Source: Niveibacterium microcysteis
Lineage (GTDB): Bacteria; Pseudomonadota; Gammaproteobacteria; Burkholderiales; Rhodocyclaceae
Assembly (NCBI RefSeq): GCF_017161445.1
Contig: NZ_CP071060.1
Coordinates: forward strand, 4,340,001 to 4,404,000
Direction of reading: 5' to 3'
Length of the DNA: 64,000 nt
The notes under the pieces are model-generated. The model made no database searches. It was not told the DNA's origin and was given only the letters and a program-made list of their open reading frames with translations. Shown here piece by piece: positions 1-64,000 of this stretch (the first letter of the stretch is position 1; every line of letters begins with the position of its first letter). The position numbers and the translations under genes were made by a program.

Positions 1-434
1 GGCGCATTCGGTAGCACCTTGATGGACTCGACCTCAACGGCCGCGCAATAGAAGCCGCCACCAAACCCCCAAATTGGCTCAATAAAAACCTCTAGTTCGG
101 CTGGCGCGCCAGCTTGAGCGCTCGAAACCCGAATGGAGTCGATAACGTTCTGATTATTGAACTCGGAGAGATCAAGGTTCAGCGCCGCTGGTGCGTGGAA
201 GGCGAATGTGATGACTGCGCTCTTCAGCAACGATTGCCGGTAGTCCGCGGTTCCGTCGCCAAGTGTTTCATACGTTCGGACGTGTACCGCCATGCGCGCG
301 ATACATGAACCCGCTTGAACCGGCAAGGCGCGTTCGAGCGCAAAAGAAACGACTTCGGCGTCGTGGAACGAAGGCCATAACCCGAACTCGGCAATGACGC
401 GCGATGCGCCGGAAATGTGGGCGGGCGTACTCAC
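1..434 (-). CDS. Imm50-like immunity protein, 3' end cut by window edge
   Basis: An open minus-strand frame starts at GTG 434 and runs off the left edge, giving at least 144 residues. The N-terminal part contains the string AEFGLWPSFHDAEVVS at about residues 14-29. This FHDAE-type motif is the hallmark I associate with the Imm50 immunity family, whose members protect against toxins delivered by neighbours or encoded in polymorphic toxin loci. No toxin gene is next to it. The ATG overlapping this start reads straight into a stop, so GTG is the only plausible start. Its attC lies left of the window. The family assignment is from remembered motif similarity and is moderately secure. The gene itself is well supported by its position exactly filling a cassette. 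Confidence 0.7.
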   Translation of the reverse strand, partial: MSTPAHISGASRVIAEFGLWPSFHDAEVVSFALERALPVQAGSCIARMAVHVRTYETLGDGTADYRQSLLKSAVITFAFHAPAALNLDLSEFNNQNVIDSIRVSSAQAGAPAELEVFIEPIWGFGGGFYCAAVEVESIKVLPNA

Positions 435-439
435 ATAAG

Positions 440-528
440 GCCTAACGTTGAAAGTAACCGGCACCGAAGCGCAGCGGAGGGAACCCAACTGCGCAGCAGT
501 GGGTGTCCGGTTGACTGCACTGTTAGGC
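440..528 (-). repeat. attC site, type B, 89 bp
   Basis: Outer cores GCCTAAC and GTTAGGC. Arms are AAGTAACCGG and CCGGTTGACT. It is the recombination site of the Imm11-like cassette to its right, whose stop codon lies inside the core. Confidence 0.93.
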
Positions 529-1083
529 AAGAGGTACCTCATGCGTGCATATGTACTGACCAGCAACTGAAACCATTGCTTGGGCTCCGCGCGCGTTTGC
601 GTATTGCGCAAGCACGCTGCGCCCTTTCCTTCCGGCGGGTGAATTCCTTGGCTGAAGGATGCGAAAGAAAGCCGCTGTGGGTTCGAAGTTCGCGGGAAAG
701 GCCTTAATTTGAACAATGTTGCCATTAACGGGAGGTTCCGGGCGGGAGACTTGAGAGCCTTCCGGAACTTCGCACGAAGCAATGATGTGAGGAATGAAAT
801 AGTTCCCATGGCCTTCGATTTCTACCGGCAGGAACTCTAGTTCCTCGAACCCAGACAGCCTTTCACGAACACCCTGTGAGACTGCAAATGCGTTCGGATT
901 GAAAAGCACCGCTGTAGGGGCACGACCAGCCCGATGCAGTTTTAGCTTGGGTGTCTTCCAGTCATGAACCAGTGAGACAGGGCAACGAAGCCGTTCGTCG
1001 TTCCAAACGCATTTTTCATCATCGAACCACTCGGCGGAAAAGTCGGGGCCGATGGAAACTGGCTTCAATTCGTAGACCGCCAT
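523..1083 (-). CDS. Imm11-like (DUF1629-type) cassette protein
   Basis: The protein has 186 residues from ATG 1083. A TTG directly upstream is less likely as start. It is soluble, with no signal peptide or membrane segment. A central stretch (valine-rich, then ERLSGFEELEFLPVEI) followed by a Pro-rich segment resembles the Imm11/DUF1629 family of presumed immunity proteins. In that family a 'sequence turns up to the expected value' layout around residues 70-95 is common. The TAA stop is supplied by the attC core at 522-528, so the protein ends exactly at the recombination site. It neighbours three other immunity-like cassettes. The function is inferred from family resemblance only, and an unrelated ligand-binding protein remains possible. 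Confidence 0.6.
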   Translation of the reverse strand: MAVYELKPVSIGPDFSAEWFDDEKCVWNDERLRCPVSLVHDWKTPKLKLHRAGRAPTAVLFNPNAFAVSQGVRERLSGFEELEFLPVEIEGHGNYFIPHIIASCEVPEGSQVSRPEPPVNGNIVQIKAFPANFEPTAAFFRILQPRNSPAGRKGRSVLAQYANARGAQAMVSVAGQYICTHEVPLA

Positions 1084-1091
1084 CAATGTTT

Positions 1092-1181
1092 GCCTAACGT
1101 TGGACGTAACGGGCGCCGGAGCGCAGCGGAGGGAACCAAACTGCGAGGCAGTTTGGCGTCCCGTTGACGGACTTGTTAGAG
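1092..1181 (-). repeat. attC site, type A, 90 bp
   Basis: Cores GCCTAAC and GTTAGAG. Arms GTAACGGGCGCC and GGCGTCCCGTTGAC. The apical loop contains AACTGCGAGGCAGTT. It belongs to the SMI1/KNR4-like cassette. Confidence 0.93.
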
Positions 1182-1487
1182 CGCATTTCGGAGCATGCCC
1201 TCAAATGCGCTCCATGATGAAGCCACAGGTGAAGCCGCGGCCGGCCCCATGCCGACAAACGGCAGGCACACTATCGCACCGTTGGGGGCAAGGGCGAACA
1301 TTTCACCTCCGCCACTTGTAGCAAAGCCGAAATAGCCCGGTGCGTATTCCGACACCTCGTACTCCTGGTTGTATTGCTCCAACTCTTCCGGCGGCCAGAA
1401 CTCGCAAAGAAACGGATTGGCATCGAGCTCACAAACCAGTGGCTTTCCTGAAGCGTAGTACGCGATTAGTTCGGGGCTAGGTGCCAT
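1176..1487 (-). CDS. SMI1/KNR4 (SUKH) family cassette protein
   Basis: The protein has 103 residues from ATG 1487. The C-terminal half carries FGFATSGGGEMFAL followed by IVCLPFVGM, which is the glycine-rich strand-turn and 'PF.G' signature of the SMI1/KNR4 (SUKH) fold. SUKH proteins are widespread immunity proteins against nuclease and other toxins. At 103 residues it is at the short end of the family (usually 130-160) but keeps the core signature. The stop codon lies in the attC core. No cognate toxin is nearby, so it would act as an orphan immunity gene if it is one. The domain call is fairly secure, the immunity role is inferred. Confidence 0.75.
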   Translation of the reverse strand: MAPSPELIAYYASGKPLVCELDANPFLCEFWPPEELEQYNQEYEVSEYAPGYFGFATSGGGEMFALAPNGAIVCLPFVGMGPAAASPVASSWSAFEGMLRNAL

Positions 1488-1497
1488 TGGTGTTGCG

Positions 1498-1587
1498 CTC
1501 TAACGTTGGACGTAACGGGCACCGAGGCGCAGTCGAGGGAACCCAAATGCGCAGCAGTTTGGCGTCCCGTTGACGGACTTGTTAGAC
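1498..1587 (-). repeat. attC site, type A variant, 90 bp
   Basis: Cores CTCTAAC and GTTAGAC. The left arm is GTAACGGGCACC with AGTCGAGGGAACCC in the loop side, and the right arm is GGCGTCCCGTTGAC, so one arm position is mismatched. It belongs to the Tdi1-like cassette. Confidence 0.92.
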
Positions 1588-1597
1588 GCGGCCCACG

Positions 1598-2107
1598 TCA
1601 CCAGAACCTCCAGCGTGGCTTTTTCTTTGGTTTGTCCACAATTGTAATGTTGCTGATTGGCGTTCCTGGCGGGAGCGCACTCACTTGGCGAGCAATCTGG
1701 CCATTGAGAGAGTAGTGAACTTCAATATCGCACGCTTCAATGTTGTCCAATGAATACTCACCGCCAAGGAGCGGAGGCTTAATAAAGCTGTAGATCTGAC
1801 GAGGCTTAAGGACGAGCCCTTTCATTCTCAAGTCCCCCACCAGCTGAACGCAGAGGTACTGGCCAACAAACTCTCGATCTGACAGTAAAGACTGAAACTC
1901 TTTGGCGGATTGGGCAACCAAACCAGACTTGCCCGCCGCAACGTCTAGCATGTGAATCGTTCCGTCTTCGGTGTCTTGCACGAATGCGTCACCGGCGGCT
2001 GCAAGGAGGATTGGTAACTTTCGATTGCCGATCAGCCACACCCAATCTTCGAGAACGGTTTCTCGCCTGAGGTGTTTGAAGTTTACGGTGAGGTCGTCGA
2101 GGGTCAT
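1598..2107 (-). CDS. Tdi1/DUF1851-like immunity-type cassette protein
   Basis: The protein has 169 residues from ATG 2107. An in-frame TTG two codons upstream is a weaker start. It has the order WVWLIGNRKLPILLAAAGDAFVQ, an acidic turn, IHMLDVAAG, and then FQSLLSDREFVGQYL. This matches the C-terminal domain of DUF1851 proteins, a family that includes the type VI secretion immunity protein Tdi1. A second half with GGEYSLDNIEACDIEVHYS and a basic, Trp-containing tail (PKKKPRWRFW) completes it. It is soluble with no export signal. It is the fourth immunity-type gene in a row. Family resemblance is good by eye, but the toxin it would neutralise is unknown. Confidence 0.65.
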   Translation of the reverse strand: MTLDDLTVNFKHLRRETVLEDWVWLIGNRKLPILLAAAGDAFVQDTEDGTIHMLDVAAGKSGLVAQSAKEFQSLLSDREFVGQYLCVQLVGDLRMKGLVLKPRQIYSFIKPPLLGGEYSLDNIEACDIEVHYSLNGQIARQVSALPPGTPISNITIVDKPKKKPRWRFW

Positions 2108-2117
2108 TAGCAATAGC

Positions 2118-2207
2118 GTCTAACGTTGGACGTAACGGGCGCCGGAGCGCAGCGGAGGGAACCAAAATGCGCAGCATTTTGGCGTCCCGTTGACGGAAGG
2201 GTTGGGC
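2118..2207 (-). repeat. attC site, type A, 90 bp
   Basis: Cores GTCTAAC and GTTGGGC. Standard type A arms with AAAATGCGCAGCATTTT at the apex. It belongs to the DUF2489-like cassette. Confidence 0.93.
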
Positions 2208-2208
2208 G

Positions 2209-2556
2209 TCATGCGCTTCCAAACCTTCCCACGATGTCTTGGCAAGCCTCGGTTGCAAAGGGTTTGGCCCAGGCTTCAATCCGCTCGAACTCAGGCTGGA
2301 GTTTCTTCAGTGCCTCTGGTGACCAACGGTTCTGAATATGGTGCGGCGGAAGATGGTCCGACTCTGATGCGATCGCAACGAACGCCATTAGGTCTGAGTC
2401 CCCTTCGGGAACACCAACGCTTTGACGGAGGCGAGTGATTTGAATTGCCGCCTCAAAGAACGAGAGTTCTTCGGCAAGCACTGCACGGCACAGGGAGACG
2501 AGTTGTCGCCGTGCGTGCTCTTGCGAGTCGTTGAGTGCAGCGCGATCGGGTTTCAT
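2209..2556 (-). CDS. DUF2489-like cassette protein
   Basis: The protein has 115 residues from ATG 2556, just inside its cassette. The longer open frame extends into the neighbouring attC and is not credible. Features are a helical N-terminal half (LCRAVLAEELSFFEAA), then SDLMAFVAIASESDHLP, then WSPEALKKLQPEFERIEAWA and a conserved Cys near the end. This layout matches DUF2489, a family of cytosolic proteins of unknown function that turns up repeatedly in environmental integron cassettes. There is no membrane segment or signal. It may be another immunity-type protein given its neighbours, but nothing in the sequence proves that. Confidence 0.6.
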   Translation of the reverse strand: MKPDRAALNDSQEHARRQLVSLCRAVLAEELSFFEAAIQITRLRQSVGVPEGDSDLMAFVAIASESDHLPPHHIQNRWSPEALKKLQPEFERIEAWAKPFATEACQDIVGRFGSA

Positions 2557-2559
2557 GAC

Positions 2560-2649
2560 GCCCAACGTTGAAAGTAACCGGCACCGGAGCGCAGCGAAGG
2601 GAACCAAAATGCGCAGCATTTTGGCGTCCCGTTGACGGACTTGTTAGGT
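2560..2649 (-). repeat. attC site, hybrid A/B, 90 bp
   Basis: Cores GCCCAAC and GTTAGGT. The left arm is type B (AAGTAACCGGCACC) but the right arm is type A (GGCGTCCCGTTGACGG), leaving mismatches in the stem. It belongs to the 120-residue membrane-protein cassette. Confidence 0.92.
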
Positions 2650-2655
2650 GCGGCG

Positions 2656-3018
2656 CTACTTTGCATTGAGGTTTGCGCGGCCGCTGGAGCGCCGGTAGTA
2701 AGACATGGCCCATATAAGCGCTGCGCCAAGCCAGACTGCGGCAACTGGGCGAATGAATGGCCCGAGCGGGCTGCCCATGGCGCGAGCGAGCACAACCGTG
2801 ACCGCAGTGACGGGAATGCTATGTGCCACGACTTGCCAGAGGGAGAGCGTGCCGAGCGCCTGAGAGACAGCCACTAAGACGGCGGAGATGATTCCCAGGT
2901 AAGCAACCTCGGGAAGCCACCGTGGAAGCTCAACCATTGGCCCAGCGAAATAAAGGAAAGCGCAGACGAGGCCAAGGCAGAAAGAGCAAGCAATTCGCGC
3001 GGGAAGCGATCGAAGCAT
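2656..3018 (-). CDS. Small integral membrane protein of unknown function
   Basis: The protein has 120 residues from ATG 3018. It is strongly hydrophobic, with about four predicted membrane helices (roughly 8-27, 37-55, 60-80 and 88-105) and a basic C-terminal tail (YYRRSSGRANLNAK). The positively charged ends and the absence of a cleavable signal suggest a polytopic inner-membrane protein. I recognise no family. It occupies a cassette alone and its stop falls a few bases before the attC core. Its attC is the mosaic one, which may mark a recombination history different from its neighbours. Confidence 0.7.
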   Translation of the reverse strand: MLRSLPARIACSFCLGLVCAFLYFAGPMVELPRWLPEVAYLGIISAVLVAVSQALGTLSLWQVVAHSIPVTAVTVVLARAMGSPLGPFIRPVAAVWLGAALIWAMSYYRRSSGRANLNAK

Positions 3019-3023
3019 TAAGC

Positions 3024-3113
3024 ACCTAACGTCGGACGTAACGGGCGCCGGAGCGCAGCGGAGGGAACCAAACTGCGCAGCAGTTTGGCGTCCCGTTGAC
3101 GGAAGTGTTAGGC
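3024..3113 (-). repeat. attC site, type A, 90 bp
   Basis: Cores ACCTAAC and GTTAGGC. Standard arms, with GTCGGACG in place of GTTGGACG on the left. The cassette gene to the right reads through the whole element before stopping. Confidence 0.93.
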
Positions 3114-3553
3114 GTCGGTGAGTTCAAGTAAACATCGCCTCGCCACGCCTCCACAACGTGTTCGAATTTGACTACGCCCCGATGTTCAAACGGCGCGGGC
3201 TTTCTGTTGAAGCTAACGCAAAACGCGCGGCCGTTGACGGCGGAAAGAACTGCGTGAAGCGGCTCGTTTGCACTGACGGTCGCCGCTGTGATCCTGACGA
3301 GCGGTAACGTTTCGCGCTTGTGGGCAAAGAGAGGAAGCGTTTTAGCGTCGCGGGATTCGCAGTAGAAATTGAGGGCACGACCGTCGACCTCGCGCTGCAC
3401 CAAGTTGTAGGCGTTGAATTGTGCTTCAACCACGACGCGCAAGGAGCCTGGGAGGGCTGCAACTAAGGCGTGTAGAACCGCAATCTCCAGTGGGGAAAGC
3501 GTAGAGCCTCTGCCGATGATGCGCGATAGCCGGGACCCAAATTGGCTCTTCAT
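3026..3553 (-). CDS. Unknown cassette protein with attC-encoded C-terminal tail
   Basis: The protein has 175 residues from ATG 3553. No stop occurs before the attC, so translation continues through the element and ends at the TAG inside the far core (3026-3028). The last ~29 residues (starting NTSVNGTP, ending RYVRR) are therefore recombination-site sequence. The cassette-specific part of about 145 residues is soluble. It contains LSPLEIAVLHALVAALP near residue 20, a Cys-containing strand FYCESRD, and a C-terminal EHVVEAWRGDVYL. I do not recognise the family. The tail is probably unstructured but basic. Comparison with homologues outside integrons would show whether the body alone is the domain. 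Confidence 0.65.
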   Translation of the reverse strand: MKSQFGSRLSRIIGRGSTLSPLEIAVLHALVAALPGSLRVVVEAQFNAYNLVQREVDGRALNFYCESRDAKTLPLFAHKRETLPLVRITAATVSANEPLHAVLSAVNGRAFCVSFNRKPAPFEHRGVVKFEHVVEAWRGDVYLNSPTPNTSVNGTPNCCAVWFPPLRSGARYVRR

Positions 3554-3566
3554 TGCGGATTTCGAC

Positions 3567-3662
3567 GCCTAACGTGGAAGTGAGGGGCAGCCGGAGTGCG
3601 AAGCACGAAGGGAACCAACAAGCGCAGCTTGTTGGCTGTCCCGCTCGACTGCAGTGTTAGGC
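3567..3662 (-). repeat. attC site, divergent type, 96 bp
   Basis: Cores GCCTAAC and GTTAGGC. Arms AGTGAGGGGCAGCC and GGCTGTCCCGCTCGACT differ from types A and B. The extra length is in the loop side (GTGCGAAGCACGAAGG). It belongs to the 101-residue membrane-protein cassette. Confidence 0.9.
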
Positions 3663-3962
3663 AAGGTTTTCGTCATTGCTGTGAGCTGCCGTGTTGGGCC
3701 TACGCTGCAGCTTAAGAACTAGGCTTCGAAAAACTTTGGCGCCGCCAAGAAACCATATCGCGGCAGGCCAGATGCCTATTGCCGCAATATAAGCCAATAA
3801 GTCAAATTCAAAGCCGGCCGACGTGCCTGGCAAATAGCAATCGCCCTGTGGTGGGCAGCCGATCTCTATGTACAGGCGTTTGGTGACACGATAGATGGCA
3901 ACCGGAAAATAGCTCATGCCTAGCCACCAAAAGATTCTAATCAAGGCTACAACGGTATTCAT
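3657..3962 (-). CDS. Small membrane protein of unknown function
   Basis: The protein has 101 residues from ATG 3962. The open frame upstream of this ATG lies in attC and is ignored. There are two hydrophobic segments (about 4-24 and 55-75). A loop with two cysteines between them (IGCPPQGDC) could form a disulfide if it faces the periplasm. The C-terminal quarter is basic and polar. The stop is provided by the attC core. I recognise no family. Its unusual attC type suggests that this cassette came from a different source array than its neighbours. Confidence 0.65.
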   Translation of the reverse strand: MNTVVALIRIFWWLGMSYFPVAIYRVTKRLYIEIGCPPQGDCYLPGTSAGFEFDLLAYIAAIGIWPAAIWFLGGAKVFRSLVLKLQRRPNTAAHSNDENLA

Positions 3963-3967
3963 TTTCG

Positions 3968-4060
3968 GCCTAACGTTGAAAGTAACCGGCACCGGAGCGC
4001 CAGCGGAGGGAACCCAAACTGCGAAGCAGTTTGGGTGTCCGGTTGACTGATCTGTTAGGT
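3968..4060 (-). repeat. attC site, type B, 93 bp
   Basis: Cores GCCTAAC and GTTAGGT. Arms AAGTAACCGGCACC and GGTGTCCGGTTGACT. Three bases longer than usual because of an extra C in AGCGCCAGCGG and longer CCCAAAC/GTTTGGG pairing. It is the left-most of six adjacent type B sites. Confidence 0.93.
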
Positions 4061-4309
4061 ATCGCAGCCATCGGTTGCTTTCGAGCGTTCATTTTTTCGG
4101 GGCTCCCCGAGCAGAAAGACATTTTCTCGGTATTTGAACCAGCGCCATGTTCCCCACCCGCCATACAAAGACGCAAGGGGAAACAACACAAGCTTCCACC
4201 AGTGAGGCTCGCTGAGGCTCAGAAAGAACAAAACGCCTGAGCCGACGCACAAGAGTGGCGCAAATGCATAAGGTGGCAACCATTTTCCCCAAGGAAGAAG
4301 CCCAAGCAT
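4055..4309 (-). CDS. Small membrane protein of unknown function (84 aa)
   Basis: It starts at ATG 4309. Two hydrophobic helices (about 12-31 and 38-54) are separated by SEPHWWK. A polar, charged C-terminal region follows (KYRENVFLLGEPRKNE). This looks like an inner-membrane hairpin with a cytosolic tail. The stop is taken from the attC core, so the reading frame ends at the cassette boundary. No family is recognised. An overlapping 67-residue frame is a shadow in another phase with no membrane or domain character, and was not chosen. Confidence 0.6.
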   Translation of the reverse strand: MLGLLPWGKWLPPYAFAPLLCVGSGVLFFLSLSEPHWWKLVLFPLASLYGGWGTWRWFKYRENVFLLGEPRKNERSKATDGCDT

Positions 4310-4338
4310 TATTGTTCGTCTCCGAGTGGAATTCAGAT

Positions 4339-4428
4339 ACCTAACGTGGAAGTAACCGGCACCGGAGCGCCAGCGAAGGGAACCAAACTGCGCAGCAGTT
4401 TGGTGTCCGGTTGACTGCAGGGTTAGGC
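4339..4428 (-). repeat. attC site, type B, 90 bp
   Basis: Cores ACCTAAC and GTTAGGC. Begins GTGGAAGTAACCGG rather than GTTGAAAG. The right arm is GGTGTCCGGTTGACT. It belongs to the 99-residue membrane-protein cassette. Confidence 0.93.
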
Positions 4429-4444
4429 GGCGGTTTGCGTTGCA

Positions 4445-4744
4445 TCACTGATGGTTAGGGCGGCGGATTGAGATGCACAGACTGATGAGAAGCCAGTGCA
4501 AGCCTAAAGTGTCTAGGGCAGAGATAGCCAAGCAATCAAGCGCCAATGATAGGTGCTCTGACCAGAGCGGGATAGCTGAGCCCCAAAGCAGCACGGACCC
4601 AAACAACGGAAGACCAGAAACCTGCCTGTAAGACCCCGCCGGATTCAAATAGCGATGCGCGAGTGGCCTTATGAACGACAGGTAGAAGTTGAGTGACGAG
4701 ATGATTGTGCCTAGCAGTGCTGCGCAAATGACGATCGGATTCAT
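4445..4744 (-). CDS. Small membrane protein of unknown function (99 aa)
   Basis: It starts at ATG 4744. The frame open upstream lies in attC. The N-terminus (MNPIVICAALLGTIISSLNFYLSF) is a membrane helix or uncleaved signal. Two more hydrophobic stretches lie near residues 45-65 and 70-92. A Pro-Ala-Gly loop (HRYLNPAGSYRQ) separates the first two. The protein ends SIRRPNHQ a short way before the attC core. No family is recognised. It follows the pattern of several one-gene cassettes here that encode tiny polytopic membrane proteins. Confidence 0.6.
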   Translation of the reverse strand: MNPIVICAALLGTIISSLNFYLSFIRPLAHRYLNPAGSYRQVSGLPLFGSVLLWGSAIPLWSEHLSLALDCLAISALDTLGLHWLLISLCISIRRPNHQ

Positions 4745-4762
4745 TAGGGCACCACTCCAGCC

Positions 4763-4852
4763 GCCTAACGTTGAAAGTAACCGGCACCGAGGCGCAGCCG
4801 AGGGGACCAAAATGCGCAGCATTTTGGTGTCCGGTTGACTGACCTGTTAGGT
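4763..4852 (-). repeat. attC site, type B, 90 bp
   Basis: Cores GCCTAAC and GTTAGGT. The loop side carries the GAGGCGCAGCCGAGG variant. Apex AAAATGCGCAGCATTTT. It belongs to the 87-residue soluble protein cassette. Confidence 0.93.
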
Positions 4853-5110
4853 GGCGGGGTTAAGGAGTTTCTGGGCGGCATCAACGTAGTTAAAACCCAA
4901 ATGTTCGTGGTGCTTCGATTGGTAGCAACGAAGTCGGCCGATGAATTCCTCGCTGCTCCACTGCCCCCAGCCATACATTTCCAACGGCAAATTGTGAAAC
5001 GCATAGGCCAGATCGTGCGCTTGCTCGCCTTCGAGATAGCGAAGCTCTACGAACGCGTTGTGCATTAACTCGCACAAGCCTTTCCTTTGCTGTTCAGAAG
5101 GAAGGGGCAT
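4847..5110 (-). CDS. Conserved cassette protein of unknown function (87 aa)
   Basis: It starts at ATG 5110. A GTG two codons upstream is inside the next attC. It is a soluble helical protein with the string HDLAYAFHNLPLEMYGWGQWS at about residues 34-54. I have seen this motif (dLA.AFHNLP.eMYgWG) in small proteins from integron cassettes, but it has no assigned function that I know. The helix before it (LCELMHNAFVELRYL) and the short LRCYQSKHH after it are typical of that group. The stop is in the attC core. The gene is secure by position and motif. The function is unknown. Confidence 0.7.
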   Translation of the reverse strand: MPLPSEQQRKGLCELMHNAFVELRYLEGEQAHDLAYAFHNLPLEMYGWGQWSSEEFIGRLRCYQSKHHEHLGFNYVDAAQKLLNPAT

Positions 5111-5114
5111 AGAC

Positions 5115-5204
5115 ACCTAACGTTGAAAGTAACCGGCACCGGAGCGCAGCGACGGGAACCAAACTGCGCTGCAGTTTGGGGTCCGGTTGACTGCCATGTT
5201 GGGC
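5115..5204 (-). repeat. attC site, type B, 90 bp
   Basis: Cores ACCTAAC and GTTGGGC. Apex AACTGCGCTGCAGTT. The right arm reads GGGGTCCGG, with one mismatch to the left arm. It belongs to the DUF695-like cassette. Confidence 0.92.
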
Positions 5205-5213
5205 GTCTGCCGC

Positions 5214-5738
5214 CTATTCGATGGTTTCATTGAGCACCTGTTTCACGACTCTCCAGTCTGGATCTGCCCTGGCAGAGACGCTAACTGAGATTGGTGGTTG
5301 GGCATCGAAGAACCTTCTAACTGAATCGCGAATCGGATCGGCGCTCGCGATGTAGTAATAGATTGTCCGGCCGCCGTCGCCCGTACGTGTCATTGCATGA
5401 ATCCCATTTTGTCCGACTATCTTTCCGAGCTCAGCGTAGAGCGTTCTGGCGTAAATCAATTCAGCCTCGATAGGTAGGCCATTGGGCAAGGATCTGTAGC
5501 CCCAGCGGACCTCCAAGAGAACTGGAAAGCGGGCTCGCACGGCCGATTCTGGAAGCCTTCGCACGACTCTAACTATCTCGGGGTTGTTAGGCCCAAGCCT
5601 TTCTAGTATCTGCCAACCTCCTTCGGCTTTGGATGTCATGCTTGAGCCCAGCAATAGGATGGCTAATAGAATTCGACAAAACAAGCGCTTGCCACTCCAC
5701 GTCTTACATCGATAGGTGTCGCGAATGATGACGCCCAA
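5214..5738 (-). CDS. Exported DUF695-like cassette protein
   Basis: A hydrophobic segment (FCRILLAILLLGSSMTSKA) preceded by basic residues looks like a signal peptide. The mature part has FPVLLEVRWGYRSLPNGLP, then AELIYARTLY, then RTIYYYIAS and a final SARADPDWRVVKQVL. That order (basic strand, tyrosine-rich strand, DP.W near the end) matches DUF695, a family of unknown function. The start is uncertain. No ATG lies before the signal segment, so TTG 5738, ATC 5729 or ATT 5726 must be used. The first ATG (5639) would remove the signal. I give TTG 5738. Export to the periplasm is inferred. Confidence 0.6.
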   Translation of the reverse strand: MGVIIRDTYRCKTWSGKRLFCRILLAILLLGSSMTSKAEGGWQILERLGPNNPEIVRVVRRLPESAVRARFPVLLEVRWGYRSLPNGLPIEAELIYARTLYAELGKIVGQNGIHAMTRTGDGGRTIYYYIASADPIRDSVRRFFDAQPPISVSVSARADPDWRVVKQVLNETIE

Positions 5739-5822
5739 CGTTGAAAGTAACCGGCACCGGAGCGCAGCGGAGGGAACCAAACTGCCCAGCAGTTTGGTGT
5801 CCGGTTGACTGAAGTGTTAGGC
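5733..5822 (-). repeat. attC site, type B, 90 bp
   Basis: Cores GCCCAAC and GTTAGGC. The apex AACTGCCCAGCAGTT has a G-to-C change relative to the usual TGCGCAGCA. It belongs to the 140-residue cassette protein. Confidence 0.93.
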
Positions 5823-6239
5823 GTCGCTCGGGTGCCCATAGCCAACCCACCGGCCCCCACTGGAATTTACTCGCACGACCCTAAAATGAGAGCTGTTACA
5901 CCATTGGACTATACGCTCAACGGCCACCGCTTCCGTCCCTTCCGGCCCAAGTTTGCATAGTTTCGAGCGCAATTCGATCATGATATCGGCTTGGACTGGA
6001 TGCAGCTCAGTTGGGAATTGAGTACCAAGCACAAGCAATGGCCCGAGAAAGCGACGTATGCCATTGGAGTACCGACTGGTATCTACGCGAATTGCCACGT
6101 CGTAGCCGGACCCCGGTGATGAGATGCGCAACACTTGGATGTCATTCGTATCGCCAAACCGCGCCAACTGTTTGAATTCTTCTGCACCACTTTGCAATGA
6201 CCATTCAAACAGTCTTCCTGCTGTGAGCAAATGAGGCAC
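5817..6239 (-). CDS. Unknown cassette protein (140 aa)
   Basis: It starts at GTG 6239, because no ATG is available near the cassette start. It is a soluble protein with no signal or membrane segment. Recognisable pieces are a helical N-terminus (LFEWSLQSGAEEFKQLA), then IQVLRISSPGSGYDVAIRVD, a central GIRRFLGPLLVLG, and FRVVRVNSSGGRWVGYGHP near the end. I cannot place it in a family. The stop comes from the attC core. The coding assignment rests on its exact fit between two attC sites and on lack of a better frame in this cassette. Confidence 0.6.
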   Translation of the reverse strand: MPHLLTAGRLFEWSLQSGAEEFKQLARFGDTNDIQVLRISSPGSGYDVAIRVDTSRYSNGIRRFLGPLLVLGTQFPTELHPVQADIMIELRSKLCKLGPEGTEAVAVERIVQWCNSSHFRVVRVNSSGGRWVGYGHPSDA

Positions 6240-6246
6240 GCTTGAC

Positions 6247-6339
6247 GCCTAACGTTGAAAGTAACCGGCACCGGAGCGCCAGCGAAGGGAACCCAAACTG
6301 CGCAGCAGTTTGGGTGTCCGGTTGACTGACCTGTTAGGC
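6247..6339 (-). repeat. attC site, type B, 93 bp
   Basis: Cores GCCTAAC and GTTAGGC. Same 93-bp form as the site at 3968, with AGCGCCAGCGAAGG and CCCAAAC/GTTTGGG. Right-most of the type B block. Confidence 0.93.
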
Positions 6340-6343
6340 GCGT

Positions 6344-6628
6344 TTATCGCCACTGATATGCCGCCCCGTTTGCGATTTGGCGAACTGCCTTCGCGTAAAG
6401 CCACGGATATTGTTTTGAAATCGCGATGGCCGTATTGGCGCAAGCTTCTACGAACGTGCCGCTAATCCAAATTTCCGGTTCGCAAGCGGTCGCCCACACA
6501 GACTGAAACAGCAAAAGCTCTTCACCGAAGCCCGCGAGCTTAGTTTCAACGGACGCTTCAAATGACCATGGCTCGGACCACCTATCAAAGCGTTCGATTT
6601 CAGCGTTGATCATTGAAAAATCGGTCAC
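6344..6628 (-). CDS. Unknown cassette protein (94 aa)
   Basis: It starts at GTG 6628. ATG at 6613 (five codons in) is an equally possible start. It is a soluble, acidic, helical protein: EIERFDRWSEPWSFEASVETKL, then GEELLLFQSVWATACEPEIW, and a C-terminus SKQYPWLYAKAVRQIANG ending YQWR. The PWL.AKAV..IANGAAYQWR ending is familiar from hypothetical proteins of integrons and other mobile regions, without a known role. There are several tryptophans for its size. The stop is a few bases before its attC. No function can be proposed. Confidence 0.6.
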   Translation of the reverse strand: MTDFSMINAEIERFDRWSEPWSFEASVETKLAGFGEELLLFQSVWATACEPEIWISGTFVEACANTAIAISKQYPWLYAKAVRQIANGAAYQWR

Positions 6629-6635
6629 GACAAGC

Positions 6636-6725
6636 GCCTAACGTTGGACGTAACGGGCGCCGGAGCGCAGCGGAGGGAACCAAACTGCGCAGCAGTTTGG
6701 CGTCCCGTTGACGGACTGGTTAGGC
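6636..6725 (-). repeat. attC site, type A, 90 bp
   Basis: Cores GCCTAAC and GTTAGGC. Standard type A sequence with GGACTGGTTAGGC at the end. The first type A site to the right of the type B block. It belongs to the 129-residue membrane-protein cassette. Confidence 0.93.
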
Positions 6726-6753
6726 GTGTTCGCATAGGGCCGACCAGCCGAGG

Positions 6754-7143
6754 CTACTGACATGATGCGACTTGCGTTTGTTCAACTGTGCCAACGTATT
6801 TTGATTCATCACCACAGTTTGAGCGGAGCTGAAACGTATATGCCAACCACAAACCACCAAGAAAAACCAGAATTGCTAGTGCGAAACGAAACCCGTATTG
6901 ACGAGGTAGCCGAATAAGCTGGCCTGCGGCAACCGCACCACCCAAGACGAAGCATGCCGAAGAGAAGTTTCGCCAATGGTCTGTGGCCACCCGACCCGGC
7001 AGCCATGCTTCGAGCGCGTTTACCGAGCCGATAGCTAATGCCCATGGCAGCACGAATGCGGAAACGAACAGCAACGCCCACCGCCAGCCACCTTGTGTCG
7101 GGGTTGCTGCGGTGTATTCGTTTTGACTCTCGGTACCAGGCAT
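6754..7143 (-). CDS. Membrane protein of unknown function (129 aa)
   Basis: It starts at ATG 7143. The polar N-terminus (about 20 residues, TESQNEYTAATPTQ) precedes a helix WALLFVSAFVLPWALAIGS (about 22-42). Two more hydrophobic helices follow at about 62-80 and 85-105. The last ~25 residues are polar with two cysteines (SNCGDESK and a penultimate SCQ). This topology suggests a three-helix inner-membrane protein with one tail outside, where the cysteines could pair. No family is recognised. The gene fills its cassette and stops about 30 bp before the attC core. Confidence 0.65.
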   Translation of the reverse strand: MPGTESQNEYTAATPTQGGWRWALLFVSAFVLPWALAIGSVNALEAWLPGRVATDHWRNFSSACFVLGGAVAAGQLIRLPRQYGFRFALAILVFLGGLWLAYTFQLRSNCGDESKYVGTVEQTQVASCQ

Positions 7144-7151
7144 AGGGGTAC

Positions 7152-7241
7152 GCCTAACGTTGGACGTAACGGGCGCCGGAGCGCAGCGGAGGGAACCAAA
7201 CTGCGCAGCAGTTTGGCGTCCCGTTGACGGACTGGTTAGGC
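7152..7241 (-). repeat. attC site, type A, 90 bp
   Basis: Cores GCCTAAC and GTTAGGC. Sequence essentially identical to the site at 6636, showing recent common origin or homogenisation. It belongs to the 144-residue cassette protein. Confidence 0.93.
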
Positions 7242-7670
7242 CGCACCGTTGTCCCCTTGAGGCGAGCGTTCAGGGAAAGATATGCCGTACCGGGATAGCA
7301 CTTCTTTGCTTGGATTGAACGGAAGAAAGAAATACTTGGCAATTGGGATGACGGAGAGTGCGTACTTCCAGCTCGGAAAACGTTGAACAGCTGCCTCAAT
7401 TTCAGCAAAGCCGGATTCGTCGGGGGTCGCGCCAAACTGGAGAATCCAGACATCAACGACGGGTGTTTGCATCAAATAGAGACGGTTCCGAAAGAGGAAA
7501 TACGCCTCGAAGTCGTCGGTCAAAGCCCATGACTTCTTCGCAATGACTTGCAATCCGTTGAGCGACTCAAGATGCCACATTAGCGTCGATGCCGGCGCGA
7601 GCTCCTGAGCGACCTCAAGGGCTAGTGACGCATCTCTCGTAGGGCTGAGGCGGCGGGTTTCCAGCGGCAT
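7236..7670 (-). CDS. Unknown cassette protein (144 aa)
   Basis: It starts at ATG 7670. It is soluble and alpha/beta, rich in aromatic residues: ALTDDFEAYFLFRNRLYLM, then VDVWILQFGATPDESG, then RFPSWKYALSVIP and IAKYFFLPFNPSKEVLSRYG. There is no signal peptide. The central strands have the look of a small beta-sheet domain of the sort found in immunity or other ligand-binding cassette proteins, but I cannot name a family. The TAA stop is in the attC core. The gene is secure from its position, the function is unknown. Confidence 0.65.
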   Translation of the reverse strand: MPLETRRLSPTRDASLALEVAQELAPASTLMWHLESLNGLQVIAKKSWALTDDFEAYFLFRNRLYLMQTPVVDVWILQFGATPDESGFAEIEAAVQRFPSWKYALSVIPIAKYFFLPFNPSKEVLSRYGISFPERSPQGDNGAA

Positions 7671-7675
7671 TTGCG

Positions 7676-7765
7676 GCCTAACGTTGGACGTAACGGGCGC
7701 CGGAGCGCAGCGGAGGGAACCAAAATGCGCAGCATTTTGGCGTCCCGTTGACGGACTTGTTAGCC
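7676..7765 (-). repeat. attC site, type A, 90 bp
   Basis: Cores GCCTAAC and GTTAGCC. Apex AAAATGCGCAGCATTTT. It belongs to the lipoprotein cassette to its right, whose stop is in the core. Confidence 0.93.
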
Positions 7766-8092
7766 AGCGGCGGCATTGCGCAGCTCACCGTTAACGAACA
7801 AGACGGCGCCGGTTGGTGTGACGACGTAACGGACGGTAGCTTTTTCGGGAACGCTCCCAAACGAAATGCCGTCGACGGTGACTTTGCCATCACTAACTGT
7901 TACGTGGTGATGCGCGACTGAAATTGACCCGTTGCCGGTAACTGACCCCTCAACGCTTTTCGTTTCGCCGGCCGACGAAGATACCGAACTGGATGATGAG
8001 TTTGGGCCAGTGCTCTCTGCGCATGCCGAGAGACCGAGCAATGCCAAAATGGCGGACACGACTAACAGCCTCTGCATACTGACCGCTTTCAT
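7760..8092 (-). CDS. Small lipoprotein of unknown function
   Basis: The protein has 110 residues from ATG 8092. The N-terminus MQRLLVVSAILALLGLSAC (from a second possible start five codons in) is a lipoprotein signal with lipobox LSAC, so Cys would be lipidated. A serine-rich linker (GPNSSSSSVSSSAGE) follows. Then comes a small beta-rich domain of about 65 residues with SVAHHHVTVSDGKVTVDG, FGSVPEKATVRYVV and AVLFVNGELRN. That layout fits a surface-anchored beta-sandwich. No family is recognised. The stop lies in the attC core. Lipidation and envelope location are inferred from the signal. Confidence 0.7.
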   Translation of the reverse strand: MKAVSMQRLLVVSAILALLGLSACAESTGPNSSSSSVSSSAGETKSVEGSVTGNGSISVAHHHVTVSDGKVTVDGISFGSVPEKATVRYVVTPTGAVLFVNGELRNAAAG

Positions 8093-8104
8093 TTTCTTGT
8101 TGCT

Positions 8105-8194
8105 GGCTAACGTTGGACGTAACGGGCGCCGGAGCGCAGCGGAGGGAACCAAACTGCGCAGCAGTTTGGCGTCCCGTTGACGGACTTGTTGGGC
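8105..8194 (-). repeat. attC site, type A, 90 bp
   Basis: Cores GGCTAAC and GTTGGGC. The left core departs from the RYYYAAC consensus at one position. Standard type A arms. It belongs to the 112-residue cassette protein. Confidence 0.92.
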
Positions 8195-8227
8195 GTCACG
8201 GTAGGCAGTTCGATGACGCTCAGACTG

Positions 8228-8566
8228 CTACCGCCTATCCGGCCAGTCATGGTGGAAATAGGCCGCCAAATTGTCGTTGCCATCGTAGACCTCGAACCGA
8301 TGCCTTATACCAACAGCCGCCAGTGCGTTCGACACAAGCCTACTGTCCGTGATCATTTTCTCCGTTGTTTCTGCGTCAGCGACAATACATGGTTGGCTGA
8401 TATCGCCGCCGTATTGTTCGAAGGAAGAGCGTTCGCAGCCTTCAACGCGGACAGAATATCTCCCAATATGCACACGAAGCCCGGCAGAAGTGAGCACGCG
8501 CGCCAACTCTTCCTTCGGGGGCCAACTAGATAGCTGCCCGGAGAGGGTTGCGAATTCTTCGTTCAT
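8228..8566 (-). CDS. Unknown cassette protein (112 aa)
   Basis: It starts at ATG 8566. The longer open frame runs into attC. It is soluble, with no signal. An N-terminal helical stretch (ATLSGQLSSWPPKEELARVLTS) is followed by strands LRVHIGRYSVRVEG and CIVADAETTEKMITD. A final part has RHRFEVYDGNDNLAAYFHHDWP. The pattern of an amphipathic helix then paired strands suggests a small alpha/beta domain. I do not recognise the family. Two histidines and an aspartate near the C-terminus are noticeable but not diagnostic. It ends about 35 bp before its attC core. Confidence 0.6.
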   Translation of the reverse strand: MNEEFATLSGQLSSWPPKEELARVLTSAGLRVHIGRYSVRVEGCERSSFEQYGGDISQPCIVADAETTEKMITDSRLVSNALAAVGIRHRFEVYDGNDNLAAYFHHDWPDRR

Positions 8567-8569
8567 GAC

Positions 8570-8659
8570 GCCCAACGTTGGAAGTAACGGGCACCGAGGC
8601 GCAGCCGAGGGGACCCAAATGCGTAGCATTTGGGTGTCCCGTTGACTGACTTGTTAGCC
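8570..8659 (-). repeat. attC site, type A variant, 90 bp
   Basis: Cores GCCCAAC and GTTAGCC. Arms AGTAACGGGCACC and GGTGTCCCGTTGACT combine type A outer pairs with the type B inner CACC/GGTG pair. It belongs to the DUF3592-like cassette. Confidence 0.92.
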
Positions 8660-8679
8660 ATAGTGCCGATTAGAGAAGG

Positions 8680-9114
8680 TTAAACGTACAGGTCTTTGAC
8701 GATGGCCGTGGATGTGGACGGTTGAACCAAAACACGCACAGGCTGGCCGATAGCTAAGGACATGACGCGCTTCGATTTATGGACTGCCGTCCAGCCATTC
8801 ATAGGCTTTCCGTTCATTTCAAACTGGAACTCGAGGCGCCCTCGGTCGCGAACGATCTGCACCCAAGTGATTTGACCCGCGACCTCAGTGCCGTGGGCAA
8901 AGAGATTGAAGATGCGTTTTGCGCGCCAAATCAGAATCACCGCGAGCGTCGCGGAAATCACCGTTGCCAGGGCGACGTAAAACGAAACCTCGCTTGGATC
9001 CAGCCGCTTCAGGACGGGAAATGCCGTGAAGATAACCCAAACGACCGGAATGCCGAGCGCACAAGCCAACGCGGGCCAGTCGTTCCAGATGATTGCGCGA
9101 ACAGAGGGTTTCAT
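8680..9114 (-). CDS. Membrane protein with DUF3592-like soluble domain
   Basis: The protein has 144 residues from ATG 9114. Upstream codons lie in attC. Two membrane helices (about 13-34 and 43-63) are followed by a charged segment RAKRIFNLFAHG. Then comes a beta-rich domain: GTEVAGQITWVQIVRDRGRLEFQF, a short turn, and LAIGQPVRVLVQPS. This topology (two helices, then a five-strand OB/SH3-like domain in which a partner of 'G..V.VLYDP' is present) resembles DUF3592 proteins. The function of that family is unknown. The resemblance is by eye, and the domain could be a different small beta-barrel. Confidence 0.6.
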   Translation of the reverse strand: MKPSVRAIIWNDWPALACALGIPVVWVIFTAFPVLKRLDPSEVSFYVALATVISATLAVILIWRAKRIFNLFAHGTEVAGQITWVQIVRDRGRLEFQFEMNGKPMNGWTAVHKSKRVMSLAIGQPVRVLVQPSTSTAIVKDLYV

Positions 9115-9116
9115 AT

Positions 9117-9206
9117 GGCTAACGTTGGACGTAACGGGCGCCGGAGCGCAGCGGAGGGAACCAAACTGCGCAGCAGTTTGGCGTCCCGTTGACGGACTTG
9201 TTAGCC
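9117..9206 (-). repeat. attC site, type A, 90 bp
   Basis: Cores GGCTAAC and GTTAGCC. Standard type A. It belongs to the 140-residue cassette protein whose stop is in the core. Confidence 0.93.
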
Positions 9207-9623
9207 CGCATAGCGCTTGAACCATGGAAGCGCTACAGCCCGAGAAAGTTGGGCGACTTCGAATTCAAACCCAAACGACACCGAGTGCCAGAAGGCGCTG
9301 TTTTCGCGCTGGACCTCGTAGCCGGTAGTGCCATGAACGGCGATGTTGCCACGCGAAGTAACCGACGATACGACGAGCGTGAGTTCGTTTGGTGAGATGG
9401 ATTTGAGCGTTGCTTCACCACGAAGGGTGCGCTCAAGCTCCACGAGCTTGGAGCAGAAGGATCTGAGACTTGGGCCGACAACCCAAAGGTCGTTGTGCCC
9501 GGCGAACCCATTTGAGTTCACCGCAACCGTCAGATAGGCGTCGGCTCCCATTTGCGGTTCGGAATTTCCGTCTGAGGCAAGTGTCAATTCGAAAGCGTCG
9601 TCGCCGTTTGAAAAGCGGACCAT
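9201..9623 (-). CDS. Unknown cassette protein, possibly DUF6228-like
   Basis: The protein has 140 residues from ATG 9623. It is soluble and beta-rich: AYLTVAVNSNGFAG, then LWVVGPSLRSFCSKLVELERTLRGEATLKS, then NELTLVVSSVTSRGNIAVHG and WHSVSFGFEFEVAQLSRA. A helix with 'F...L.eLer..rGea.L.s.s' followed by two long strands recalls DUF6228-type proteins, which are often found with immunity genes. That match is weak and from memory. There is no signal or membrane segment. The stop codon falls in the attC core. If it is an immunity protein, it lies far from the other immunity-like cassettes at the left end. Confidence 0.6.
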   Translation of the reverse strand: MVRFSNGDDAFELTLASDGNSEPQMGADAYLTVAVNSNGFAGHNDLWVVGPSLRSFCSKLVELERTLRGEATLKSISPNELTLVVSSVTSRGNIAVHGTTGYEVQRENSAFWHSVSFGFEFEVAQLSRAVALPWFKRYAG

Positions 9624-9634
9624 ATTTGTGTGCG

Positions 9635-9724
9635 GGCTAACGTTGGACGTAACGGGCGCCGGAGCGCAGCGGAGGGAACCAAACTGCGCAGCAGTTTGGC
9701 GTCCCGTTGACGGACTTGTTAGGC
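9635..9724 (-). repeat. attC site, type A, 90 bp
   Basis: Cores GGCTAAC and GTTAGGC. Standard type A arms and the AACTGCGCAGCAGTT apex. It belongs to the exported Cys-rich cassette protein. Confidence 0.93.
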
Positions 9725-9755
9725 CGCCGCTGCCGCAAACTCTCCACGGAAATGC

Positions 9756-10169
9756 TCAGCATGAGCCGTCGTTCCCGTGCAGAAACTCTGGAACGCCCTT
9801 CTTTCCGCAACCCTTTACGCAGATGTACTTCTCGCCCAGTTCGTTCACGTCCGTTGAACAATTGTTCTGACTACGACCGAAGTGCGTTCTCTGGTAAGTG
9901 GCGCCGGCTAGTGGTGTGTTGCCACCCTTTCGACAAGTGAAGCCGTTGCTAGTAAGGCTGCATTCATTCTTGAACAGATACGTACGCTGCGCAGAAACGC
10001 GTCCAGGATTCACCTTCCAGACCAGTATTTGCGTTTCTGGTTCGCACTCATTGTTTATTGAAATATGGATGCCATCAACTTCGGCGTGCGCAATATCGCC
10101 ATCGCATGCTGCAAACGCGGGCAACAACCCGGGAATCAGCGTCAGTAGGACTAGAAGGAGTAGCCGCAT
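9756..10169 (-). CDS. Exported cysteine-rich protein of unknown function
   Basis: The protein has 137 residues from ATG 10169. The first ~21 residues (MRLLLLVLLTLIPGLLPAFA) are a clear signal peptide, with likely cleavage after AFA. The mature protein contains eight cysteines, including ACDGD at the start, NNECEPE, ECSL, FTCRK, NCST, YICVKGC and a C-terminal GSC. That suggests disulfides in the periplasm or outside. One strand (IHISINNE) and ILVWKVNPGRVS are visible. No family is recognised. It ends about 37 bp before the attC core. Small secreted Cys-rich proteins are common among cassettes of environmental integrons, but their roles are unknown. Confidence 0.7.
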   Translation of the reverse strand: MRLLLLVLLTLIPGLLPAFAACDGDIAHAEVDGIHISINNECEPETQILVWKVNPGRVSAQRTYLFKNECSLTSNGFTCRKGGNTPLAGATYQRTHFGRSQNNCSTDVNELGEKYICVKGCGKKGVPEFLHGNDGSC

Positions 10170-10173
10170 GTTG

Positions 10174-10263
10174 GCCTAACGTTGGACGTAACGGGCGCCG
10201 AGGCGCAGCCGAGGGAACCCAAATGCGCAGAATTTGGGTGTCCCGTTGACGGACTTGTTAGGC
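10174..10263 (-). repeat. attC site, type A variant, 90 bp
   Basis: Cores GCCTAAC and GTTAGGC. The left arm GGGCGCC faces right GGTGTCCC, so the inner pair is G.T. The apex AAATGCGCAGAATTT has a G-to-A break of the palindrome. It belongs to the exported helical cassette protein. Confidence 0.92.
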
Positions 10264-10276
10264 GCCACTCGCAACC

Positions 10277-10759
10277 CTAATGGAGCGATGCTGCCAATTT
10301 CAGAGCGGACTGCATCTCTGTTCTGAGCCAACTTTCGTTGGTGGCCTGATGCGCATAAGTCGCACACATTGATTTTGCTTGCGCGTCGTTAAGTTTGGCG
10401 AAAGTGTTCAGCACGGCGGTAGCACCCAAAGGTTGTGCCCCCGTGAGCGCTAGTAGAGCGCCTACACCGGATTGAAGAGAATTCGAGCTCTCTGGGTTCT
10501 TTAGTTTCTCATAGGCCGATTGCTCAACATCAACCGCAGCCTGCTGGAGTTCGCCCAAAAGAGCTTGATTAGCAGCCCGCCACTTCGCAATAGACTGGCT
10601 GAATTGCTTGCCTTCTGTGGGCGCCCGTGCAGTGCAAACCTGCTCTTGGACGACGAGCATTTCATCCGCGTACAGCATTGCCAAGCCTGACTCCTCGCCC
10701 GGAGAGTGAGCCGAGGAGACTGCGGGGAGTAAGGTGCAGAGCAGAGCTAGTTTTCTCAT
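10277..10759 (-). CDS. Exported helical protein of unknown function
   Basis: The protein has 160 residues from ATG 10759. A signal peptide MRKLALLCTLLPAVSSA is followed by a mature domain that looks all-helical: LAMLYADEMLVVQEQVCTA, then FSQSIAKWRAANQALLGELQQAA, then LAASLH at the end. There are two cysteines (VCTAR and MCATY), which could form one disulfide. No family is recognised. The helical bundle of about 140 residues with paired Cys resembles small periplasmic proteins. It fills its cassette, and its stop is 14 bp from the attC core. Export is inferred from the signal only. Confidence 0.7.
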   Translation of the reverse strand: MRKLALLCTLLPAVSSAHSPGEESGLAMLYADEMLVVQEQVCTARAPTEGKQFSQSIAKWRAANQALLGELQQAAVDVEQSAYEKLKNPESSNSLQSGVGALLALTGAQPLGATAVLNTFAKLNDAQAKSMCATYAHQATNESWLRTEMQSALKLAASLH

Positions 10760-10787
10760 GTTTCGATAGAGATGAAATTAGAAGTGT

Positions 10788-10877
10788 GCCTAACGTTGGA
10801 CGTAACGGGCGCCGGAGCGCAGCGGAGGGCACCAAACTGCGCAGCAGTTTGGCGTCCCGTTGACGGACTTGTTAGCC
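10788..10877 (-). repeat. attC site, type A, 90 bp
   Basis: Cores GCCTAAC and GTTAGCC. GGAGGGCACC in place of GGAGGGAACC on the loop side. It belongs to the 137-residue cassette protein. Confidence 0.93.
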
Positions 10878-11285
10878 GGCGCTGAACAGAGTTTTGTCAT
10901 GGTCTGCTAAGTGGCGAAACGCAAGTGTGCTTCCCTCCTCGAAGTTCAGCGTAGCACCGACTTCCGTCGAAGCTCCCCAATACTCGACGGACGCTAGATT
11001 GCGGCCAACGACGCCCGGCATCTCCGATAGGTTTACCAAAACAAGTGCACTTGAGTCGGTGTGGTTTACCGGCACTGTCGGTTGGTCAGACGAGCGCCAA
11101 AATATCGTGTTGCCATCGAAATAGAGCCGAACCCACTTACCAGAGAACTCGAAATAGGCGACGTTCGCAGGGTCTGCGACCTCACCGTGCTCTTGATGCT
11201 GCAATAGGCAGAACGATGTGCATTTACAACCGACGATCGGCGGTTGTTCACCATTGAGCGAGTAGAGCGGAGTGCCGGTGGTCAT
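10872..11285 (-). CDS. Unknown cassette protein (137 aa)
   Basis: It starts at ATG 11285, two residues from the cassette boundary. The longer frame is in attC. It is soluble and beta-rich: VAYFEFSGKWVRLYFDGNTIFWRSSD, then SALVLVNLSEMPGVVGRNLASVEYW and GATLNFEEGSTLAFRHLADHDK. Two cysteines and one more (CKCTSFC) near residue 20 form a small cluster. The plan (three short strands, then a helix, then two strands) resembles immunity-type cassette proteins but I cannot name the family. The stop is taken from the attC core. There is no signal peptide. Confidence 0.6.
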   Translation of the reverse strand: MTTGTPLYSLNGEQPPIVGCKCTSFCLLQHQEHGEVADPANVAYFEFSGKWVRLYFDGNTIFWRSSDQPTVPVNHTDSSALVLVNLSEMPGVVGRNLASVEYWGASTEVGATLNFEEGSTLAFRHLADHDKTLFSAG

Positions 11286-11291
11286 CGAGAC

Positions 11292-11381
11292 GGCTAACGT
11301 TGGACGTAACGGGCGCCGAAGCGCAGCGGAGGGAACCAAAATGCGCTGCATTTTGGCGTCCCGTTGACGGACTTGTTAGAG
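11292..11381 (-). repeat. attC site, type A, 90 bp
   Basis: Cores GGCTAAC and GTTAGAG. GGCGCCGAAGCGC on the left and apex AAAATGCGCTGCATTTT. It belongs to the exported 173-residue cassette protein. Confidence 0.93.
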
Positions 11382-11409
11382 CAGCATGCCGAAAGGCGCA
11401 CTCGTGGCG

Positions 11410-11931
11410 TCATATTAGTGGGGGGGGCAGAAGATCGCCGTCTTGGGCAATGCCTTCAAGATCGAGCGATCCTTCAGGGTAGGCGTCGCACTCGAGGAGC
11501 GCCACATTGCTACTGTAAAAAGCTTTGCCAACTGCAACATTGCCGGCTTGGACTCCGCCAGAGATGCCATTCAAGTCTTCTGCACCGTCGGTAGCCGAAA
11601 GGGTGTAGAAATATGGCCCGCTTCTAAATCCTATCTCAATTAGGGAGCTATGGTATGGATGAAGCCGACGCCAATAGAACTGCGCCTGAGATCGTGAGCG
11701 CGACTTAGGAAATACCAGTTCAGGGGCTTTCCCGGGAGCGCCAAAGCGGTACTGCAAATAGCCGACGTCTCGTTTGAGGTTCGGTGAGGCGCAAACTGAA
11801 GCGATTCGGTTGCTTCGTTTGACCTTGCAGTTGAACACTACCGCCTCTTCCGTCGTACAGAGGGACGCCGCATTCGAGGCGCCGCACAGAAGTACAACTA
11901 AGGCAAAAGCGAAGGAGCGCCAGAGAATCAT
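11410..11931 (-). CDS. Exported protein of unknown function (173 aa)
   Basis: It starts at ATG 11931. Signal peptide MILWRSFAFALVVLLCGASNA, then CTTEEAVVFNCKVKRSNRIASVCASP and VGYLQYRFG, followed by LVFPKSRSRSQAQFYWRRLH. The 'EAVVFNCK..., SVCAS, GYLQYRFG' sequence is a recognisable conserved N-terminal module in exported proteins of unknown function, including many from mobile regions. A second half with GPYFYTLSATDG and VALLECDAYPEGSLDLEG contains a further Cys. A periplasmic location is likely. It ends about 29 bp before the attC core. Family known by pattern only, with no function. Confidence 0.7.
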   Translation of the reverse strand: MILWRSFAFALVVLLCGASNAASLCTTEEAVVFNCKVKRSNRIASVCASPNLKRDVGYLQYRFGAPGKAPELVFPKSRSRSQAQFYWRRLHPYHSSLIEIGFRSGPYFYTLSATDGAEDLNGISGGVQAGNVAVGKAFYSSNVALLECDAYPEGSLDLEGIAQDGDLLPPPLI

Positions 11932-11938
11932 TGGGTTG

Positions 11939-12028
11939 CTCTAACGTTGGACGTAACGGGCGCCGGAGCGCAGCGACGGGGACCAAACTGCGCAGCAGTT
12001 TGGCGTCCCGTTGACGGACTTGTTAGAG
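11939..12028 (-). repeat. attC site, type A, 90 bp
   Basis: Cores CTCTAAC and GTTAGAG. GCAGCGACGGGGACC on the loop side. It belongs to the HEPN-like cassette, whose stop lies in the core. Confidence 0.93.
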
Positions 12029-12520
12029 CACATTTGGCAGTCCTCTTGGCGGGTATCCGACTTCGGTACCGATGGCCTGAAGCAGCCTAATTGCTGCACG
12101 CTTTAGGGGGCCGAACGCCGGATAGGTTTTCATGCCGGTGACAATATATTGAAGTTGTTTTGTTCTGTATAGATCGTCAAGAATCTCAATGGTCTCTAGT
12201 TCCTCGGAAGAAAGGGCGACCAGAGAAAGCAGGCCTAGCTCCTTTGACTTGCGGAGTGCGTCGTGAAGATTGTGACCATAGTCGAACCGCAGCTTCCTAA
12301 GGGTGACACCTCTAGAAAGAAGAAAAGCTTTAAGCGACAGTTCAATGGATTGCCCAACCAGGAATAGAACCGGAATAGGTGGAACAAGTTTAAAGGCTGG
12401 CTCCTTTCCAAGGCTTTCATCTGTGGCAATTGCGGCCAACATGAACTCGCAAGCATAGCGACACATGCCAATTGGTGTTGTACGGGTTTCGTCGCCGTGA
12501 ATTGCGTTTGGTGGATTCAT
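12023..12520 (-). CDS. HEPN-like domain cassette protein
   Basis: The protein has 165 residues from ATG 12520. An N-terminal segment is followed by MCRYACEFMLAAIATDE, then PIPVLFLVGQSIELSLKAFLL, then LRFDYGHNLHDALRKSKELGL. The pattern 'Q.iElslKAfLl..G....l...GHnL...L..a' is the conserved part of HEPN-type four-helix proteins. HEPN domains often act as RNases in toxin-antitoxin and phage-defence systems, but many lack the catalytic RX4-6H motif. Here I see only RFDYGH, which has R-x4-H spacing, so catalysis is possible but unproven. No nucleotidyltransferase partner lies in the cassette. The stop is in the attC core. Confidence 0.65.
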   Translation of the reverse strand: MNPPNAIHGDETRTTPIGMCRYACEFMLAAIATDESLGKEPAFKLVPPIPVLFLVGQSIELSLKAFLLSRGVTLRKLRFDYGHNLHDALRKSKELGLLSLVALSSEELETIEILDDLYRTKQLQYIVTGMKTYPAFGPLKRAAIRLLQAIGTEVGYPPRGLPNVL

Positions 12521-12523
12521 GTG

Positions 12524-12613
12524 CTCTAACGTTGGACGTAACGGGCGCCGGAGCGCAGCGGAGGGAACCAAAGTGCGCAGCACTTTGGCGTCCCGTTGAC
12601 GGACTTGTTAGCG
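12524..12613 (-). repeat. attC site, type A, 90 bp
   Basis: Cores CTCTAAC and GTTAGCG. Apex AAAGTGCGCAGCACTTT, a compensatory change on both arms that preserves pairing. It belongs to the lipoprotein-like cassette. Confidence 0.93.
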
Positions 12614-12631
12614 TGGCGAGGACGCGTGGGG

Positions 12632-13003
12632 CTAGTTTGCATGTGATACCGCGACGCTTGCTATGGCGCCACCAGGCGAAACTGTGACGACCACCCGTAG
12701 TAGTTCGTCGGAGAAAACGCCCTCCCGGTATACGTAAATGCAGTCGATGCGTTCCGCTGTCCGCAGAGCGCATGACTTAGGTGGGTGGGTCATGTCGAGT
12801 GCAAACGCCGCAACTGGCTTGCCAACCAGGAATGAATTTGCGTGTTGATTGATCGCCGCGATTGAGATCGTCTTCGCTTGCTGATCTGTAACCCCCAGAG
12901 CGGAGAGTAGTTCTTCTTCGGACGTTTCGCAGTTGCAGGCGCAACCACAAACGACCGACATTATAAGGATTGGTACGAGCGCGGCTGTCCCCGGGATGCT
13001 CAT
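12632..13003 (-). CDS. Exported, probable lipoprotein of unknown function
   Basis: The protein has 123 residues from ATG 13003. The N-terminal hydrophobic stretch (ALVPILIMSVVCGCACNC) ends in four closely spaced cysteines. One of them (VVCGC or GCAC) could be a lipobox cysteine. The mature part has EEELLSALGVTDQQAKTISI, then GKPVAAFALDM, CALRTAERIDCIYVYREG and LLRVVVTVSPGGAIASV. The last strands look like a beta-sheet edge. No family is recognised. Lipid attachment is inferred and weaker than for the cassette at 7760 because the cysteine run is unusual. It ends 20 bp before the attC core. Confidence 0.62.
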   Translation of the reverse strand: MSIPGTAALVPILIMSVVCGCACNCETSEEELLSALGVTDQQAKTISIAAINQHANSFLVGKPVAAFALDMTHPPKSCALRTAERIDCIYVYREGVFSDELLRVVVTVSPGGAIASVAVSHAN

Positions 13004-13010
13004 GTGTTCA

Positions 13011-13100
13011 CGCTAACGTTGGACGTAACGGGCGCCTGAGCGCAGCGAAGGGAACCAAACTGCGCAGCAGTTTGGCGTCCCGTTGACGGACTGGTTAGAA
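13011..13100 (-). repeat. attC site, type A, 90 bp
   Basis: Cores CGCTAAC and GTTAGAA. GGCGCCTGAGCGC on the left. It belongs to the 166-residue membrane-protein cassette. Confidence 0.93.
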
Positions 13101-13104
13101 ATAG

Positions 13105-13605
13105 TCACTCAGCCACCTGCCGCCCAGCGATGTAGACGGCGATACGGCCAGATAGGGCGACAAGGGCGGCCGAAAACGCCATCTGAGCGATAACGGCGTA
13201 GACATCGGCCCGGGCTTCCGGCGTGAGGCTGGAGAAGTAGGAGGCACTTCCAGGAACAATCATTGCTCGAAATACGATAGAGGCAACGTAGCTGAGCGAC
13301 GACCAGAAAAACCAGAGGCCGATTAATGCGCAGCCGATCCGTGCCGCTTCAAAGCCAGGCACACGAACAACATTGTCGAAGTTGGTGCGCGGGATGATCT
13401 TGTGCGCGACTGCCATAGGGAACAGCCAGAGACCTAGGGCCAGTGCCAAATAGATGCCACCGTAGACTAGAGCGCTCGGAAGTTGATCGCCTAGGTTGGC
13501 GGAAGTAAGTTGGTGCGGGACGATGAAAAAGTAGTTGGCTGAACTCGCCGCACATAGGACGGCAAATAGACGAACTGCAATCGCGACAATTTGCTGAGGC
13601 GTCAT
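13105..13605 (-). CDS. Membrane protein of unknown function (166 aa)
   Basis: It starts at ATG 13605. About four membrane helices: residues 8-30, 43-64, 90-112 and 135-155. Loops are short. An N-terminal QQIVAIAVRLFAVLCAA leads in, and there is a periplasm-side FIVPHQLTSANLGDQLP. The GCALIGLWFFWSSLSYV helix has a Trp-Phe-Phe-Trp group. The C-terminus is basic (GRQVAE). There is no enzymatic signature and no recognised family. This is one of the longer membrane-protein cassettes. It stops 4 bp before its attC core. Confidence 0.68.
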   Translation of the reverse strand: MTPQQIVAIAVRLFAVLCAASSANYFFIVPHQLTSANLGDQLPSALVYGGIYLALALGLWLFPMAVAHKIIPRTNFDNVVRVPGFEAARIGCALIGLWFFWSSLSYVASIVFRAMIVPGSASYFSSLTPEARADVYAVIAQMAFSAALVALSGRIAVYIAGRQVAE

Positions 13606-13611
13606 GGCTAT

Positions 13612-13689
13612 TTCTAACGTTTGACATGAGCGGCGGCTGGAAGCGTGCGAAGCACGCTGGAAGACGTCCGCTCGATGGAATGGTTAGGC
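13612..13689 (-). repeat. attC site, divergent short type, 78 bp
   Basis: Cores TTCTAAC and GTTAGGC. Arms TGAGCGGCGGCTGG and GACGTCCGCTCGATGG with apex GTGCGAAGCAC. It is clearly unlike types A to C, so this cassette has a separate origin. Confidence 0.9.
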
Positions 13690-14031
13690 ATTTTGTTCGA
13701 CGACGAGAAGGTTGTCTCTTCCCGCGAACTGAAACGCCTCTGGGCCGCGAATGGCGCTTTCACTGCTGAGCACATGAAGGCTCGCACCGCCTTCGAATGA
13801 AAGCGATAGAGCGCACTGCTCAGCTTGCTCGACTTGAACTGCGCGTTGACCGATGAGATTGACGAGACCGTCGCAGAAACCGGGAGAACCTTGAGAAATC
13901 TGGACTCCGCGAAACACAAGTTTGGCGATGTTGTAGACGGAGAACACCTCATCCTGGAACACCAGTTGCACGTAGTCGTGAACGAAAACGACTTGCGACA
14001 GTGGTGCGACTGGGCTGAGCTTTGATGACAT
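13684..14031 (-). CDS. Conserved cassette protein of unknown function (115 aa)
   Basis: It starts at ATG 14031. It is soluble. The N-terminal stretch QVVFVHDYVQLVFQDEVFSVYNIAK is a clear conserved beta pair, and ISQGSPGFCDGLVNLIGQ follows. The C-terminal part has CALSLSFEGGASLHVLSS and a short IRGPEAFQFAG. The order 'VFVHDYvQL.F....fsvyN' then 'GFCD.LV.LIgq' is one I recognise from proteins spread widely among bacteria, with no assigned function. The stop is in its 78-bp attC, confirming that the cassette and its site travel together. No function is suggested. Confidence 0.68.
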   Translation of the reverse strand: MSSKLSPVAPLSQVVFVHDYVQLVFQDEVFSVYNIAKLVFRGVQISQGSPGFCDGLVNLIGQRAVQVEQAEQCALSLSFEGGASLHVLSSESAIRGPEAFQFAGRDNLLVVEQNA

Positions 14032-14040
14032 GGATCAAAT

Positions 14041-14130
14041 GCCTAACGTTGGACGTAACGGGCGCCGGAGCGCAGCGGAGGGGACCAAAATGCGTAGCAT
14101 TTTGGCGTCCCGTTGACGGACTTGTTGGGC
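14041..14130 (-). repeat. attC site, type A, 90 bp
   Basis: Cores GCCTAAC and GTTGGGC. Apex AAAATGCGTAGCATTTT. It belongs to the TonB-domain cassette, which is closest to the attI-like end. Confidence 0.93.
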
Positions 14131-14149
14131 ATCGACGCCGCCTGAATCT

Positions 14150-14521
14150 CTATTCGAGGCGCCATTCGAAATTAAGAGCCGTTGCTTGCTCGACAAATTT
14201 GCCATCCTTCTCGAATGGTTTGAAGCAGGCGTTCGTGATTGCGGCAACCGCCGCTCCATCAAGCAGAGGAAAGCCGCTTGACTTGGCGACGGTTACCCGC
14301 CGCGGCCGACCCTCAGAGGTAATCAAGAACTCCAGACCGACAGTTCCTTGCTCCATGCGACGTGCCGACTCGGCGGGATATCGTGGTGCCTCGCAATTGC
14401 ACGGCGGTACAGCCGTTGTTTTTGGGCATTCCGGTATTGGTTTGGGCGGTGAGTCGGCATGCGCTGGCGAGACAACCAATGTGAACAGTGCAAGGCTAGC
14501 AAGCGTAGGAGTAAATCGCAT
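14150..14521 (-). CDS. Exported TonB C-terminal domain protein, attI-proximal cassette
   Basis: The protein has 123 residues from ATG 14521, between the attI-like junction and the first attC. N-terminal MRFTPTLASLALFTLVVSPAHA is a signal peptide. A Pro/Cys-rich linker (PECPKTTAVPPCNC) leads to a TonB C-terminal domain: APRYPAESARRMEQGTVGLEF, then EGRPRRVTVAKSSGFPLLDGAA and ACFKPFEKDG. A full TonB would need an N-terminal membrane anchor and a long proline spacer, so this is a free periplasmic domain. Energy transduction through TonB-dependent receptors is therefore uncertain. As the first cassette it would be the most recently acquired and best placed for expression. Confidence 0.75.
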   Translation of the reverse strand: MRFTPTLASLALFTLVVSPAHADSPPKPIPECPKTTAVPPCNCEAPRYPAESARRMEQGTVGLEFLITSEGRPRRVTVAKSSGFPLLDGAAVAAITNACFKPFEKDGKFVEQATALNFEWRLE

Positions 14522-14542
14522 ATTCAGTGACAGATTTGAGAT

Positions 14543-14600
14543 GCCCAACGTTAAGTAGACCTCAAAACGAGGTTTTATTGGGATATTGATCAAACAGCAG
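14543..14600 (-). other. attI-like junction at the proximal end of the cassette array
   Basis: The first cassette starts at core GCCCAAC (14543-14549, minus strand GTTGGGC), but no attC arms lie to the right of it. Immediately outside is TTAAGTAGACCTCAAAACGAGG, in which CCTC/GAGG can pair around GTTTT. That position and the lone core are what an attI site should show. The exact extent of the site is not defined by the sequence, and the end coordinate is approximate. Confidence 0.6.
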
Positions 14601-15215
14601 AGGCGTGGAAGTGGCTGATATCAAAACATTTAATCGCGACGCTGGTTATCAGCATGATGAATATCCTGGGTGGACCGCAATAGCCTGCTCCGTACATCCA
14701 GAGTCCGTGATGCTTGCCTCGCTGCCGGCCCTGTTTCGGATGCTACGAGAGCGCGCCGCCGCGCGGTTGATCCAACTTGCCTTCCTGTGAATTCTTACTC
14801 GGAAGATGGCTTGGTCACCCGCTTGCGTTCAGGGTTGCTCAGGTGGCAGCGTCGAACGTCTTGAGACGTGCGAACGTCGGCCGGACAGCGCTGGCGGCCG
14901 GACGGGAGGCTTCCGGTCGGCTAACGGCGAGGCGGGTAGCCGTTATGTCGAAGCGCGGGAAGGCCGGGGGCCGACCGTTCGGTGGATTTGCAATGTTGCG
15001 ACAGACGGCTTTGGGTCGAATCCAAACGGCACCAGGCTTATGGAGCTGACATTCGCAAGCCCAGCGCTCGCTGGCGCAGGAACGTCGGCTAAGGCCGAAA
15101 CTCGGACGATAATGGAACGATAGGCTTATTGGGGCCGACTAACACGTCGCCGGTCAAAGTGGCCTTTGCAGTTTATGAAATGGAATGATGGGCGCTAAAG
15201 TGCAAGGGTGTCCCC
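14601..15215. other. Non-coding stretch right of the attI-like junction
   Basis: About 615 bp with no convincing gene. Short frames on the plus strand (14605-14790, 14806-15123) have no domain character and no start signal. In other integrons the integrase gene would be here, reading rightwards, but I see none of the tyrosine recombinase motifs (HxLRHxFAT, box I Arg region) in any frame. The sequence carries GAGCTGACATTCGC at 15043-15056, repeated at 15853-15866. Confidence 0.7.
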
Positions 15216-15647
15216 TCACGACGTACGAAAGTGTTGCTGCAACGCTTCGATACTCTCCGGCGTCAAACCAACCCTTGAGTCGCAAACAATCACCCGTTCT
15301 CGCGTCGCGAACAACGTGGGTTCGTCATCCAATGCGATCCATGCGGCGTCCGTTCGTCCGTTGGTGTCAAGCCACATCCGGCATTCGCGCTCACGCACGG
15401 CGGCCGGTGCCGGCTCCAGCGCTGCCCGCGGAAAGATCGGCGTTGCTCCAATCACGCGTTCGGCAATCGTGGCAGTTAGTTTTGAACGCAGCACAGCCAA
15501 GGGGAATATCTGGCGCCAGCTGGTCGACAGGACGATCTCTACGTCGCATTGTTCGGCCAGAAAGGTATCGAGTAGATGCGCCCTGGTGAACTTCTCCGCC
15601 TTGTTGAGCGGGTGTAGCACTCCGTCGAAATCAAGGAACAGGATCAT
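15216..15647 (-). CDS. HAD-superfamily phosphatase-like protein
   Basis: The protein has 143 residues from ATG 15647. An in-frame ATG at 15683 would add 12. It opens with MILFLDFDGVLHP, the DxD motif I of the HAD superfamily. Motif II is plausibly LSTSW near residue 40, and LDDEP near residue 106 resembles motif IV. Motif III (a conserved Lys or Arg) is not obvious. The protein lacks a large cap domain, so it is a C0-type HAD with a small substrate or a protein/RNA partner. Such single-domain HADs are seen next to RNA-repair or unknown functions. It lies alone between the array and glmS, with no RBS of note. Confidence 0.75.
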   Translation of the reverse strand: MILFLDFDGVLHPLNKAEKFTRAHLLDTFLAEQCDVEIVLSTSWRQIFPLAVLRSKLTATIAERVIGATPIFPRAALEPAPAAVRERECRMWLDTNGRTDAAWIALDDEPTLFATRERVIVCDSRVGLTPESIEALQQHFRTS

Positions 15648-15900
15648 GAGAGCACAACCACTATCGCCAGGTCGATGCTTCATTCTCGCGTATACCTCTT
15701 TCGAGTGGGCGCCCCGATGGACTCGCGACCACTAGAGTGGGCTGTCCCCGGTCGGCTAGGCAAACCCGGTCCCGTCGCGAGCAAGACGGGCCACACGTCC
15801 CCTACGGTAACGATTGTCCGCTATCGCACAAAGCGGCGGACTGCAGAATTCAGAGCTGACATTCGCCCGCTCTGAGATCGCTGACGCTTTAAGGTGAACT

Positions 15901-15942
15901 AAGGCCGCTCCGTGTCAGTGGCGGCTCGTAACGAGCGGCCTT
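15901..15942. repeat. Perfect 10-bp inverted repeat
   Basis: AAGGCCGCTC (15901-15910) and GAGCGGCCTT (15933-15942) with a 22-bp loop. It is neither a classic terminator (no T run) nor an attC (no GTTRRRY core). It could be a regulatory or REP-like element. Confidence 0.7.
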
Positions 15943-16233
15943 TCCAGTCCGAAAACAGCCAAGGAGCTCCTGACATGGCACGCGGCAGCTAGAGGCCTAC
16001 CGCGGCCATCCGAAAGGCTACGATTTTCGCTGGAGATATGCCGGCACCGACCCCTGTAACTTGGCGGCTGTGGGTCAGGCCTTCCAGGACAATCCATCAA
16101 CCAGATTGCGTACAAATTCTTGACGGGATGCTTTGCCAAGCTCCATGTCAATAGGCCTAGCTCGTTGACAACCTTGGCCGCAGAACCTCACTTCGTCCCT
16201 CGCCGCGAACAGTTGCATCTACGTGCCACGACT

Positions 16234-16271
16234 CGACGGACTTACTTTTCCTCCGACGGACTTTCTTTTCC
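16234..16271. repeat. Two tandem 18-bp direct repeats 3' of glmS
   Basis: CGACGGACTTACTTTTCC (16234-16251) and CGACGGACTTTCTTTTCC (16254-16271), one mismatch, 20-bp periodicity. They lie 30 bp beyond the glmS stop codon. Function unknown. Confidence 0.75.
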
Positions 16272-16301
16272 GGCATCAACACACCGTCCTCGCGCCAACG
16301 C

Positions 16302-18131
16302 TTACTCGACCGTCACACTCTTGGCCAGGTTTCTCGGCTTGTCGACGTCCGTGCCCCGCGCGCAGGCGGTGTGGTAAGCGAGCAGCTGCAGCGGTACGAC
16401 GTGCAGGATCGGCGACAGCGCGCCGTAGTGCTCCGGCATGCGGATCACATGTACGCCGGGCTCGCTTTCGATGCGGGTGTCGGCGTCGGCGAACACGTAG
16501 AGTTCACCGCCGCGCGCACGCACTTCCTGCATGTTGCTCTTGAGCTTGTCGACCAGGGTGTCATTCGGCGCCACGGTTACCACCGGCATCGACGCATCAA
16601 CCAGGGCTAGCGGGCCATGCTTGAGTTCGCCCGCCGGGTAGGCTTCGGCGTGGATGTAGGAGATCTCCTTCAACTTCAGAGCCCCTTCGAGCGCGATCGG
16701 GTAGTGCAGGCCGCGGCCGAGGAAGAGTGCGTTCTGCTTCTTCGCGAACTCTTCGGACCACGCCATGATCTGCGGCTCCAGTGCGAGCACTGCTTGCAGC
16801 GCGACCGGCAGGTGACGCATGGCTTTGAGGTGCGCGGCTTCGGATTCCGGCGACAGGTTGCCGCGCACTTTGGCGAGCGCCAGCGTCAGGAGGAACAAGC
16901 CTGCAAGCTGGGTAGTGAAGGCCTTGGTCGACGCCACACCGATCTCGACGCCGGCGCGAGTGATGTAGGCCAGCTTGCACTCGCGCACCATTGCCGAGGT
17001 CGATACGTTGCAGATGGTCAGCGTGTGTTCCATGCCCAGGCCGCGGGCGTGCTTGAGCGCCGCGATGGTGTCCGCCGTCTCGCCCGACTGGCTGATCGTC
17101 ACGACCAGACTCTTCGGATTCGGCACGCTGTCGCGGTAGCGGTATTCGCTGGCGATCTCGACGCTCGTCGGGATCTTGGCAATTGATTCGAGCCAGTACT
17201 TCGCCGTCGAGCCCGCGTAGTAGCTGGTGCCGCAGGCGAGGATCAGCACAGAATCGATGCCCTTGAACACTGCTTCGGCGCTCTCGCCAAACAGTGTCGG
17301 CGTGATCGCCTCGACGCCTTGCAGCGTGTCACCTACAGCACGCGGCTGCTCGAAAATCTCTTTCTGCATGAAGTGACGATAGGGGCCGAGCTCTGCTGCG
17401 CCGGTGTGCGCATGAACCGTGCGCACCGGGCGTTCGACACGCACGAAACCATCGGTGCCTGCGCGTGTCTCGACCCAGTACTTGCCGAGCTGCAGGTCGA
17501 CGACGTCGCCTTCTTCCAGATAGATGATCTGATCAGTCACGCCTGCAAGCGCCATTGCGTCGGAGGCAACGAAGTTCTCACCCTGGCCAACGCCCAGCAC
17601 CATCGGCGAGCCCTCGCGGGCACCTACCACGCGGTGCGGTTCGTCGCGGCAGAACACCGCAATACCGTAGGCGCCCTTCAGGCGCAGCGTGGCGCGCTTG
17701 ACGGCGTCGAACAGGTCGCCGTCGTACAGCGAATCAACCAGGTGAGCGATGACCTCGGTATCGGTCTGGCTATCGAACACATAGCCCTTGGTCTTGAGTT
17801 CGGCGCGCAGCTCGTCGTGGTTTTCGATGATGCCGTTATGAACCAGCGCGATGCGGTCACGCGAGAAGTGCGGGTGTGCGTTGTGCACCGCCGGGGCGCC
17901 GTGCGTCGCCCAACGCGTATGGGCAATACCGGTGAAGCCTTCAACGTTCTCGGCGTGAACTTGCGCATCGAGCTCGGCGACACGCGAGGTGCTGCGGGCG
18001 CGGCGCAGGGCACCGTTCTGATGTACCGCCACGCCACAGGAGTCGTAGCCGCGATATTCAAGCCGTTTGAGGCCCTCGACCAGAATGGGAACGATATTGC
18101 GCTGGGACACTGCACCGACGATGCCGCACAT
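16302..18131 (-). CDS. glmS: Glutamine-fructose-6-phosphate aminotransferase
   Basis: The protein has 609 residues. The start is ATG 18131 because the mature enzyme must begin with Cys (MCGIVGA). Four more codons upstream would break this. It makes glucosamine-6-phosphate from fructose-6-phosphate and glutamine, the first step of UDP-GlcNAc synthesis for peptidoglycan and LPS. The N-terminal Ntn glutaminase domain (residues 1-220) shows [20 protein letters not shown] and HNGIIENH. Two SIS isomerase domains follow (about 285-420 and 455-600), with [17 protein letters not shown] and a closing [13 protein letters not shown]. It is the housekeeping anchor next to the array. glmU, the later enzyme of the same pathway, lies 2 kb away. 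Confidence 0.97.
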
Positions 18132-18224
18132 GGAGCACTCCACGTTTGAAGGAAGAAGATGGCGGCACTATAGGCACTCCCGCTTGCAACAGGCTTGCTA
18201 AGTTTTCACACTTGCGCAACATTA

Positions 18225-18254
18225 TTGCACCGCACTACGTGCGAGAAATAATAT
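18225..18254 (+). promoter_or_regulatory. Candidate sigma-70 promoter of the Lrp-type gene
   Basis: TTGCAC (18225-18230) and TAATAT (18249-18254), 18-bp spacer, 18 bp before the ATG. No Shine-Dalgarno is seen, so the leader would be very short. Confidence 0.45.
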
Positions 18255-18272
18255 TTCATTTAATACGGCCTC

Positions 18273-18767
18273 ATGATCGAAAAGCACACCCCCGCCGCAC
18301 TGGATGCGACCGATCTGCGCATCCTCGATCAACTTCAACGTGATTCAAGCCTGACGAACCACGCCCTTGCCGCACATGTGCACGTATCACCGGCAACCTG
18401 TCTGCGCCGGGTGCGAAAGCTGATTGATGCTGGCGTAATCGAACGCCAGGTCGCGATCCTGTCGACCGAGCATCTTGGCGCGGGCCTTACCGCGATCGTC
18501 GAAGTCACACTGGATTCGCAGTCCGCCGAGCACATGCTTGCATTTGAGACCCGAACCGAGGCTGCGGCCGAGGTGCAGCAGTGCTATCGGGTCTCCAGTG
18601 GCCCGGATTTCGTGCTGATTCTGCAGGTAGCCGACATGGCGGCCTACCAAGCGCTGGCGCACCGCCTATTCGCGGGTGACGCCAACGTACGCAACGTGCG
18701 CACCTTCTTCTCGGTAAAACGCAGCAAGTTCTCGCCGGCAATTCGCCTGCCATCAGCCCTTGGGTGA
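18273..18767 (+). CDS. Lrp/AsnC family transcriptional regulator
   Basis: The protein has 164 residues from ATG 18273. The N-terminal helix-turn-helix (LDATDLRILDQLQRDSSLTNHALAAHVHVSPATCLRRVRKL within residues 10-52) is the Lrp/AsnC DNA-binding domain. The C-terminal RAM domain with VVSSGPDFVLILQVAD (about 107-122) binds amino-acid effectors and mediates multimers. It is transcribed divergently from glmS. The effector is unknown. It is likely autoregulated like most of this family. A second Lrp-type gene is present at 33188, so this one probably has a different target. Secure as family, unassigned as gene. Confidence 0.92.
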   Translation: MIEKHTPAALDATDLRILDQLQRDSSLTNHALAAHVHVSPATCLRRVRKLIDAGVIERQVAILSTEHLGAGLTAIVEVTLDSQSAEHMLAFETRTEAAAEVQQCYRVSSGPDFVLILQVADMAAYQALAHRLFAGDANVRNVRTFFSVKRSKFSPAIRLPSALG

Positions 18768-19271
18768 TGTCGTCGCGGCGCGCGCACCCGCGTCCCGATC
18801 CGGCGCACGAACGTAGCCAAGATCGTATTCATCGGCGCTGCAGCGAACGAAGCCATGCTTTAGATAAAACGCATTCGCGGGGCTGCCGCGCAGCGCCGTC
18901 ACCCGCAAGGGCAGGCCCGCCCAGTTGCTCTCATCGATCAGTGTCCGCATCACCGCGCTCCCTACGCCACGGCCCTGCGCGAAAGGCATCAGGTACAGGT
19001 GCTGCAGCACCAAGGCATGGTCAGTCCGGCGCAGCATGAAGAAGCCAACACGCTGTCCATCGCACAGGATGTGCTGGGTCATCGCCGGATCCCAACTCGC
19101 AGCAAGGCGCTGACGAGCGCGCAATGGATCAAAGCGGCCGATCTGCTCAAGGCTGCTTCGCATGGCAACAAGACGGATCTGGAGCAGCACCTCAAAATCG
19201 GCCTCGCTGGCCTGCTCGAACGTCGGCGCGCCGCCCGCGTGCAGCGGCGGCCATGCTGCGCGCATGTCCAT
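18753..19271 (-). CDS. GNAT family N-acetyltransferase
   Basis: The protein has 172 residues from ATG 19271. A longer frame to 19388 overlaps the gene upstream. After a variable N-terminus it shows FEVLLQIRLVAMRSSLEQI (beta1-alpha1), then VLQHLYLMPFAQGRGVGSAVM, whose QGRGVGS is the acetyl-CoA pyrophosphate-binding loop, and SPANAFYLKHGFVR near the end, the motif B of the GNAT fold. The substrate is unknown. It overlaps the 3' end of the divergent Lrp gene by 15 bp (convergent ends) and lies 50 bp behind the solute-binding gene, with which it may be co-transcribed. Confidence 0.85.
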   Translation of the reverse strand: MDMRAAWPPLHAGGAPTFEQASEADFEVLLQIRLVAMRSSLEQIGRFDPLRARQRLAASWDPAMTQHILCDGQRVGFFMLRRTDHALVLQHLYLMPFAQGRGVGSAVMRTLIDESNWAGLPLRVTALRGSPANAFYLKHGFVRCSADEYDLGYVRAPDRDAGARAATTSPKG

Positions 19272-19320
19272 CAGAGCGTCGGCCCGCTCACACCGCGCCG
19301 GAACGACCCAAGCCGACGCA

Positions 19321-20154
19321 TCAAGACTTGCCCGCTTTCTGGCCAGCACCGGCGTAGCGGGCACGGCGCGCTGCCGCATCGCCAACAAAGCGGGCGAGGA
19401 TGCGGGTTGTCGTGCCGTCGTCGCGCATCATCCGTACCGCCGTGGCAAGCCGTTCGGCATCGTCGCCATCCATCGGCGGCGTATGAAACGCCCAACCGCC
19501 AACTTGCGGTGCCGCGCCATCAAAGGGCAACACCGCGACGCGGTGTTCGGCGCTCAGCGCAGCAAGCTTGCCGCGATACACCAGCGGGAACTGGAACGCC
19601 GCATCGACGCGGCCAGCCACCAACTTGCGGTAGAGATCATCGATCGAGCTCGATTCATCGACACGACTCGGCCCGAGTTGGGCAAGCAAGGCCTCGATCT
19701 CCGGCCCGTAATTCATGCCGCGCACACGCCCGAACACCAGGCGCGAATCGGAGAGAACCGATTTCACCGTCGGCGGCGACGCAACGTGCGCCGTATTCAC
19801 CAGCAGATCGTGCGCAAACCGCTCGGTGGGAATGAACGCATAGCCCGGCGCTGACGGCCGTTGCGTCGAATAAGCCAGGATCGCCACCTCGCCGTGCTGG
19901 CGCATGGCGCTGATCCGCGCAGCGGGCACTTCCTCAATCTTCAGGTCGCAGCCGGAACGTCGCGCGAGCTCCGCGACAAGATCTGGTACGTAGCCCTCGA
20001 CGCTGTTATCGGATGCGCGACGTGCCACATCGCCGATGAGGGCAACCGGCACCGTGTAGCTCGCCTTGCAGCCCGCAGCATGGGCCAGCCCCGTCGGAAA
20101 GCAGACGAGCCCGCCCAGCAACAGCCCTGCCAGGCGCAAGCACATGGAGCTCAC
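19321..20154 (-). CDS. Periplasmic solute-binding protein, family 3-like
   Basis: The protein has 277 residues. GTG 20154 overlaps the glmU TGA by three bases, a translational-coupling arrangement. ATG 20145 is the alternative. Signal peptide [21 protein letters not shown]. The mature part resembles the amino-acid-binding (SBP_bac_3) fold: [23 protein letters not shown] near residue 54, then [11 protein letters not shown] and [19 protein letters not shown], the hinge and second lobe. No permease or ATPase genes are next to it, so it may be a sensor-type or orphan binding protein. The ligand is unknown. It is in an operon with glmU and the GNAT gene. Confidence 0.75.
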
Positions 20155-21512
20155 TTGGTGATTTTGACCGGCCGCTTCCAGCCGGGAACGGTCAGTTGTT
20201 TCGCGCGCGAAAGGGTCAAGTCACCCGCCGGCGCATCCTTGGTCAGCGTCGTACCCGCGCCAAGCGTAGCGCCCTTGCCAACGCGCACCGGCGCCACGAG
20301 TTGAGTGTCGGACCCGATGAACACCTCATCTTCGATGACCGTGCGGAACTTGTTCGCGCCGTCGTAGTTGCAGGTGATCGTGCCGGCACCAATGTTCACC
20401 TTGCTGCCGACATCCGCATCGCCGACATAGGCCAGGTGATTAGCCTTCGAGTGTGCCGCGATGGTGCTGTTCTTCACTTCGGTGAAGTTGCCGATGTGCA
20501 CATCCTCAGCCAGCTTCGTACCCGGCCGCAGGCGCGCAAAGGGGCCAATAAGGCTCTTGGCGCCGACCTCAGCACCATCGAGGTGACTGAACGGATGGAT
20601 CACCGCGCCGGCTGCAACCGTCACGTCCTTCAGGACACAGTTGGCGCCAATTTTCACGCCATCGCCAAGCACCACGCGCCCTTCGAAAACGCAGTTCACG
20701 TCGATCTCAACATCGCGGCCGGTCTCCAGCGTGCCGCGGATGTCGATACGCGCCGGATCGATCAGCGTGACTCCGGCCACCAACAAAGCCTGCGCCTGAT
20801 TGCGCTGATGCAGGCGCTCGAGCTCAGCAAGCTGCGCCTTGTCGTTGACGCCAAGCGTTTCCCACACCGCCAGCGGTTGCGAGGTCTTCACTTCGATGCC
20901 GTCCGCCACGGCCATCGCGATGATGTCCGGCAGGTAGTACTCGCCCTGCGCATTGTCGTTGCGGATCTTGCCGAGCCAGCCGCGCAGGTGCTGCGCCTGG
21001 CAGCAGATGATGCCTGTATTCACTTCGCGAATCGTGCGTTCCGCTTCACTGGCATCCTTGTGCTCGACGATGCGCACCACGCGATGCGCGCCATCGCGCA
21101 CGATGCGGCCGTAGCCGCTTGGGTCCGCCATATCGACGGTCAGCAGCGCAAAACCCTCCGCCCCCGCAGCAACAACCAGCTCGGCCAGGGTCTCGCGGCG
21201 TGTCAGCGGCACATCGCCGTAAAGAATCAGCACCGGGCCCGATTCAGGCAAATGCGGCAGCGCCTGTGCAACAGCATGGCCAGTACCGAGTTGCTCGGCC
21301 TGCAATGCCCATGCGAGATCCGGCGCGTCCAGCGCGGCCCGTACCTGTTCGCCGCCGTGGCCGTAAACCACGCACAACTTCTGCGCCCCCAGCGAGCGCG
21401 CCGTTGCAAGCACGTGCCCCAACAGCGGACGACCCGCGAGCGGCTGCAGCACCTTCGGCAAAGCGGAGCGCATGCGTTTGCCTTGGCCGGCAGCGAGAAC
21501 GACGACGTGCAT
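20151..21512 (-). CDS. glmU: Bifunctional GlcNAc-1-P uridyltransferase / GlcN-1-P acetyltransferase
   Basis: The protein has 453 residues from ATG 21512. It acetylates glucosamine-1-phosphate and then couples it to UTP, giving UDP-GlcNAc. The N-terminal nucleotidyltransferase shows LAAGQGKRM (residues 6-14), [16 protein letters not shown] and NTGI. The C-terminal left-handed beta-helix is made of hexapeptide repeats (for example [28 protein letters not shown]), typical of the acetyltransferase trimer. Length matches the family (about 455). It acts in the same pathway as glmS, which is nearby but transcribed separately. It heads an operon with the solute-binding protein gene. Confidence 0.96.
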
Positions 21513-21698
21513 GGGAAGCCTTTCGGAATGCGAGATCCGGCGGATTTTAGCATCGCCAACCACCGCGCCCTCGGCGGTCTGCGTCACGACGGTGCGGCCG
21601 GCGTTTCACTTGGATCAAATCCGGCGCTCCGCACCTCGCCGCATGAGCGAAGCCGGCATAAGATGACGTTCCGCAGTGCAGCAAACCAAGAGGCCGTG

Positions 21699-23105
21699 AT
21701 GTCTGCTGTTGCCACTGAACACATCGAAAACCGCACCTTCGACGAGATCCAGCTAGGCCAGTCCGCTCGGCTGACTCGAACACTGCGTCTGCAGGACATC
21801 CAGCTCTTTGCGGTGGCGTCGGGCGACCTCAACCCGACGCACCTCGACAGCGACTATGCGCGTGATGTCGGCTTTGCGGGTGTCGTCGCGCACAGCATGT
21901 GGGGTGGCACCCTGGTGTCTTCGCTGCTGGGCAGCAGCCTGCCTGGCCCCGGCACCGTCTATCGCAGCCAGAATCTGCGCTTTCTCGCACCGCTGAGCCT
22001 GGGGGACACGCTGACCGTCACCGTGACCTGCCGCGACAAACACGCTGCAACGCACTGTGTGACGATGAGCTGCGAGGGCATCAATCAGGATGGCGAACGC
22101 ATCTTCGAAGGCGAAGCCGAGGTCATCGCGCCGACGGTAAAGGTACGCAAACCGGTGCCAGAACTGCCCGAGGTCACGGTGAACGACAGCCAGCGCCGCT
22201 ACGGCAACCTGATCGCGCTGACACAAGGGCTCAGCCCGATCCGCATTGGCGTGGCATGGCCCTGCTCTGAAGATTCGCTGGTCGGCCCGCTGCAGGCGCG
22301 CGACGAAGGCCTGGTGATACCGGTGCTCGTCGGTCCGCGCGCACGCATGGAACGGCTCGCGGCGCAATACGGTGCAAGCCTTGATGGCGTTGAAATCGTC
22401 GACGCGGAGTTCGAGGCCGACGCTGCAAAACTGGCTGCGGCGCTTGCGCGCGACGGCCGCGTCGACGCGCTGATGAAGGGCAGTCTGCATACCGACACCT
22501 TCATGGGCGCGGTGGTGTCGCGCGATGCGGGACTGCGCACCGGAAGGCGTGTCAGCCACGTTTTCGTCGCCGATGTGCCGACCTACCCGCGCCCGCTGCT
22601 GATCACGGACGCCGCAATCAACATCGAGCCGACCCTGGAAGAGAAGGTCGACATCCTGCAGAACGCGATCGAGCTGGCGCAGGCGATGGGCATCACGACA
22701 CCGCGGGTGGCGATTCTCTCTGCGGTGGAGATGGTCACAACCAAGATTCGCTCCACCTTCGAGGCCGCCGCGCTGTGCAAGATGGGCGACCGCGGGCAGA
22801 TCCGCGGCGCGCTGCTCGATGGGCCGCTCGCCTTCGACAACGCCATCTCGATGCTCGCCGCAAAGGCCAAAGGCATCGAATCGGAAGTGGCAGGGCGGGC
22901 CGACATCCTGCTGGTTCCGGACATGGAAGCCGGCAACATGCTGGCCAAGCAACTGCACTACCTTGCCGGCGCGCTGCTCGCGGGTGTGGTGCTCGGCGCA
23001 CGGGTACCGATCGTACTCACCAGCCGGGCCGATACGGCTCAGAGCCGTTCGATCTCCTGCGCGATTGCGCAATTGCTGGCTCACAAGAAACCGGTATCAC
23101 TGTGA
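21699..23105 (+). CDS. MaoC-like hydratase / phosphate acyltransferase fusion
   Basis: The protein has 468 residues from ATG 21699. A longer frame on this strand is antisense to glmU and is not used. The N-terminal half (about 1-140) is a MaoC/hot-dog domain with ASGDLNPTHLDSDYARDVGFAGVVAHSMWGG, matching R-specific enoyl-CoA hydratases. The C-terminal half is a phosphate acetyl/butyryltransferase domain: DALMKGSLHTDTFMG, RRVSHVFVADVP, ITDAAINIEPTLEEKVDI and AGNMLAKQLHYLAGA. Such fusions occur in proteobacteria, annotated as bifunctional enoyl-CoA hydratase/phosphate acetyltransferase. They would link beta-oxidation or polyhydroxyalkanoate metabolism to acyl-phosphate formation. The substrate length is unknown. 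It is divergent from glmU. Confidence 0.88.
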   Translation: MSAVATEHIENRTFDEIQLGQSARLTRTLRLQDIQLFAVASGDLNPTHLDSDYARDVGFAGVVAHSMWGGTLVSSLLGSSLPGPGTVYRSQNLRFLAPLSLGDTLTVTVTCRDKHAATHCVTMSCEGINQDGERIFEGEAEVIAPTVKVRKPVPELPEVTVNDSQRRYGNLIALTQGLSPIRIGVAWPCSEDSLVGPLQARDEGLVIPVLVGPRARMERLAAQYGASLDGVEIVDAEFEADAAKLAAALARDGRVDALMKGSLHTDTFMGAVVSRDAGLRTGRRVSHVFVADVPTYPRPLLITDAAINIEPTLEEKVDILQNAIELAQAMGITTPRVAILSAVEMVTTKIRSTFEAAALCKMGDRGQIRGALLDGPLAFDNAISMLAAKAKGIESEVAGRADILLVPDMEAGNMLAKQLHYLAGALLAGVVLGARVPIVLTSRADTAQSRSISCAIAQLLAHKKPVSL

Positions 23106-23216
23106 GGCTGCATTGGCAGCCCACGCGGTAACCGGTTAACACCCGCTTAGGTGAACCCAGGCGAAGAATCTCCTCACGGTCGCGCAGTCGGCCGAAACTC
23201 AACAGAGGAGACAGCC

Positions 23217-23795
23217 ATGGGTAAGAAGATCCTGATGATGGTGGGCGATTTCGGTGAAGACTACGAAATCATGGTGCCGTTCCAGGCGCTACTCGCGGTC
23301 GGCCACACTGTGCACGCCGCCTGCCCTGACAAGAAAGCCGGCGACGCGATCGCCACCGCGATCCACGATTTCGAAGGCCAGCAGACCTACTCGGAAAAGC
23401 GCGGCCACAACTTCACCCTCAACGCCAGCTTCGCCGAAATCCGCGCCGAGAATTACGACGCGCTGGTAATCCCCGGCGGCCGCGCACCCGAGTACCTGCG
23501 CCTCAATCCGGCGGTGATCGCCGCAGTGCGGCACTTCTTCGATGCAGGCAAGCCGGTCGCCGCAATCTGCCATGGCGCGCAATTGCTGGCAGCCGCCCGC
23601 GTGCTGGAGGGCCGCACCTGCTCCGCCTATCCGGCCTGCCGCGCAGAAGTGGAACTGGCGCATGGCAAGTACGCCGAGATTGCGATCGATGCCGCAGTGA
23701 CGGACGGCAATCTCGTCACCGCACCCGCGTGGCCGGCCCACCCCGCGTGGATCGCGCAGTTCCTCGCTGTGCTTGGTACGCGGATCGAGGCCTGA
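23217..23795 (+). CDS. DJ-1/PfpI family protein
   Basis: The protein has 192 residues from ATG 23217, preceded by GAGGAGACAGCC, a good ribosome-binding site. The frame upstream to 23151 lacks conservation. It has [23 protein letters not shown] at the N-terminus with the glutamate-containing E-D motif, and [15 protein letters not shown] near residue 115, where Cys-His is the catalytic-type nucleophile of PfpI/DJ-1 proteins. The family includes glyoxalase III-like and protein-repair enzymes. The role here is unknown. It is probably a monocistronic gene: hairpins at 23799 and 23829 follow its stop. Confidence 0.88.
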
Positions 23796-23798
23796 GCA

Positions 23799-23818
23799 GT
23801 AGCCCCGGCAGGGGCTAC
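23799..23818 (+). terminator. Hairpin after the PfpI gene
   Basis: GTAGCCCC-GGCA-GGGGCTAC, 8-bp perfect stem, beginning 4 bp after the stop. There is no clear T run, so termination is likely but not certain. Confidence 0.55.
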
Positions 23819-23828
23819 GATCTCACCC

Positions 23829-23852
23829 GTGGCAGGCCGCCCGGCCTGCCAC
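23829..23852. repeat. Perfect hairpin palindrome in the RHH-gene leader
   Basis: GTGGCAGGCCG then CCGGCCTGCCAC, 24 bp, 25 bp before the ATG of the RHH gene. It could regulate that gene or back up the terminator of the PfpI gene. Confidence 0.6.
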
Positions 23853-23876
23853 GCTGCGTCCGGGGGGATCGCTCTC

Positions 23877-24248
23877 ATGTGTCAGGTGTTCATCGGCGCC
23901 GATGCGGCGCTCTATCAGGCCCGAGCACGCTCGCTGCGCTTGCGCGGCGTATCCACGTCGATCCGGCTCGAAAACCTGTTCTGGCGCGTGCTCGAAGACA
24001 TCGGCGCACGCGACGGCCTGAGCCTGTCGCAGCTGATTGCCAAGCTCTACGACGAACTCGCCGAGACCGACGGCGACCTTGGCAATTTCACATCCTTCCT
24101 GCGCGTCAGCTGCCTGCGCTACCTCTCGCTGCAGTTGCTCGGCGCGATCCCGCAGGGCAACGACATCCCGATCGCGAGCCTCGATGCGACCCGCGTGCTG
24201 GCCGCCGAACGCGCCCTGCGCAGCGCCGCAACGCAGAGTCGGATGTAG
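23877..24248 (+). CDS. Ribbon-helix-helix domain protein
   Basis: The protein has 123 residues from ATG 23877 (MCQVFIG). A 16-residue longer frame is rejected as it runs back through the palindrome. The core GVSTSIRLENLFWRVLEDIGARDGLSLSQLIAKLYDEL (about 28-65) is the ribbon-helix-helix fold of the RHH_4 type: an arginine-containing strand followed by two helices with 'LS.LI'. Such proteins in alphaproteobacteria and betaproteobacteria are presumed DNA-binding regulators with unknown targets. The second half (SFLRVSCLRYLSLQLLG) is helical. It is upstream of uppP but has no obvious link to it. Confidence 0.75.
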   Translation: MCQVFIGADAALYQARARSLRLRGVSTSIRLENLFWRVLEDIGARDGLSLSQLIAKLYDELAETDGDLGNFTSFLRVSCLRYLSLQLLGAIPQGNDIPIASLDATRVLAAERALRSAATQSRM

Positions 24249-24324
24249 CTGCACCGCGTGCCACGCTGCACGCTACGCCGCCAAAGTCGCCCGGCGGCGA
24301 CACGGGATTGTTGCAGTGCAACCG

Positions 24325-24330
24325 TATAAT
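24325..24330 (+). promoter_or_regulatory. -10 box of the uppP gene
   Basis: TATAAT at the consensus, 30 bp before the uppP ATG. No good -35 is seen at 16-18 bp upstream, so this is a weak or extended-type promoter. Confidence 0.5.
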
Positions 24331-24359
24331 CGCCGCACCCTCTTTCTCCCGCGCTCCCC

Positions 24360-25184
24360 ATGGACCTGCTGATTCTGTTGAAGGCGCTGATTCTCGGCGT
24401 CGTCGAAGGCCTTACCGAATTCCTGCCGATCTCGTCGACCGGCCACCTGATCCTCGCCGGGCAATTGCTCGATTTCAATGACGAGCGCGGCAAGCTGTTC
24501 GAAATCGTGATCCAGTCCGGCGCAATCTTCGCCGTGGTGCTCGAATACCGCCAGCGCCTGGTCGGCGCGTTCATGCATGCCCGCAGCGACGCGCAAGCCC
24601 TGCGTTTCCTGGTGAACGTGGCGATCGCGTTCGTGCCGCTTGCAGTACTCGGGCTGGTATTCGGCAAGCAGATCAAGGCTCACCTTTTCAATGCGCCAGT
24701 CGTGGCCTCCACCTTCATCCTTGGTGGCCTGGTAATCCTGTGGGCCGAATCGCGGCAAAAATTCACCCGCGTCGAGACGGTCGACCAGATGACTTATCTG
24801 GATGCGCTCAAGCTCGGTATCGCCCAGGCCTTTGCGCTGATCCCCGGCACCTCGCGTTCGGGCTCAACGATCATCGGCGGCATGCTGTTCGGGCTGTCGC
24901 GCAGAGCGGCGACGGAGTTCTCGTTCTTCCTCGCCATCCCGACCCTGTTCCTCGCCTCGCTCTACCAGCTCTACAAGGAACGCGCACTGCTCGCCGCGGA
25001 TGATATCGGCATGTGGGCAGTCGGTTTCCTCGCTGCCTTTGCCTCCGCCTACCTGTGCGTGCGCTGGCTGCTGCGTTACATCATGACGCACGACTTCCGC
25101 CTCTTCGCCTGGTACCGCATCGCCTTCGGCCTGCTGATCCTGCTCACCTGGCAGATGGGCTGGGTTGCCTGGGTCGATCATTAA
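24360..25184 (+). CDS. uppP: Undecaprenyl-diphosphate phosphatase (BacA-type)
   Basis: The protein has 274 residues from ATG 24360. It recycles undecaprenyl-pyrophosphate, the lipid carrier of peptidoglycan and other envelope sugars, in the inner membrane. It shows [19 protein letters not shown] near residue 14 (the E/SSTGH active-site region) and the second conserved block [13 protein letters not shown] near residue 165. About eight membrane helices. Length (usual 270) fits. Overexpression of this gene gives bacitracin resistance in other bacteria. It stands alone with a TATAAT box just upstream. Confidence 0.96.
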
Positions 25185-25343
25185 TCCCGTTATCGGCCGA
25201 CGATGATGTCGGCGGCATTTACATTTCTGCCATGCGGGGCCGCGGTCGCAAGACGGCGGCCCTTGTAATATCTGGGCTGCCAAGCAGCAGGTCCGGCCCT
25301 TGCTTTAGAGCTAGCCGTCCCCTCATTGGCTCCGGCAACCATC

Positions 25344-25931
25344 ATGAAACTCGGAAAACTCATCGTCGCAATCCTTGCAAGCGCCGCGGCAACCGCGTCG
25401 TTCGCATTCCCGATCGCCCCGTTGGGCACCGAAGGCATCAAGGTCACGGTCACCTCGACGGACACGATTGTTGCTACCTACCAGGGCAACTCGGCCGGAT
25501 ACAGCAATGATCTTTACCTTGCGCTCAATGGACTCGGCGCGCCAGGCGACGACGGCGACCTGAGCAACGACCTGTTCCTGTTCAACAACCACGCGTCGGC
25601 GGTGGGTAGCACCGTGGCGCTCGGCAGCTTTGCAGTCGGCACCGAACTGATCTTCCGGCTTCATGTGAACAACACCGGCGATGACTTCTACACCGGCCCC
25701 AGCACGCGTAACGCCGACGGCAAGGCGCACGCTCGAGTGCAGTCGGAATGGATGCCGCACGAAGCCCTGGTGAGCTTTGAGGATCTGTTCAACACGCCGG
25801 AATACCCTGCCGGTTACAACGATCTGAGCTTCTCTTTCACAAACACGCGCGGCGCCGAAGTACCCGAACCTGGCACGCTGGCGCTGATTGGCCTTGGGCT
25901 TGCAGCCGCGGCGCTGCGTCGCCGCGCCTAA
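25344..25931 (+). CDS. PEP-CTERM sorting domain protein
   Basis: The protein has 195 residues from ATG 25344. Signal peptide MKLGKLIVAILASAAATASFAF. The mature beta-rich domain (FPIAPLGTEGIKVTVTSTDTIVATYQG, then LFLFNNHASAVGSTVALGSF) has no assigned family. The C-terminus VPEPGTLALIGLGLAAAALRRR is the PEP-CTERM signal: PEP motif, one membrane helix, and basic tail. Proteins of this kind are processed by an exosortase and displayed in exopolysaccharide-producing bacteria. No exosortase is in the window. The presence of a pel operon fits that lifestyle, but the two are not adjacent. Confidence 0.9.
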   Translation: MKLGKLIVAILASAAATASFAFPIAPLGTEGIKVTVTSTDTIVATYQGNSAGYSNDLYLALNGLGAPGDDGDLSNDLFLFNNHASAVGSTVALGSFAVGTELIFRLHVNNTGDDFYTGPSTRNADGKAHARVQSEWMPHEALVSFEDLFNTPEYPAGYNDLSFSFTNTRGAEVPEPGTLALIGLGLAAAALRRRA

Positions 25932-25987
25932 GCCGTACGTATTTTCGCCGAGAGGCAGCACGGCCCGGATGCGATAAGCTCCGGGCC

Positions 25988-26557
25988 GTGATCATTTATC
26001 TCCACGGTTTCCGTTCCTCGCCCGCCTCTTCGAAGGCGCAGGATCTGCATGCGCGCCTGACTGAACTCGGGCGCGGCGATGCGTTCTGGTGCGAAGCCTT
26101 GTCACACGAACCGGCGCGGGCGATCGCGCAGGCCGAGGCCGCCATTGCAGCGTCCCCGGTGCGGCCCACATTGGTCGGCAGCTCGCTGGGGGGCTTCTAT
26201 GCGACCTGGCTCGCCGAGAAGCACGACCTGCGAGCGGTGCTGATCAACCCGGCCGTGTTCCCGGAAGGTTTCGACGCCACACCCTTCGTCGGTACGCATT
26301 CGAACCTCTACACCGGCGAAGTGTTCGAGTTCACCTGGGCGCATGTCGCCCAGATCGATGCCTTGCGCCTGCCCCGCATCGCTCACCCGGAACGATTCTG
26401 GCTGCTGGCGGAGGAAGCCGATGAAGTGCTCGACACTCGCGTATCGGTAGCGCGCTTCGCTGGGGCCAGACAGACCGTGCTGCCGGGCGGCGACCACAGC
26501 TTCACGCGCTGGCACGACTACATCGACGCGATCATCGATTTCGCGTCCGCACCGTGA
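25988..26557 (+). CDS. YqiA-type serine esterase
   Basis: The protein has 189 residues from GTG 25988, giving MIIYLHGFRSSPASSKAQ. It is the alpha/beta hydrolase YqiA/YcfP family: GSSLGGFYATWLAEKH around residue 63 is the nucleophile elbow (GxSxGG) with catalytic Ser. Residues near LAEEADEVLD and GGDHSFTRW provide the Asp and His of the triad. YqiA hydrolyses short-chain acyl esters and possibly acyl-CoA. The physiological substrate is not known. It ends where rarD begins (4-bp overlap), so the two are probably translated together. Confidence 0.9.
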   Translation: MIIYLHGFRSSPASSKAQDLHARLTELGRGDAFWCEALSHEPARAIAQAEAAIAASPVRPTLVGSSLGGFYATWLAEKHDLRAVLINPAVFPEGFDATPFVGTHSNLYTGEVFEFTWAHVAQIDALRLPRIAHPERFWLLAEEADEVLDTRVSVARFAGARQTVLPGGDHSFTRWHDYIDAIIDFASAP

Positions 26558-27441
26558 GCGGCAAGGCCGCGCGCACCGGGCTCGCCTGCGCGCTCGGTGC
26601 TTTCAGCGTCTGGGGCCTGTCGCCGCTTTATTTCCACGCCGTCGGTTCGATTCCCGCGGGCGAGATCGTCGCGCACCGCGTGGTGTGGTCCGTGCTGCTG
26701 CTGGCCGCATGGATCGGCTGGCGACAGGGTTACGGCACGCTGCGCAGCGTGTTCGGCCAGCCGCGCCTGATCGCACTGCTCGCCCTCACCGCAAGCCTGA
26801 CGAGCCTGAACTGGCTGGTCTTCGTATGGTCGGTCGGGGCCGGCCGGCTGGTCGAGTCCAGTCTTGGCTACTTCATCAACCCGCTGGTCAATGTGCTGTT
26901 CGGCCGGCTCTTCCTCGGCGAGCGGCTGCGCCCGCTGCAGCGCATCGCCGTAGCCATCGCCACAGCCGGCGTTGCGCTTAAAGTCTGGCAGACCGGCCAG
27001 CTGCCGTGGATCGCACTGTTCCTCGCCGGCACCTTCGGCACATACGGGCTGCTGCGCAAGCGAGCACCGATTGATGCGCAGAACGGCCTTTTCATCGAAA
27101 CCCTGCTCGTCGCGCCAATCGCGATCGGCTACCTCGGCTGGCTGGCAGCCCAGGGCGATCTGCATTTGGGCGCGACGTCTGCCGTCACCGCGCTGCTTCC
27201 GTTCGCCGGCGTCATGACCACAATTCCGCTCGCGCTCTTTGCCGAAGCGGCACGCCGCTTGCCGCTATCGACGGTAGGCCTGGTGCAATACCTGTCGCCC
27301 ACGCTGAACTTCCTGATCGCAGTCTGGGTCTTCGGCGAAGCCTTCCGGGGCGGCGATCTCGCGGCATTCGGGCTGATCTGGGCCGCGCTGGCGCTGTACT
27401 CGGCCGACGCGCTGCGCGCCGGCAAGCCCGCCACACACTGA
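26554..27441 (+). CDS. rarD: RarD/EamA-type membrane transporter
   Basis: The protein has 295 residues from GTG 26554, overlapping the YqiA stop. About ten membrane helices in two EamA repeats: FSVWGLSPLYFHAV with HRVVWSVLLLAAW first, then an inner LNWLVFVWSVGAGRLVESSLGYFINPLVNVL. The RarD subfamily signature includes 'LNW.vfiWav..g...e.SLGYFInPL', present here. RarD was linked to chloramphenicol resistance in E. coli, but the true substrate of the family is uncertain. The next gene starts 60 bp downstream behind its own TATACT-like box, so the operon may end here. Confidence 0.88.
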   Translation: MSGKAARTGLACALGAFSVWGLSPLYFHAVGSIPAGEIVAHRVVWSVLLLAAWIGWRQGYGTLRSVFGQPRLIALLALTASLTSLNWLVFVWSVGAGRLVESSLGYFINPLVNVLFGRLFLGERLRPLQRIAVAIATAGVALKVWQTGQLPWIALFLAGTFGTYGLLRKRAPIDAQNGLFIETLLVAPIAIGYLGWLAAQGDLHLGATSAVTALLPFAGVMTTIPLALFAEAARRLPLSTVGLVQYLSPTLNFLIAVWVFGEAFRGGDLAAFGLIWAALALYSADALRAGKPATH

Positions 27442-27501
27442 AGCCGCCGGGGGCATCGAGCGCTCCGCTATACTTTGCGGTTTGCTTGATCTTGGGCTGC
27501 C

Positions 27502-29409
27502 ATGCACGTGCTGTTCGAAGAGGATGGGGCCTTCAAGCCCGCCACGATCCTCACCCAAACCGATACCTCGCTTCAGGTGGAAACACCGCATGGCAAGCGG
27601 GTGAAGCTCAAGACCGCCAACGTGCTGATGCGTTTCGACCGGCCGGCGGCGGGCGACCTGATGGCCGCCGCGGAACGCGAAGCCGAAGGGCTGGAAACCG
27701 AATTCCTGTACGAAGTGTGTGGCGACGACGAATTCGCCTTCACCGATCTGGCGCAGGATTACTTCGGCCATGTGCCGAATGCGGTGGAGTCGGTCGCGCT
27801 GCTGCTCAAACTCCAGGCCTCACCGATCCACTTCCACCGCAAGGGCAAGGGCCGCTTCCGCAAGGCGCCGCCTGAGATTCTTCAAGCCGCGCTGGCCGGG
27901 CTTGAGAAGAAGCGCCTGCAGCAGGAAACCGTGGAACGCTACGCTAGCGAACTCGAAGCGGGTCGTTTGCCGCCGGAAGTCGCCGCGATCGTCACGCAAC
28001 TGCTGGTCAAACCGGATCGCAACCGGCTCGAGACCAAGGGCGTGGAACTCGCCTGCGAACGCAGCGGCCGCACCCTGCCGCAACTGCTGCTCGCCTGCGC
28101 CGCCTTCCCGAACGCCCACGCCTACCACCGCGCACGCTTCCTGTCGGAGCACTTCCCCGACGGCATCGAGTTTCCGCCGCACGAAGTGCCTGCGCCGGTG
28201 CACGCGCTGTCGCGCGCCGACGTGCGCGCCTTCTCGATCGACGACGCCACCACCACCGAAATCGACGATGCGTTCTCGATCACGCCGCGCGCCGCTGGTG
28301 GCTGGCATATCGGCATCCATATCGCCGCACCGGGCATCGGCATCCCGCAGGGTGCGCCGCTCGACGCCGTGGCGCGCAAGCGTCTCTCCACGGTGTACAT
28401 GCCGGGCGACAAGATCACGATGCTGCCGGACGACGCGGTGTCGGCCTACACCCTCTCCGAGGGACGTGATTGCCCGGCCGTGTCGCTGTATGTGGACGTC
28501 AATGCCGACTACTCGATCGCGGGCCATTCGAGCCGGGTCGAGATCGTGCCGGTCATCGCCAACCTGCGTCATCACGACATCGAACCCTGGTTCAACGAGA
28601 CCACACTCGCCGCCGAACTGCCGAACGCACCGTGGCGCGATGAACTGAAACTGCTGTGGGAGTTCGCCACCGTGCTTGAAGCCGGCCGCGGCAAGCCTTC
28701 GGCGAACCAGAACGCCTTCGACTTCAATTTCTACGTCGACTGGGATGTGGAAACGGCTGACGGCCCCGGCCTCGTCGATATCCAGCGCCGCAAGCGCGGC
28801 TCCCCGCTCGACAAGCTGGTTGCCGAGCTGATGATCCTTGCCAACAGCACCTGGGGCCGCGTGCTGGCCGATGCCGGCATCCCTGCGATCTACCGTGCAC
28901 AGACCGGCGGCCGCGTGCGCATGACCACCGCCGCCGCGCCACACGATGGCCTGGGCGTCGATTGCTATGCGTGGTCGAGCTCACCGCTGCGTCGCTACGT
29001 CGATCTAGTCAACCAGCGCCAGCTGATCGCACTGCTATCGAACGAGCCCGCCCCCTTCGGCAAAGGCTCGGCCGAACTCGCCGCCGCGATGAACGACTTT
29101 GAACTCGCGTACGCGGCCTATGCGGACTACCAGCGCCAGATGGAACGCTACTGGTGCCTGCGCTGGCTGCGTCAGAAAGGCCCGGATTACCAGCCGGAAG
29201 GGCATGTCTGGCGTGAGAACCTCGTGCGCTTCAACGACATCCCGCTGGTCGTCAAGGTGCCGTCGCTGCCCAACCTCGATGCCGGCACGCATATCCGCCT
29301 CGCGATCGAACGTTACGACGACCTCGCGCCCGACCTCGTGGCCCGCTATGTGGAGACGCTCGCGCCTGATGCCGATGTCCTGACGACGGACGAGGAAGAC
29401 GGCCTGTAA
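27502..29409 (+). CDS. RNase II family 3'-5' exoribonuclease
   Basis: The protein has 635 residues from ATG 27502, preceded by a possible -10 (TATACT at 27469). The N-terminal region, about residues 1-230, differs from E. coli RNase II and is probably an OB/winged-helix part. The RNB catalytic domain starts near residue 240: FSIDDATTTEIDDAFSI holds the Asp ligands of the catalytic metal, and later RLSTVYMPGDKITMLPDD, RVRMTTAAAPHDGLGVDCY and SSPLRRYVDLVNQRQL are RNB hallmarks. It degrades single-stranded RNA. The architecture (short N-terminus, no clear S1) resembles the RNB-domain proteins annotated as 'ribonuclease catalytic domain-containing'. Confidence 0.9.
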   Translation: MHVLFEEDGAFKPATILTQTDTSLQVETPHGKRVKLKTANVLMRFDRPAAGDLMAAAEREAEGLETEFLYEVCGDDEFAFTDLAQDYFGHVPNAVESVALLLKLQASPIHFHRKGKGRFRKAPPEILQAALAGLEKKRLQQETVERYASELEAGRLPPEVAAIVTQLLVKPDRNRLETKGVELACERSGRTLPQLLLACAAFPNAHAYHRARFLSEHFPDGIEFPPHEVPAPVHALSRADVRAFSIDDATTTEIDDAFSITPRAAGGWHIGIHIAAPGIGIPQGAPLDAVARKRLSTVYMPGDKITMLPDDAVSAYTLSEGRDCPAVSLYVDVNADYSIAGHSSRVEIVPVIANLRHHDIEPWFNETTLAAELPNAPWRDELKLLWEFATVLEAGRGKPSANQNAFDFNFYVDWDVETADGPGLVDIQRRKRGSPLDKLVAELMILANSTWGRVLADAGIPAIYRAQTGGRVRMTTAAAPHDGLGVDCYAWSSSPLRRYVDLVNQRQLIALLSNEPAPFGKGSAELAAAMNDFELAYAAYADYQRQMERYWCLRWLRQKGPDYQPEGHVWRENLVRFNDIPLVVKVPSLPNLDAGTHIRLAIERYDDLAPDLVARYVETLAPDADVLTTDEEDGL

Positions 29410-29433
29410 TCTGCGCGTTACACTCGCGTCCCG

Positions 29434-30480
29434 ATGCCCAACGCCCAGACTCCACGCAAACCCACGACGGCCGCCCCCGCTGCCCGCACAAGCGGTGCAC
29501 GGGCGCCATCGGGCGCCGCCGCCGAGGCCGCTAAGCCCGCCCCGGCTGCCGCAGCGAAGGCCACTCCGGCCAAGCCGGCTACCGCCAAGCGCCGCCGCCT
29601 GCGCCTGCCGCCAGCGACGCGCCGCATCGGCAGCGAGAACATCTTCTGGGGCGCGGTGGCCGTGTCGATCGTGCTGCATGCGGTGCTGCTTGCCCTGCAG
29701 TTCTCGATGCCGGACAACAAGGCCAATCGCCAACGCGACAAGGGCCTCGACATCGTGCTGGTCAACGCCAAGCACGCCCGCGCACCGAAAGACGCCCAGG
29801 CGCTGGCGCAAGCCAACCTGGATGGGGGCGGCAACAGCAAGACCAAGGCGCTGCCGACCACGCCGCTGCCGCCACAGGACCAGACACGCGACGGCGAGTC
29901 GCTGATGGATGCGCAGCGACGCATCGAGCAGCTCGAAGCACAGCAGCGCGAGCTGCTCAAACAGAGCAAGAGCCTCAAGCAGTCGCAGATCGATCTCGCG
30001 AAACCGCAGCAGAATCCCGAGCCCCCGAAAGTGGCTGGCTTCGAGCTGGTGGAGCACGCACGCGCGATCGCCCGCCAGGAAGCGGTGATCGACAAGAACC
30101 TGCAGGAATACGCGCAGCGGCCGCGCAAGGCCTTTGTCGGCGCACGCACCACCGAATACCGCTTCGCGCAGTACGTCGAAGACTGGCGCCAGAAGATCGA
30201 GCGTGTCGGCACGCTGAACTTCCCGCGCGACCGCAACGGCAAGATCTACGGCAGCCTGCTGATCGCCGTCGAGATCAAGTCCGACGGCTCGATCGCCAGC
30301 GCCGAGGTGCGCCGCTCGTCCGGCAATCAGGTGCTGGATGACGCCGCGATGCGAATCCTGCAGCTTGCCTCGCCGTTTGCCCCGTTCCCGGCGAACATCC
30401 GCAAGGATGTCGACGTGCTGGTGATCGCACGTACCTGGAACTTCTCGAAGGAAGGCGACGCGCTGGATGCACGGCGCTGA
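29434..30480 (+). CDS. TonB family energy transducer
   Basis: The protein has 348 residues from ATG 29434. N-terminal Ala/Pro/Lys-rich cytoplasmic stretch of about 65 residues, then a single membrane helix (FWGAVAVSIVLHAVLLALQFS). A long polar region with coiled-coil character follows (AQRRIEQLEAQQRELLKQSKSLKQSQID, about residues 155-190). The C-terminal TonB-type domain has YVEDWRQKIERVGTLNFP, GSLLIAVEIKSDGSIASAEVRRSSGNQVLDDAA and AMRILQLASPFAPFP. The long cytoplasmic leader is unusual for TonB, whose N-terminus is normally short. It is likely a periplasmic transducer for receptors elsewhere in the genome. Upstream of aroE and mtgA. Confidence 0.85.
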   Translation: MPNAQTPRKPTTAAPAARTSGARAPSGAAAEAAKPAPAAAAKATPAKPATAKRRRLRLPPATRRIGSENIFWGAVAVSIVLHAVLLALQFSMPDNKANRQRDKGLDIVLVNAKHARAPKDAQALAQANLDGGGNSKTKALPTTPLPPQDQTRDGESLMDAQRRIEQLEAQQRELLKQSKSLKQSQIDLAKPQQNPEPPKVAGFELVEHARAIARQEAVIDKNLQEYAQRPRKAFVGARTTEYRFAQYVEDWRQKIERVGTLNFPRDRNGKIYGSLLIAVEIKSDGSIASAEVRRSSGNQVLDDAAMRILQLASPFAPFPANIRKDVDVLVIARTWNFSKEGDALDARR

Positions 30481-30505
30481 GCGCAAGCCACCACAGGAGC
30501 CAGCG

Positions 30506-31336
30506 ATGGACCGCTACGCCGTCTTCGGCAACCCGATTGCCCACAGCAAGTCGCCCGTCATTCATGCCCGCTTCGCCGAGCAGACCGGGCAGGCCTTGCG
30601 CTACGAGGCGCGCCTCGCGCCACTGGGCGGCTTTGCCGAGGCGGTTGCCGCCTTCCGTGCGGAAGGTGGCCGCGGCGCCAACGTGACCGTGCCCTTCAAG
30701 CTCGATGCGTTCGCACTGGCCGACCGTCGTTCGGCGCGTGCCGAAGCCGCCGGGGCCGCCAACACCCTGCTGTTCGACGAGCGCGGCATTCTTGCCGACA
30801 ACACCGACGGCGTCGGCCTGGTGCGCGACCTCGCGCAGCTCGGCTGCGTACTCGACGGCGCACGCGTACTGCTGTTGGGCGCAGGCGGTGCGGCGCGCGG
30901 CGCGTTGTTGCCCTTGCTGGCCGAAGCGCCGTCTTCGCTGACCATCGCCAATCGCACGCCGGAAAAGGCGCTCGCGCTGGCGCAGCAGTTCCAGCCCGAA
31001 GGCCGCGCCTGTGCGCTTGCGGGTTGTGGTTTCGACGGCCTTGCCGGCGGCACGTTCGATGTAGTGATCAACGCCACATCGTCGTCGCTATCCGACGATG
31101 TGCCCCCTCTGCCGCAAGGCATCTACGCACCTGGTGCGCTGGCGTACGACATGATGTACGGCCGCGATGAGACGAGCTTCATCGCCGCGGCCCGCGCGCT
31201 CGGTGCGGCCCGCGTGTCGGACGGGCTCGGAATGCTCGTCGAACAAGCGGCTGAAAGTTTCTTCCTGTGGCGCGGCGTGCGCCCCGACACCCTGCCTGTA
31301 CGCGCAGCGCTGCGCGAGGCGATTGCCCAATCCTGA
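30506..31336 (+). CDS. aroE: Shikimate dehydrogenase
   Basis: The protein has 276 residues from ATG 30506, preceded by CAGGAG. A longer frame overlapping the TonB gene is not used. It reduces 3-dehydroshikimate with NADPH in the shikimate pathway. Substrate-site motif AVFGNPIAHSKSPVIH (residues 4-19) and NVTVPFK with the catalytic Lys, followed by NTDGVGLVRDL. The Rossmann nucleotide part is LLLGAGGAARGALLPLL, with IANRT after it for NADP preference. Length and order match AroE. The stop shares one base with the mtgA start. Confidence 0.96.
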   Translation: MDRYAVFGNPIAHSKSPVIHARFAEQTGQALRYEARLAPLGGFAEAVAAFRAEGGRGANVTVPFKLDAFALADRRSARAEAAGAANTLLFDERGILADNTDGVGLVRDLAQLGCVLDGARVLLLGAGGAARGALLPLLAEAPSSLTIANRTPEKALALAQQFQPEGRACALAGCGFDGLAGGTFDVVINATSSSLSDDVPPLPQGIYAPGALAYDMMYGRDETSFIAAARALGAARVSDGLGMLVEQAAESFFLWRGVRPDTLPVRAALREAIAQS

Positions 31337-32031
31337 TGATGCTGAAGTGGTTCAAGCGTGCACTGCTCGCGCTGCTGCTGTTGTTTCTTGCGTACCAACT
31401 GTGGGTGTTCGGACTCGTGCTGTGGTGGAAATGGAACCCGCCGCAGCAGACGAGCTTCATGTCGCTGCGCCTCGCCGAACTGCGCGAGAAGACGCCTGAT
31501 GCGCAACTCAAGTATCAATGGGTGCCGTACGAGCGCATTTCCCCCAACCTCAAGCGCGCCGTGATCGCGGCAGAGGACGACGGCTTCGTCGACCACGAGG
31601 GCTTCGATTGGGATGCGATCGAGAAAGCGCTGGAGAAGAACGAAAAGCTGGCCAAGCGCGGCAAGCCGATCCGTGGCGGCTCGACGATCAGCCAGCAACT
31701 GGCGAAGAACCTGTTCCTGACCCCTACGCGCAGCTATGTACGCAAGGCCGAGGAAGCGCTGATCACCGTGATGATCGAACACCTTTGGGACAAGCGCCGC
31801 ATCCTGGAGGTGTATCTGAACGTCGTCGAATGGGGCAACGGCGTCTTCGGTGCCGAGGCGGCTGCACGGCGCTACTTCAATATTCCGGCTGCGCAACTGG
31901 GCGCCGGGCAGGCGGCGCGCCTCGCCGTGATGCTGCCGAACCCGCGCAAGTACGAAAAGAGCTTCGGCCCACGCCTGGCAGCCCACGCCGCAAGCGTCGA
32001 GCGGCGGATGCGCTTCTCCGAAGTGCCCTGA
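31336..32031 (+). CDS. mtgA: Monofunctional peptidoglycan glycosyltransferase
   Basis: The protein has 231 residues from ATG 31336 (a second ATG is 3 bases on). It polymerises lipid II into glycan strands at the inner membrane without a transpeptidase domain. An N-terminal membrane anchor (LLALLLLFLAYQLWVFG) is followed by the GT51 domain: KRAVIAAEDDGFVDHEGFDWDAIEKA (catalytic Glu region), then GGSTISQQLAKNLFLTP and LEVYLNVVEWGNGVFGAE. Size fits MtgA (about 230). The aroE-mtgA pair is a usual neighbourhood in betaproteobacteria. Confidence 0.95.
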   Translation: MMLKWFKRALLALLLLFLAYQLWVFGLVLWWKWNPPQQTSFMSLRLAELREKTPDAQLKYQWVPYERISPNLKRAVIAAEDDGFVDHEGFDWDAIEKALEKNEKLAKRGKPIRGGSTISQQLAKNLFLTPTRSYVRKAEEALITVMIEHLWDKRRILEVYLNVVEWGNGVFGAEAAARRYFNIPAAQLGAGQAARLAVMLPNPRKYEKSFGPRLAAHAASVERRMRFSEVP

Positions 32032-32063
32032 GCCAATGCGCCCCAGCGGGCGCCCCCTCAGCC

Positions 32064-32516
32064 CTACAACACCTTGTTGTAGGCGTAGTAGACCTCATCG
32101 CGCTGCCAGCCTTGTGATGCGTAAAGCGATTGCGCAATGAGGTTGGTCTTTGCCGTCGTGAGTTCCATGCGTGCGAAGCGCTGGGCGCGGGCGAACGCCT
32201 CGGCGGCCTGCAGCAGCGCTGCCCCGGCACCCGCCTTGCGCGCTGCAGGCAGCACGAACAGATCGTTGAGAATCACGATCGGCGCGGCGACCAGGGAACA
32301 GAAGCTCGGGTAGAGCTGGCAGAAGCCCAGCATCTCGCCGGCAGCGGACTCCGCGACGAAGACGAAGGACTGATGCCGCACCAGCCGTTCCCGGATGAAT
32401 GCCGCAGCAAGCGGCAGGTCGGCCGCCTGCTGGTAGAACTGACGATAGGCATCGAACAGCACGGCCAGCGCGTCAACATCATTGGCCGTCGCAAGCCGCG
32501 TGGAAATCTGGGTCAT
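32064..32516 (-). CDS. GNAT family N-acetyltransferase
   Basis: The protein has 150 residues from ATG 32516, convergent with mtgA. Signature strand and loop: VILNDLFVLPAARKAGAGAALLQAAEAFA, in which the R-x-x-G-x-G/A pyrophosphate loop is RKAGAG. SFVFVAESAAGEMLGFCQLYPSF precedes it, and SLYASQGWQRDEVYYAYNK closes the fold. The substrate is unknown. It lies alone between mtgA and a small membrane-protein gene. Confidence 0.88.
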   Translation of the reverse strand: MTQISTRLATANDVDALAVLFDAYRQFYQQAADLPLAAAFIRERLVRHQSFVFVAESAAGEMLGFCQLYPSFCSLVAAPIVILNDLFVLPAARKAGAGAALLQAAEAFARAQRFARMELTTAKTNLIAQSLYASQGWQRDEVYYAYNKVL

Positions 32517-32645
32517 GGGGTTAATCTACCGGAGGTGCGTGGCAGGCGGCGGAGCGTATCCCGCCGGGCTCGATGCGTCAGGCGCGCAAGCGTAACGCAG
32601 CGTGCCGCCAAGGGAAGCGGAAAAGACCTCGCGCGATCGAAGCGC

Positions 32646-33032
32646 CTACGCGTCAGCACCCGCGCGCATCACGAGGCCTGCCAGCGCGGCAACAAACCAT
32701 GGGATCGCGAGGCTGCCGAGCAGGACCAGCGTCTGATGCAGATCGGCGCGCTGCGGGTCGGTCGCGCCCAGCACGATCAGTGCGGACAACAGCGCGGAAG
32801 GGTAAAGCGCCGCACGCAGGCGACCATGGCGTGCTTCAAGCGCCACCGCGAGCCGGTACAGTAGCCCGAGCGTCAGCAATGCGTAGAGCAAGAGCACCGG
32901 CAGCCCAAGCGCCGCGAAACCGTGCAGGGTTTCGATCGCGCCGCAATCGTTCATCGCGCACGCCGATTCGGCAAGCATCAGCGTGCCGCTTGCAGCAATC
33001 AGCAGGACCAGCAGGTAGAGCGTCACGGGCAT
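32646..33032 (-). CDS. Membrane protein of unknown function (128 aa)
   Basis: It starts at ATG 33032. Four likely membrane helices: residues 4-24, 40-58, 73-93 and 98-120. A first loop holds two cysteines (ESACAMNDCG), which would face the periplasm and could form a disulfide. The last loop is RADLHQTLVLLG. No known signature. The coding call rests on the strong hydrophobic pattern and on absence of a better frame. Downstream is about 130 bp of sequence without a gene. Confidence 0.7.
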   Translation of the reverse strand: MPVTLYLLVLLIAASGTLMLAESACAMNDCGAIETLHGFAALGLPVLLLYALLTLGLLYRLAVALEARHGRLRAALYPSALLSALIVLGATDPQRADLHQTLVLLGSLAIPWFVAALAGLVMRAGADA

Positions 33033-33187
33033 TCGGGGGCACGCCTCGGAAGCTGCAGAAAAGCCAAGTCTAAAAGTGCGCCCTCAACAGGTGGCCGATA
33101 AGTTGCGCGGCTTTTGCTGCAACTCAAGGGCCAACCGCGGCGCCGGGCCGCGATCGAGGCACCACGCCGACCACAAGGCCGGCGGAT

Positions 33188-33697
33188 TCATCCGGCAATC
33201 GGCAAGGCCCGTGTGGATTTGATCTCCTTGAGCGAGAAGCTCGAATAGATCTCCTTCACGCCGGGCAGCGCGCGCAACACGTCGCGCGCGAACACGCCGA
33301 AACCTTCCAGATCGCGAGCCACCACTTCAAGCAGAAAATCGTAGCGGCCCGATACATTGTGACAGGCGATGACTTCCGGGATCTCGGCGATGCGCGCCTC
33401 GAAATCGCGGCTCAAGGGCTGGGCATGGCTCTCAAGCATGATGCTGACGAACGCGGTGACGCCGTAGCCGAGCTTCTTCGCATCCAGCACTGCACGATAG
33501 GCCTGAATGTAACCGTCGTCTTCCAGACGCCTCACTCGTCGCCAACAGGGGGATTGGCTGAGGTACACGCGCTCGCCAAGTTCGGCAGTAGTGAGGCGGG
33601 CGTTGTCCTGCAGCGCGACCAGAATCCGCCGGTCCGTAGCGTCCAGATTTTCGACGATTGTTTTATCCACTCCAACCACCATTTGCGCATTAGTCAT
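33188..33697 (-). CDS. Lrp/AsnC family regulator, divergent from megL
   Basis: The protein has 169 residues from ATG 33697. The open frame continues upstream into the megL side but has no conservation there. It has HTH LDATDRRILVALQDNARLTTAELGERVYLSQSPCWRRVRRLED (about residues 18-60), and a RAM domain with VIACHNVSGRYDFLLEVVARDLEGF. The Cys-Trp-Arg-Arg in the recognition helix is common to Lrp homologues such as MdeR. It is transcribed away from the methionine gamma-lyase gene with a 99-bp shared intergenic region, as is known for mdeR-mdeA (megL) in Pseudomonas. It therefore probably regulates megL in response to methionine or its product. Confidence 0.88.
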   Translation of the reverse strand: MTNAQMVVGVDKTIVENLDATDRRILVALQDNARLTTAELGERVYLSQSPCWRRVRRLEDDGYIQAYRAVLDAKKLGYGVTAFVSIMLESHAQPLSRDFEARIAEIPEVIACHNVSGRYDFLLEVVARDLEGFGVFARDVLRALPGVKEIYSSFSLKEIKSTRALPIAG

Positions 33698-33796
33698 GCG
33701 CACTCTATCGCCGTATCGGCATGGTTTGCAAAACTTCAGCCGGTCGAACTCGATAGGATTGCCGCATCGAAATGGCGATCTGGGGCGGGGTGCAGC

Positions 33797-35023
33797 ATGA
33801 CTCAAGACAACCGGGCGCGCGGCTTTGCCACGCGCGCAATCCACCACGGCTACGATCCGATGAGCCATCAGGGCGCACTGGTGCCGCCGGTGTATCACAG
33901 CAGCACATTCGCTTTCCCGAGCGTCGAACACGGTGCCGCCTGCTTTGCTGGCGAAGCGCAGGGCTACATCTACACCCGCATCTCAAACCCGACCCTGGCG
34001 CTGCTCGAAGCACGCATTGCGGCGCTGGAAGGCGGCGAGGCGGGCGCGGCCTTCGCATCCGGCATGGGGGCGATCACCTCCACGCTGTGGACCCTGCTCT
34101 CACCGGGTGAAGAAATCCTGGTCGACACCACGCTATACGGCTGCACCTTCTCGTTCCTGCATCATGGGCTGGCGAAGTTTGGCGTGAGCGTTCGCCACTG
34201 CGACATGACCAGCACCGTCGCGGTGCAGCGCGCGCTGACGGCGCAGACCAAGGTGGTCTATTTCGAAACGCCTGCCAACCCGAACATGCGCCTGGTGGAC
34301 ATCCGCCAGGTTGCGATGCTCGCACGGGCAAACGGCGCGATCACGGTGGTCGACAACACCTACTGCACGCCCTACCTGCAACGGCCGCTGGAACTGGGCG
34401 CAGACATCGTGGTGCATTCGGCCACCAAGTATCTGAGCGGCCATGGCGACGTGACCGCCGGGCTGGTGGTGTGCGATGCCGCCACTGCAGAGCGGATCCG
34501 GCTCGTCGGGCTGAAGGACATGACCGGCGCCGTGCTGTCGCCGCTCGACGCCAACCTGGTGCTGCGCGGCATCAAGACCCTGGCGCTGCGCATGGAGCGC
34601 CACTGCGATAACGCCAAGGCGATCGTGCGCCTGCTTGCGCACCACCCGCTGGTCGAGCGGGTGCATTACCCGGACCTGCCGGACAACCCGCAACGCATGC
34701 TGGCGCTACGCCAGATGAAGCGCGCCGGCGGCATGATCGCGTTCGAACTCAAGGGCGGCATCGAAACCGGGCGCCGCTTCATGAACGCGCTGCAACTTGT
34801 GACGCGCGCCGTGAGCCTCGGCGATCCGGAGACGCTGGCACAGCACCCGGCCAGCATGACGCATTCGACTTACACGCCGGAGGAGCGCGCGGCGCACGGC
34901 ATCCCGGAAGGTCTGGTGCGTGTGTCGGCCGGCCTTGAGGATGCGGAAGACCTGCTCGCCGATATCGAACAGGCCCTTGCCGTCGCCGCGGTCGGCGTGC
35001 CAGGCGAGAGCGCGGCCGCGTAA
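33797..35023 (+). CDS. megL: L-methionine gamma-lyase
   Basis: The protein has 408 residues from ATG 33797. Upstream codons in this frame are antisense to the Lrp gene. A PLP enzyme of the Cys/Met metabolism family that splits methionine to methanethiol, 2-oxobutyrate and ammonia. The PLP lysine is in SATKYLSGHGD (Lys211) and the family-distinctive Cys is in LYGCTFSF (Cys116). Both numbers match those known for Pseudomonas putida methionine gamma-lyase, and this Cys separates the lyase from cystathionine gamma-synthase/lyase relatives. PLP phosphate motif YIYTRISNPT is present. It is divergent from its likely regulator and ends before a strong terminator. Confidence 0.93.
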   Translation: MTQDNRARGFATRAIHHGYDPMSHQGALVPPVYHSSTFAFPSVEHGAACFAGEAQGYIYTRISNPTLALLEARIAALEGGEAGAAFASGMGAITSTLWTLLSPGEEILVDTTLYGCTFSFLHHGLAKFGVSVRHCDMTSTVAVQRALTAQTKVVYFETPANPNMRLVDIRQVAMLARANGAITVVDNTYCTPYLQRPLELGADIVVHSATKYLSGHGDVTAGLVVCDAATAERIRLVGLKDMTGAVLSPLDANLVLRGIKTLALRMERHCDNAKAIVRLLAHHPLVERVHYPDLPDNPQRMLALRQMKRAGGMIAFELKGGIETGRRFMNALQLVTRAVSLGDPETLAQHPASMTHSTYTPEERAAHGIPEGLVRVSAGLEDAEDLLADIEQALAVAAVGVPGESAAA

Positions 35024-35046
35024 GCGCTGGCGCCTCCACGCAAATG

Positions 35047-35074
35047 AAAACGGGCGCCCGAGGGCGCCCGTTTT
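35047..35074. terminator. Bidirectional Rho-independent terminator between megL and amtB
   Basis: AAAACGGGCGCCC, loop GAG, GGGCGCCCGTTTT: 12-13-bp GC-rich stem flanked by A and T runs. It serves both megL (plus) and amtB (minus), which converge here. Confidence 0.93.
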
Positions 35075-35114
35075 GCTTTGGCCCGGCGGCATGCCGCCGG
35101 ACCGGTACGACAGA

Positions 35115-36674
35115 TCAGTTGTGATAGGCCGATTCGCCGTGCGAGGCAATGTCCAGGCCCTCGCGCTCTTCGTCTTCCGCGACACGCAGGCCGATGAAGA
35201 GGTCGACCAGCTTGTACGCAACCAAGGACACAACACCCGACCAAATCACCGTGGTGCCAACGGCCCACAGCTGGCTCGTGACCTGCGCCGAGATGCTGTA
35301 GTCGCCGACCTTGTTGGCCACATAGTCGATGACGCCTGCGCCACCGAGGGCCGGATCCGCGAACACGCCGGTCAGGATGGCACCCAGGATGCCGCCGACG
35401 CCATGCACGCCGAACACATCGAGCGCGTCATCCGCACCAAGCAGCTTCTTCAGGCCATTGACGCCCCACAGGCAGATCAGGCCGGCAGCGAGGCCGATGA
35501 TCAGTGCGCCCATGATGCCGACGAAGCCACAAGCCGGGGTGATTGCAACGAGGCCAGCAACAGCACCCGACGCAGCACCCAGCATCGAGGGCTTGCCCTT
35601 GATCAGCCATTCAGCGAACAGCCAAGCCAGCGCAGCCATCGCGGTAGCGACCATGGTGTTGGCGAAGGCCAGCGCGGCAGCACCGTTGGCTTCCAGGTTG
35701 GAACCGGCGTTGAAACCGAACCAGCCCACCCACAGCAGCGAAGCACCGATCATCGTCATCGTCAGGCTGTGCGGCGCCATTGCTTCACGGCCGTAACCGA
35801 TACGCTTGCCAACCATGAAGGCACCGACCAGGCCGGCCATCGCAGCGTTGATGTGCACCACCGTGCCACCAGCGAAGTCGAGCGCGCCCTTCTGGAACAG
35901 GAAGCCAGCGGTCGCGGCGGCCTTGTCGGCAGCAGCAGCGTCGGTGTAGGCATCCGGGCCCGCCCAGTACCAGACCATGTGAGCGATCGGCAGGTACGAG
36001 AAGGTGAACCACAGCACGATGAACAGCAGCACCGCGGAGAACTTCATGCGCTCAGCAAAGGCGCCGACGATCAGGGCCGGCGTGATTGCAGCGAAGGTCG
36101 CCTGGAACATCACGTAGATCAGTTCGGGGATATAGACACCCTTCGAGAAGGTGGCTGCGCCCGAATCCGGGGTGATGCCCTTCAGGAACAGTTTGTCGAA
36201 GCCGCCGATGAACGCGTTGCCCTCAGTAAAGGCGAGCGAGTAGCCGAACACCGTCCACAGCACGACGCAGAGCGCGAAGATCACGAACACCTGCATCAGG
36301 ATCGACAGCATGTTCTTCGAGCGCACGAGGCCGCCGTAGAACAGCGCGAGGCCCGGAATCGTCATCAGCGTCACGAGCAGCGTGGCAACGATCATCCAGG
36401 AGGTATCACCCTTGTTCGGGGCGGGGGTTGCGGCCGGCGCGGCAGCAGCCGGTGCAGCTTCCGCAGCGGCGGGCGCAGCAGCAGGCGCTTCGGCGGTGGC
36501 GGCCGGCGCAGCGTCGGCCGGCTTGGCGTCAGCAGCGGGGGCTTCCGCAGCCGGCTTGGCCGCTTCGGTGGTGGCAACCGCGCCGGTCGCCTCATTGCTC
36601 TGATCCGAGGACCAGGCCGGGGCTGCGATACCGACGGACAGCGCCGTCAGCAGGATCGCGAGCATCTTCTTCAT
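35115..36674 (-). CDS. amtB: Ammonium transporter Amt
   Basis: The protein has 519 residues from ATG 36674. Signal peptide MKKMLAILLTALSVGIAAPAWS, then an unusual Ala/Pro-rich segment of about 60 residues (to about 85). Then the Amt channel domain: SWMIVATLLVTLMTIPGLALFYGGLVRSKN, with the two pore histidines in FSYLPIAHMVWYW and FGVHGVGG. It conducts ammonia/ammonium across the inner membrane. It is the last gene of the torF-glnK-amtB operon, 21 bp after glnK. Cytoplasmic GlnK blocks the channel when nitrogen is replete. The Ala/Pro stretch is longer than in most AmtB proteins. Confidence 0.95.
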   Translation of the reverse strand: MKKMLAILLTALSVGIAAPAWSSDQSNEATGAVATTEAAKPAAEAPAADAKPADAAPAATAEAPAAAPAAAEAAPAAAAPAATPAPNKGDTSWMIVATLLVTLMTIPGLALFYGGLVRSKNMLSILMQVFVIFALCVVLWTVFGYSLAFTEGNAFIGGFDKLFLKGITPDSGAATFSKGVYIPELIYVMFQATFAAITPALIVGAFAERMKFSAVLLFIVLWFTFSYLPIAHMVWYWAGPDAYTDAAAADKAAATAGFLFQKGALDFAGGTVVHINAAMAGLVGAFMVGKRIGYGREAMAPHSLTMTMIGASLLWVGWFGFNAGSNLEANGAAALAFANTMVATAMAALAWLFAEWLIKGKPSMLGAASGAVAGLVAITPACGFVGIMGALIIGLAAGLICLWGVNGLKKLLGADDALDVFGVHGVGGILGAILTGVFADPALGGAGVIDYVANKVGDYSISAQVTSQLWAVGTTVIWSGVVSLVAYKLVDLFIGLRVAEDEEREGLDIASHGESAYHN

Positions 36675-36695
36675 GTCGAAATCTCCTTGTCTGCC

Positions 36696-37094
<399 letters not shown>

Positions 37095-37856
37095 TTAGAG
37101 AGTCTTGCCTACGGTGAAGAGGACGCGGCCAGCGCCCATGTCCTTGTCAAACGCGTTGTGATAGAACTCGCCCGCGTCGCCCTTGGCGTTGGTGCCGCTG
37201 TAGAAGAGGCCGAAGGTCAGGCCCAGCGCATCGGCGGTACCGCCCAGCTTGTAGTCGGTGTAGGACGCGTCATCGAAGCCCTTGACGCTCTGGTAACCGA
37301 CGTGGGCAACCAGGTTCACACCCTCGGCAACCGGGAAGGTGCCCGTTGCATCAAGGTAGTAGCTGCCGCTGGTCTTGTCACCGTTCGGGGCCTTGGCGCC
37401 AAACAGGTTGGTGAAGGAGTACGAGCCCTTCAGCGTGATCCACTTGTAGCTGCCGGCCACGTAGCCTTCCAGCGTGTTCGGGCTGGTGAAGCCATCCGGG
37501 TAGGTGCCCGGGTAGTAGTACTGCAGCAGGCCGACGTCGTAACCGAAGTCACCGGCCGTGCCCTTGTAGCCACCGTAGAAGTCCATCTCGATCGGGGCGC
37601 TGATACCGCCTGCATCGGACAGCCAGCTAATGTTCGACGCCCAGGTGCCGAGGTAGATGCCGCTCTCGTGCGCAAAGTCGATGCCGCCCTGAATGGCAGG
37701 CTTGTGGTTGGTCTGCGTGATCCCGCGATAGATGTATTCCGAGGCCAGCGTGAAGTTTCCGGTCAGCGTGTAGGGCGCCTTGGCTTCTTCGGCCATGGCC
37801 GAACCGGAAGCGGCAAAGCCAGCGATCAGGGCGGTAGCGATCAGGGTCTTGCGCAT
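37095..37856 (-). CDS. TorF family putative porin
   Basis: The protein has 253 residues from ATG 37856 preceded by CGGAGATTGAA. Signal peptide MRKTLIATALIAGFAASGSAMA. The mature part is a beta-strand-rich sequence (ASEYIYRGITQTNHKPAIQGG near residue 45, MDFYGGYKGTAGDFGYDVGLLQYYYPG near 95) ending in FTVGKTL, a terminal strand. It matches the TorF/TIGR02001 family of proteobacterial outer-membrane channel-like proteins. It is the first gene of the nitrogen-controlled operon. glnK follows after 60 bp. A role in nutrient or ammonium entry is inferred from this context only. Confidence 0.88.
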   Translation of the reverse strand: MRKTLIATALIAGFAASGSAMAEEAKAPYTLTGNFTLASEYIYRGITQTNHKPAIQGGIDFAHESGIYLGTWASNISWLSDAGGISAPIEMDFYGGYKGTAGDFGYDVGLLQYYYPGTYPDGFTSPNTLEGYVAGSYKWITLKGSYSFTNLFGAKAPNGDKTSGSYYLDATGTFPVAEGVNLVAHVGYQSVKGFDDASYTDYKLGGTADALGLTFGLFYSGTNAKGDAGEFYHNAFDKDMGAGRVLFTVGKTL

Positions 37857-37899
37857 TTCAATCTCCGTCATGGGATGAGAATCGTGGTGACGGGCCTAA

Positions 37900-37915
37900 T
37901 GCAGAATCCGTGCCA
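37900..37915 (-). promoter_or_regulatory. Sigma-54 promoter of torF-glnK-amtB
   Basis: On the minus strand TGGCACGGATTCTGCA fits TGGCACG-N4-TTGCA with one mismatch (C for T). GG and GC are spaced as required for -24/-12. The start is predicted near 37889, about 33 bp before the torF ATG. Confidence 0.88.
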
Positions 37916-38010
37916 CAGACTCGAAAACCCCGTCCGCGCACCGTTTGATCGCGCCTTGCGATATCCCCGCCCGCATCGCCGCACCGTTTTGCCCCGCATC
38001 CGGAAGCAAT

Positions 38011-38029
38011 TCGCACCACGACGGTGCGA
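38011..38029 (-). promoter_or_regulatory. NtrC-type enhancer site (perfect)
   Basis: GCACC-ACGAC-GGTGC within a longer palindrome TCGCACC/GGTGCGA. This is the consensus NtrC site, about 130 bp upstream of the predicted sigma-54 start. Confidence 0.85.
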
Positions 38030-38050
38030 TTCCGGGTTTCCCCGCATGCC

Positions 38051-38065
38051 GCACTGTCCCGGTGC
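38051..38065 (-). promoter_or_regulatory. Second NtrC-type enhancer site (one mismatch)
   Basis: GCACT-GTCCC-GGTGC, centred about 38 bp upstream of the first site. The spacing of about 3.6 helical turns would place the two dimers on related faces. Confidence 0.75.
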
Positions 38066-38123
38066 ATGAAATGGCGCGTGCTAAACTGGCTGCAAGCCCT
38101 TGAAACCCTTACGGAGAGCCGCC

Positions 38124-38387
38124 ATGGAGCCGCCCAAGTTCGTCGATGAGATCCAGAAGAAAGTAGCGGAACTGCTCGAGAGCAGCCCCGCGCGGGACAT
38201 CGAACGCAACGCGAAGGCAGCGTTTGCATCGGTGCTGGGCAAGATGGATCTGGTGACGCGCGAGGAATTCGACGTTCAGCGCGAGGTGCTTGCGCGCGCA
38301 CGTGAACAATTGGTGCGACTGGAAGCCCGCGTCATCGAACTGGAAGCCGAACTCGCCCGCAGCAAGGCCGGCAACGAAAATAAGTGA
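38124..38387 (+). CDS. ubiK: Accessory factor UbiK (BMFP protein)
   Basis: The protein has 87 residues from ATG 38124. N-terminal FVDEIQKKVAELLESSP, a central LGKMDLVTREEFDVQREVL, and a C-terminal coiled coil (AREQLVRLEARVIELEAELARSK). This is the BMFP/YqiC plan. UbiK assists aerobic ubiquinone synthesis with UbiJ and may bind membranes. The role is taken from the E. coli homologue. The start is shared with a short upstream frame that has no conservation. It is divergent from the torF operon, and its promoter must lie among the NtrC sites. Confidence 0.88.
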   Translation: MEPPKFVDEIQKKVAELLESSPARDIERNAKAAFASVLGKMDLVTREEFDVQREVLARAREQLVRLEARVIELEAELARSKAGNENK

Positions 38388-38507
38388 ATCAGTTTCATCT
38401 GATTCGCCAGAAACTTTCGCTGGAATGACGGAGTCTGTGGCTCTAGCATGCAGTAAATACTGAACCGCATCGAACGATTGCGGACTGCATGCAGAGAGCC
38501 CACAGAC

Positions 38508-39050
38508 ATGACAACAGCCCCAACGCAATACACCCGCACCGCGATCGCACTGCACTGGCTGATCGCGCTGCTGATCTTCATCGCCTTCCCGGTCGGCCTT
38601 TACATGGTCGACCTTCCCCTCTCCCCGCAGAAACTCAAGATCATCAGCTGGCACAAGTGGGCCGGCATCACGGTGCTCGCGCTGGTGCTGGTGCGCATCC
38701 TGTGGCGCGCCACACATCGCCCGCCCGCCTTGCCGGATTCCATGAGCGGCATCGAAAAGCTCGCCGCGCATGGCGCACATCACCTGCTCTACCTGCTGAT
38801 GATCGCGGTACCGATGGCCGGCTGGCTGATGAGCTCGGCCAAGGGCTTTCCGGTGGTCTGGTTCGGCGTACTGCCGCTGCCCGATCTGATCGGCAAGAGT
38901 GAATCGCTCGCCGAGTTCTTCGAGGAAGCACACGAAATCCTCGCCTGGTTGATGGCACTGATCGTCGTTGCGCACGCAGCGGCAGCAGTGAAGCACCACT
39001 TCGCGGCACGCGACGGCGTCCTTGCCCGCATGCTGCCCTTCCTGAAGTAA
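38508..39050 (+). CDS. Cytochrome b561-type electron carrier
   Basis: The protein has 180 residues from ATG 38508. Four membrane helices with haem-ligand histidines: TRTAIALHWLIALLIFI, IISWHKWAGITVLALVLVRIL, HGAHHLLYLLMIAVPMAGWLMSS and HEILAWLMALIVVAHAAAAVKHHF. This is the cytochrome b561 (CybB-like) family that moves electrons between quinol and periplasmic partners. It precedes a YceI gene by 13 bp. Cytochrome b561 and YceI genes are frequently paired, probably in one operon involving isoprenoid quinones. Confidence 0.92.
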   Translation: MTTAPTQYTRTAIALHWLIALLIFIAFPVGLYMVDLPLSPQKLKIISWHKWAGITVLALVLVRILWRATHRPPALPDSMSGIEKLAAHGAHHLLYLLMIAVPMAGWLMSSAKGFPVVWFGVLPLPDLIGKSESLAEFFEEAHEILAWLMALIVVAHAAAAVKHHFAARDGVLARMLPFLK

Positions 39051-39063
39051 GCGGAGTCCCAAC

Positions 39064-39621
39064 ATGAAGATTCTCGTCACGGCCCTCGCGGCCGCCGCCC
39101 TCGCTTTGCCCGCTGCGGCCGTCGAATACGGCACGCTGGATCCGGCCAAGAGCAGCCTCGCCTTCACGTCCAAGCAGATGGGCGTGCCGGTCGACGGCAA
39201 GTTCAACAAGTTCAAGGTTGCGCTGAGTTTCGACCCGGCGGCCGTACAGAAGGCCAGCGCTGGGTTTGAGCTGGAGCTCGCCAGCATCGACGCCGGCAGC
39301 AAGGAAGCCAACGACGAGGTGGTGGGCAAGGATTGGTTCAACGCGAAGCAATTCCCGACCGCGGTGTTCAAGTCCACCAGCGTCAAGGCACTCGGCGGCA
39401 ATCGCTTCGAAGTGACCGGCCCTTTGACGATCAAGGGCCGCACGCAGAACGTGACGGCGCCGTTTACCTACAAGGCTGACGGCGCCAACGGCGTGTTCGA
39501 AGGGGCCTTCACGATCAAGCGTCTGCAGTTCGGCATCGGCGAAGGCCCATGGGGGGACACCTCCACGGTCGCCGACGATGTGCAGATCAAGTTCCGCCTC
39601 GTCGCCGCTGCGCGCAAGTAA
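39064..39621 (+). CDS. YceI family periplasmic protein (first)
   Basis: The protein has 185 residues from ATG 39064. Signal peptide MKILVTALAAAALALPAAA. The mature lipocalin-like beta-barrel carries LDPAKSSLAFTSKQMGVPVDGKFNKF, then WFNAKQFPTAVFKSTSVKALGGNRFEVTGPLTIKG and GEGPWGDTSTVADDV. YceI proteins bind polyisoprenoid chains in the barrel. It follows cytochrome b561 and precedes a second YceI gene, an arrangement consistent with joint action on quinones or isoprenoids. Confidence 0.93.
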   Translation: MKILVTALAAAALALPAAAVEYGTLDPAKSSLAFTSKQMGVPVDGKFNKFKVALSFDPAAVQKASAGFELELASIDAGSKEANDEVVGKDWFNAKQFPTAVFKSTSVKALGGNRFEVTGPLTIKGRTQNVTAPFTYKADGANGVFEGAFTIKRLQFGIGEGPWGDTSTVADDVQIKFRLVAAARK

Positions 39622-39691
39622 TCCGGATCACCGATCGCCGGCACCCACCGGGGCCGGCGACACCACTCACCCCGCAACAGGAGTCACCCAA

Positions 39692-40261
39692 ATGAAGAAA
39701 CTGATCATCGCTGTCACGCTCGCCGCCCTGTCGGGCGCCGCCGCAGCCGCCGCAGAAACCTACAACTTCGACCCGACCCACACCTGGCCGAGCTTCGAGA
39801 TCAACCACTTCGGCCTGTCGACACAGCGCGGCCGTTTCGACAAGACCACCGGTAAGGCGGTAATCGACTTCGCCGCCAAGAAGGGCAGCGTCGAGGCCGT
39901 GATCGAGACCGGCTCGATCAACATGGGCTTCGAGAAGTGGAACGACCACCTGAAGTCGGAAGACTTCTTCAACGCCGCCAAATTCCCGACCATGACCTTC
40001 AAGTCGGACAACCTCACGTTCGACGGCGACAAGCTGGTCGGCGCCGACGGCACGCTGACGATGCTGGGCGTGACCAAGCCGGTCAAGCTCGCGGTCAGCA
40101 ACTTCAAGTGCGTGCCGCACCCGATGCTGAAGGTGCAAGCCTGTGCCGGCGACATCAGCACCACGATCAAGCGCTCGGACTGGGGCCTGAACAAGTACGT
40201 GCCCTACGTCAGCGACGAAGTCACGATCAAGATCCCGGTCGAGTCGCTCAAGCAGCAGTAA
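39692..40261 (+). CDS. YceI family periplasmic protein (second)
   Basis: The protein has 189 residues from ATG 39692 after CAGGAG. Signal peptide MKKLIIAVTLAALSGAAAAAA. The classic YceI opening ETYNFDPTHTWPSFEINHFGLST is here, followed by WNDHLKSEDFFNAAKFPTMTFKSDN and IKRSDWGLNKYVPYVSDEV. This is closer to canonical YceI than its neighbour, so the two are not simple copies. It ends before a strong terminator, which closes the three-gene cytochrome b561-yceI-yceI unit. Confidence 0.95.
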   Translation: MKKLIIAVTLAALSGAAAAAAETYNFDPTHTWPSFEINHFGLSTQRGRFDKTTGKAVIDFAAKKGSVEAVIETGSINMGFEKWNDHLKSEDFFNAAKFPTMTFKSDNLTFDGDKLVGADGTLTMLGVTKPVKLAVSNFKCVPHPMLKVQACAGDISTTIKRSDWGLNKYVPYVSDEVTIKIPVESLKQQ

Positions 40262-40284
40262 GCCGCACTCAGCCGCAAGAGTAG

Positions 40285-40308
40285 GGGCGCCCATGGGCGC
40301 CCTTTTTT
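40285..40308 (+). terminator. Rho-independent terminator after the yceI pair
   Basis: GGGCGCCC-AT-GGGCGCCC followed by TTTTTT. 8-bp perfect stem with a six-base T run, about 24 bp after the stop. Confidence 0.93.
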
Positions 40309-40382
40309 CTGCCGGCGCCGAGAGTCGATCGACCCGCCCCGCCCGCTCTGCCATCATGCATGGCCCGACCGAGAGACGACGC

Positions 40383-41975
40383 ATGCGACGCACGCACCTC
40401 ACCCTCCTGATCGCCGGCCTGCTTGCGCTGGCGCCCGCCCATGCCGCCAAGACGCTGGTCTACTGCGCCGAGGGCAGCCCCGAATCACTGACCCGGCTGT
40501 TCGCCAACGGGCAGAACACCGCGGACGCCGGCGCACAGATCGCCGACACACTGCTCGATTTCAAGCCCGGCACCGCCGAACTGCAGCCAGCACTGGCCGA
40601 GTCGTGGACGATCTCGCCCGACGGCCTGAGCTACACCTTCAAGCTGCGCCGCGGCGTGAAGTTCCACCGCAGCGCGAGCTTCACACCGAGCCGCGACTTC
40701 ACTGCCGACGATGTGCTGTTCACCTGGAACCGCCAGGCAGACAAAAGCCACCCGTACCACACGCTCGCCGGCAACCTCGCCTTCGTTCAGTTCAACAACC
40801 TGCGCATGGACGAAAACGTGGCGCGACTCGAGAAGCTGGACGACTACACGATCCGCTTCGTACTGAAGAAGCCCGAGGCGCCGTTCCTCACGCGCATGAG
40901 CTTCGACATGCTCGGCATCCAGTCTGCCGAATACGCCGCGAAGCTCAGCGCCGCCGGTATGCCGGACAAACTGGACCGCGAGCCGATCGGCACTGGCCCG
41001 TTCCAGTTTGCTGGCTACCAGAAGGACACCGCGATCCGCTACAAGGCCTTCGATCAGCATTGGCGCGGGCGGCCGAAGATCGACGCACTGGTATTCAGCA
41101 TCGTTCCGGATGCCGCTGTGCAGTTTGCAAAGCTGAAGACCGGCGAGTGCCATGTGTCCACCTCGGTGAAGCCGGCCGACGTTGCACAGATCGAGAAGAC
41201 GCCCGGCCTGAACCTGGTCCAGCAGCCCGGCCTGAACACCGGCTACATCGCGCTCAACACGCAGAAGAAGCCCTTCACCGACGCCCGCGTGCGGCAAGCG
41301 CTGGATCTGGCAATCGACCGCGCCGCGATCCTCGGCGCGGTGTATCAGGGGCGCGCCACGCTCGCGAAGAGCCTGCTGCCGCCCGCCTACTGGGCCGCCG
41401 ACGCCAAACTGCCGGCCCTCGCCTACGCCCCCGACAAGGCGAAAACGCTGCTCGCCAGTGCCGGTTACCCGCAAGGCTTCGACATGGAGCTGTGGTACCT
41501 GCCGGTCGTGCGCCCGCACAACCCGGACGGCAAGCGCATGGCCGAAATGATCCAGGCGGATCTCGCCAAGATCGGCGTGCGCGTGAAACTCGCCACCTTC
41601 GAGTGGGGTGAATACCTCAAGCGCAGCCGCGCGGGCGAACACCAGGCCGTGATGTTCGGCTGGCTCTCGGGCAATGGTGAGCCCGACAATTACTTCGAGC
41701 CGCTGCTCTCCTGCGACGCAGCCAAGAGCGGTGGCAACCTCGCACGCTGGTGCGACCCGGCATTCGAGGACCTACTGCAGCGCGCCCGCCGCACCAGCGA
41801 GCGCGCCGAGCGAACGAAGCTCTACGCGAAGGCGCAGGAAGCGCTGCGCGAGGCCGTACCGCAACTCCTGATCGCGCACGGCAACCGCTTCGGCGTTACG
41901 CGCAAGGAAGTCACCGGCTTCGTGCTGGAACCGACCTACGGCCTGAACTTCCAGAACGTCGATCTGGCACGCTGA
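40383..41975 (+). CDS. Peptide ABC transporter substrate-binding protein (first)
   Basis: The protein has 530 residues from ATG 40383. A longer frame from 40293 crosses the terminator. Signal peptide MRRTHLTLLIAGLLALAPAHA, then KTLVYCAEGSPESLTRLF, the usual start of DppA-type mature proteins. The SBP family 5 signature LRRGVKFHRS and TADDVLFTWNRQ is present, as is NPDGKRMAEMIQADLAKIGV near residue 385. It delivers dipeptides or oligopeptides to the permease. It is a paralogue of the protein at 42811, which shares its motifs. A GNAT gene follows by 5 bp. Confidence 0.9.
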   Translation: MRRTHLTLLIAGLLALAPAHAAKTLVYCAEGSPESLTRLFANGQNTADAGAQIADTLLDFKPGTAELQPALAESWTISPDGLSYTFKLRRGVKFHRSASFTPSRDFTADDVLFTWNRQADKSHPYHTLAGNLAFVQFNNLRMDENVARLEKLDDYTIRFVLKKPEAPFLTRMSFDMLGIQSAEYAAKLSAAGMPDKLDREPIGTGPFQFAGYQKDTAIRYKAFDQHWRGRPKIDALVFSIVPDAAVQFAKLKTGECHVSTSVKPADVAQIEKTPGLNLVQQPGLNTGYIALNTQKKPFTDARVRQALDLAIDRAAILGAVYQGRATLAKSLLPPAYWAADAKLPALAYAPDKAKTLLASAGYPQGFDMELWYLPVVRPHNPDGKRMAEMIQADLAKIGVRVKLATFEWGEYLKRSRAGEHQAVMFGWLSGNGEPDNYFEPLLSCDAAKSGGNLARWCDPAFEDLLQRARRTSERAERTKLYAKAQEALREAVPQLLIAHGNRFGVTRKEVTGFVLEPTYGLNFQNVDLAR

Positions 41976-41979
41976 GCCC

Positions 41980-42498
41980 ATGCACACGATCATCGAGACC
42001 GAACGCCTGCGCCTGCGCCCTTTCGTCGAAGCTGATGCCGCGGCCTACATGCCGCTGGTGACCGACCCGGATGTGGTGCGCTACGCCGGCGGCCCCGGGC
42101 CGGATACGCTGGAAGGCGTGCGCGAGATCCTGAGATCCGCGCCACTAGCCGACTACGCACGCTACGGCTACGGCCGTTTTGCCTGCGAGTGGAAAGCCAG
42201 CGGCGAGCTGGTCGGATTCAGCGGCCTCAAGTACCTGCCGGAATTCAATGAAACCGAACTCGGCTATCGCTTTCTCACCCGCTACTGGGGGCAAGGGCTT
42301 GCCACCGAGGCGGGGCTCGCTTCGCTTCAGTTCGCAAAGAACACGCTGGGCCTCGCACGGGTGATCTCGGTGATCCACCCCGACAACCACGCCTCCAAGC
42401 GCGTCGTGCAGAAGCTGGGATTCAGGCTCGAAACGCATCGCGAATACCCGCCCTTGCCCGGTGTGCAGGTGGAGATCTGGGCCGGCGATTTGCGCTGA
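41980..42498 (+). CDS. GNAT family N-acetyltransferase (RimJ-like)
   Basis: The protein has 172 residues from ATG 41980, four bases after the binding-protein stop. RimJ/RimL-type GNAT: ETERLRLRPFVEADAAAYMPL opens it, FNETELGYRFLTRYWGQGLATEAG has the WGQGLATEA acetyl-CoA loop, and NHASKRVVQKLGFRLET closes. Such enzymes acetylate N-termini of ribosomal proteins, small amines or peptides. Substrate unknown. It lies between two peptide-binding-protein genes, so a link to the peptides imported is conceivable but unproven. Confidence 0.9.
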   Translation: MHTIIETERLRLRPFVEADAAAYMPLVTDPDVVRYAGGPGPDTLEGVREILRSAPLADYARYGYGRFACEWKASGELVGFSGLKYLPEFNETELGYRFLTRYWGQGLATEAGLASLQFAKNTLGLARVISVIHPDNHASKRVVQKLGFRLETHREYPPLPGVQVEIWAGDLR

Positions 42499-42611
42499 CC
42501 GCGCGGCGGGCGATTGAACGCAGCGAAGCCGCGCGGCTATGATCCGGCAAACAAGAGACCGACCGCCCACACGGCGGCCGGCATGCATCGCCCCAGGTTC
42601 GGAAATCCATC

Positions 42612-42797
42612 GGGCTGTGGACAAGCTCCGCGCCGGGCGCGCTCGCGGTCATTCGCGTGCGCTACAAGGCGTGGCGAGGAAGCAAGGGTGGTGCCCTTGC
42701 GACGAGCCGCAACGCGGTAGCGTGCGCGAATGACCCGAGCCCGGAGGGTTGCCCTCATTGGCCCCGCGTGCTGCGGCGCGGAGCTTGTCCACAGCCC
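42612..42797 (+). repeat. 186-bp nested inverted repeat in the leader of the second binding-protein gene
   Basis: Perfect 24-bp terminal arms at 42612-42635 and 42774-42797, starting GGGCTGTGGACAAGCTCC and its complement. Inner imperfect arms at 42641-42665 and 42717-42740. An apical 7-bp stem GCAAGGG/CCCTTGC lies at 42682-42688 and 42694-42700. The element ends 13 bp before the ATG, next to the ribosome-binding site AGGAGAG. It may be a MITE, or a structured leader RNA. Confidence 0.9.
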
Positions 42798-42810
42798 CCA
42801 GGAGAGATCG

Positions 42811-44409
42811 ATGTTTATGTTGCGCCTCGCCACGGCCGCGCTCGCTGCCGCGCTCACGCTGCCCGCCCTCGCCGCGAAGACCCTCGTGTACTGCTCTGAG
42901 GGCAGCCCAGAGGGGTTCAATTCGCAGTTCTTCACCACCAACACCACGCATGACGCGGCTTCTGCCCAGCTGATGAACCGTCTGGTCGAGTTCGAGGTCG
43001 GCACTACCAACATCGTGCCGGGGCTCGCGACCAGCTGGGAAATCTCGCCCGATGGCCTCGCCTACACCTTCCACCTGCGCCGCGGCGTGAAGTTCCACAC
43101 CACGCCAAAGTTCAAACCGACGCGCGACTTCAACGCCGACGACGTGATGTACTCGTGGTACCGCATGGCGGACCCGAACCACCCCTTCCATAAGAACAGC
43201 CCCGGCCAGACCTACGCCTACTTCGAGGACATGGGCATGGCCCGCATCGTCGAGAAGCTGGAGAAGCTCGACGACTACACCGTGCGATTCAAGCTACGCC
43301 AGCCCGAGGCGCCCTTCCTCGCCAACATGGCGATGGACTTCATGTCCATCCTCTCGGCCGAGCATGCCGAGAAGATGAAGGCCGCCGGCTCGCCCGAACT
43401 GATCGACCGCGAACCGGTCGGCACCGGCCCCTTCCAGCTGGTCAGCTACCAGAAGGACGCCGTGATCCGCTACAAGGCCCATGAGCAGTACTGGGACGGC
43501 CGCCCCGCGATCGACAACCTGATCTTCGCGATCACGCCGGACGCATCGGTGCGTTACGCCAAGATCAAGGCCGGCGAATGCCAGCTGATGGCTTTCCCGA
43601 AGCCCGCCGACCTCGCCCAGATGAAGGCCGACCCGGCGCTGAACCTGATGAGCAAGGAAGGGCTCAACATCGGCTACATCGCCTTCAACGTCGAGAAGAA
43701 GCCCTTCGACGACAAACGCGTCCGGCAAGCGCTGAACATGGCGATCAACAAGAAGGCGATCCTCGACACGATCTACCAGGGCGCGGGGCAGATGGCGAAG
43801 AACCCGATCCCGCCGATCATGTGGGGCTACAACGACCGCGTGAAGGACTACGACTACTCACCGGACAAAGCCAAGGCCTTGCTCGCACAGGCCGGCCTGA
43901 AGGACGGCTTCGAGATGGAACTGTGGTATCTGCCGGTTCAGCGCCCCTACAACCCGGACGGCAAGCGCATGGGCGAGCTGATCCAGGCGGATCTCGCCAA
44001 GGTCGGCGTGCGGGTCAAGCTCATCACTTACGAATGGGGCGAGTACCGCAAGCGCAGCAAGGCCGGCGAACACCAGGCCATCATGTTTGGCTGGTCCGGC
44101 GACAATGGTGACCCGGACAACTTCTTCACCCCGCTGCTCTCCTGCGATGCGGTGAAGGGGGGCGGCAACAACGCCAAGTGGTGCAACAAGGAATTCGACG
44201 ATCTGATCGCCAAGGCCACCCGCACCGCCGATCGCAAGGAGCGTGCGAAGCTCTACGAGAAGGCGCAGGAGATCGTGAAGGACGAAGCGCCCTGGGTGCC
44301 GATCGCCCACTCGGTCCGCTTCGAGCCCGTGCGCAAGGAAGTGAAGAACTACAAAATGGCGGCGGTGCCGGTCAGCCACTTCCTCTCCAAAGTCGACCTC
44401 GCGAAATAG
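42811..44409 (+). CDS. Peptide ABC transporter substrate-binding protein DppA-like (second)
   Basis: The protein has 532 residues from ATG 42811, behind AGGAGAGATCG. Signal peptide FMLRLATAALAAALTLPALA, then KTLVYCSEGSPEGFNSQF. SBP family 5 features LRRGVKFHTT and FNADDVMYSWYRM, and NPDGKRMGELIQADLAKVGV in the second lobe. It is close to E. coli DppA in order of motifs and in length. The permease genes dppB and dppC follow after an interposed DsrE gene. The leader contains the large palindrome at 42612-42797, which could control its level. Confidence 0.93.
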   Translation: MFMLRLATAALAAALTLPALAAKTLVYCSEGSPEGFNSQFFTTNTTHDAASAQLMNRLVEFEVGTTNIVPGLATSWEISPDGLAYTFHLRRGVKFHTTPKFKPTRDFNADDVMYSWYRMADPNHPFHKNSPGQTYAYFEDMGMARIVEKLEKLDDYTVRFKLRQPEAPFLANMAMDFMSILSAEHAEKMKAAGSPELIDREPVGTGPFQLVSYQKDAVIRYKAHEQYWDGRPAIDNLIFAITPDASVRYAKIKAGECQLMAFPKPADLAQMKADPALNLMSKEGLNIGYIAFNVEKKPFDDKRVRQALNMAINKKAILDTIYQGAGQMAKNPIPPIMWGYNDRVKDYDYSPDKAKALLAQAGLKDGFEMELWYLPVQRPYNPDGKRMGELIQADLAKVGVRVKLITYEWGEYRKRSKAGEHQAIMFGWSGDNGDPDNFFTPLLSCDAVKGGGNNAKWCNKEFDDLIAKATRTADRKERAKLYEKAQEIVKDEAPWVPIAHSVRFEPVRKEVKNYKMAAVPVSHFLSKVDLAK

Positions 44410-44468
44410 CCAACGCGCAGCGGCGCCACCCGCCTGCTGCGCGCACCCTTCCACAGGAGCATCGGAAC

Positions 44469-44822
44469 ATGTCCAGCAACGCCTACGCCAACACCGTCAT
44501 CGTCGTCGGTAACGACGGCCTCGGCCATGGCGACGACACACTGCGCCGCAAGGTCATCGGCACCTACTTCCGCACGCTGTTCGAAAGCGGCAACCTGCCC
44601 CGGGCGATCCTGTTCTACACCCGCGGCGTGCTGCTCTCGGCGGACGACTCGCCTTGCCTCGCCGAACTGAAGGCGCTCTCTGATGCCGGCGTACCGCTGA
44701 TCATCTGCCGCACCTGCCTCGAATACTTCAACCTGATGGACCGCGTCGCCGTCGGCGAAATCGGCAACATGCTGAACGTGATCGAGGCACAAGGCGCAGC
44801 GGAGAAGGTCATCACCCTCTGA
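44469..44822 (+). CDS. DsrE-like sulfurtransferase/YedF C-terminal-type protein
   Basis: The protein has 117 residues from ATG 44469. NTVIVVGNDGLGHGDDTLRRKVIGTYFRTL starts the DsrE fold, and GVLLSADDSPCLAELKALSDAGVPLIICRTCLEYF has three Cys residues, one of which (CRTCLEYF) is in the position of the sulfur-accepting cysteine of the family. It matches the stand-alone version of the YedF C-terminal domain found near selenium or sulfur genes. Here it is inside a peptide-transporter operon, 59 bp after dppA and 5 bp before dppB. What sulfur carrier it serves is unknown. Confidence 0.85.
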   Translation: MSSNAYANTVIVVGNDGLGHGDDTLRRKVIGTYFRTLFESGNLPRAILFYTRGVLLSADDSPCLAELKALSDAGVPLIICRTCLEYFNLMDRVAVGEIGNMLNVIEAQGAAEKVITL

Positions 44823-44827
44823 CGCCG

Positions 44828-45838
44828 ATGCTCGCCTTCCTGTTCAAACGCCTCGCCGTCGTGATCCCGACCTTCCTCGGGATCACGCTGCTGGTCTTCT
44901 CGCTGATCCGCATGATCCCCGGCGATCCGGTCGAGGCGCTGTCGGGCGAGCGTGGCATGGAGCCGGAGCGCTATGCGCGGCTGATGCATGAGTTCGGGCT
45001 GGATCGGCCGCTGCCGGTGCAGTACGGCGAATTCGTATGGCGTGCGTTGCACGGTGATCTCGGCTTTTCGATCGTCAGCCACGAGCCGGTGCTGCGCGAG
45101 TTCCTCGACCGCTTCCCCGCCACTTTCGAGCTGGCGCTGTGCGCGATCCTGTTCGCGATGCTGATCGGCATCCCGGCCGGCATGCTCGCCGCGGTGAAGC
45201 GCAACACGCCGGTGGACTATGGCGTGATGGGCGTGTCGCTGGCCGGTTACTCGATGCCGATCTTCTGGTGGGCGCTGCTGCTGATCCTGTTCTTCTCGGT
45301 GCATCTGGGCTGGACGCCGGTGTCCGGGCGCCTCGACATCCTGTTCGATCCACCCAAGGTCACCGGGCTGATGCTGATCGATGCGTGGCTCTCGGGCGAG
45401 GAAGGGGCGTTCCGCTCAGCCGCCTCGCACCTGATTTTGCCGACCATCGCGCTCGGCACGATCCCGCTCGCCACGCTCGCGCGCATGACACGCAGCGCGA
45501 TGCTCGAAGTGCTGCGCGAAGACTACATTCGCGCGGCGCGCGCGAAGGGGCTCTCGCCTTTCAGGGTGGTCGTAAAGCATGCGCTGCGCAACGCGCTGAT
45601 CCCGGTCGTCACGGTGCTGGGTTTGCAGGTCGGCGTGCTGATGGGCGGCGCCGTGCTGACCGAAACCATCTTCGCCTGGCCGGGCATCGGCAAGTGGCTG
45701 ATCGAAGCCATCCACCGCCGCGACTACCCGGTGGTGCAAGGCGGCATCCTGCTCACGGCCACCCTGGTGATCGTCGTGAACCTCGTCGTCGACCTGCTCT
45801 ACGGCGTGATCAACCCGCGCATCAGGCATCCGCGATGA
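44828..45838 (+). CDS. dppB: Dipeptide ABC transporter permease DppB
   Basis: The protein has 336 residues from ATG 44828. The family's opening FLFKRLAVVIPTFLGITLLVFSLIRMIPGDPVEAL is intact, with about six membrane helices. The EAA-type loop is LREDYIRAARAKGLSPFRVVVKHALRNALIP, the coupling helix that contacts the ATPases. ETIFAWPGIGKWLIEAI is the last conserved block. It forms the heterodimeric channel with DppC. The stop overlaps the dppC start (ATGA). Confidence 0.94.
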   Translation: MLAFLFKRLAVVIPTFLGITLLVFSLIRMIPGDPVEALSGERGMEPERYARLMHEFGLDRPLPVQYGEFVWRALHGDLGFSIVSHEPVLREFLDRFPATFELALCAILFAMLIGIPAGMLAAVKRNTPVDYGVMGVSLAGYSMPIFWWALLLILFFSVHLGWTPVSGRLDILFDPPKVTGLMLIDAWLSGEEGAFRSAASHLILPTIALGTIPLATLARMTRSAMLEVLREDYIRAARAKGLSPFRVVVKHALRNALIPVVTVLGLQVGVLMGGAVLTETIFAWPGIGKWLIEAIHRRDYPVVQGGILLTATLVIVVNLVVDLLYGVINPRIRHPR

Positions 45839-46704
45839 ATCGCCCGACGCATCCGCTTCTTGAACTCTGGCGCGACTTCGCGCGCAACCCTGGCGCCGTG
45901 GGCGGCCTCGTCGTCGTGCTCGCGCTGCTGTTCTGCGCACTGTTCGCCGAAGTGCTGGCGCCACACTCGCCAATTGAGCAATACCGCGACGCGATACTCA
46001 CGCCGCCCGCATGGGCCGAGGGCGGGCGAGCCGAGTTCCTGCTCGGCACCGACCCGGTCGGCCGCGATCTGCTCTCACGCCTGATCTTCGGGGCACGCCT
46101 GTCGCTCGGCATCGGCCTCGTGTCGGTGTCGCTGTCGCTCGGTTTCGGCATCCTGCTGGGCCTCGTCGCCGGCTTCTCGCGCGGCTGGGTCGGTACCGCG
46201 GTGATGCGGCTGATGGACATCCTGCTGGCGCTCCCCTCACTGCTGCTCGCCGTCGCGGTCGTCGCGGTGCTGGGGCCAGGCCTTATCAACGCGATGTACG
46301 CCATCGCCATCGTGCTGCTGCCGCACTACGTTCGCCTCACGCGCGCCGCGGTGGTCAGCGAACGCGACAAGGAATATGTGCAAGCCTCGCGCATCGCGGG
46401 CGCCGGCACGCTGCGGCTGATGTTCATCACGGTGCTGCCGAACTGCCTTGCGCCGCTGATCGTGCAGGCGACGCTGGGTTTCTCGACCGCGATCCTCGAC
46501 GCTGCGGCACTCGGCTTCCTCGGCCTCGGCGCGCAGCCGCCAGCCTCCGAGTGGGGCGCGATGCTCGCCGGCGCGATGGAGTTCATCCAGTCCGCATGGT
46601 GGGTCGTCACCCTGCCCGGCATCGCGATCTTCGTCGCCGTGCTGGCCTTCAACCTGATGGGAGACGGGTTGCGCGACGCGCTCGACCCGAAGCTGAAACG
46701 ATGA
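45835..46704 (+). CDS. dppC: Dipeptide ABC transporter permease DppC
   Basis: The protein has 289 residues from ATG 45835, four-base overlap with dppB. The extracytoplasmic-facing start (FARNPGAVGGLVVVLALLFCALFAEVLAPHSP) with the typical LLGTDPVGRDLLSRLIFGARLSLGIG is diagnostic of DppC/OppC. The EAA loop is KEYVQASRIAGAGTLRLMFITVLPNCLAPL. Membrane helices as usual. Partner of DppB. Its stop overlaps the start of a GNAT gene, an insertion not seen in the standard dpp operon. Confidence 0.94.
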   Translation: MNRPTHPLLELWRDFARNPGAVGGLVVVLALLFCALFAEVLAPHSPIEQYRDAILTPPAWAEGGRAEFLLGTDPVGRDLLSRLIFGARLSLGIGLVSVSLSLGFGILLGLVAGFSRGWVGTAVMRLMDILLALPSLLLAVAVVAVLGPGLINAMYAIAIVLLPHYVRLTRAAVVSERDKEYVQASRIAGAGTLRLMFITVLPNCLAPLIVQATLGFSTAILDAAALGFLGLGAQPPASEWGAMLAGAMEFIQSAWWVVTLPGIAIFVAVLAFNLMGDGLRDALDPKLKR

Positions 46705-47180
46705 GCGAGGACAGGATTCGCTTGCGCCGCATGGCGCTGCTCGATGCACCGGCGGTCTCTGCACTCTCCGGCGAGCTGGGCTATCCGACTGAGACCGCCC
46801 GCATGATCGCGCGCCTCGCTGCAATTCTTGATCGCGAAGACCATGCCGCGTTCGTGGCAACCCGCGGCGACGCGATCCTTGGTTGGGGGCACGCCTTCGT
46901 GTGCCAGTTCGTCGAGAGCGATGCCTTCGTCGAGATCGGTGGGCTCGTGGTCGGTGAGGCCGCGCGCGGCCAAGGTGTAGGCAGCAAGCTGGTGGAGGCG
47001 ATCGCGGGATGGGCGCGGACCCAAGGGGTAGCCGAAGTTCGGGTGCGATCGAACATCAAGCGCGGCCGCGCCCATGCCTTCTACAAATCGCGCGGCTTCG
47101 TCGAGACCAAGGCACAGCTGGTGTTCGCGCGGCCGTTGCTGCAGCCGGCGCAGGATGAGGCGAGCGATGGCGCTGCTTGA
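46701..47180 (+). CDS. GNAT family N-acetyltransferase within the dpp operon
   Basis: The protein has 159 residues from ATG 46701, overlapping the dppC stop. Core: [33 protein letters not shown], with RGQGVGS acetyl-CoA loop, then [25 protein letters not shown] (motif B). It overlaps dppD by 14 bp. Its position inside a transport operon and between permease and ATPase genes means it is co-translated with them. The acetyl acceptor could be an imported peptide or amine, which is only inference. Confidence 0.88.
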
Positions 47181-48168
47181 AGTGCGCCAGTTGCGGGTGG
47201 CGTTCGGCGCGGCGCGTCAGCCGCTGCACGCGGTCGACGGGCTTGACCTGACGCTGGAGGCCGGTGAAGTCGTGGGCCTCGTCGGCGAATCGGGCTCCGG
47301 CAAGAGCGTCGCGTCGCTCGCGCTGATGGGGCTGGTCGACGCGCCGGGCCGTGTCAGCGCCGAGCGGCTGGCCTTCGACGGCCGCGACCTGCTCGCGATG
47401 CGCGCGGCCGAACGCCGCCGCCTGCTGGGCCGTGACATCGCGATGGTGTTCCAGGACCCCAGTACCAGCCTGAACCCCTGCTTCACCGTCGGCGATCAGA
47501 TCATCGAAACGCTCGCGGTACACGAAGGCGGTTCGCGGCGCAGCCTGCGCGCCCGCGCGCTGGAACTGCTGCAGCAAGTCGAGATTCCCGATGCCGCGCA
47601 GCGCCTCGATGCGTATCCGCACCAGCTCTCCGGCGGCATGAGCCAGCGCGTGATGATCGCGATGGCGATCGCCTGCAACCCGCGCCTGCTGATCGCCGAT
47701 GAGCCAACGACCGCGCTGGATGTGACGGTGCAGGCCCAGGTACTGCAACTGCTGCTGCGCCTGCAACGCGAACGCGGCATGGCATTGCTGCTTATCACGC
47801 ACGACCTTGCCGTGGTCTCGGAAGTGGCACAACGGGTGGTGGTGATGTACGCCGGGCAAGTGATGGAGACCGGCCCGGTGCCCGCGATCTTCACAGCGCC
47901 GCAGCATCCCTACACGCGCGCGCTGCTCGAAGCCCTGCCGGAACACAACCGCGGTGGCGAGCGCCTGCAGAGCTTGCCCGGCGTGGTGCCTGGGCAGTTC
48001 GACCGCCCCGCCGGCTGCCTGCTCGCGCCGCGCTGCCGATTTGCCGAAGCACGCTGCGCCGCCGAACGCCCTGCCCTCGTCACCAGCGGCGTCGGCACGG
48101 TGCGCTGCCATTTCCCGCTCGACGCTCAGGGCGCATCGCAAGGCCACACGGCCGAGGCGGCGCGATGA
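47167..48168 (+). CDS. dppD: Dipeptide ABC transporter ATP-binding protein DppD
   Basis: The protein has 333 residues from ATG 47167. Walker A GESGSGKS near residue 40, ABC signature LSGGMSQRV (the S-G-G-M variant of Opp/Dpp), Walker [13 protein letters not shown]. The C-terminal oligopeptide/dipeptide-type extension includes [22 protein letters not shown], where cysteines can bind an Fe-S cluster in the family. It energises DppBC together with DppF. It overlaps the GNAT and dppF genes. Confidence 0.94.
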
Positions 48169-49136
48169 GCGAAATCCTGTTTGAAGCGCGCGATCTGAGC
48201 CGGCACTACCAAGTGCCGCAGGGGCTGTTCCGCGCCAAGGCGGTGGTACGTGCGCTCGATGGCGTGAGTTTTGGCGTCATGGCCGGCCACACGCTGGCGG
48301 TGGTCGGTGAGTCCGGCTGTGGCAAGAGCACGCTGGCGCGCCAGATCACGATGCTCGAAACGCCGACCGCCGGCACGCTGGTACTCGACGGCCACGACCT
48401 TGCTACTGCCTCTAAAGCCACACTGCGGCAACTGCGGCCGATGGTGCAGATGGTGTTCCAGAACCCCTATGCGAGCCTCAATCCGCGCAAACGCATCGGC
48501 AGCATCCTGGAAGAGCCGCTGAAGATACACACCACCTTCAATGCAGCAGAACGCGCCGACCGCGCACGGGCAATGATGGCCCGCGTCGGGCTTCGGCCTG
48601 AGCACTACGAGCGCTATCCGCACATGTTCTCGGGCGGGCAACGGCAGCGTTTGGCGATAGCGCGTGCGCTGATGACGCAGCCCAAGCTGGTGGTGGCCGA
48701 CGAACCGGTTTCCGCGCTCGATGTGTCGATCCAGGCGCAGGTGCTCAACCTACTGATGGATCTGCAGGCAGAGACGAACGTCGCCTACGTGTTCATCTCG
48801 CACAACCTCGCGGTGGTCGAACACATTGCTGATGAAGTGATGGTGATGTACCTCGGCCGCGTTGTCGAACAAGGGCCGGCGAGAGCGGTGTTCGACACCG
48901 CGCTACACCCCTACACCCGCGCGCTGCTCGCCGCCACGCCGCGACTTGATCCGGCGGAACGTGGCGAACGCGCGATCGTGCGCGGCGAGCCGCCATCACC
49001 CCTCGCGCCGCCGCGCGGCTGCGCCTACGCCAGCCGTTGCCCGTTGGCGCAGGCGCGCTGCCGCGACGAAGCACCGCAGCTACGCGAGCTTGGCGGCCAC
49101 CGTGTGGCCTGCCATTTCGCCGAAGCCTCAGGCTGA
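48165..49136 (+). CDS. dppF: Dipeptide ABC transporter ATP-binding protein DppF
   Basis: The protein has 323 residues from ATG 48165, overlapping the dppD stop. Walker [15 protein letters not shown], signature [15 protein letters not shown], Walker [13 protein letters not shown]. The C-terminal Cys block is [24 protein letters not shown]. As in the E. coli operon it is the second ATPase of DppDF. Its last nine bases overlap the 3' end of metE, which comes from the other strand. Confidence 0.94.
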
Positions 49137-51431
49137 GACCGGCTCGCTCGCTGGCGCGCTGATGTGCTCAGCGAGCCGCGCACGCATCGCGTGTGCAGCG
49201 CGCACCATTGCAGCGAGCGCGGCTTCGGTTTCGGGCCAGCCGCGCGTCTTCAGACCGCAATCCGGGTTGACCCACAGCCGCCCGACCGGTACGACTGAAC
49301 ACGCTCGCTCGAGCAGATGCAGCATGTCAGCCTCCGACGGTATGCGCGGCGAGTGGATGTCGTAGACACCCGGCCCGATTTCGTTCGGATACTCGAACTC
49401 GCCGAAGGCATCGAGCAAGGCCATGTTGGAGCGCGAGGTCTCGATCGTGATTACGTCCGCATCCATCGCGGCAATCGCGGGCAACACGGTGTTGAATTCC
49501 GAGTAGCACATGTGGGTGTGGATCTGCGTCTCGTCGGCAACCCCGCCGGCCGCAAGGCCGAAGGCCTGCACCGCAGCCGCCAGTGCCGCACGCCAAGCGC
49601 TTTCCTTCAGCGGCAGGCCTTCGCGGAAGGCTGGCTCGTCGATCTGGATGATGCCGATGCCGGCGGCCTCGAGATCCAGCACCTCGGCGCGAATCGCCAG
49701 CGCAAGTTGTTTGAGCACCGCCTCGCGCGGCAGATCGTCGCGTACGAATGACCACTGCAGCATCGTCACTGGGCCGGTCAGCATGCCCTTCACCGGCTTC
49801 GCGGTCAGCGACTGTGCGTAGCGCGCGGTGTCGACGGTCATCGCTTCCGGCCGCCACACATCGCCGAAGATCAGCGGCGGCTTCACGCAACGCGAGCCGT
49901 AGCTCTGCACCCAGGCATGCTCGGTGAAGGCAAAGCCGCACAGCTTGTCGGCGAAGAACTCGACCATGTCGTTGCGCTCGGCTTCGCCGTGGACGAGCAC
50001 ATCGAACCCCAGCGCCTCCTGCCGCGCAATCGCATCGGCGATCGCCTCGCGCACGCCACCGAGGTAAGCCAGTTCGCCCAGCTCACGCCGCTTCCAGGCC
50101 GCCCGCAGCGCACGGATCGCTGGCGTCTGCGGGAATGAGCCGATCGTCGTGGTCGGCAGCAAGGGCAGCTGGAAGCGTTTGCGCTGCGCCGGCGCGCGTC
50201 GGGCATAGGGGCTCGCGCGCCGGGCCATCTCCGGGCGGATTGCGGCGACACGCTCGCGCACCGCGTTGACCTGAACCCGCGGCGAATGCTGGCGCGACTG
50301 GCACGCCGCACGTGCGACAGCCAGTTCAGCCGCGACCGCGTCAGCGCCGTGGTCCAGCGCGCGTGCAAGCACGGCGAGCTCCGCAAGCTTCTCGTCGGCG
50401 AAGGCAAGCCAGTTGCGCAGCTCCACATCGAGCCGCGTTTCCTGCTGCAGCGTGAGCGGCACATGTAGCAGCGAGCACGACGGCGCCAGCCACAACCGAT
50501 CGCCCAAGCGCGCGTGCAGCGGCTGCAAGACGGCGAGCGCGGCGTCGAGATCGCAGCGCCAGACGTTGCGGCCATCGACGATGCCGGCGGAAAGCACCCA
50601 GTGGGCCGGCAGTCTCGGCAGGAAAGCCTGCACCTGCGCAGGGGCGCGCACGAGGTCGAGGTGCAAGCCGTCGATCGGCAGCTTGAGGATCACATCAGCA
50701 TGCGCGCTGACGCTGTCGAAGTAAGTGGCGAGCAGGCGCTTGGGCCCCTGCGCGGCAAGGTGTGCGTACACCGGCGCGAAGGCCGCCAGCCAGTCTGCCG
50801 GCAACTCCAGCGCGAGGATCGGTTCGTCGATCTGCACCCACTCGACGCCGAGCCCTGCCAGTTCCGCCAGGAGGCTCGCGTAACACTCGGCCAGCTCCGC
50901 GGCGCGGGCCAGCAACCCATGGCCCGGCGTGGCGCTGCGCGAGAGGTAGAGAAAACTCAGCGGCCCGATCAGCACCGGCTTGGGCGCATGGCCGAGGGCC
51001 TGCGCTTCGCGCACTGCGGCCAGCAGCACCGATGCGTCGAGCCGGAAGGGCGTATCGGCCTCAATCTCGGGTACGAGATAGTGGTAGTTGGTGTCAAACC
51101 ACTTGGTCATGTCGAGCGCGGGCTGCGATGGCGTGCCGCGGGCCAGCGCAAACACGGCGTCGAGGCGGTTGCCCAGCTCACCGAAACGGGCCGGCGTGGC
51201 GCCAAACATGCGTGCGTGGTCCAGCATCGGGTCGTAGAAGCTGAAGTCGCCGACGGTAACGCGAGTGAGGCCCGCGTTCTGTTGGCGCTGCCAGTTCGCC
51301 GTGCGCAGGCGAGCGCCACAGGCTTCGAGCGCGGCAACATCGGTTTCGCCGCGCCAGCAGGCCTCAAGCGCGAACTTGAGCTCGCGCTGAGCGCCAATGC
51401 GCGGATATCCAAGGGTGTGAATCGTTGTCAT
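49128..51431 (-). CDS. metE: Cobalamin-independent methionine synthase
   Basis: The protein has 767 residues from ATG 51431. It transfers methyl from 5-methyltetrahydropteroyltriglutamate to homocysteine. Opens MTTIHTLGYPRIGAQRELKFALEA. The zinc site uses His and Cys in HTHMCYSEFN and a second Cys in WVNPDCGLKTRGW, all present. Length fits the family (about 755-770). It is divergent from metR over a 143-bp gap, with a MetR box in between. Activation by homocysteine-bound MetR is expected by analogy. Confidence 0.96.
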   Translation of the reverse strand: MTTIHTLGYPRIGAQRELKFALEACWRGETDVAALEACGARLRTANWQRQQNAGLTRVTVGDFSFYDPMLDHARMFGATPARFGELGNRLDAVFALARGTPSQPALDMTKWFDTNYHYLVPEIEADTPFRLDASVLLAAVREAQALGHAPKPVLIGPLSFLYLSRSATPGHGLLARAAELAECYASLLAELAGLGVEWVQIDEPILALELPADWLAAFAPVYAHLAAQGPKRLLATYFDSVSAHADVILKLPIDGLHLDLVRAPAQVQAFLPRLPAHWVLSAGIVDGRNVWRCDLDAALAVLQPLHARLGDRLWLAPSCSLLHVPLTLQQETRLDVELRNWLAFADEKLAELAVLARALDHGADAVAAELAVARAACQSRQHSPRVQVNAVRERVAAIRPEMARRASPYARRAPAQRKRFQLPLLPTTTIGSFPQTPAIRALRAAWKRRELGELAYLGGVREAIADAIARQEALGFDVLVHGEAERNDMVEFFADKLCGFAFTEHAWVQSYGSRCVKPPLIFGDVWRPEAMTVDTARYAQSLTAKPVKGMLTGPVTMLQWSFVRDDLPREAVLKQLALAIRAEVLDLEAAGIGIIQIDEPAFREGLPLKESAWRAALAAAVQAFGLAAGGVADETQIHTHMCYSEFNTVLPAIAAMDADVITIETSRSNMALLDAFGEFEYPNEIGPGVYDIHSPRIPSEADMLHLLERACSVVPVGRLWVNPDCGLKTRGWPETEAALAAMVRAAHAMRARLAEHISAPASEPVSA

Positions 51432-51548
51432 GCGGAGCCTCCGGGCTGCGTGCCCGCCGGAATCGGTCGGGCGCATCAATATCGTGTTGGGTCATGCAGT
51501 CTCGGGCGCGGCCGCACATTCATCAATCGCAAGTTTTTCCGATAGACT

Positions 51549-51561
51549 TGAATACAATTCA
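51549..51561. promoter_or_regulatory. MetR operator between metE and metR
   Basis: TGAA-TACAA-TTCA is a perfect match to the MetR consensus TGAANNNNNTTCA. It lies 13 bp before the metR ATG and 118 bp upstream of metE. Confidence 0.85.
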
Positions 51562-51574
51562 TACGGAGGACGCC

Positions 51575-52495
51575 ATGCTGGAGCTCCGCCATCTGCGTTC
51601 CCTGATTGCGATTGCCGACAGCGGCAAGCTGGCCAGCGCCGCCGAGCGCGTGCATCTGACCCAATCCGCGCTGTCGCATCAGATCCGCAACGTCGAGGCA
51701 CACTTCGGCATGGCCTTGTTCCAGCGCACGCCGGGCGGCTTGCGCTTTACCGCGGCTGGCGAGCGCCTGCTGCGGCTGGCGCGCGAGACCATCGCTGCAG
51801 TGGGCGAAGCGGAGCGCGATCTGATGCGCCTGCGCGACGATCAGCGCGGGCAATTGCGCATCGTGCTCGAGTGCCACACCTGCTTCGACTGGCTGATGCC
51901 CGTGATGGATGAATTCCGGCGCCGTTGGCCGGAAGTGGAAGTCGATCTGGTGGCGGGTTTCCATGCCGACCCGATGGGCCTGCTCGATGCGGACCAGGCG
52001 GATCTGGTGATCGGCGCGGCGCCCACACCGCGACGCGGCCGCGTCACCGCACCGCTGTTCCGCTTCGAGATTCTCGCGGTGCTGCCGAACGACCATCGCC
52101 TGCGCAGCAAGCGCCGTTTGAGCGCCGAGGACTTCGTCGGCGAGACGCTGATTACCTACCCGGTGCCCGAAGAACGCATCGATCTGATCCGCCAGGTCTT
52201 GCAGCCGGCCGGCGTGCACCTGGAACGCCGGACGACCGAGCTGACGGTGGCGATCATGCAGCTAGTGGCAAGTCGGCGAGGTATCGCCGCGCTACCGAAC
52301 TGGGGCGTGAAGAACTATGTTGATTACCAGTACGTCACCGCAAAACCGATCGGGCCGAACGGATTGTGGTCGGAGCTGCACGCCACCGCGCTGGCACCGC
52401 TGATGCAGCGCCCGTTTGCGCAGGACATGCTCGCGATCATCCGCGAACGCTGCGCCGCGACGCTGGACGGCATCGCATTGATCGACGCGGGCTGA
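51575..52495 (+). CDS. metR: LysR-type activator MetR
   Basis: The protein has 306 residues from ATG 51575, with GGAGG 5 bp upstream of the ATG region. LysR helix-turn-helix: LELRHLRSLIAIADSGKLASAAERVHLTQSALSHQIRNVEAHFG (residues 2-45). The effector domain shows LRIVLECHTCFDWLMPVM, the hallmark Cys-containing strand of MetR homologues, and the homocysteine-binding region around it. The position next to metE and the MetR box make the assignment secure. It regulates metE and itself. Confidence 0.94.
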   Translation: MLELRHLRSLIAIADSGKLASAAERVHLTQSALSHQIRNVEAHFGMALFQRTPGGLRFTAAGERLLRLARETIAAVGEAERDLMRLRDDQRGQLRIVLECHTCFDWLMPVMDEFRRRWPEVEVDLVAGFHADPMGLLDADQADLVIGAAPTPRRGRVTAPLFRFEILAVLPNDHRLRSKRRLSAEDFVGETLITYPVPEERIDLIRQVLQPAGVHLERRTTELTVAIMQLVASRRGIAALPNWGVKNYVDYQYVTAKPIGPNGLWSELHATALAPLMQRPFAQDMLAIIRERCAATLDGIALIDAG

Positions 52496-52507
52496 CGGCG
52501 GGCCGGC

Positions 52508-52879
52508 TCAGGCCGGGCTGGCGCAGAAGGCGTCGAGCTCCGCTGCGGTCAGCGGATCCAGATCCATATTCGGCAGTTCGTCGCTGATGCGCGCCGTGAG
52601 CTCTTCGCGGCTGCCGAAGAGCACCAGTTCCCCAGGCAGCACACAAGCGTGCAGCAGTGGGTCGCCCACACTGACGACACGCCAGCGCTTGCCGACGCGC
52701 TGCGGCGTCAGCTGGATCAGGTGCCCCTTCGGGTCGTCGATCTCCTTGAACCCGGTAACCCGTTCGCCATCGGTTGCCTGCACGAACAGACCACCCAATC
52801 CGCCAAGGATTGTCTGGGCAATCCCGTGATGTCTTCCAGGCGGTAACAGCACACCACTGACAGGCATCGCTACATCCAT
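52508..52879 (-). CDS. Unknown protein (123 aa)
   Basis: It starts at ATG 52879. It is soluble: VLLPPGRHHGIAQTILGGLGGLFVQATDGERVTGFKEI, then HLIQLTPQRVGKRWRVVSVGDPLLHA, then ELTARISDELPNMDLDPLTAAELDAFC. It has the look of a small two-domain stress or accessory protein. No family is recognised. The coding call rests on the conserved-looking frame and its placement between two convergent genes. The overlapping 155-residue frame is a shadow. Confidence 0.65.
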   Translation of the reverse strand: MDVAMPVSGVLLPPGRHHGIAQTILGGLGGLFVQATDGERVTGFKEIDDPKGHLIQLTPQRVGKRWRVVSVGDPLLHACVLPGELVLFGSREELTARISDELPNMDLDPLTAAELDAFCASPA

Positions 52880-53011
52880 GATCGCCTCCTTCCTGCACGG
52901 GCACGATCGAGCTACCCAGCAGGCTTTCAGTGTATGCGCTGCAACATTTCAGACCTAGGTGTGCACACCCAAATCCACGTCAACTAATGCACACCAGTGT
53001 TGCTGCAATGC

Positions 53012-53043
53012 AAAAAGGCGGGCTGTCTCTCGACAGCCCGCCT
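53012..53043 (-). terminator. Rho-independent terminator of metK
   Basis: Read on the minus strand: GGCGGGCTGTC, loop GAGA, GACAGCCCGCC and then five T. 11-bp perfect stem, 27 bp downstream of the metK stop. Confidence 0.93.
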
Positions 53044-53069
53044 CGTGCGGTAGAAGCTGGGCGTTTGGC

Positions 53070-54233
<1,164 letters not shown>

Positions 54234-54251
54234 GGCGCGCTCCAAATGAAA

Positions 54252-54289
54252 AAACCCCGTTGCTGCCGTCGCGGCCGGCTCCGGGGTTT
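54252..54289 (-). promoter_or_regulatory. Terminator-like hairpin in the metK leader (candidate attenuator)
   Basis: Minus strand: AAACCCCG, a 22-base loop containing GCCGGCCGCGACGGC, CGGGGTTTTTT. The stem ends in a T run only about 16 bp before the metK ATG, so it can terminate transcription ahead of the gene. Confidence 0.65.
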
Positions 54290-54379
54290 CGAGCGGGCGA
54301 CGCTTTAGCAGAATTTTCGAAGCCTGCGACAGGCCCCGGCCCGCCCTGCAAGTTGTCGGTTTAACTCGGCGGATCGGCT

Positions 54380-54409
54380 ATTATCCCTCGGGCCCGAAAG
54401 CCCGGTCAA
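54380..54409 (-). promoter_or_regulatory. Sigma-70 promoter of metK
   Basis: TTGACC (54404-54409) and GATAAT (54380-54385) on the minus strand, 18-bp spacer. The start would be about 54372, giving a leader of roughly 140 nt that contains the terminator-like hairpin. Confidence 0.7.
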
Positions 54410-54436
54410 ACGCCGACCGGGTTCCCACCTTCCGCA

Positions 54437-55294
54437 ATGAACACCTTCTTCCGCCTGCTCGGCCATCTTCCGCTCTTATTGCTGCACTGGCTCGGTGCCG
54501 GCGTCGGCCTGCTCGTGTGGGCCGTATCCGGCCGTTACCGCCGCACGCTCGCCGCCAACCTCGCCCAGGCGCTGGGTCGCCCTTCGCACCTTGGCGAGTG
54601 CCTCGCCAACGCGATCGAGGCCGGCAAAGGCGCATTCGAGACCGCATGGGTGTGGATCCGTCCGCAGACCACGCTGGCCCGCGCGGTGCGCACCACGGCG
54701 CGCTGGCAGGCGGTGCTCGACGCGCAGGGGGCCGGCCGCGGCATCGTGTTCGTGACCCCGCATCTGGGTTGCTTCGAGATTTCGGCGCAGTACTTCGCCG
54801 CCGTGGCCGCGCCGATCACCGTACTCTTCCGCCGCCCGCGCAAGGCGGTGCTCGCACCCCTGATGGACGCCGGGCGCAACCGCGGCCGCATGCGCGCAGT
54901 ACCTGCCGATGCGGCGGGGGTGCGCCAGCTGCTCAAGTCGCTGCGCGCCGGCGAGGCGATCGGCATCCTGCCCGATCAGGTGCCACGCGAAGGCGAAGGC
55001 ATCTGGGCGCCCTTCTTCGGCCGGCCGGCCTACACCATGACGCTGGCCGCGCGCTTCATCGGCAGCAACGGTGCGCCGGCCTTCCTTGCCTTCGCCCGCC
55101 GGCTACCCTGGGGTCGTGGCTTTGAGCTCGACTGCGCGCCGATCGAACTGCCGGAAGGCCCCGCCGAAGTGCGCGTGGCAGCACTCAACGCGGCCCTCGA
55201 ACGCACGATCCTGACATGCCCTGCGCAGTACCTTTGGGGCTACAACCGCTACAAATGCCCGCCCGGTGTGACCCCGCCGGCGAGCCAAACATGA
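54437..55294 (+). CDS. Lipid A acyltransferase, LpxL/HtrB-type (first)
   Basis: The protein has 285 residues from ATG 54437. An N-terminal membrane anchor (LLGHLPLLLLHWLGAGVGLLVWAVS), then the acyltransferase motif GIVFVTPHLGCFEISAQY, where H-x4-E is catalytic, then ILPDQVPREGEGIWAPFFGRPAYTMTLAARF. It adds a secondary acyl chain to lipid A at the inner membrane. The overlap of function with the following gene suggests that each adds a different chain. It is divergent from metK, followed by the second copy after 19 bp. Confidence 0.9.
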   Translation: MNTFFRLLGHLPLLLLHWLGAGVGLLVWAVSGRYRRTLAANLAQALGRPSHLGECLANAIEAGKGAFETAWVWIRPQTTLARAVRTTARWQAVLDAQGAGRGIVFVTPHLGCFEISAQYFAAVAAPITVLFRRPRKAVLAPLMDAGRNRGRMRAVPADAAGVRQLLKSLRAGEAIGILPDQVPREGEGIWAPFFGRPAYTMTLAARFIGSNGAPAFLAFARRLPWGRGFELDCAPIELPEGPAEVRVAALNAALERTILTCPAQYLWGYNRYKCPPGVTPPASQT

Positions 55295-55313
55295 AAGACC
55301 GGGGGACCAACCG

Positions 55314-56189
55314 ATGAGCCGACTCGTCGTCGCTTTCCTGTGGCTGTTCCATTGGCTGCCGCTGCCGCTGCAGGCGGCGTGCGGAAACGTACTCGGATGG
55401 CTGCTCTACTGGCTCGTCGTGCCACGCCGACGCGTGGTGCAGACCAACCTGCGGCTGTGCTTTCCGCAGATGTCGCAGGTGGAGCGTTCGCGGCTTGCCC
55501 GCGCACACTTCATGTACGTCGCACGCAGCTTTCTCGAACGTGGCGTGCTTTGGTTTGCGCCTGCCGAGCGCATCCGCCGGCTGGTGCGCGTGGAAGGCCT
55601 CGAACACCTCAAAGGCGTGATCGACAGCGGCACGCCCGCAATCCTGCTGGTGCCTCATTTCTGCGCGCTGGACGCCGCCGGCACCCGGCTGGCGACGGAG
55701 GTGAACTGGGTCAGCATCTATTCGGCGCAGAAGAACAAGGTGCTGGAGCACTGGCTGCTGCATGGCCGCACGCGCTTCGGCCAGCAGGTGCTGTTCTCGC
55801 GCCAGGAGGGCGTACGGCCGGTGATCAAGAAGTTGCGCGAAGGCGGCTATGGCTTCTTCTATCTGCCTGACCAGGACTTCGGGCCGCGCGATTCGATCTT
55901 CGTGCCCTTCTTCGGCGTACAGGCGGCCACCGTGCCGGGGCTGCCGCGCATCGCCCGGATGGCGCGGGCGCAAGTGCTCAGCGGCATCACCCGCATGCTG
56001 CCCTGGGGCAAGGGCTACGAGCTGACCATCGGCGCACCGTGGCAGGATTTTCCCAGCGACGACGAATACGCCGACACGCTACGCATGAACCAGGAGCTGG
56101 AGCGTCATGTACTGACCATGCCGGCGCAGTACTACTGGGTGCACAAGCGCTTCAAGACGCGCCCGGAAGGCGAAGCGGGCTTTTACTGA
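55314..56189 (+). CDS. Lipid A acyltransferase, LpxL/HtrB-type (second)
   Basis: The protein has 291 residues from ATG 55314. N-terminal VVAFLWLFHWLPLPLQAACGNVLGWLLYWLVVP is the anchor. Catalytic block AILLVPHFCALDAAGTRL has H-x4-D, and YLPDQDFGPRDSIFVPFFGVQAATVPGLPRIARM follows. It differs at many positions from the preceding copy, so the pair is an old duplication. Together they likely give hexa-acylated lipid A. Acyl-chain preference cannot be read from sequence. Confidence 0.92.
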   Translation: MSRLVVAFLWLFHWLPLPLQAACGNVLGWLLYWLVVPRRRVVQTNLRLCFPQMSQVERSRLARAHFMYVARSFLERGVLWFAPAERIRRLVRVEGLEHLKGVIDSGTPAILLVPHFCALDAAGTRLATEVNWVSIYSAQKNKVLEHWLLHGRTRFGQQVLFSRQEGVRPVIKKLREGGYGFFYLPDQDFGPRDSIFVPFFGVQAATVPGLPRIARMARAQVLSGITRMLPWGKGYELTIGAPWQDFPSDDEYADTLRMNQELERHVLTMPAQYYWVHKRFKTRPEGEAGFY

Positions 56190-56407
56190 TCCGCTGGCGT
56201 GTCGCGCGCGACGAGGCGCCGGATGGCGAGCGGAATCGCCGCGCTGCCGGCCAATGCAACGGCCGACACCGCCAGCGCCAGCGCAGCGCCGTCGGCGCCG
56301 AGCCAGCCCGGCGCTTGCCACAGCCCAAGCGCGCCAAGCCCCGCGGCCAGCCCGCACGCGAGCGCCGCCAACAGCATCAGCAGAGGCATCCATGGCAGAG
56401 ATGACAT
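56183..56407 (-). CDS. Small membrane protein (74 aa)
   Basis: It starts at ATG 56407 and ends convergent with the second acyltransferase, overlapping by a few bases. Two hydrophobic helices: MPLLMLLAALACGLAAGLGALG and ALALAVSAVALAGSAAIPLAIRRL, the rest charged. No family. The reading frame is plausible by codon use and membrane pattern but could be a shadow of the overlapping GNAT leader. Confidence is modest. Confidence 0.45.
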   Translation of the reverse strand: MSSLPWMPLLMLLAALACGLAAGLGALGLWQAPGWLGADGAALALAVSAVALAGSAAIPLAIRRLVARDTPADQ

Positions 56408-56991
56408 GCCCCGATTCTGACATGCCGCTGGCGCACAACCGCTGGATCAGCCTGCGCCCCCCGCTGCCGGACGATCTGCCCGCGCTGTTGCTTGCGCTCA
56501 AGCACAGCCGGCGCCTGCACCACCCCTGGGTACGCGTGGATACCAGCGAAACGGCGCTGACCCGCTGGGTGGCGCGCAGTGCGGATGCGGACTTCCAGAG
56601 CTTCGTCGCGTTCGATCGCACAACCGGCGCGCCGGCGGCGGTCTTCAACCTCAGCCAGATCTTCTACGGCCCGTTCTGCAACGCCTACCTCGGCTACTAC
56701 GCGCTGGCGCCCTACCTGGGCCACGGCTGGACGCGCGCGGCGCTGCCGCTGCTGCTCAAGTGCGCGTTCGGCGCGCTCAAGCTGCACCGCATCGAAGCCA
56801 ACATCCAGCCGGGCAACCTCGCATCGATCGCGTTGGTGGAAGGCGGCGGCTTTCGGCGCGAAGGCTTCTCGCCGCGCTACCTGAAGATCGGCGGCCGCTG
56901 GCGCGACCATCTGCGCTACGCGATCACGGCGGAGGATTGGCGCGGCCAGCGCGCCGGGCCACGCGCGCCGACACCGCTCACTGCAGCATGA
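56392..56991 (+). CDS. GNAT family N-acetyltransferase (RimJ/RimL-like)
   Basis: The protein has 199 residues from ATG 56392 preceded by AGAGG. ATG 56401 and 56422 are also in frame. The GNAT pattern: HNRWISLRPPLPDDLPALLLALKHSRR, then GPFCNAYLGYYALAPYLGHGWTRAALPLLLKCAFGALKLHRIEANIQPGNLASIALVEGGGF. That order (Y.l.p..hG.g.t.al..l...af..l.lhRiea.i.pgN.aS) is diagnostic of RimJ/RimL types. Substrate unknown. It overlaps pelG, which converges from the right, by 14 bases. Confidence 0.88.
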   Translation: MAEMTCPDSDMPLAHNRWISLRPPLPDDLPALLLALKHSRRLHHPWVRVDTSETALTRWVARSADADFQSFVAFDRTTGAPAAVFNLSQIFYGPFCNAYLGYYALAPYLGHGWTRAALPLLLKCAFGALKLHRIEANIQPGNLASIALVEGGGFRREGFSPRYLKIGGRWRDHLRYAITAEDWRGQRAGPRAPTPLTAA

Positions 56992-58348
56992 AGGTTTCGT
57001 ATTCGAGCCGATCGAGCCGGCGATCGAGCATCACCAGGCCTGCCGCCAGCGCGATCAGTGTTGCCAACGCGTAACCGTAGCCGTAGTAAGGCGCACCCAG
57101 GCGCAGCGTGAGCGCGGTGAGGGCAAGGTTGCTGACGAGGAACACGCCGCACAGCCACAGGATGATGCGACGCTGGTCGAGGTAGAAGAACACGTTGAGT
57201 AGCGCCAGCAAGCCCACCTGCAGGCTCGCGCCGACCGTCTGGATGTAGAACAGCGACAGGTAGAGTTCGGAGATGCCCAGTGCGCGCAACGCGGCAGGGC
57301 CGGCGACCAGCGCAACCAGCACCGCAATCGTCTGGATCTTGGCGATCTCGAGCAGCCCCTGCCGGATCGCGTAGAGCATCTCGTCGCGCATCGTTTCGAT
57401 GTACTCCAGCGAACCGCCGCTGCGCACCGCCTCGTAGAAGCGGTCGTAGTACTCGACGAAATCCGTCTCGATGCGGACCAGGAATACCGCCATGCCGGGG
57501 ATGATGAACAGGTAGGCCATGAACACCGGCAGGTCGTAGATCACCGACGCACGCAGCGGGCCGATGATCACGTCGGAGGTATAGGGGAAGAACCAGAACA
57601 TGAACTTGTCCGCCCACACGCCAACGTTGTAGAGCAGCCCGATCCACATCAGCGAGGGGTAGCGCGACTCGCGCCGTGCGAACTCGAACGACACCAGCTG
57701 CGGCGAGCGAAAGTCCCACGCGGTGAGCATCCACATGCCCACCAGCATGACGAACTGGCCGAAGACGAAACCCGCCAGCAAGCCATTGAGCCCCCACGGC
57801 CGCGCGAGCAGTGCAGACGCCACCACGATGCCGTAGCCCACGGCGTACAGCGCGACGATCTGGCGGTACATCTTCAGCCCGCTGAGCAGGATCGTCGCGA
57901 TCCAGATACCGCACATCAACGCGAAGCCCGCCAGCATCAGCACGCGGTACACCACCGCGAGGCCGGAAAACAGCGTGAGCGCCAGCAGCATGCCGACCGC
58001 GCCGGCGGCCATCAGCGTCACAAGCAAGATACCGTTGAGGTTGGAGAAAACCAGCGTGTCCTTGTGCTCGAACAGGCGATCCGACACGAAGCGGGTGAAG
58101 GCAAGCTGCAAGGCGCCGGTGAAGATCAACGACGCGGAGATCAGGTAGGTCACCGATACCTGGAACTGCGTGACGAGGAAGTTCGGCACCACCACGGCAT
58201 GAGACAGCATGCCGACGATCAGGATACCGACGATGGACAGCACCCACGGGCCGGAGCCGATCACCCCCGCATAGGCATAGGCCTGCAGGATGCCGAGCAG
58301 ATTGTCCTTGCGCAGCAGCTTGCGCAGCTCGAATCCGATCCCCGCCAT
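56978..58348 (-). CDS. pelG: Pel exopolysaccharide transporter PelG
   Basis: The protein has 456 residues from ATG 58348. Polytopic membrane protein with about 12 helices (for example MAGIGFELRKLLRKDNLLGILQAYAYAGVIGSGPW at the start, LVIALVAGPAALRAL-like later). PelG is a Wzx-like member of the polysaccharide transporter superfamily and with PelD, PelE and PelF forms the inner-membrane synthase complex. The gene is the last of the operon as in Pseudomonas aeruginosa. It starts one base after the pelF stop. Confidence 0.93.
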   Translation of the reverse strand: MAGIGFELRKLLRKDNLLGILQAYAYAGVIGSGPWVLSIVGILIVGMLSHAVVVPNFLVTQFQVSVTYLISASLIFTGALQLAFTRFVSDRLFEHKDTLVFSNLNGILLVTLMAAGAVGMLLALTLFSGLAVVYRVLMLAGFALMCGIWIATILLSGLKMYRQIVALYAVGYGIVVASALLARPWGLNGLLAGFVFGQFVMLVGMWMLTAWDFRSPQLVSFEFARRESRYPSLMWIGLLYNVGVWADKFMFWFFPYTSDVIIGPLRASVIYDLPVFMAYLFIIPGMAVFLVRIETDFVEYYDRFYEAVRSGGSLEYIETMRDEMLYAIRQGLLEIAKIQTIAVLVALVAGPAALRALGISELYLSLFYIQTVGASLQVGLLALLNVFFYLDQRRIILWLCGVFLVSNLALTALTLRLGAPYYGYGYALATLIALAAGLVMLDRRLDRLEYETFMLQ

Positions 58349-58349
58349 G

Positions 58350-59897
58350 TCAGCTTGCCACCCCCGGCGCGACCGGGCTGCGCGCCAGCGCCTCGAGATA
58401 GACCTCGCGATAGCGGCCGAACATCAGCTCATCGGTGTAGTAGCGCTCGACCCGCGCGATGCCCGCCGCCTGGGCCGACTGCCATGCCTCTGGTTGCAGC
58501 AGTTCGATTGCCGCCTCGGCCAGCGCCTGCGGATCGGCGATGCCGACCACCCGGCCCGCCGCGCCCAGCGCACGGTCGTCCTCGTCCAGCCCGTACACCA
58601 GCTGGCGGCAGGATCCGACATCGGTCGCCAGCGTCGGCACGCCGGCGGCGTAGCCTTCGAGGATCACCAGCGGCAGCGCTTCGGAGATGGAGGACAACAC
58701 CACGAGGCCGATCTTGGGCATCAGCTCATCGATCTTCTGGAAGCCGAGGAACTTGAGGTTGTCCTCCAGCCCGAGGCTCGCCACCAGATCACGGCATTCC
58801 TGCGCATAGCCCGGATCTTCGTCCTCCGGGCCGGCGATCCAGCCCTGCACTTCCGGCAGGCGGTTGGCGACGATACGCATGGCGCGGATGAAGGTCTTGA
58901 TGTCCTTGATCGGTACCACGCGGCCGATCAGGCACAGCACTGGCGGCACACCGGGCGCACGCTTCTCGCGCAGCGCCGCCATGCGCTTCACCGCGACACC
59001 GTTCGGGATGTTGCGCGTGCGGGCGGGCTCGGCGCCATCGGTGATCTGGCGCAGCCGGTTCGTTTCGTACAGCGCGATGATCGGGTCGGCGGCGTCGTAG
59101 CACAGCCGCCCGAGCCATTCGAAGAAGCGGATCCACATCGTGCGGAAGTACGACAGCTCCGACGGATCGCGCTGGAACACGTTGCGGTTATCCTGGATCC
59201 ACTCGCTCTGATACAGGTCGATCTTGCGTTCCTTCGTATAGATGCCGTGTTCGGACAGGATCAAGGGCAGCCCGCGCGAGCGCGCGAGCAAGGCGCCGAG
59301 AAAGCCCGCATAGCCGGTGGACACCGAATGCAGTGCGCGCACCGGGATCAGGTCCTTGGCGACGCGAGCCAGCATCCACAGCGGCTGATGCATGATCCGC
59401 ACCGTCCAGAAGTAGTCGACGAAGCTCGGGTCGGTGCAGAAGCGGCGGTAGCTCGACGTGATGACGCCCCAGGCCTGTTCCGAGTGCAGGAAGTCGTCGA
59501 GCGGCAGGCAGCCGCCGGGCGCCAGCTCCGGCGCCAGTGCGGCAAACGCGGACAGGTCTCGCGCGCCATGCTGGCGGAAGGTCTCGTGCAGCATCATCAC
59601 CCGCGCGAACGCGGCCGGGTCACCCTTGCTGGGCTTGACCTCGATGCCGTGACGCACCAGATCGTCGTGCATGAAGTGCGTCTCGACATGCACGACGTTG
59701 TCGGGCAGCGCGTACTTCGGCGCGCCGTAGTCACTGCGGCGGCTGCCGAGAAACACGATCGCGAAGCGGATCTCGGGGAAGGCCCGGATGATCTGGTTCA
59801 CCCAGCTCGACACGCCGCCTGACACAAACGGAAAGGTGCCTTCAAGCAGCAAGGCAACGTCGGCGGAGTCGGCCTTCGGGAACACCGGCTCGCTCAT
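58350..59897 (-). CDS. pelF: Pel exopolysaccharide glycosyltransferase PelF
   Basis: The protein has 515 residues from ATG 59897. GT4 family cytosolic enzyme that polymerises UDP-sugars (GalNAc/GlcNAc) into Pel. N-terminal ADVALLLEGTFPFVSGGVSSWVNQIIRAFPEIRFA is the PelF-specific start. The C-terminal part has SSISEALPLVILEGYAAGVPTLATDVGSC, with the GT4 E-x7-E motif. Length close to that of P. aeruginosa PelF (507). UDP-GlcNAc for it comes from GlmS and GlmU, encoded in the same window but not co-transcribed. ATGA overlap with pelE. Confidence 0.95.
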   Translation of the reverse strand: MSEPVFPKADSADVALLLEGTFPFVSGGVSSWVNQIIRAFPEIRFAIVFLGSRRSDYGAPKYALPDNVVHVETHFMHDDLVRHGIEVKPSKGDPAAFARVMMLHETFRQHGARDLSAFAALAPELAPGGCLPLDDFLHSEQAWGVITSSYRRFCTDPSFVDYFWTVRIMHQPLWMLARVAKDLIPVRALHSVSTGYAGFLGALLARSRGLPLILSEHGIYTKERKIDLYQSEWIQDNRNVFQRDPSELSYFRTMWIRFFEWLGRLCYDAADPIIALYETNRLRQITDGAEPARTRNIPNGVAVKRMAALREKRAPGVPPVLCLIGRVVPIKDIKTFIRAMRIVANRLPEVQGWIAGPEDEDPGYAQECRDLVASLGLEDNLKFLGFQKIDELMPKIGLVVLSSISEALPLVILEGYAAGVPTLATDVGSCRQLVYGLDEDDRALGAAGRVVGIADPQALAEAAIELLQPEAWQSAQAAGIARVERYYTDELMFGRYREVYLEALARSPVAPGVAS

Positions 59898-60892
59898 GCC
59901 GCCCCCCAGAAGCGCAGCAGCGGCTCGAGGCGCGCGACGCTGCGGAAGTCGCGCAAGCCGCCGAGCAGCCGGATCACTTCGCGGTAGTCATGTCGCTCGA
60001 AGGCAAGCTCCGCCAGGTAAGGCACCACGCGCGGCGGCGGAATGCCCAGCTCGGCGGCCCGCCGGTAGGCGGCCTCGGCCTCATCGGCGCGTTTGAGCTC
60101 ATGCAGCAGATGGCCGTGGCGCAGATGCAGGCCGGCGTCGGCGGTTTCGCTCAGCGCCTCTTCAAGGTAACGCAGGGCTTCGCCGGCAGCGTGGCGTCGC
60201 AGGTCGCCCTGCACCAGCCCCTGATAGACGAGTTCCCAGTAAAGCGTGGAGAGCTGCTGTGCAGCGCGTTGCCTCGCGCCGGCGTCATCCGCGGCGGCGA
60301 GGTATTCGGCGCGTGCCGTCTGGATCTGTGCGTTGAGCTTCTTTTCGCGGGTTTCCAGCATGCCGTAGGCAAGCAGACGCAGGTCCTCGCTTGAGTCGCC
60401 CAGCAGGTCGCGCAGCACCGGGCTGGAGAACTGCGCCGGCGCGTTCTGCAGCGCCACCAGTGCCTTCAGGCGTTGGTCGACTGGCGCACGGTCGTTGTTG
60501 AGAAACTGGCGCAGGCCAGCCTGGCGGAAGGCGGTGGCATCGCGCCGCTCATGCGGGTCGAGCGCCGGCAACGCAACCTTGTTGAAGCGCCGCCGGGCCC
60601 GCAGCGCGGGCATCAACGGCAGCGCGAACAGGCCAACACCGATGCCGACGAAGCCGAGCACCGGGATGCAGGCGCTCAGCGCGAAGAACAACAGCCACAC
60701 CGCCACGCGTGGTCGCGCAAAGTCCGCCGGCACCATCAGCAGCGCAAGGCTTGCCAGCACTGCGCTGGCACCGGAATGGGTCAGCATGAAGCCGATGAAC
60801 GCGAGATCCGTTTGCCGCCCGGCCTCGAACATCTGCGCCCAGGCGCCGAGTTCAAGCAGAACGGCGTAGATCGCGAGCTTGATCTGCGACAT
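59894..60892 (-). CDS. pelE: Pel inner-membrane component PelE
   Basis: The protein has 332 residues from ATG 60892. The start overlaps pelD by 41 bases. Two or three N-terminal membrane helices (KLAIYAVLLELGAWAQM; FIGFMLTHSGASAVLASLALLM; VAVWLLFFALSACIPVLGFVGIGVGLFAL) are followed by a cytosolic helical-repeat region with TPR-like units (for example DLRRHAAGEALRYLEEALSETADAGLHLRHGHLLHELKRADEAEAAYRRAAELG, around residues 225-280). This matches PelE, which binds PelD and couples the synthase. Confidence 0.9.
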   Translation of the reverse strand: MSQIKLAIYAVLLELGAWAQMFEAGRQTDLAFIGFMLTHSGASAVLASLALLMVPADFARPRVAVWLLFFALSACIPVLGFVGIGVGLFALPLMPALRARRRFNKVALPALDPHERRDATAFRQAGLRQFLNNDRAPVDQRLKALVALQNAPAQFSSPVLRDLLGDSSEDLRLLAYGMLETREKKLNAQIQTARAEYLAAADDAGARQRAAQQLSTLYWELVYQGLVQGDLRRHAAGEALRYLEEALSETADAGLHLRHGHLLHELKRADEAEAAYRRAAELGIPPPRVVPYLAELAFERHDYREVIRLLGGLRDFRSVARLEPLLRFWGAA

Positions 60893-62228
60893 CGCAGGCC
60901 TCCAGCACATGGGCGAGCAGTTCGCTCGCAGCCGCATCGCCGATCCGCCACGAGCGGCTGCGGATACCCGCCGCATCGAGGCCGATACCACGATCGTTCT
61001 CGATCCAGCGCGACAGCCGCGCGAGGTAGCCGTCCACCGCCTCGCTGCCGGCGAGCGGCATCACCACCAGCAGCGCACTCGGCTGATCCAGCGCACCCCG
61101 CACCAGCCACGACACATCGAGCGCGCGGCGCTGCCGCGCCACCGCCTCGGGCAGATCGCTCTGATCCGGGTTGGGCGCGAAGCTCAGCGCCACCAGCATG
61201 CTCGGCACCGCCGATTCGACCCGCAGGCGGATCAGGCGTTGCAGTTCAAGCGCAAAGGGCTGCGGACAATCCGGCCAGATGCGCGTGAGTTCGCTCACCA
61301 GCTGGGTGCTGGACAGGTCGTCACCGTAGAAACCCAGCATCAGGTTGAGCATCTGCAGGGTTTCCTCCTGCAGCGCGAAGAAGGGCATCGCGTGCACCAA
61401 CATCAGCGCATGCACCTCGCCGCGCGCATCGCTGACCGGTGCCACCGCAATGTAGCGGCTGTCGAGCCGCTCCGGCAGGCTTTCGATCGCGACGTGGACC
61501 AGCACGCGCACACGCTCGGCGTGCCGCACCAACGGATCGTCGACGACGACCTCGAATGCCTCGCCGAGAAACACCGCTTCCGCTGCGCTCGGCTTTCCAT
61601 TTCGCAGCGGCACCAGCGCTGCGCGGTCCACCTGACAATACTGGGCCGTCAGGCGCAGGAATTCACTCGCGGCCGGCAACGCCTGCCCTGCTTGCGCCTG
61701 CCCGACCAGCGCACGCAGCCCAGTCAGCGCATCACGCATCGACACCGGGCGCGACAGCAGTTCCTGCTCCAGCCGGTCGTGCGAGAGGCGCAGCAGATAG
61801 TGGTTGCGCGTTAGCCCGTCGAGCCGTTCGTCGAGGTAGTCCTGCATCGACTCCGCGCGGCGCACCCGGCCGCGCCAGACGGACGAGAACTCGGCGGCCA
61901 GCATCACCGTAATCAATCCACCGAGGAAATACGATTTCGGCAGCGCGTTCCAGCCCGTGCCGTAGCCAATCAGCCCGAACCAGAGCAGGAACACCATGGC
62001 GGCACCGAGCAGACCGACCATCGGGCCGTAACGCAGCGCCAGCACCAGGGGCGCGAGCCAGATCCACGGAAACTCTTCACGCGCGAAGAAGGGGTCGGCG
62101 GGGTTCAGCCATACCCCAAGTGCTACGGCCACCCCGGGCAGCAGCAGGATCTCGACGGCGGCCGAATAGCCGACCCGGTAGGGGGCGAGCAGTCTGCGGA
62201 GCCTGCCGAACAACGGGCGCAAGGGCAT
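60852..62228 (-). CDS. pelD: Pel cyclic-di-GMP receptor PelD
   Basis: The protein has 458 residues from ATG 62228. Four N-terminal membrane helices (to about residue 110), a GAF domain (about 155-310) and a degenerate GGDEF domain. The inhibitory-type RxxD site is RALD in RQRRALDVSWLVRG, equivalent to R367-x-x-D370 of P. aeruginosa PelD. So binding of c-di-GMP and activation of Pel synthesis are expected. The GGDEF active-site loop itself is not conserved. It starts one base after the pelC stop. Confidence 0.94.
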   Translation of the reverse strand: MPLRPLFGRLRRLLAPYRVGYSAAVEILLLPGVAVALGVWLNPADPFFAREEFPWIWLAPLVLALRYGPMVGLLGAAMVFLLWFGLIGYGTGWNALPKSYFLGGLITVMLAAEFSSVWRGRVRRAESMQDYLDERLDGLTRNHYLLRLSHDRLEQELLSRPVSMRDALTGLRALVGQAQAGQALPAASEFLRLTAQYCQVDRAALVPLRNGKPSAAEAVFLGEAFEVVVDDPLVRHAERVRVLVHVAIESLPERLDSRYIAVAPVSDARGEVHALMLVHAMPFFALQEETLQMLNLMLGFYGDDLSSTQLVSELTRIWPDCPQPFALELQRLIRLRVESAVPSMLVALSFAPNPDQSDLPEAVARQRRALDVSWLVRGALDQPSALLVVMPLAGSEAVDGYLARLSRWIENDRGIGLDAAGIRSRSWRIGDAAASELLAHVLEACDVADQARDLRRSA

Positions 62229-62786
62229 TCAGCGTGCGCGCAGGGCCGGCGAGATCAGATCGCGCATGAGCTTTTGCGCCACGCCGGCAAGGGACTCACG
62301 GCTCCAGCCACTCTTTGCGCCGACCGACGACCACACGACACGCCCGTCAGCGACGTCGATCACCTGCACCGACACGCCCACCACCGGCTCGCCATCCACC
62401 CCGACCTTGTAACGCCACTCATGCACCGTGCCACTCAGTGCATAGCGCGCCTCCTGGCCGCGCGCCCATTCGAGCGCCTTGTCGCGTGATGCACCCTGCC
62501 CCGGTTCGAGCAGGCTGTCGTCCTCCAGGCGTTCCGGATAGCTGCGCACATCGGCCACGCCAAGGCTGGGCATCAGTGCCGCCGCCAGGCTGGCGGCGCG
62601 CTGACCGGCGAGCGGGGTTTCGGTGGCGTTGGCGAAGGGCAGCACCGCCCAGCGTGCATCGCGGGCGAAATTGGCCGGGGGCGCGTTATCCAGGGTGGCG
62701 CATCCGGACGCGAGCAGCGCGGCGCCCAAGGCCACGACACGCGCAAAGTGGCCGAACAAACCTGTAGCCCTCATGTAAGCCCCCAT
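62229..62786 (-). CDS. pelC: Pel outer-membrane lipoprotein PelC
   Basis: The protein has 185 residues from ATG 62786, whose A overlaps the pelB stop codon. ATG 62774 is the alternative. Lipobox in LGAALLASGCATLD. The rest is a TolB/ABC-like alpha/beta domain: WAVLPFANATETPLAGQRAASLAAALM, then YALSGTVHEWRYKVGVDGEPVVGVSVQVIDV. PelC forms a dodecameric ring around the PelB pore in P. aeruginosa. Lipidation is inferred from the lipobox. Confidence 0.92.
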   Translation of the reverse strand: MGAYMRATGLFGHFARVVALGAALLASGCATLDNAPPANFARDARWAVLPFANATETPLAGQRAASLAAALMPSLGVADVRSYPERLEDDSLLEPGQGASRDKALEWARGQEARYALSGTVHEWRYKVGVDGEPVVGVSVQVIDVADGRVVWSSVGAKSGWSRESLAGVAQKLMRDLISPALRAR

Positions 62787-64000
62787 CAGAAATCAATCCA
62801 GTAACGCATGCCGAACACCGTGGTCGAGGAGATGCTCGCGGTCTGCCCCTGCTCGCGCCGGAAGTCGATCGCAGCGTGGTCAGCACCGAAGACACTGCCC
62901 GCCAGCCCGGCCGAGGCATCAAAACCGAGCCCCGCAGTACTGTTCCAGGTCATGCCAAGGCTGCCGTATGGCCGCCAGCTGCGACTGTAGTCGGTCGCGA
63001 ATTTCGTGTCGCTGCGCAAGCGCAAGCCCACCAGATCATAGCCCTGCGGTAACAGCGAGGCGATCGGCACCTCGGCCGCAGGCCCGCTTGGCGGCACATC
63101 GGAGCTGCTCGTCCGGTAACGGCTCACGAAGGCCTCGCCGTAGAGATCACGCGACTGCTGGCGGAACGCATGGCTGTAGTTGAGCGACAGCAACCGGCCA
63201 TAGCCCAGGGTCTGCGCCGCCTGAGTCGCGTAGCGCGACCACTCGAACTGCACCGATACCCGATCGCGCGCATCGATGGCCCATCCCGCCTCGACCGCCG
63301 CCAGGTCACGCCAGCCCAAGGCGCGCAGCGCCAGCGTTTCGGTTGCCGGATCGCGCCATGCAAGCTTCCAGCCCACGTCGGCATTGGCGAAGACTCGAAC
63401 GTTCTGCTCCGCTCGCAGCCCGGTCCAGCGCTCGGCGGCGGCATGGCTGCCGGCCTCGAACCGCAGGCTTCCGTCATCCGTACGCCAGGCAAGCCCGAGG
63501 GTGCCCACGCGGGTATCGGGCACCGCGAAGCCAGCGTCCGGCACGCTGCGCAGCGTCTCCCCGATCGAGGCGCTGATGCGCAAGGCCGGCGTCAGCTGCG
63601 TCGCCACCGCAAGCGTAGCCTGCTGCTCGCGCCAGTTGCCGCCCTCACCGAACCGGCCATAGTCCGCTGCGCTGATGTCGGCGTCGACCCGGCTGGCCTG
63701 TGTCGGCAGTACTTCAGCCAACTGCAGCTGCAAGGCCTCATCGTCGCGCTGCAGGCTCTGCGCCTCAAAGGCTACCGTCGCCGCGAGTGCATCGTCACCG
63801 CGATTGCGCGCGACAGTGATCTGATCGTAGCGTGCCGCAGCGCCACCCCAGCGGTCCTGCAGCGCGGCTGCGCGCGTCATGTCGCCTTCGTTGATCGCGG
63901 CGGCCATGTCCGCCCACAGCGGCAACTGCTCGTGCCGCGCATAGGCCGACCACAGGTAGCCGCGCACCGCTTCGGGCAGGGCCTGATCCTGGTACCAGGC
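62786..64000 (-). CDS. pelB: PelB outer-membrane porin, C-terminal part (5' end outside window)
   Basis: A frame of 404 codons runs open from the right edge to the stop at 62786. It is the beta-barrel domain of PelB: after a last TPR-like stretch (DMTRAAALQDRWGGAAARYDQITVARNRGDDALAATVAF), strands such as QATLAVATQLTPALRISASIGE and DRVSVQFEWSRY alternate. The protein ends in the aromatic FGMRYWIDF required for outer-membrane assembly. PelB exports Pel, guided by its TPR domain to PelA. The pelA gene and N-terminal pelB are expected just to the right. Confidence 0.92.
   Translation of the reverse strand, partial: AWYQDQALPEAVRGYLWSAYARHEQLPLWADMAAAINEGDMTRAAALQDRWGGAAARYDQITVARNRGDDALAATVAFEAQSLQRDDEALQLQLAEVLPTQASRVDADISAADYGRFGEGGNWREQQATLAVATQLTPALRISASIGETLRSVPDAGFAVPDTRVGTLGLAWRTDDGSLRFEAGSHAAAERWTGLRAEQNVRVFANADVGWKLAWRDPATETLALRALGWRDLAAVEAGWAIDARDRVSVQFEWSRYATQAAQTLGYGRLLSLNYSHAFRQQSRDLYGEAFVSRYRTSSSDVPPSGPAAEVPIASLLPQGYDLVGLRLRSDTKFATDYSRSWRPYGSLGMTWNSTAGLGFDASAGLAGSVFGADHAAIDFRREQGQTASISSTTVFGMRYWIDF

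Follow-up and report, generated by a model that had tools for sequence, protein, structure and literature searches.

A 33-cassette attC array with a retained attI and no adjoining integrase gene in Niveibacterium microcysteis

The chromosome of Niveibacterium microcysteis carries a large array of gene cassettes that ends in a complete attI site and has no integrase gene beside it. Classed by its sequence, the array is a CALIN (an attC cluster lacking an integrase) with a retained attI. This 33-cassette array, in a Niveibacterium-like chromosome (Rhodocyclales), has probably lost its integrase and would remain a cassette store that is served in trans.

Extent and structure of the array

The window (the whole stretch analysed, 64,000 nucleotides of NZ_CP071060.1) contains 28 of the 33 attC sites, with R'' to R' lengths of 78-96 bp (n = 28), between positions 438 and 14133. 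An earlier note on this DNA had described 28 palindromes of just this size, lying in one orientation and in an array continuing past the left edge, and all of this was borne out. Cassette genes and attC sites are all on the minus strand, and five further attC, one of them across the window edge, lie to the left. The leftward extension reached the end of the array 2.4 kb past the edge, at window position -2367 (C1:4337633). As to the view that each cassette holds one minus-strand gene, the longer ATG ORF is on that strand in 27 of the 28 intervals (narrowest contrast 112 versus 106 aa); in the remaining one, 3022-3572, the minus-strand ORF of 175 aa has its end within attC. No cassette occurs twice within the array, as proposed, but four of the 33 have copies in a second array elsewhere in the genome.

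1..14549, minus strand: cassette array (part within the window)
438..531, minus: attC, 95.3 bits
1090..1184, minus: attC, 109.4 bits
1496..1590, minus: attC, 95.0 bits
2116..2210, minus: attC, 107.7 bits
2558..2652, minus: attC, 99.2 bits
3022..3116, minus: attC, 110.3 bits
3565..3665, minus: attC, 68.3 bits
3966..4063, minus: attC, 93.4 bits
4337..4431, minus: attC, 96.7 bits
4761..4855, minus: attC, 101.8 bits
5113..5207, minus: attC, 97.3 bits
5731..5825, minus: attC, 105.4 bits
6245..6342, minus: attC, 96.7 bits
6634..6728, minus: attC, 113.4 bits
7150..7244, minus: attC, 113.3 bits
7674..7768, minus: attC, 112.3 bits
8103..8197, minus: attC, 110.8 bits
8568..8662, minus: attC, 102.1 bits
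9115..9209, minus: attC, 112.4 bits
9633..9727, minus: attC, 112.0 bits
10172..10266, minus: attC, 103.6 bits
10786..10880, minus: attC, 111.7 bits
11290..11384, minus: attC, 109.0 bits
11937..12031, minus: attC, 107.1 bits
12522..12616, minus: attC, 109.0 bits
13009..13103, minus: attC, 109.2 bits
13610..13692, minus: attC, divergent and shortest (78 bp R'' to R'), 53.1 bits
14039..14133, minus: attC of the first, attI-proximal cassette, 109.8 bits

All 28 window sites have AAC and GTT core ends. The paired RYYYAAC/GTTRRRY cores reported earlier hold only in part, since each full consensus is present in 19 of the 28 sites and both together in 15. Known attC sites carry an extrahelical base in their L'' arm. 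When 32 of the 33 sites are aligned, they form an imperfect palindrome with 27 consensus pairs, 10 of them with compensatory changes; R'' pairs with R' and L'' with L', and an unpaired column (column 20) lies inside the L''/L' stem, in the L'' arm.

A covariance model built from these same aligned sites matched all 28 window attC at 53-113 bits. In the genome search, which scored 150 of 3486 first-look candidates at a threshold of E<=0.01, 56 matches were obtained: 33 here, 15 in one further array and 5 in another, a pair forming a mini-array and 1 standing alone. The one attC model recovers the present array and both of the further ones. Matches outside arrays in the locus searches were weak (17-29 bits; for example L020:1581-1666, 28.6 bits). 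An Rfam scan of the whole window gave no family at gathering score, which has no bearing on the attC question.

Cassette ends

In a free cassette circle, the start of the cassette complements its own R''. In 32 of 33 cassettes (28/28 in the window), among them the first one, at attI, the opening 7 nt exactly complement the R'' core of the same cassette. Shuffled pairings of starts and R'' gave a mean of 8.4/33 and a maximum of 17/33, and the 7-nt complement was found in 11/33 when counted within the standing sites instead. Because the starts match their own R'' far above the shuffles, these are cassettes inserted site-specifically and not REP-type repeats.

Cassette genes

The covariance model, among other evidence, supports the reading of the locus as a true array of attC cassettes whose small genes are for the most part unknown. 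The earlier estimate that half or more of the genes belong to no known family agrees with the Pfam results, in which 23 of the 28 window proteins have no match over the gathering score. At E<=0.01 there is none for 20/28 in the window and 23/33 over the whole array, three proteins having been scanned with ORF bounds slightly longer than the final ones. Of 30 of the 33 proteins compared with NCBIfam, only TonB passed its cut-off, and PADLOC gave no family at E<=0.01 for 32 of 33 (the left-edge-crossing cassette left out).

3..434, minus: Imm50 immunity protein of the edge-crossing cassette, whose gene lies mostly in this interval (PF15594, 43.3 versus cut-off 27.1 bits)
1176..1487, minus: SMI1_KNR4 (SUKH-1) protein (PF09346, 27.5 versus 25.4 bits)
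1598..2113, minus: T6SS immunity Tdi1 C-terminal domain protein (PF08906, 52.7 versus 27.4 bits)
14150..14521, minus: first cassette gene, TonB C-terminal domain (PF03544, 69.6 versus 24.6 bits)

Immunity families account for 4 of the 33 cassette proteins. The WapI-like immunity protein of cassette 9115..9640 is itself under the Pfam cut-off; PF24716 is present in 15 of 16 homologues. An excess of immunity genes (4/33 here versus no immunity-named family among 45 proteins from other arrays) is not relied on, because the comparison is made unclean by the 9 of 54 other-array proteins left out, which include the integron-2 WapI-like copy and shared, duplicated and IS-containing ones.

The attI site and the integrases of the genome

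14549..14590, minus: attI without integrase gene, crossover between G and TT at 14549/14548
14655..14668, minus: CAGGATATTCATCA motif, 1 match in the window versus 0.02 expected, the pattern having been picked after sighting

Positions 14549-14590 are identical in 42 of 42 nt to the attI that adjoins an intact intI in two congeners (G001:C34 and G006:C285), and are the sole copy in their own genome at <=3 mismatches. This identity points to an attI at the proximal end, as in a complete integron. The adjacent divergent intI of a complete integron is absent: tblastn with both of the genome's own integrases found no recognisable intI in the flanks, the one beyond attI included (best E 0.83, chance level). 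In intact type-1 integrons, close variants of CAGGATATTCATCA immediately precede the start of intI, and the motif may represent remains of an intI promoter region. A complete integron also has a cassette promoter, Pc; a simple consensus scan of the attI region (14400-15300), a method that can miss a true promoter, returned no sigma-70-type match.

Over the whole genome, TIGR02249 has two matches above its cut-off, at 1197257 and 1300073, with weaker ones elsewhere and none in or near the window. The nearest full-length intI is about 1.67 Mb from the array, if the chromosome is circular. These two genes are divergent, full-length integrases of integron 1 (C1:1197257, 5 attC at E<=0.01) and integron 2 (C1:1300073, 15 attC at E<=0.01), both smaller than the present array. 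Integron 1 has an attI related to the array's own but diverged from it (37/49 aligned positions), and the genome's IntI1 shares 75-77% identity with the integrases adjoining the identical attI in G001 and G006.

Units of attI plus array that lack an integrase recur, at 2686477 in the same genome and in two congeners (G006:C183 and G004:C406, the latter retaining a truncated 5' stub of intI). The unit at 2686477 is decayed, with an attI of 83% identity and attC scoring 25.6 and 49.9 bits beside one of 81.5 bits. The idea that the array occupies an integron locus fixed throughout the genus was rejected: no attC at E<=0.01 lies near glmS in G001, G002, G003 and G005 (20 kb each) or G004 (3.1-kb contig), and in G006 a type-2 integron adjoins glmS. 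Nor is the G006:C183 unit supported as an old shared locus, the matching places in the N. microcysteis genome, G003 and G001 (15-17 kb) being empty of attI, attC and intI; insertion and rearrangement are indistinguishable there because the G006 contig ends inside the array.

Cassettes common to integron 2

Four of the 33 cassettes have end-to-end copies in integron 2, in an order that is not collinear.

2558..3029, minus: cassette common to integron 2 (no. 6 there), 97.1%
4761..5120, minus: cassette common to integron 2 (no. 8 there), 96.6%
6634..7157, minus: cassette common to integron 2 (no. 1 there), 100% over the 434-nt body; encodes a 129-aa protein without a Pfam match at E<=0.01
9115..9640, minus: cassette common to integron 2 (no. 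4 there), WapI-like immunity protein, 97.0%

The identical copy stands first in integron 2, at attI2, and any direction of transfer would rest on this single cassette. In the three pairs that are about 3% diverged, synonymous changes number 7, 5 and 3 and nonsynonymous changes 5, 5 and 6; these codon changes show no strong purifying selection. The two arrays could also have taken up the four cassettes independently, out of a common pool.

Proposed history and alternatives

An integron of the genus's type 1 would have lost its intI while retaining attI. An integrase encoded at a distant place in the chromosome would then excise cassettes from the array, which would be re-inserted elsewhere, at least one of them at attI2. 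The retained attI, for its part, may still take up cassettes with an integrase supplied in trans. The array would then be a store of cassettes that has no enzyme of its own. This reading is supported by the attC structure, the integrity of the cassettes, the attI match, the lack of a recognisable intI beside the array, the distant intI, the common cassettes and the recurrence of integrase-less attI-plus-array units, and is weakened by a possible separate uptake of the common cassettes, the roughly 3% divergence of three of the four common pairs, the diverged attI of integron 1 and the lack of a promoter match.

The same divergence speaks for an inert remnant, in which the array is decaying after loss of the integrase, and integron 2 and the array each captured their common cassettes from an environmental pool, or did so before the loss; the visible decay of the unit at 2686477 also speaks for it. 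This account keeps an appreciable, if minor, probability. It is set against the perfect 7-nt core matches of all window cassettes, an attI identical to intI-linked ones, an array larger than those bearing integrases (33 versus 15 and 5) and the 434-nt cassette body with an exact copy in the attI-proximal position of integron 2. A complete sedentary chromosomal integron whose integrase merely lies outside the window, as first supposed, would suit the array size and homogeneous attC. It is now highly improbable: both ends were read (attI on the right, last attC at -2367), the flanks searched contain no recognisable intI, and the search covered the whole genome. The reading is refuted unless the assembly has an error at 4354.5 kb. 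There is a negligible chance that the sites are REP-like or other palindromic repeats between genes, which would also be palindromic, repeated and placed between small genes. The cassette-end test refutes them through gene-plus-site units with matched ends (32/33), these units are found as whole cassettes in two arrays, and the same sites adjoin intI genes elsewhere.

Beyond the cassette store served in trans, a genus-wide network of helper and satellites, in which one integrase serves several integrase-less attI-plus-array units, attI docks in trans and cassettes circulate among the units of a single chromosome, can be suggested tentatively and is rather doubtful. If true, units would repeatedly have lost their own integrase, and some circulating cassettes would carry genes for immunity to the toxins of rivals. 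The present array is large and undamaged, still has its attI, holds cassettes in common with a distant array and has counterparts in congeners, and it makes testable whether arrays lacking an integrase are dead ends or function as satellites. Material for this exists within the genus, in the form of defined attI and attC sites and integrases of two types.

Comparison with known systems

Sedentary chromosomal integrons of the Vibrio and Xanthomonas type are large and chromosomal, with homogeneous attC and mostly unknown genes. The present array resembles them in all these respects, and its attI at the right end and attC array agree with the earlier assignment to this class; its attI without a neighbouring integrase gene does not. 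Integrons 1 and 2 of the same genome share its attC model, integron 2 has the four common cassettes and integron 1 a related attI, but both, unlike the array, carry a full-length divergent intI.

Phrase searches, with most subscription journals outside their coverage, found no paper on an orphan or integrase-less attI and none on integrons in Niveibacterium. Mobilisation of CALINs in trans is already stated in two reports (PMC12444791, PMC11389934). According to the IntegronFinder survey, a proposed origin of CALINs is the degradation of integrons, and attI outside class 1 is said to escape detection by the standard program (PMC9024848). A CALIN has at least two attC and no adjoining intI. The array is like the CALINs of Xanthomonas (PMC12444791) and of that survey (PMC9024848), in which intI is present elsewhere in the genome. 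It contains 33 attC versus a mean of almost 6 per CALIN in the survey (PMC9024848). A heterogeneous polyimmunity locus consists mostly of diverse immunity genes (PMC3482391); here 4/33 proteins are of immunity families and 23/33 have no Pfam match at E<=0.01. Unlike the CALINs of Xanthomonas and of the survey, this array retains a complete attI, exceeds the integrase-bearing arrays of its own genome and has cassettes in common with one of them.

The array and its attC sites

The 28 attC sites that the earlier note had placed in the window all stand (438-14133, R'' to R' 78-96 bp), and their placement was good. Its proposal that the array runs on beyond the left edge also holds: five further sites follow, one across the edge (-92 to 2, negative positions lying left of the window) and the outermost at -2367. 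As the check which that note had put forward, a covariance model was built; every site but the edge-straddling one went into it, 32 in number. This model (R1) detects all 33, with the window's 28 at 53-113 bits. The consensus structure of the 32-site alignment has 27 pairs, 10 of them with compensatory changes, and a single unpaired column within the L''/L' stem.

The genome consists of two contigs (4,854,389 bases in total), of which the chromosome, C1, has 4,825,992; the window covers C1:4340001-4404000. Searched with R1 (E<=0.01, 150 of 3486 first-look candidates scored), it gives 56 matches: 33 in the array, 15 in integron 2 (C1:1300073), five in integron 1 (C1:1197257), two at 2.688 Mb and one alone at 1.916 Mb. 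Thirty-two array sites score by construction, and the other 24 matches are independent of the training set. The lone attC-like site (C1:1916474-1916568, plus strand, 52.1 bits) is distant from every array. Locus searches at E<=0.1 also return weak matches of 17-29 bits outside arrays (L020:1581, L021:10176, L018:10191). Among named public genomes, an exact pattern derived from the array's attC sites has matches in 19 stretches (Niveibacterium sp. 24ML 10, Uliginosibacterium 4, others 5), and attC of this type also lie on a 9,408-base contig of G001, one of six same-genus genomes (G001-G006).

Cassette integrity and content

In the free circle the two halves of a cassette's site are joined, and the start of an inserted cassette is therefore expected to complement the R'' core that belongs to it. 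The first 7 nt are this complement (7/7) in 32 of the 33 cassettes, including all 28 in the window and the attI-proximal one. In the controls, R'' and R' of the same standing site match in 11 of 33, and 10,000 shuffled pairings average 8.4 with a maximum of 17. These matched ends are a sign of little decay and argue against the palindromes being REP-type repeats, an identity that was considered and rejected.

Six of the 33 cassette proteins exceed a Pfam gathering score (SUKH-1, Tdi1_C, DUF2489, DUF695, TonB_C, Imm50), four have weaker matches (WapI, HEPN, DUF6188, DUF1040) and 23 have none at E<=0.01. PF24716 is present in 15 of 16 homologues of the WapI-like protein, P0001 being left out as it lies on a contig as long as this chromosome. 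From this and the Pfam matches, four of the 33 genes are counted as immunity-type; no toxin-named family is among the array's Pfam matches.

Immunity-type cassette genes
3-434, minus strand: Imm50
1176-1487, minus strand: SUKH-1
1598-2113, minus strand: T6SS Tdi1_C
9201-9623, minus strand: WapI-like

Missing integrase and retained attI

In a genome search with TIGR02249, the model of integron integrases, two genes exceed the cut-off, C1:1197257-1198201 (plus strand, integron 1) and C1:1300073-1301011 (minus strand, integron 2), both full length and without stops; none of the six weaker matches is inside or close to the window. With both integrases as queries, tblastn gives no meaningful match in the flanks (window 14001-17000; left-flank stretch L017, 14001-20000; best E 0.83). 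Elsewhere, 3' fragments of type-2 intI, one of two kinds in the genus, lie without the remainder at C1:2379653-2379955 and at C1:1822772-1822939; the stretch that holds the first matches the integron 2 region at 98.5% identity (452 nt).

Features beside the array
14549-14590, minus strand: attI at the array-proximal end; 42 nt identical to the attI adjoining intact intI in G001:C34 and G006:C285
14655-14668: motif CAGGATATTCATCA, upstream of attI; once in the window vs 0.02 expected, the pattern having been picked after being seen

No second copy of the 42 nt within 3 mismatches is found in this genome, and the reversed control pattern has zero matches in seven genomes. The attI of integron 1 (type 1) is a diverged relative (blastn 37/49 positions, E 0.002 in a small comparison). 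Close variants of CAGGATATTCATCA lie directly upstream of the intI start in integron 1, G001:C34 and G006:C285, and from this likeness the stretch may be a leftover intI promoter region. Variants of a motif GGATATTCATCA / TGATGAATATCC recur around type-1 intI promoters and attI (L080, L083, L020, upstream of intI), and could be an operator.

On one side of the array is its left flank, on the other glmS (16302-18143). The neighbour of glmS in G006 is a type-2 integron whose intI contains a single internal TAG. A portion of the left flank (-16828 to -6160, in L017) is found in G003 no more than about 0.5 kb from glmS and is inverted relative to its order here. No attC is found around glmS at E<=0.01 in G001, G002, G003 and G005 (20 kb each) or G004 (3.1-kb contig). 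The site is thus variable. Two pieces of the sequence between attI and glmS recur elsewhere in C1: 682 nt that include a HAD_SAK_2 gene (15146-15827) at C1:2766548-2767229 (92%), and 101 nt immediately preceding them at C1:1863768-1863868 (87%).

Cassettes shared with other arrays

Cassette bodies were compared among the array, integrons 1 and 2, two G001 arrays, G003 and G006:C290. No two match inside the array. Four of its 33 match integron 2 across the whole body, in a different order, and cassette 6245-6641 has a counterpart of 98.4% identity in G006:C290.

Cassettes shared with integron 2
6634-7157: first cassette, 0 differences / 434 nt
9115-9640: no. 4, 13 differences / 436 nt
2558-3029: no. 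6, 12 differences / 382 nt
4761-5120: no. 8, 9 differences / 270 nt

Differing codons in no. 4, 6 and 8 are synonymous in 7, 5 and 3 cases and nonsynonymous in 5, 5 and 6, which does not indicate strong purifying selection. New cassettes normally enter at attI. Since the identical cassette is first at the attI of integron 2 and fifteenth in the array, its position suggests movement from the array to integron 2; alternatively, a common outside source may have supplied both. The two attC of this cassette (6634-6728 and L022:16664-16759) differ in the apical stem by one compensatory pair change and one inserted T, and the changed pair also varies across the 32 aligned sites. Integron 2 further contains, in L027 (C1:1305001-1320000), a 1.45-kb stretch in three near-identical copies (98.6-99.8%); two IS110-family transposase ORFs also lie in L027.

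Integrase-less units in the genus and in print

A 62-nt attI query (E<=1) finds nine places in five of the seven genus genomes.

attI without a full-length intI
14549-14590 of the window, minus strand: attI of the array, intI not recognisable beside it
C1:2686477-2686523: attI, 83%, then attC matches at 2687019 (25.6 bits), 2687790 and 2688434; no intI match at E<=0.001 within 2670001-2690000
G006:C183: identical attI; the first cassette and window 9489-9644 agree at 92% over 156 nt; intI searched for across all 9,785 bases at E<=0.001 without a match
G004:C406: attI with intI ending after roughly 63-67 codons; attC matches of 64.7 and 32.5 bits

At least one type-1 intI is intact in each of the three genomes (integron 1, G006:C285, G004:C173). 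G004 and G006 are drafts (410 and 360 contigs), in which arrays often break; the integrase-side sequence of attI is unbroken in both cited contigs. The end of G006:C183 may be an assembly fault, because this contig and G006:C285 begin with the same 52 nt.

The sequence thus shows an array of intact cassettes that keeps its attI, has no recognisable intI adjoining it, shares cassettes with other arrays and has counterparts in the genus. Its integrase has probably been lost, and it may be served in trans, its attI perhaps still in use. A literature search, mostly not in full text, found no description of a large intact array whose attI has no integrase gene. Trans service is an idea already in print, in two papers: about half of Xanthomonas genomes carry CALINs (attC clusters lacking an integrase), with trans mobilisation possible (PMC12444791), and complete integrons serve CALINs, termed hitchers, which originate by integrase loss or translocation (PMC11389934). 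Three further sources are cited with these: PMC5361080, one on polyimmunity loci (PMC3482391), and one that did not detect attI outside class 1 and gives a mean of 14 attC per complete integron and almost 6 per CALIN (PMC9024848). The interest of the present array, with 33, lies more in what is absent than in its size.
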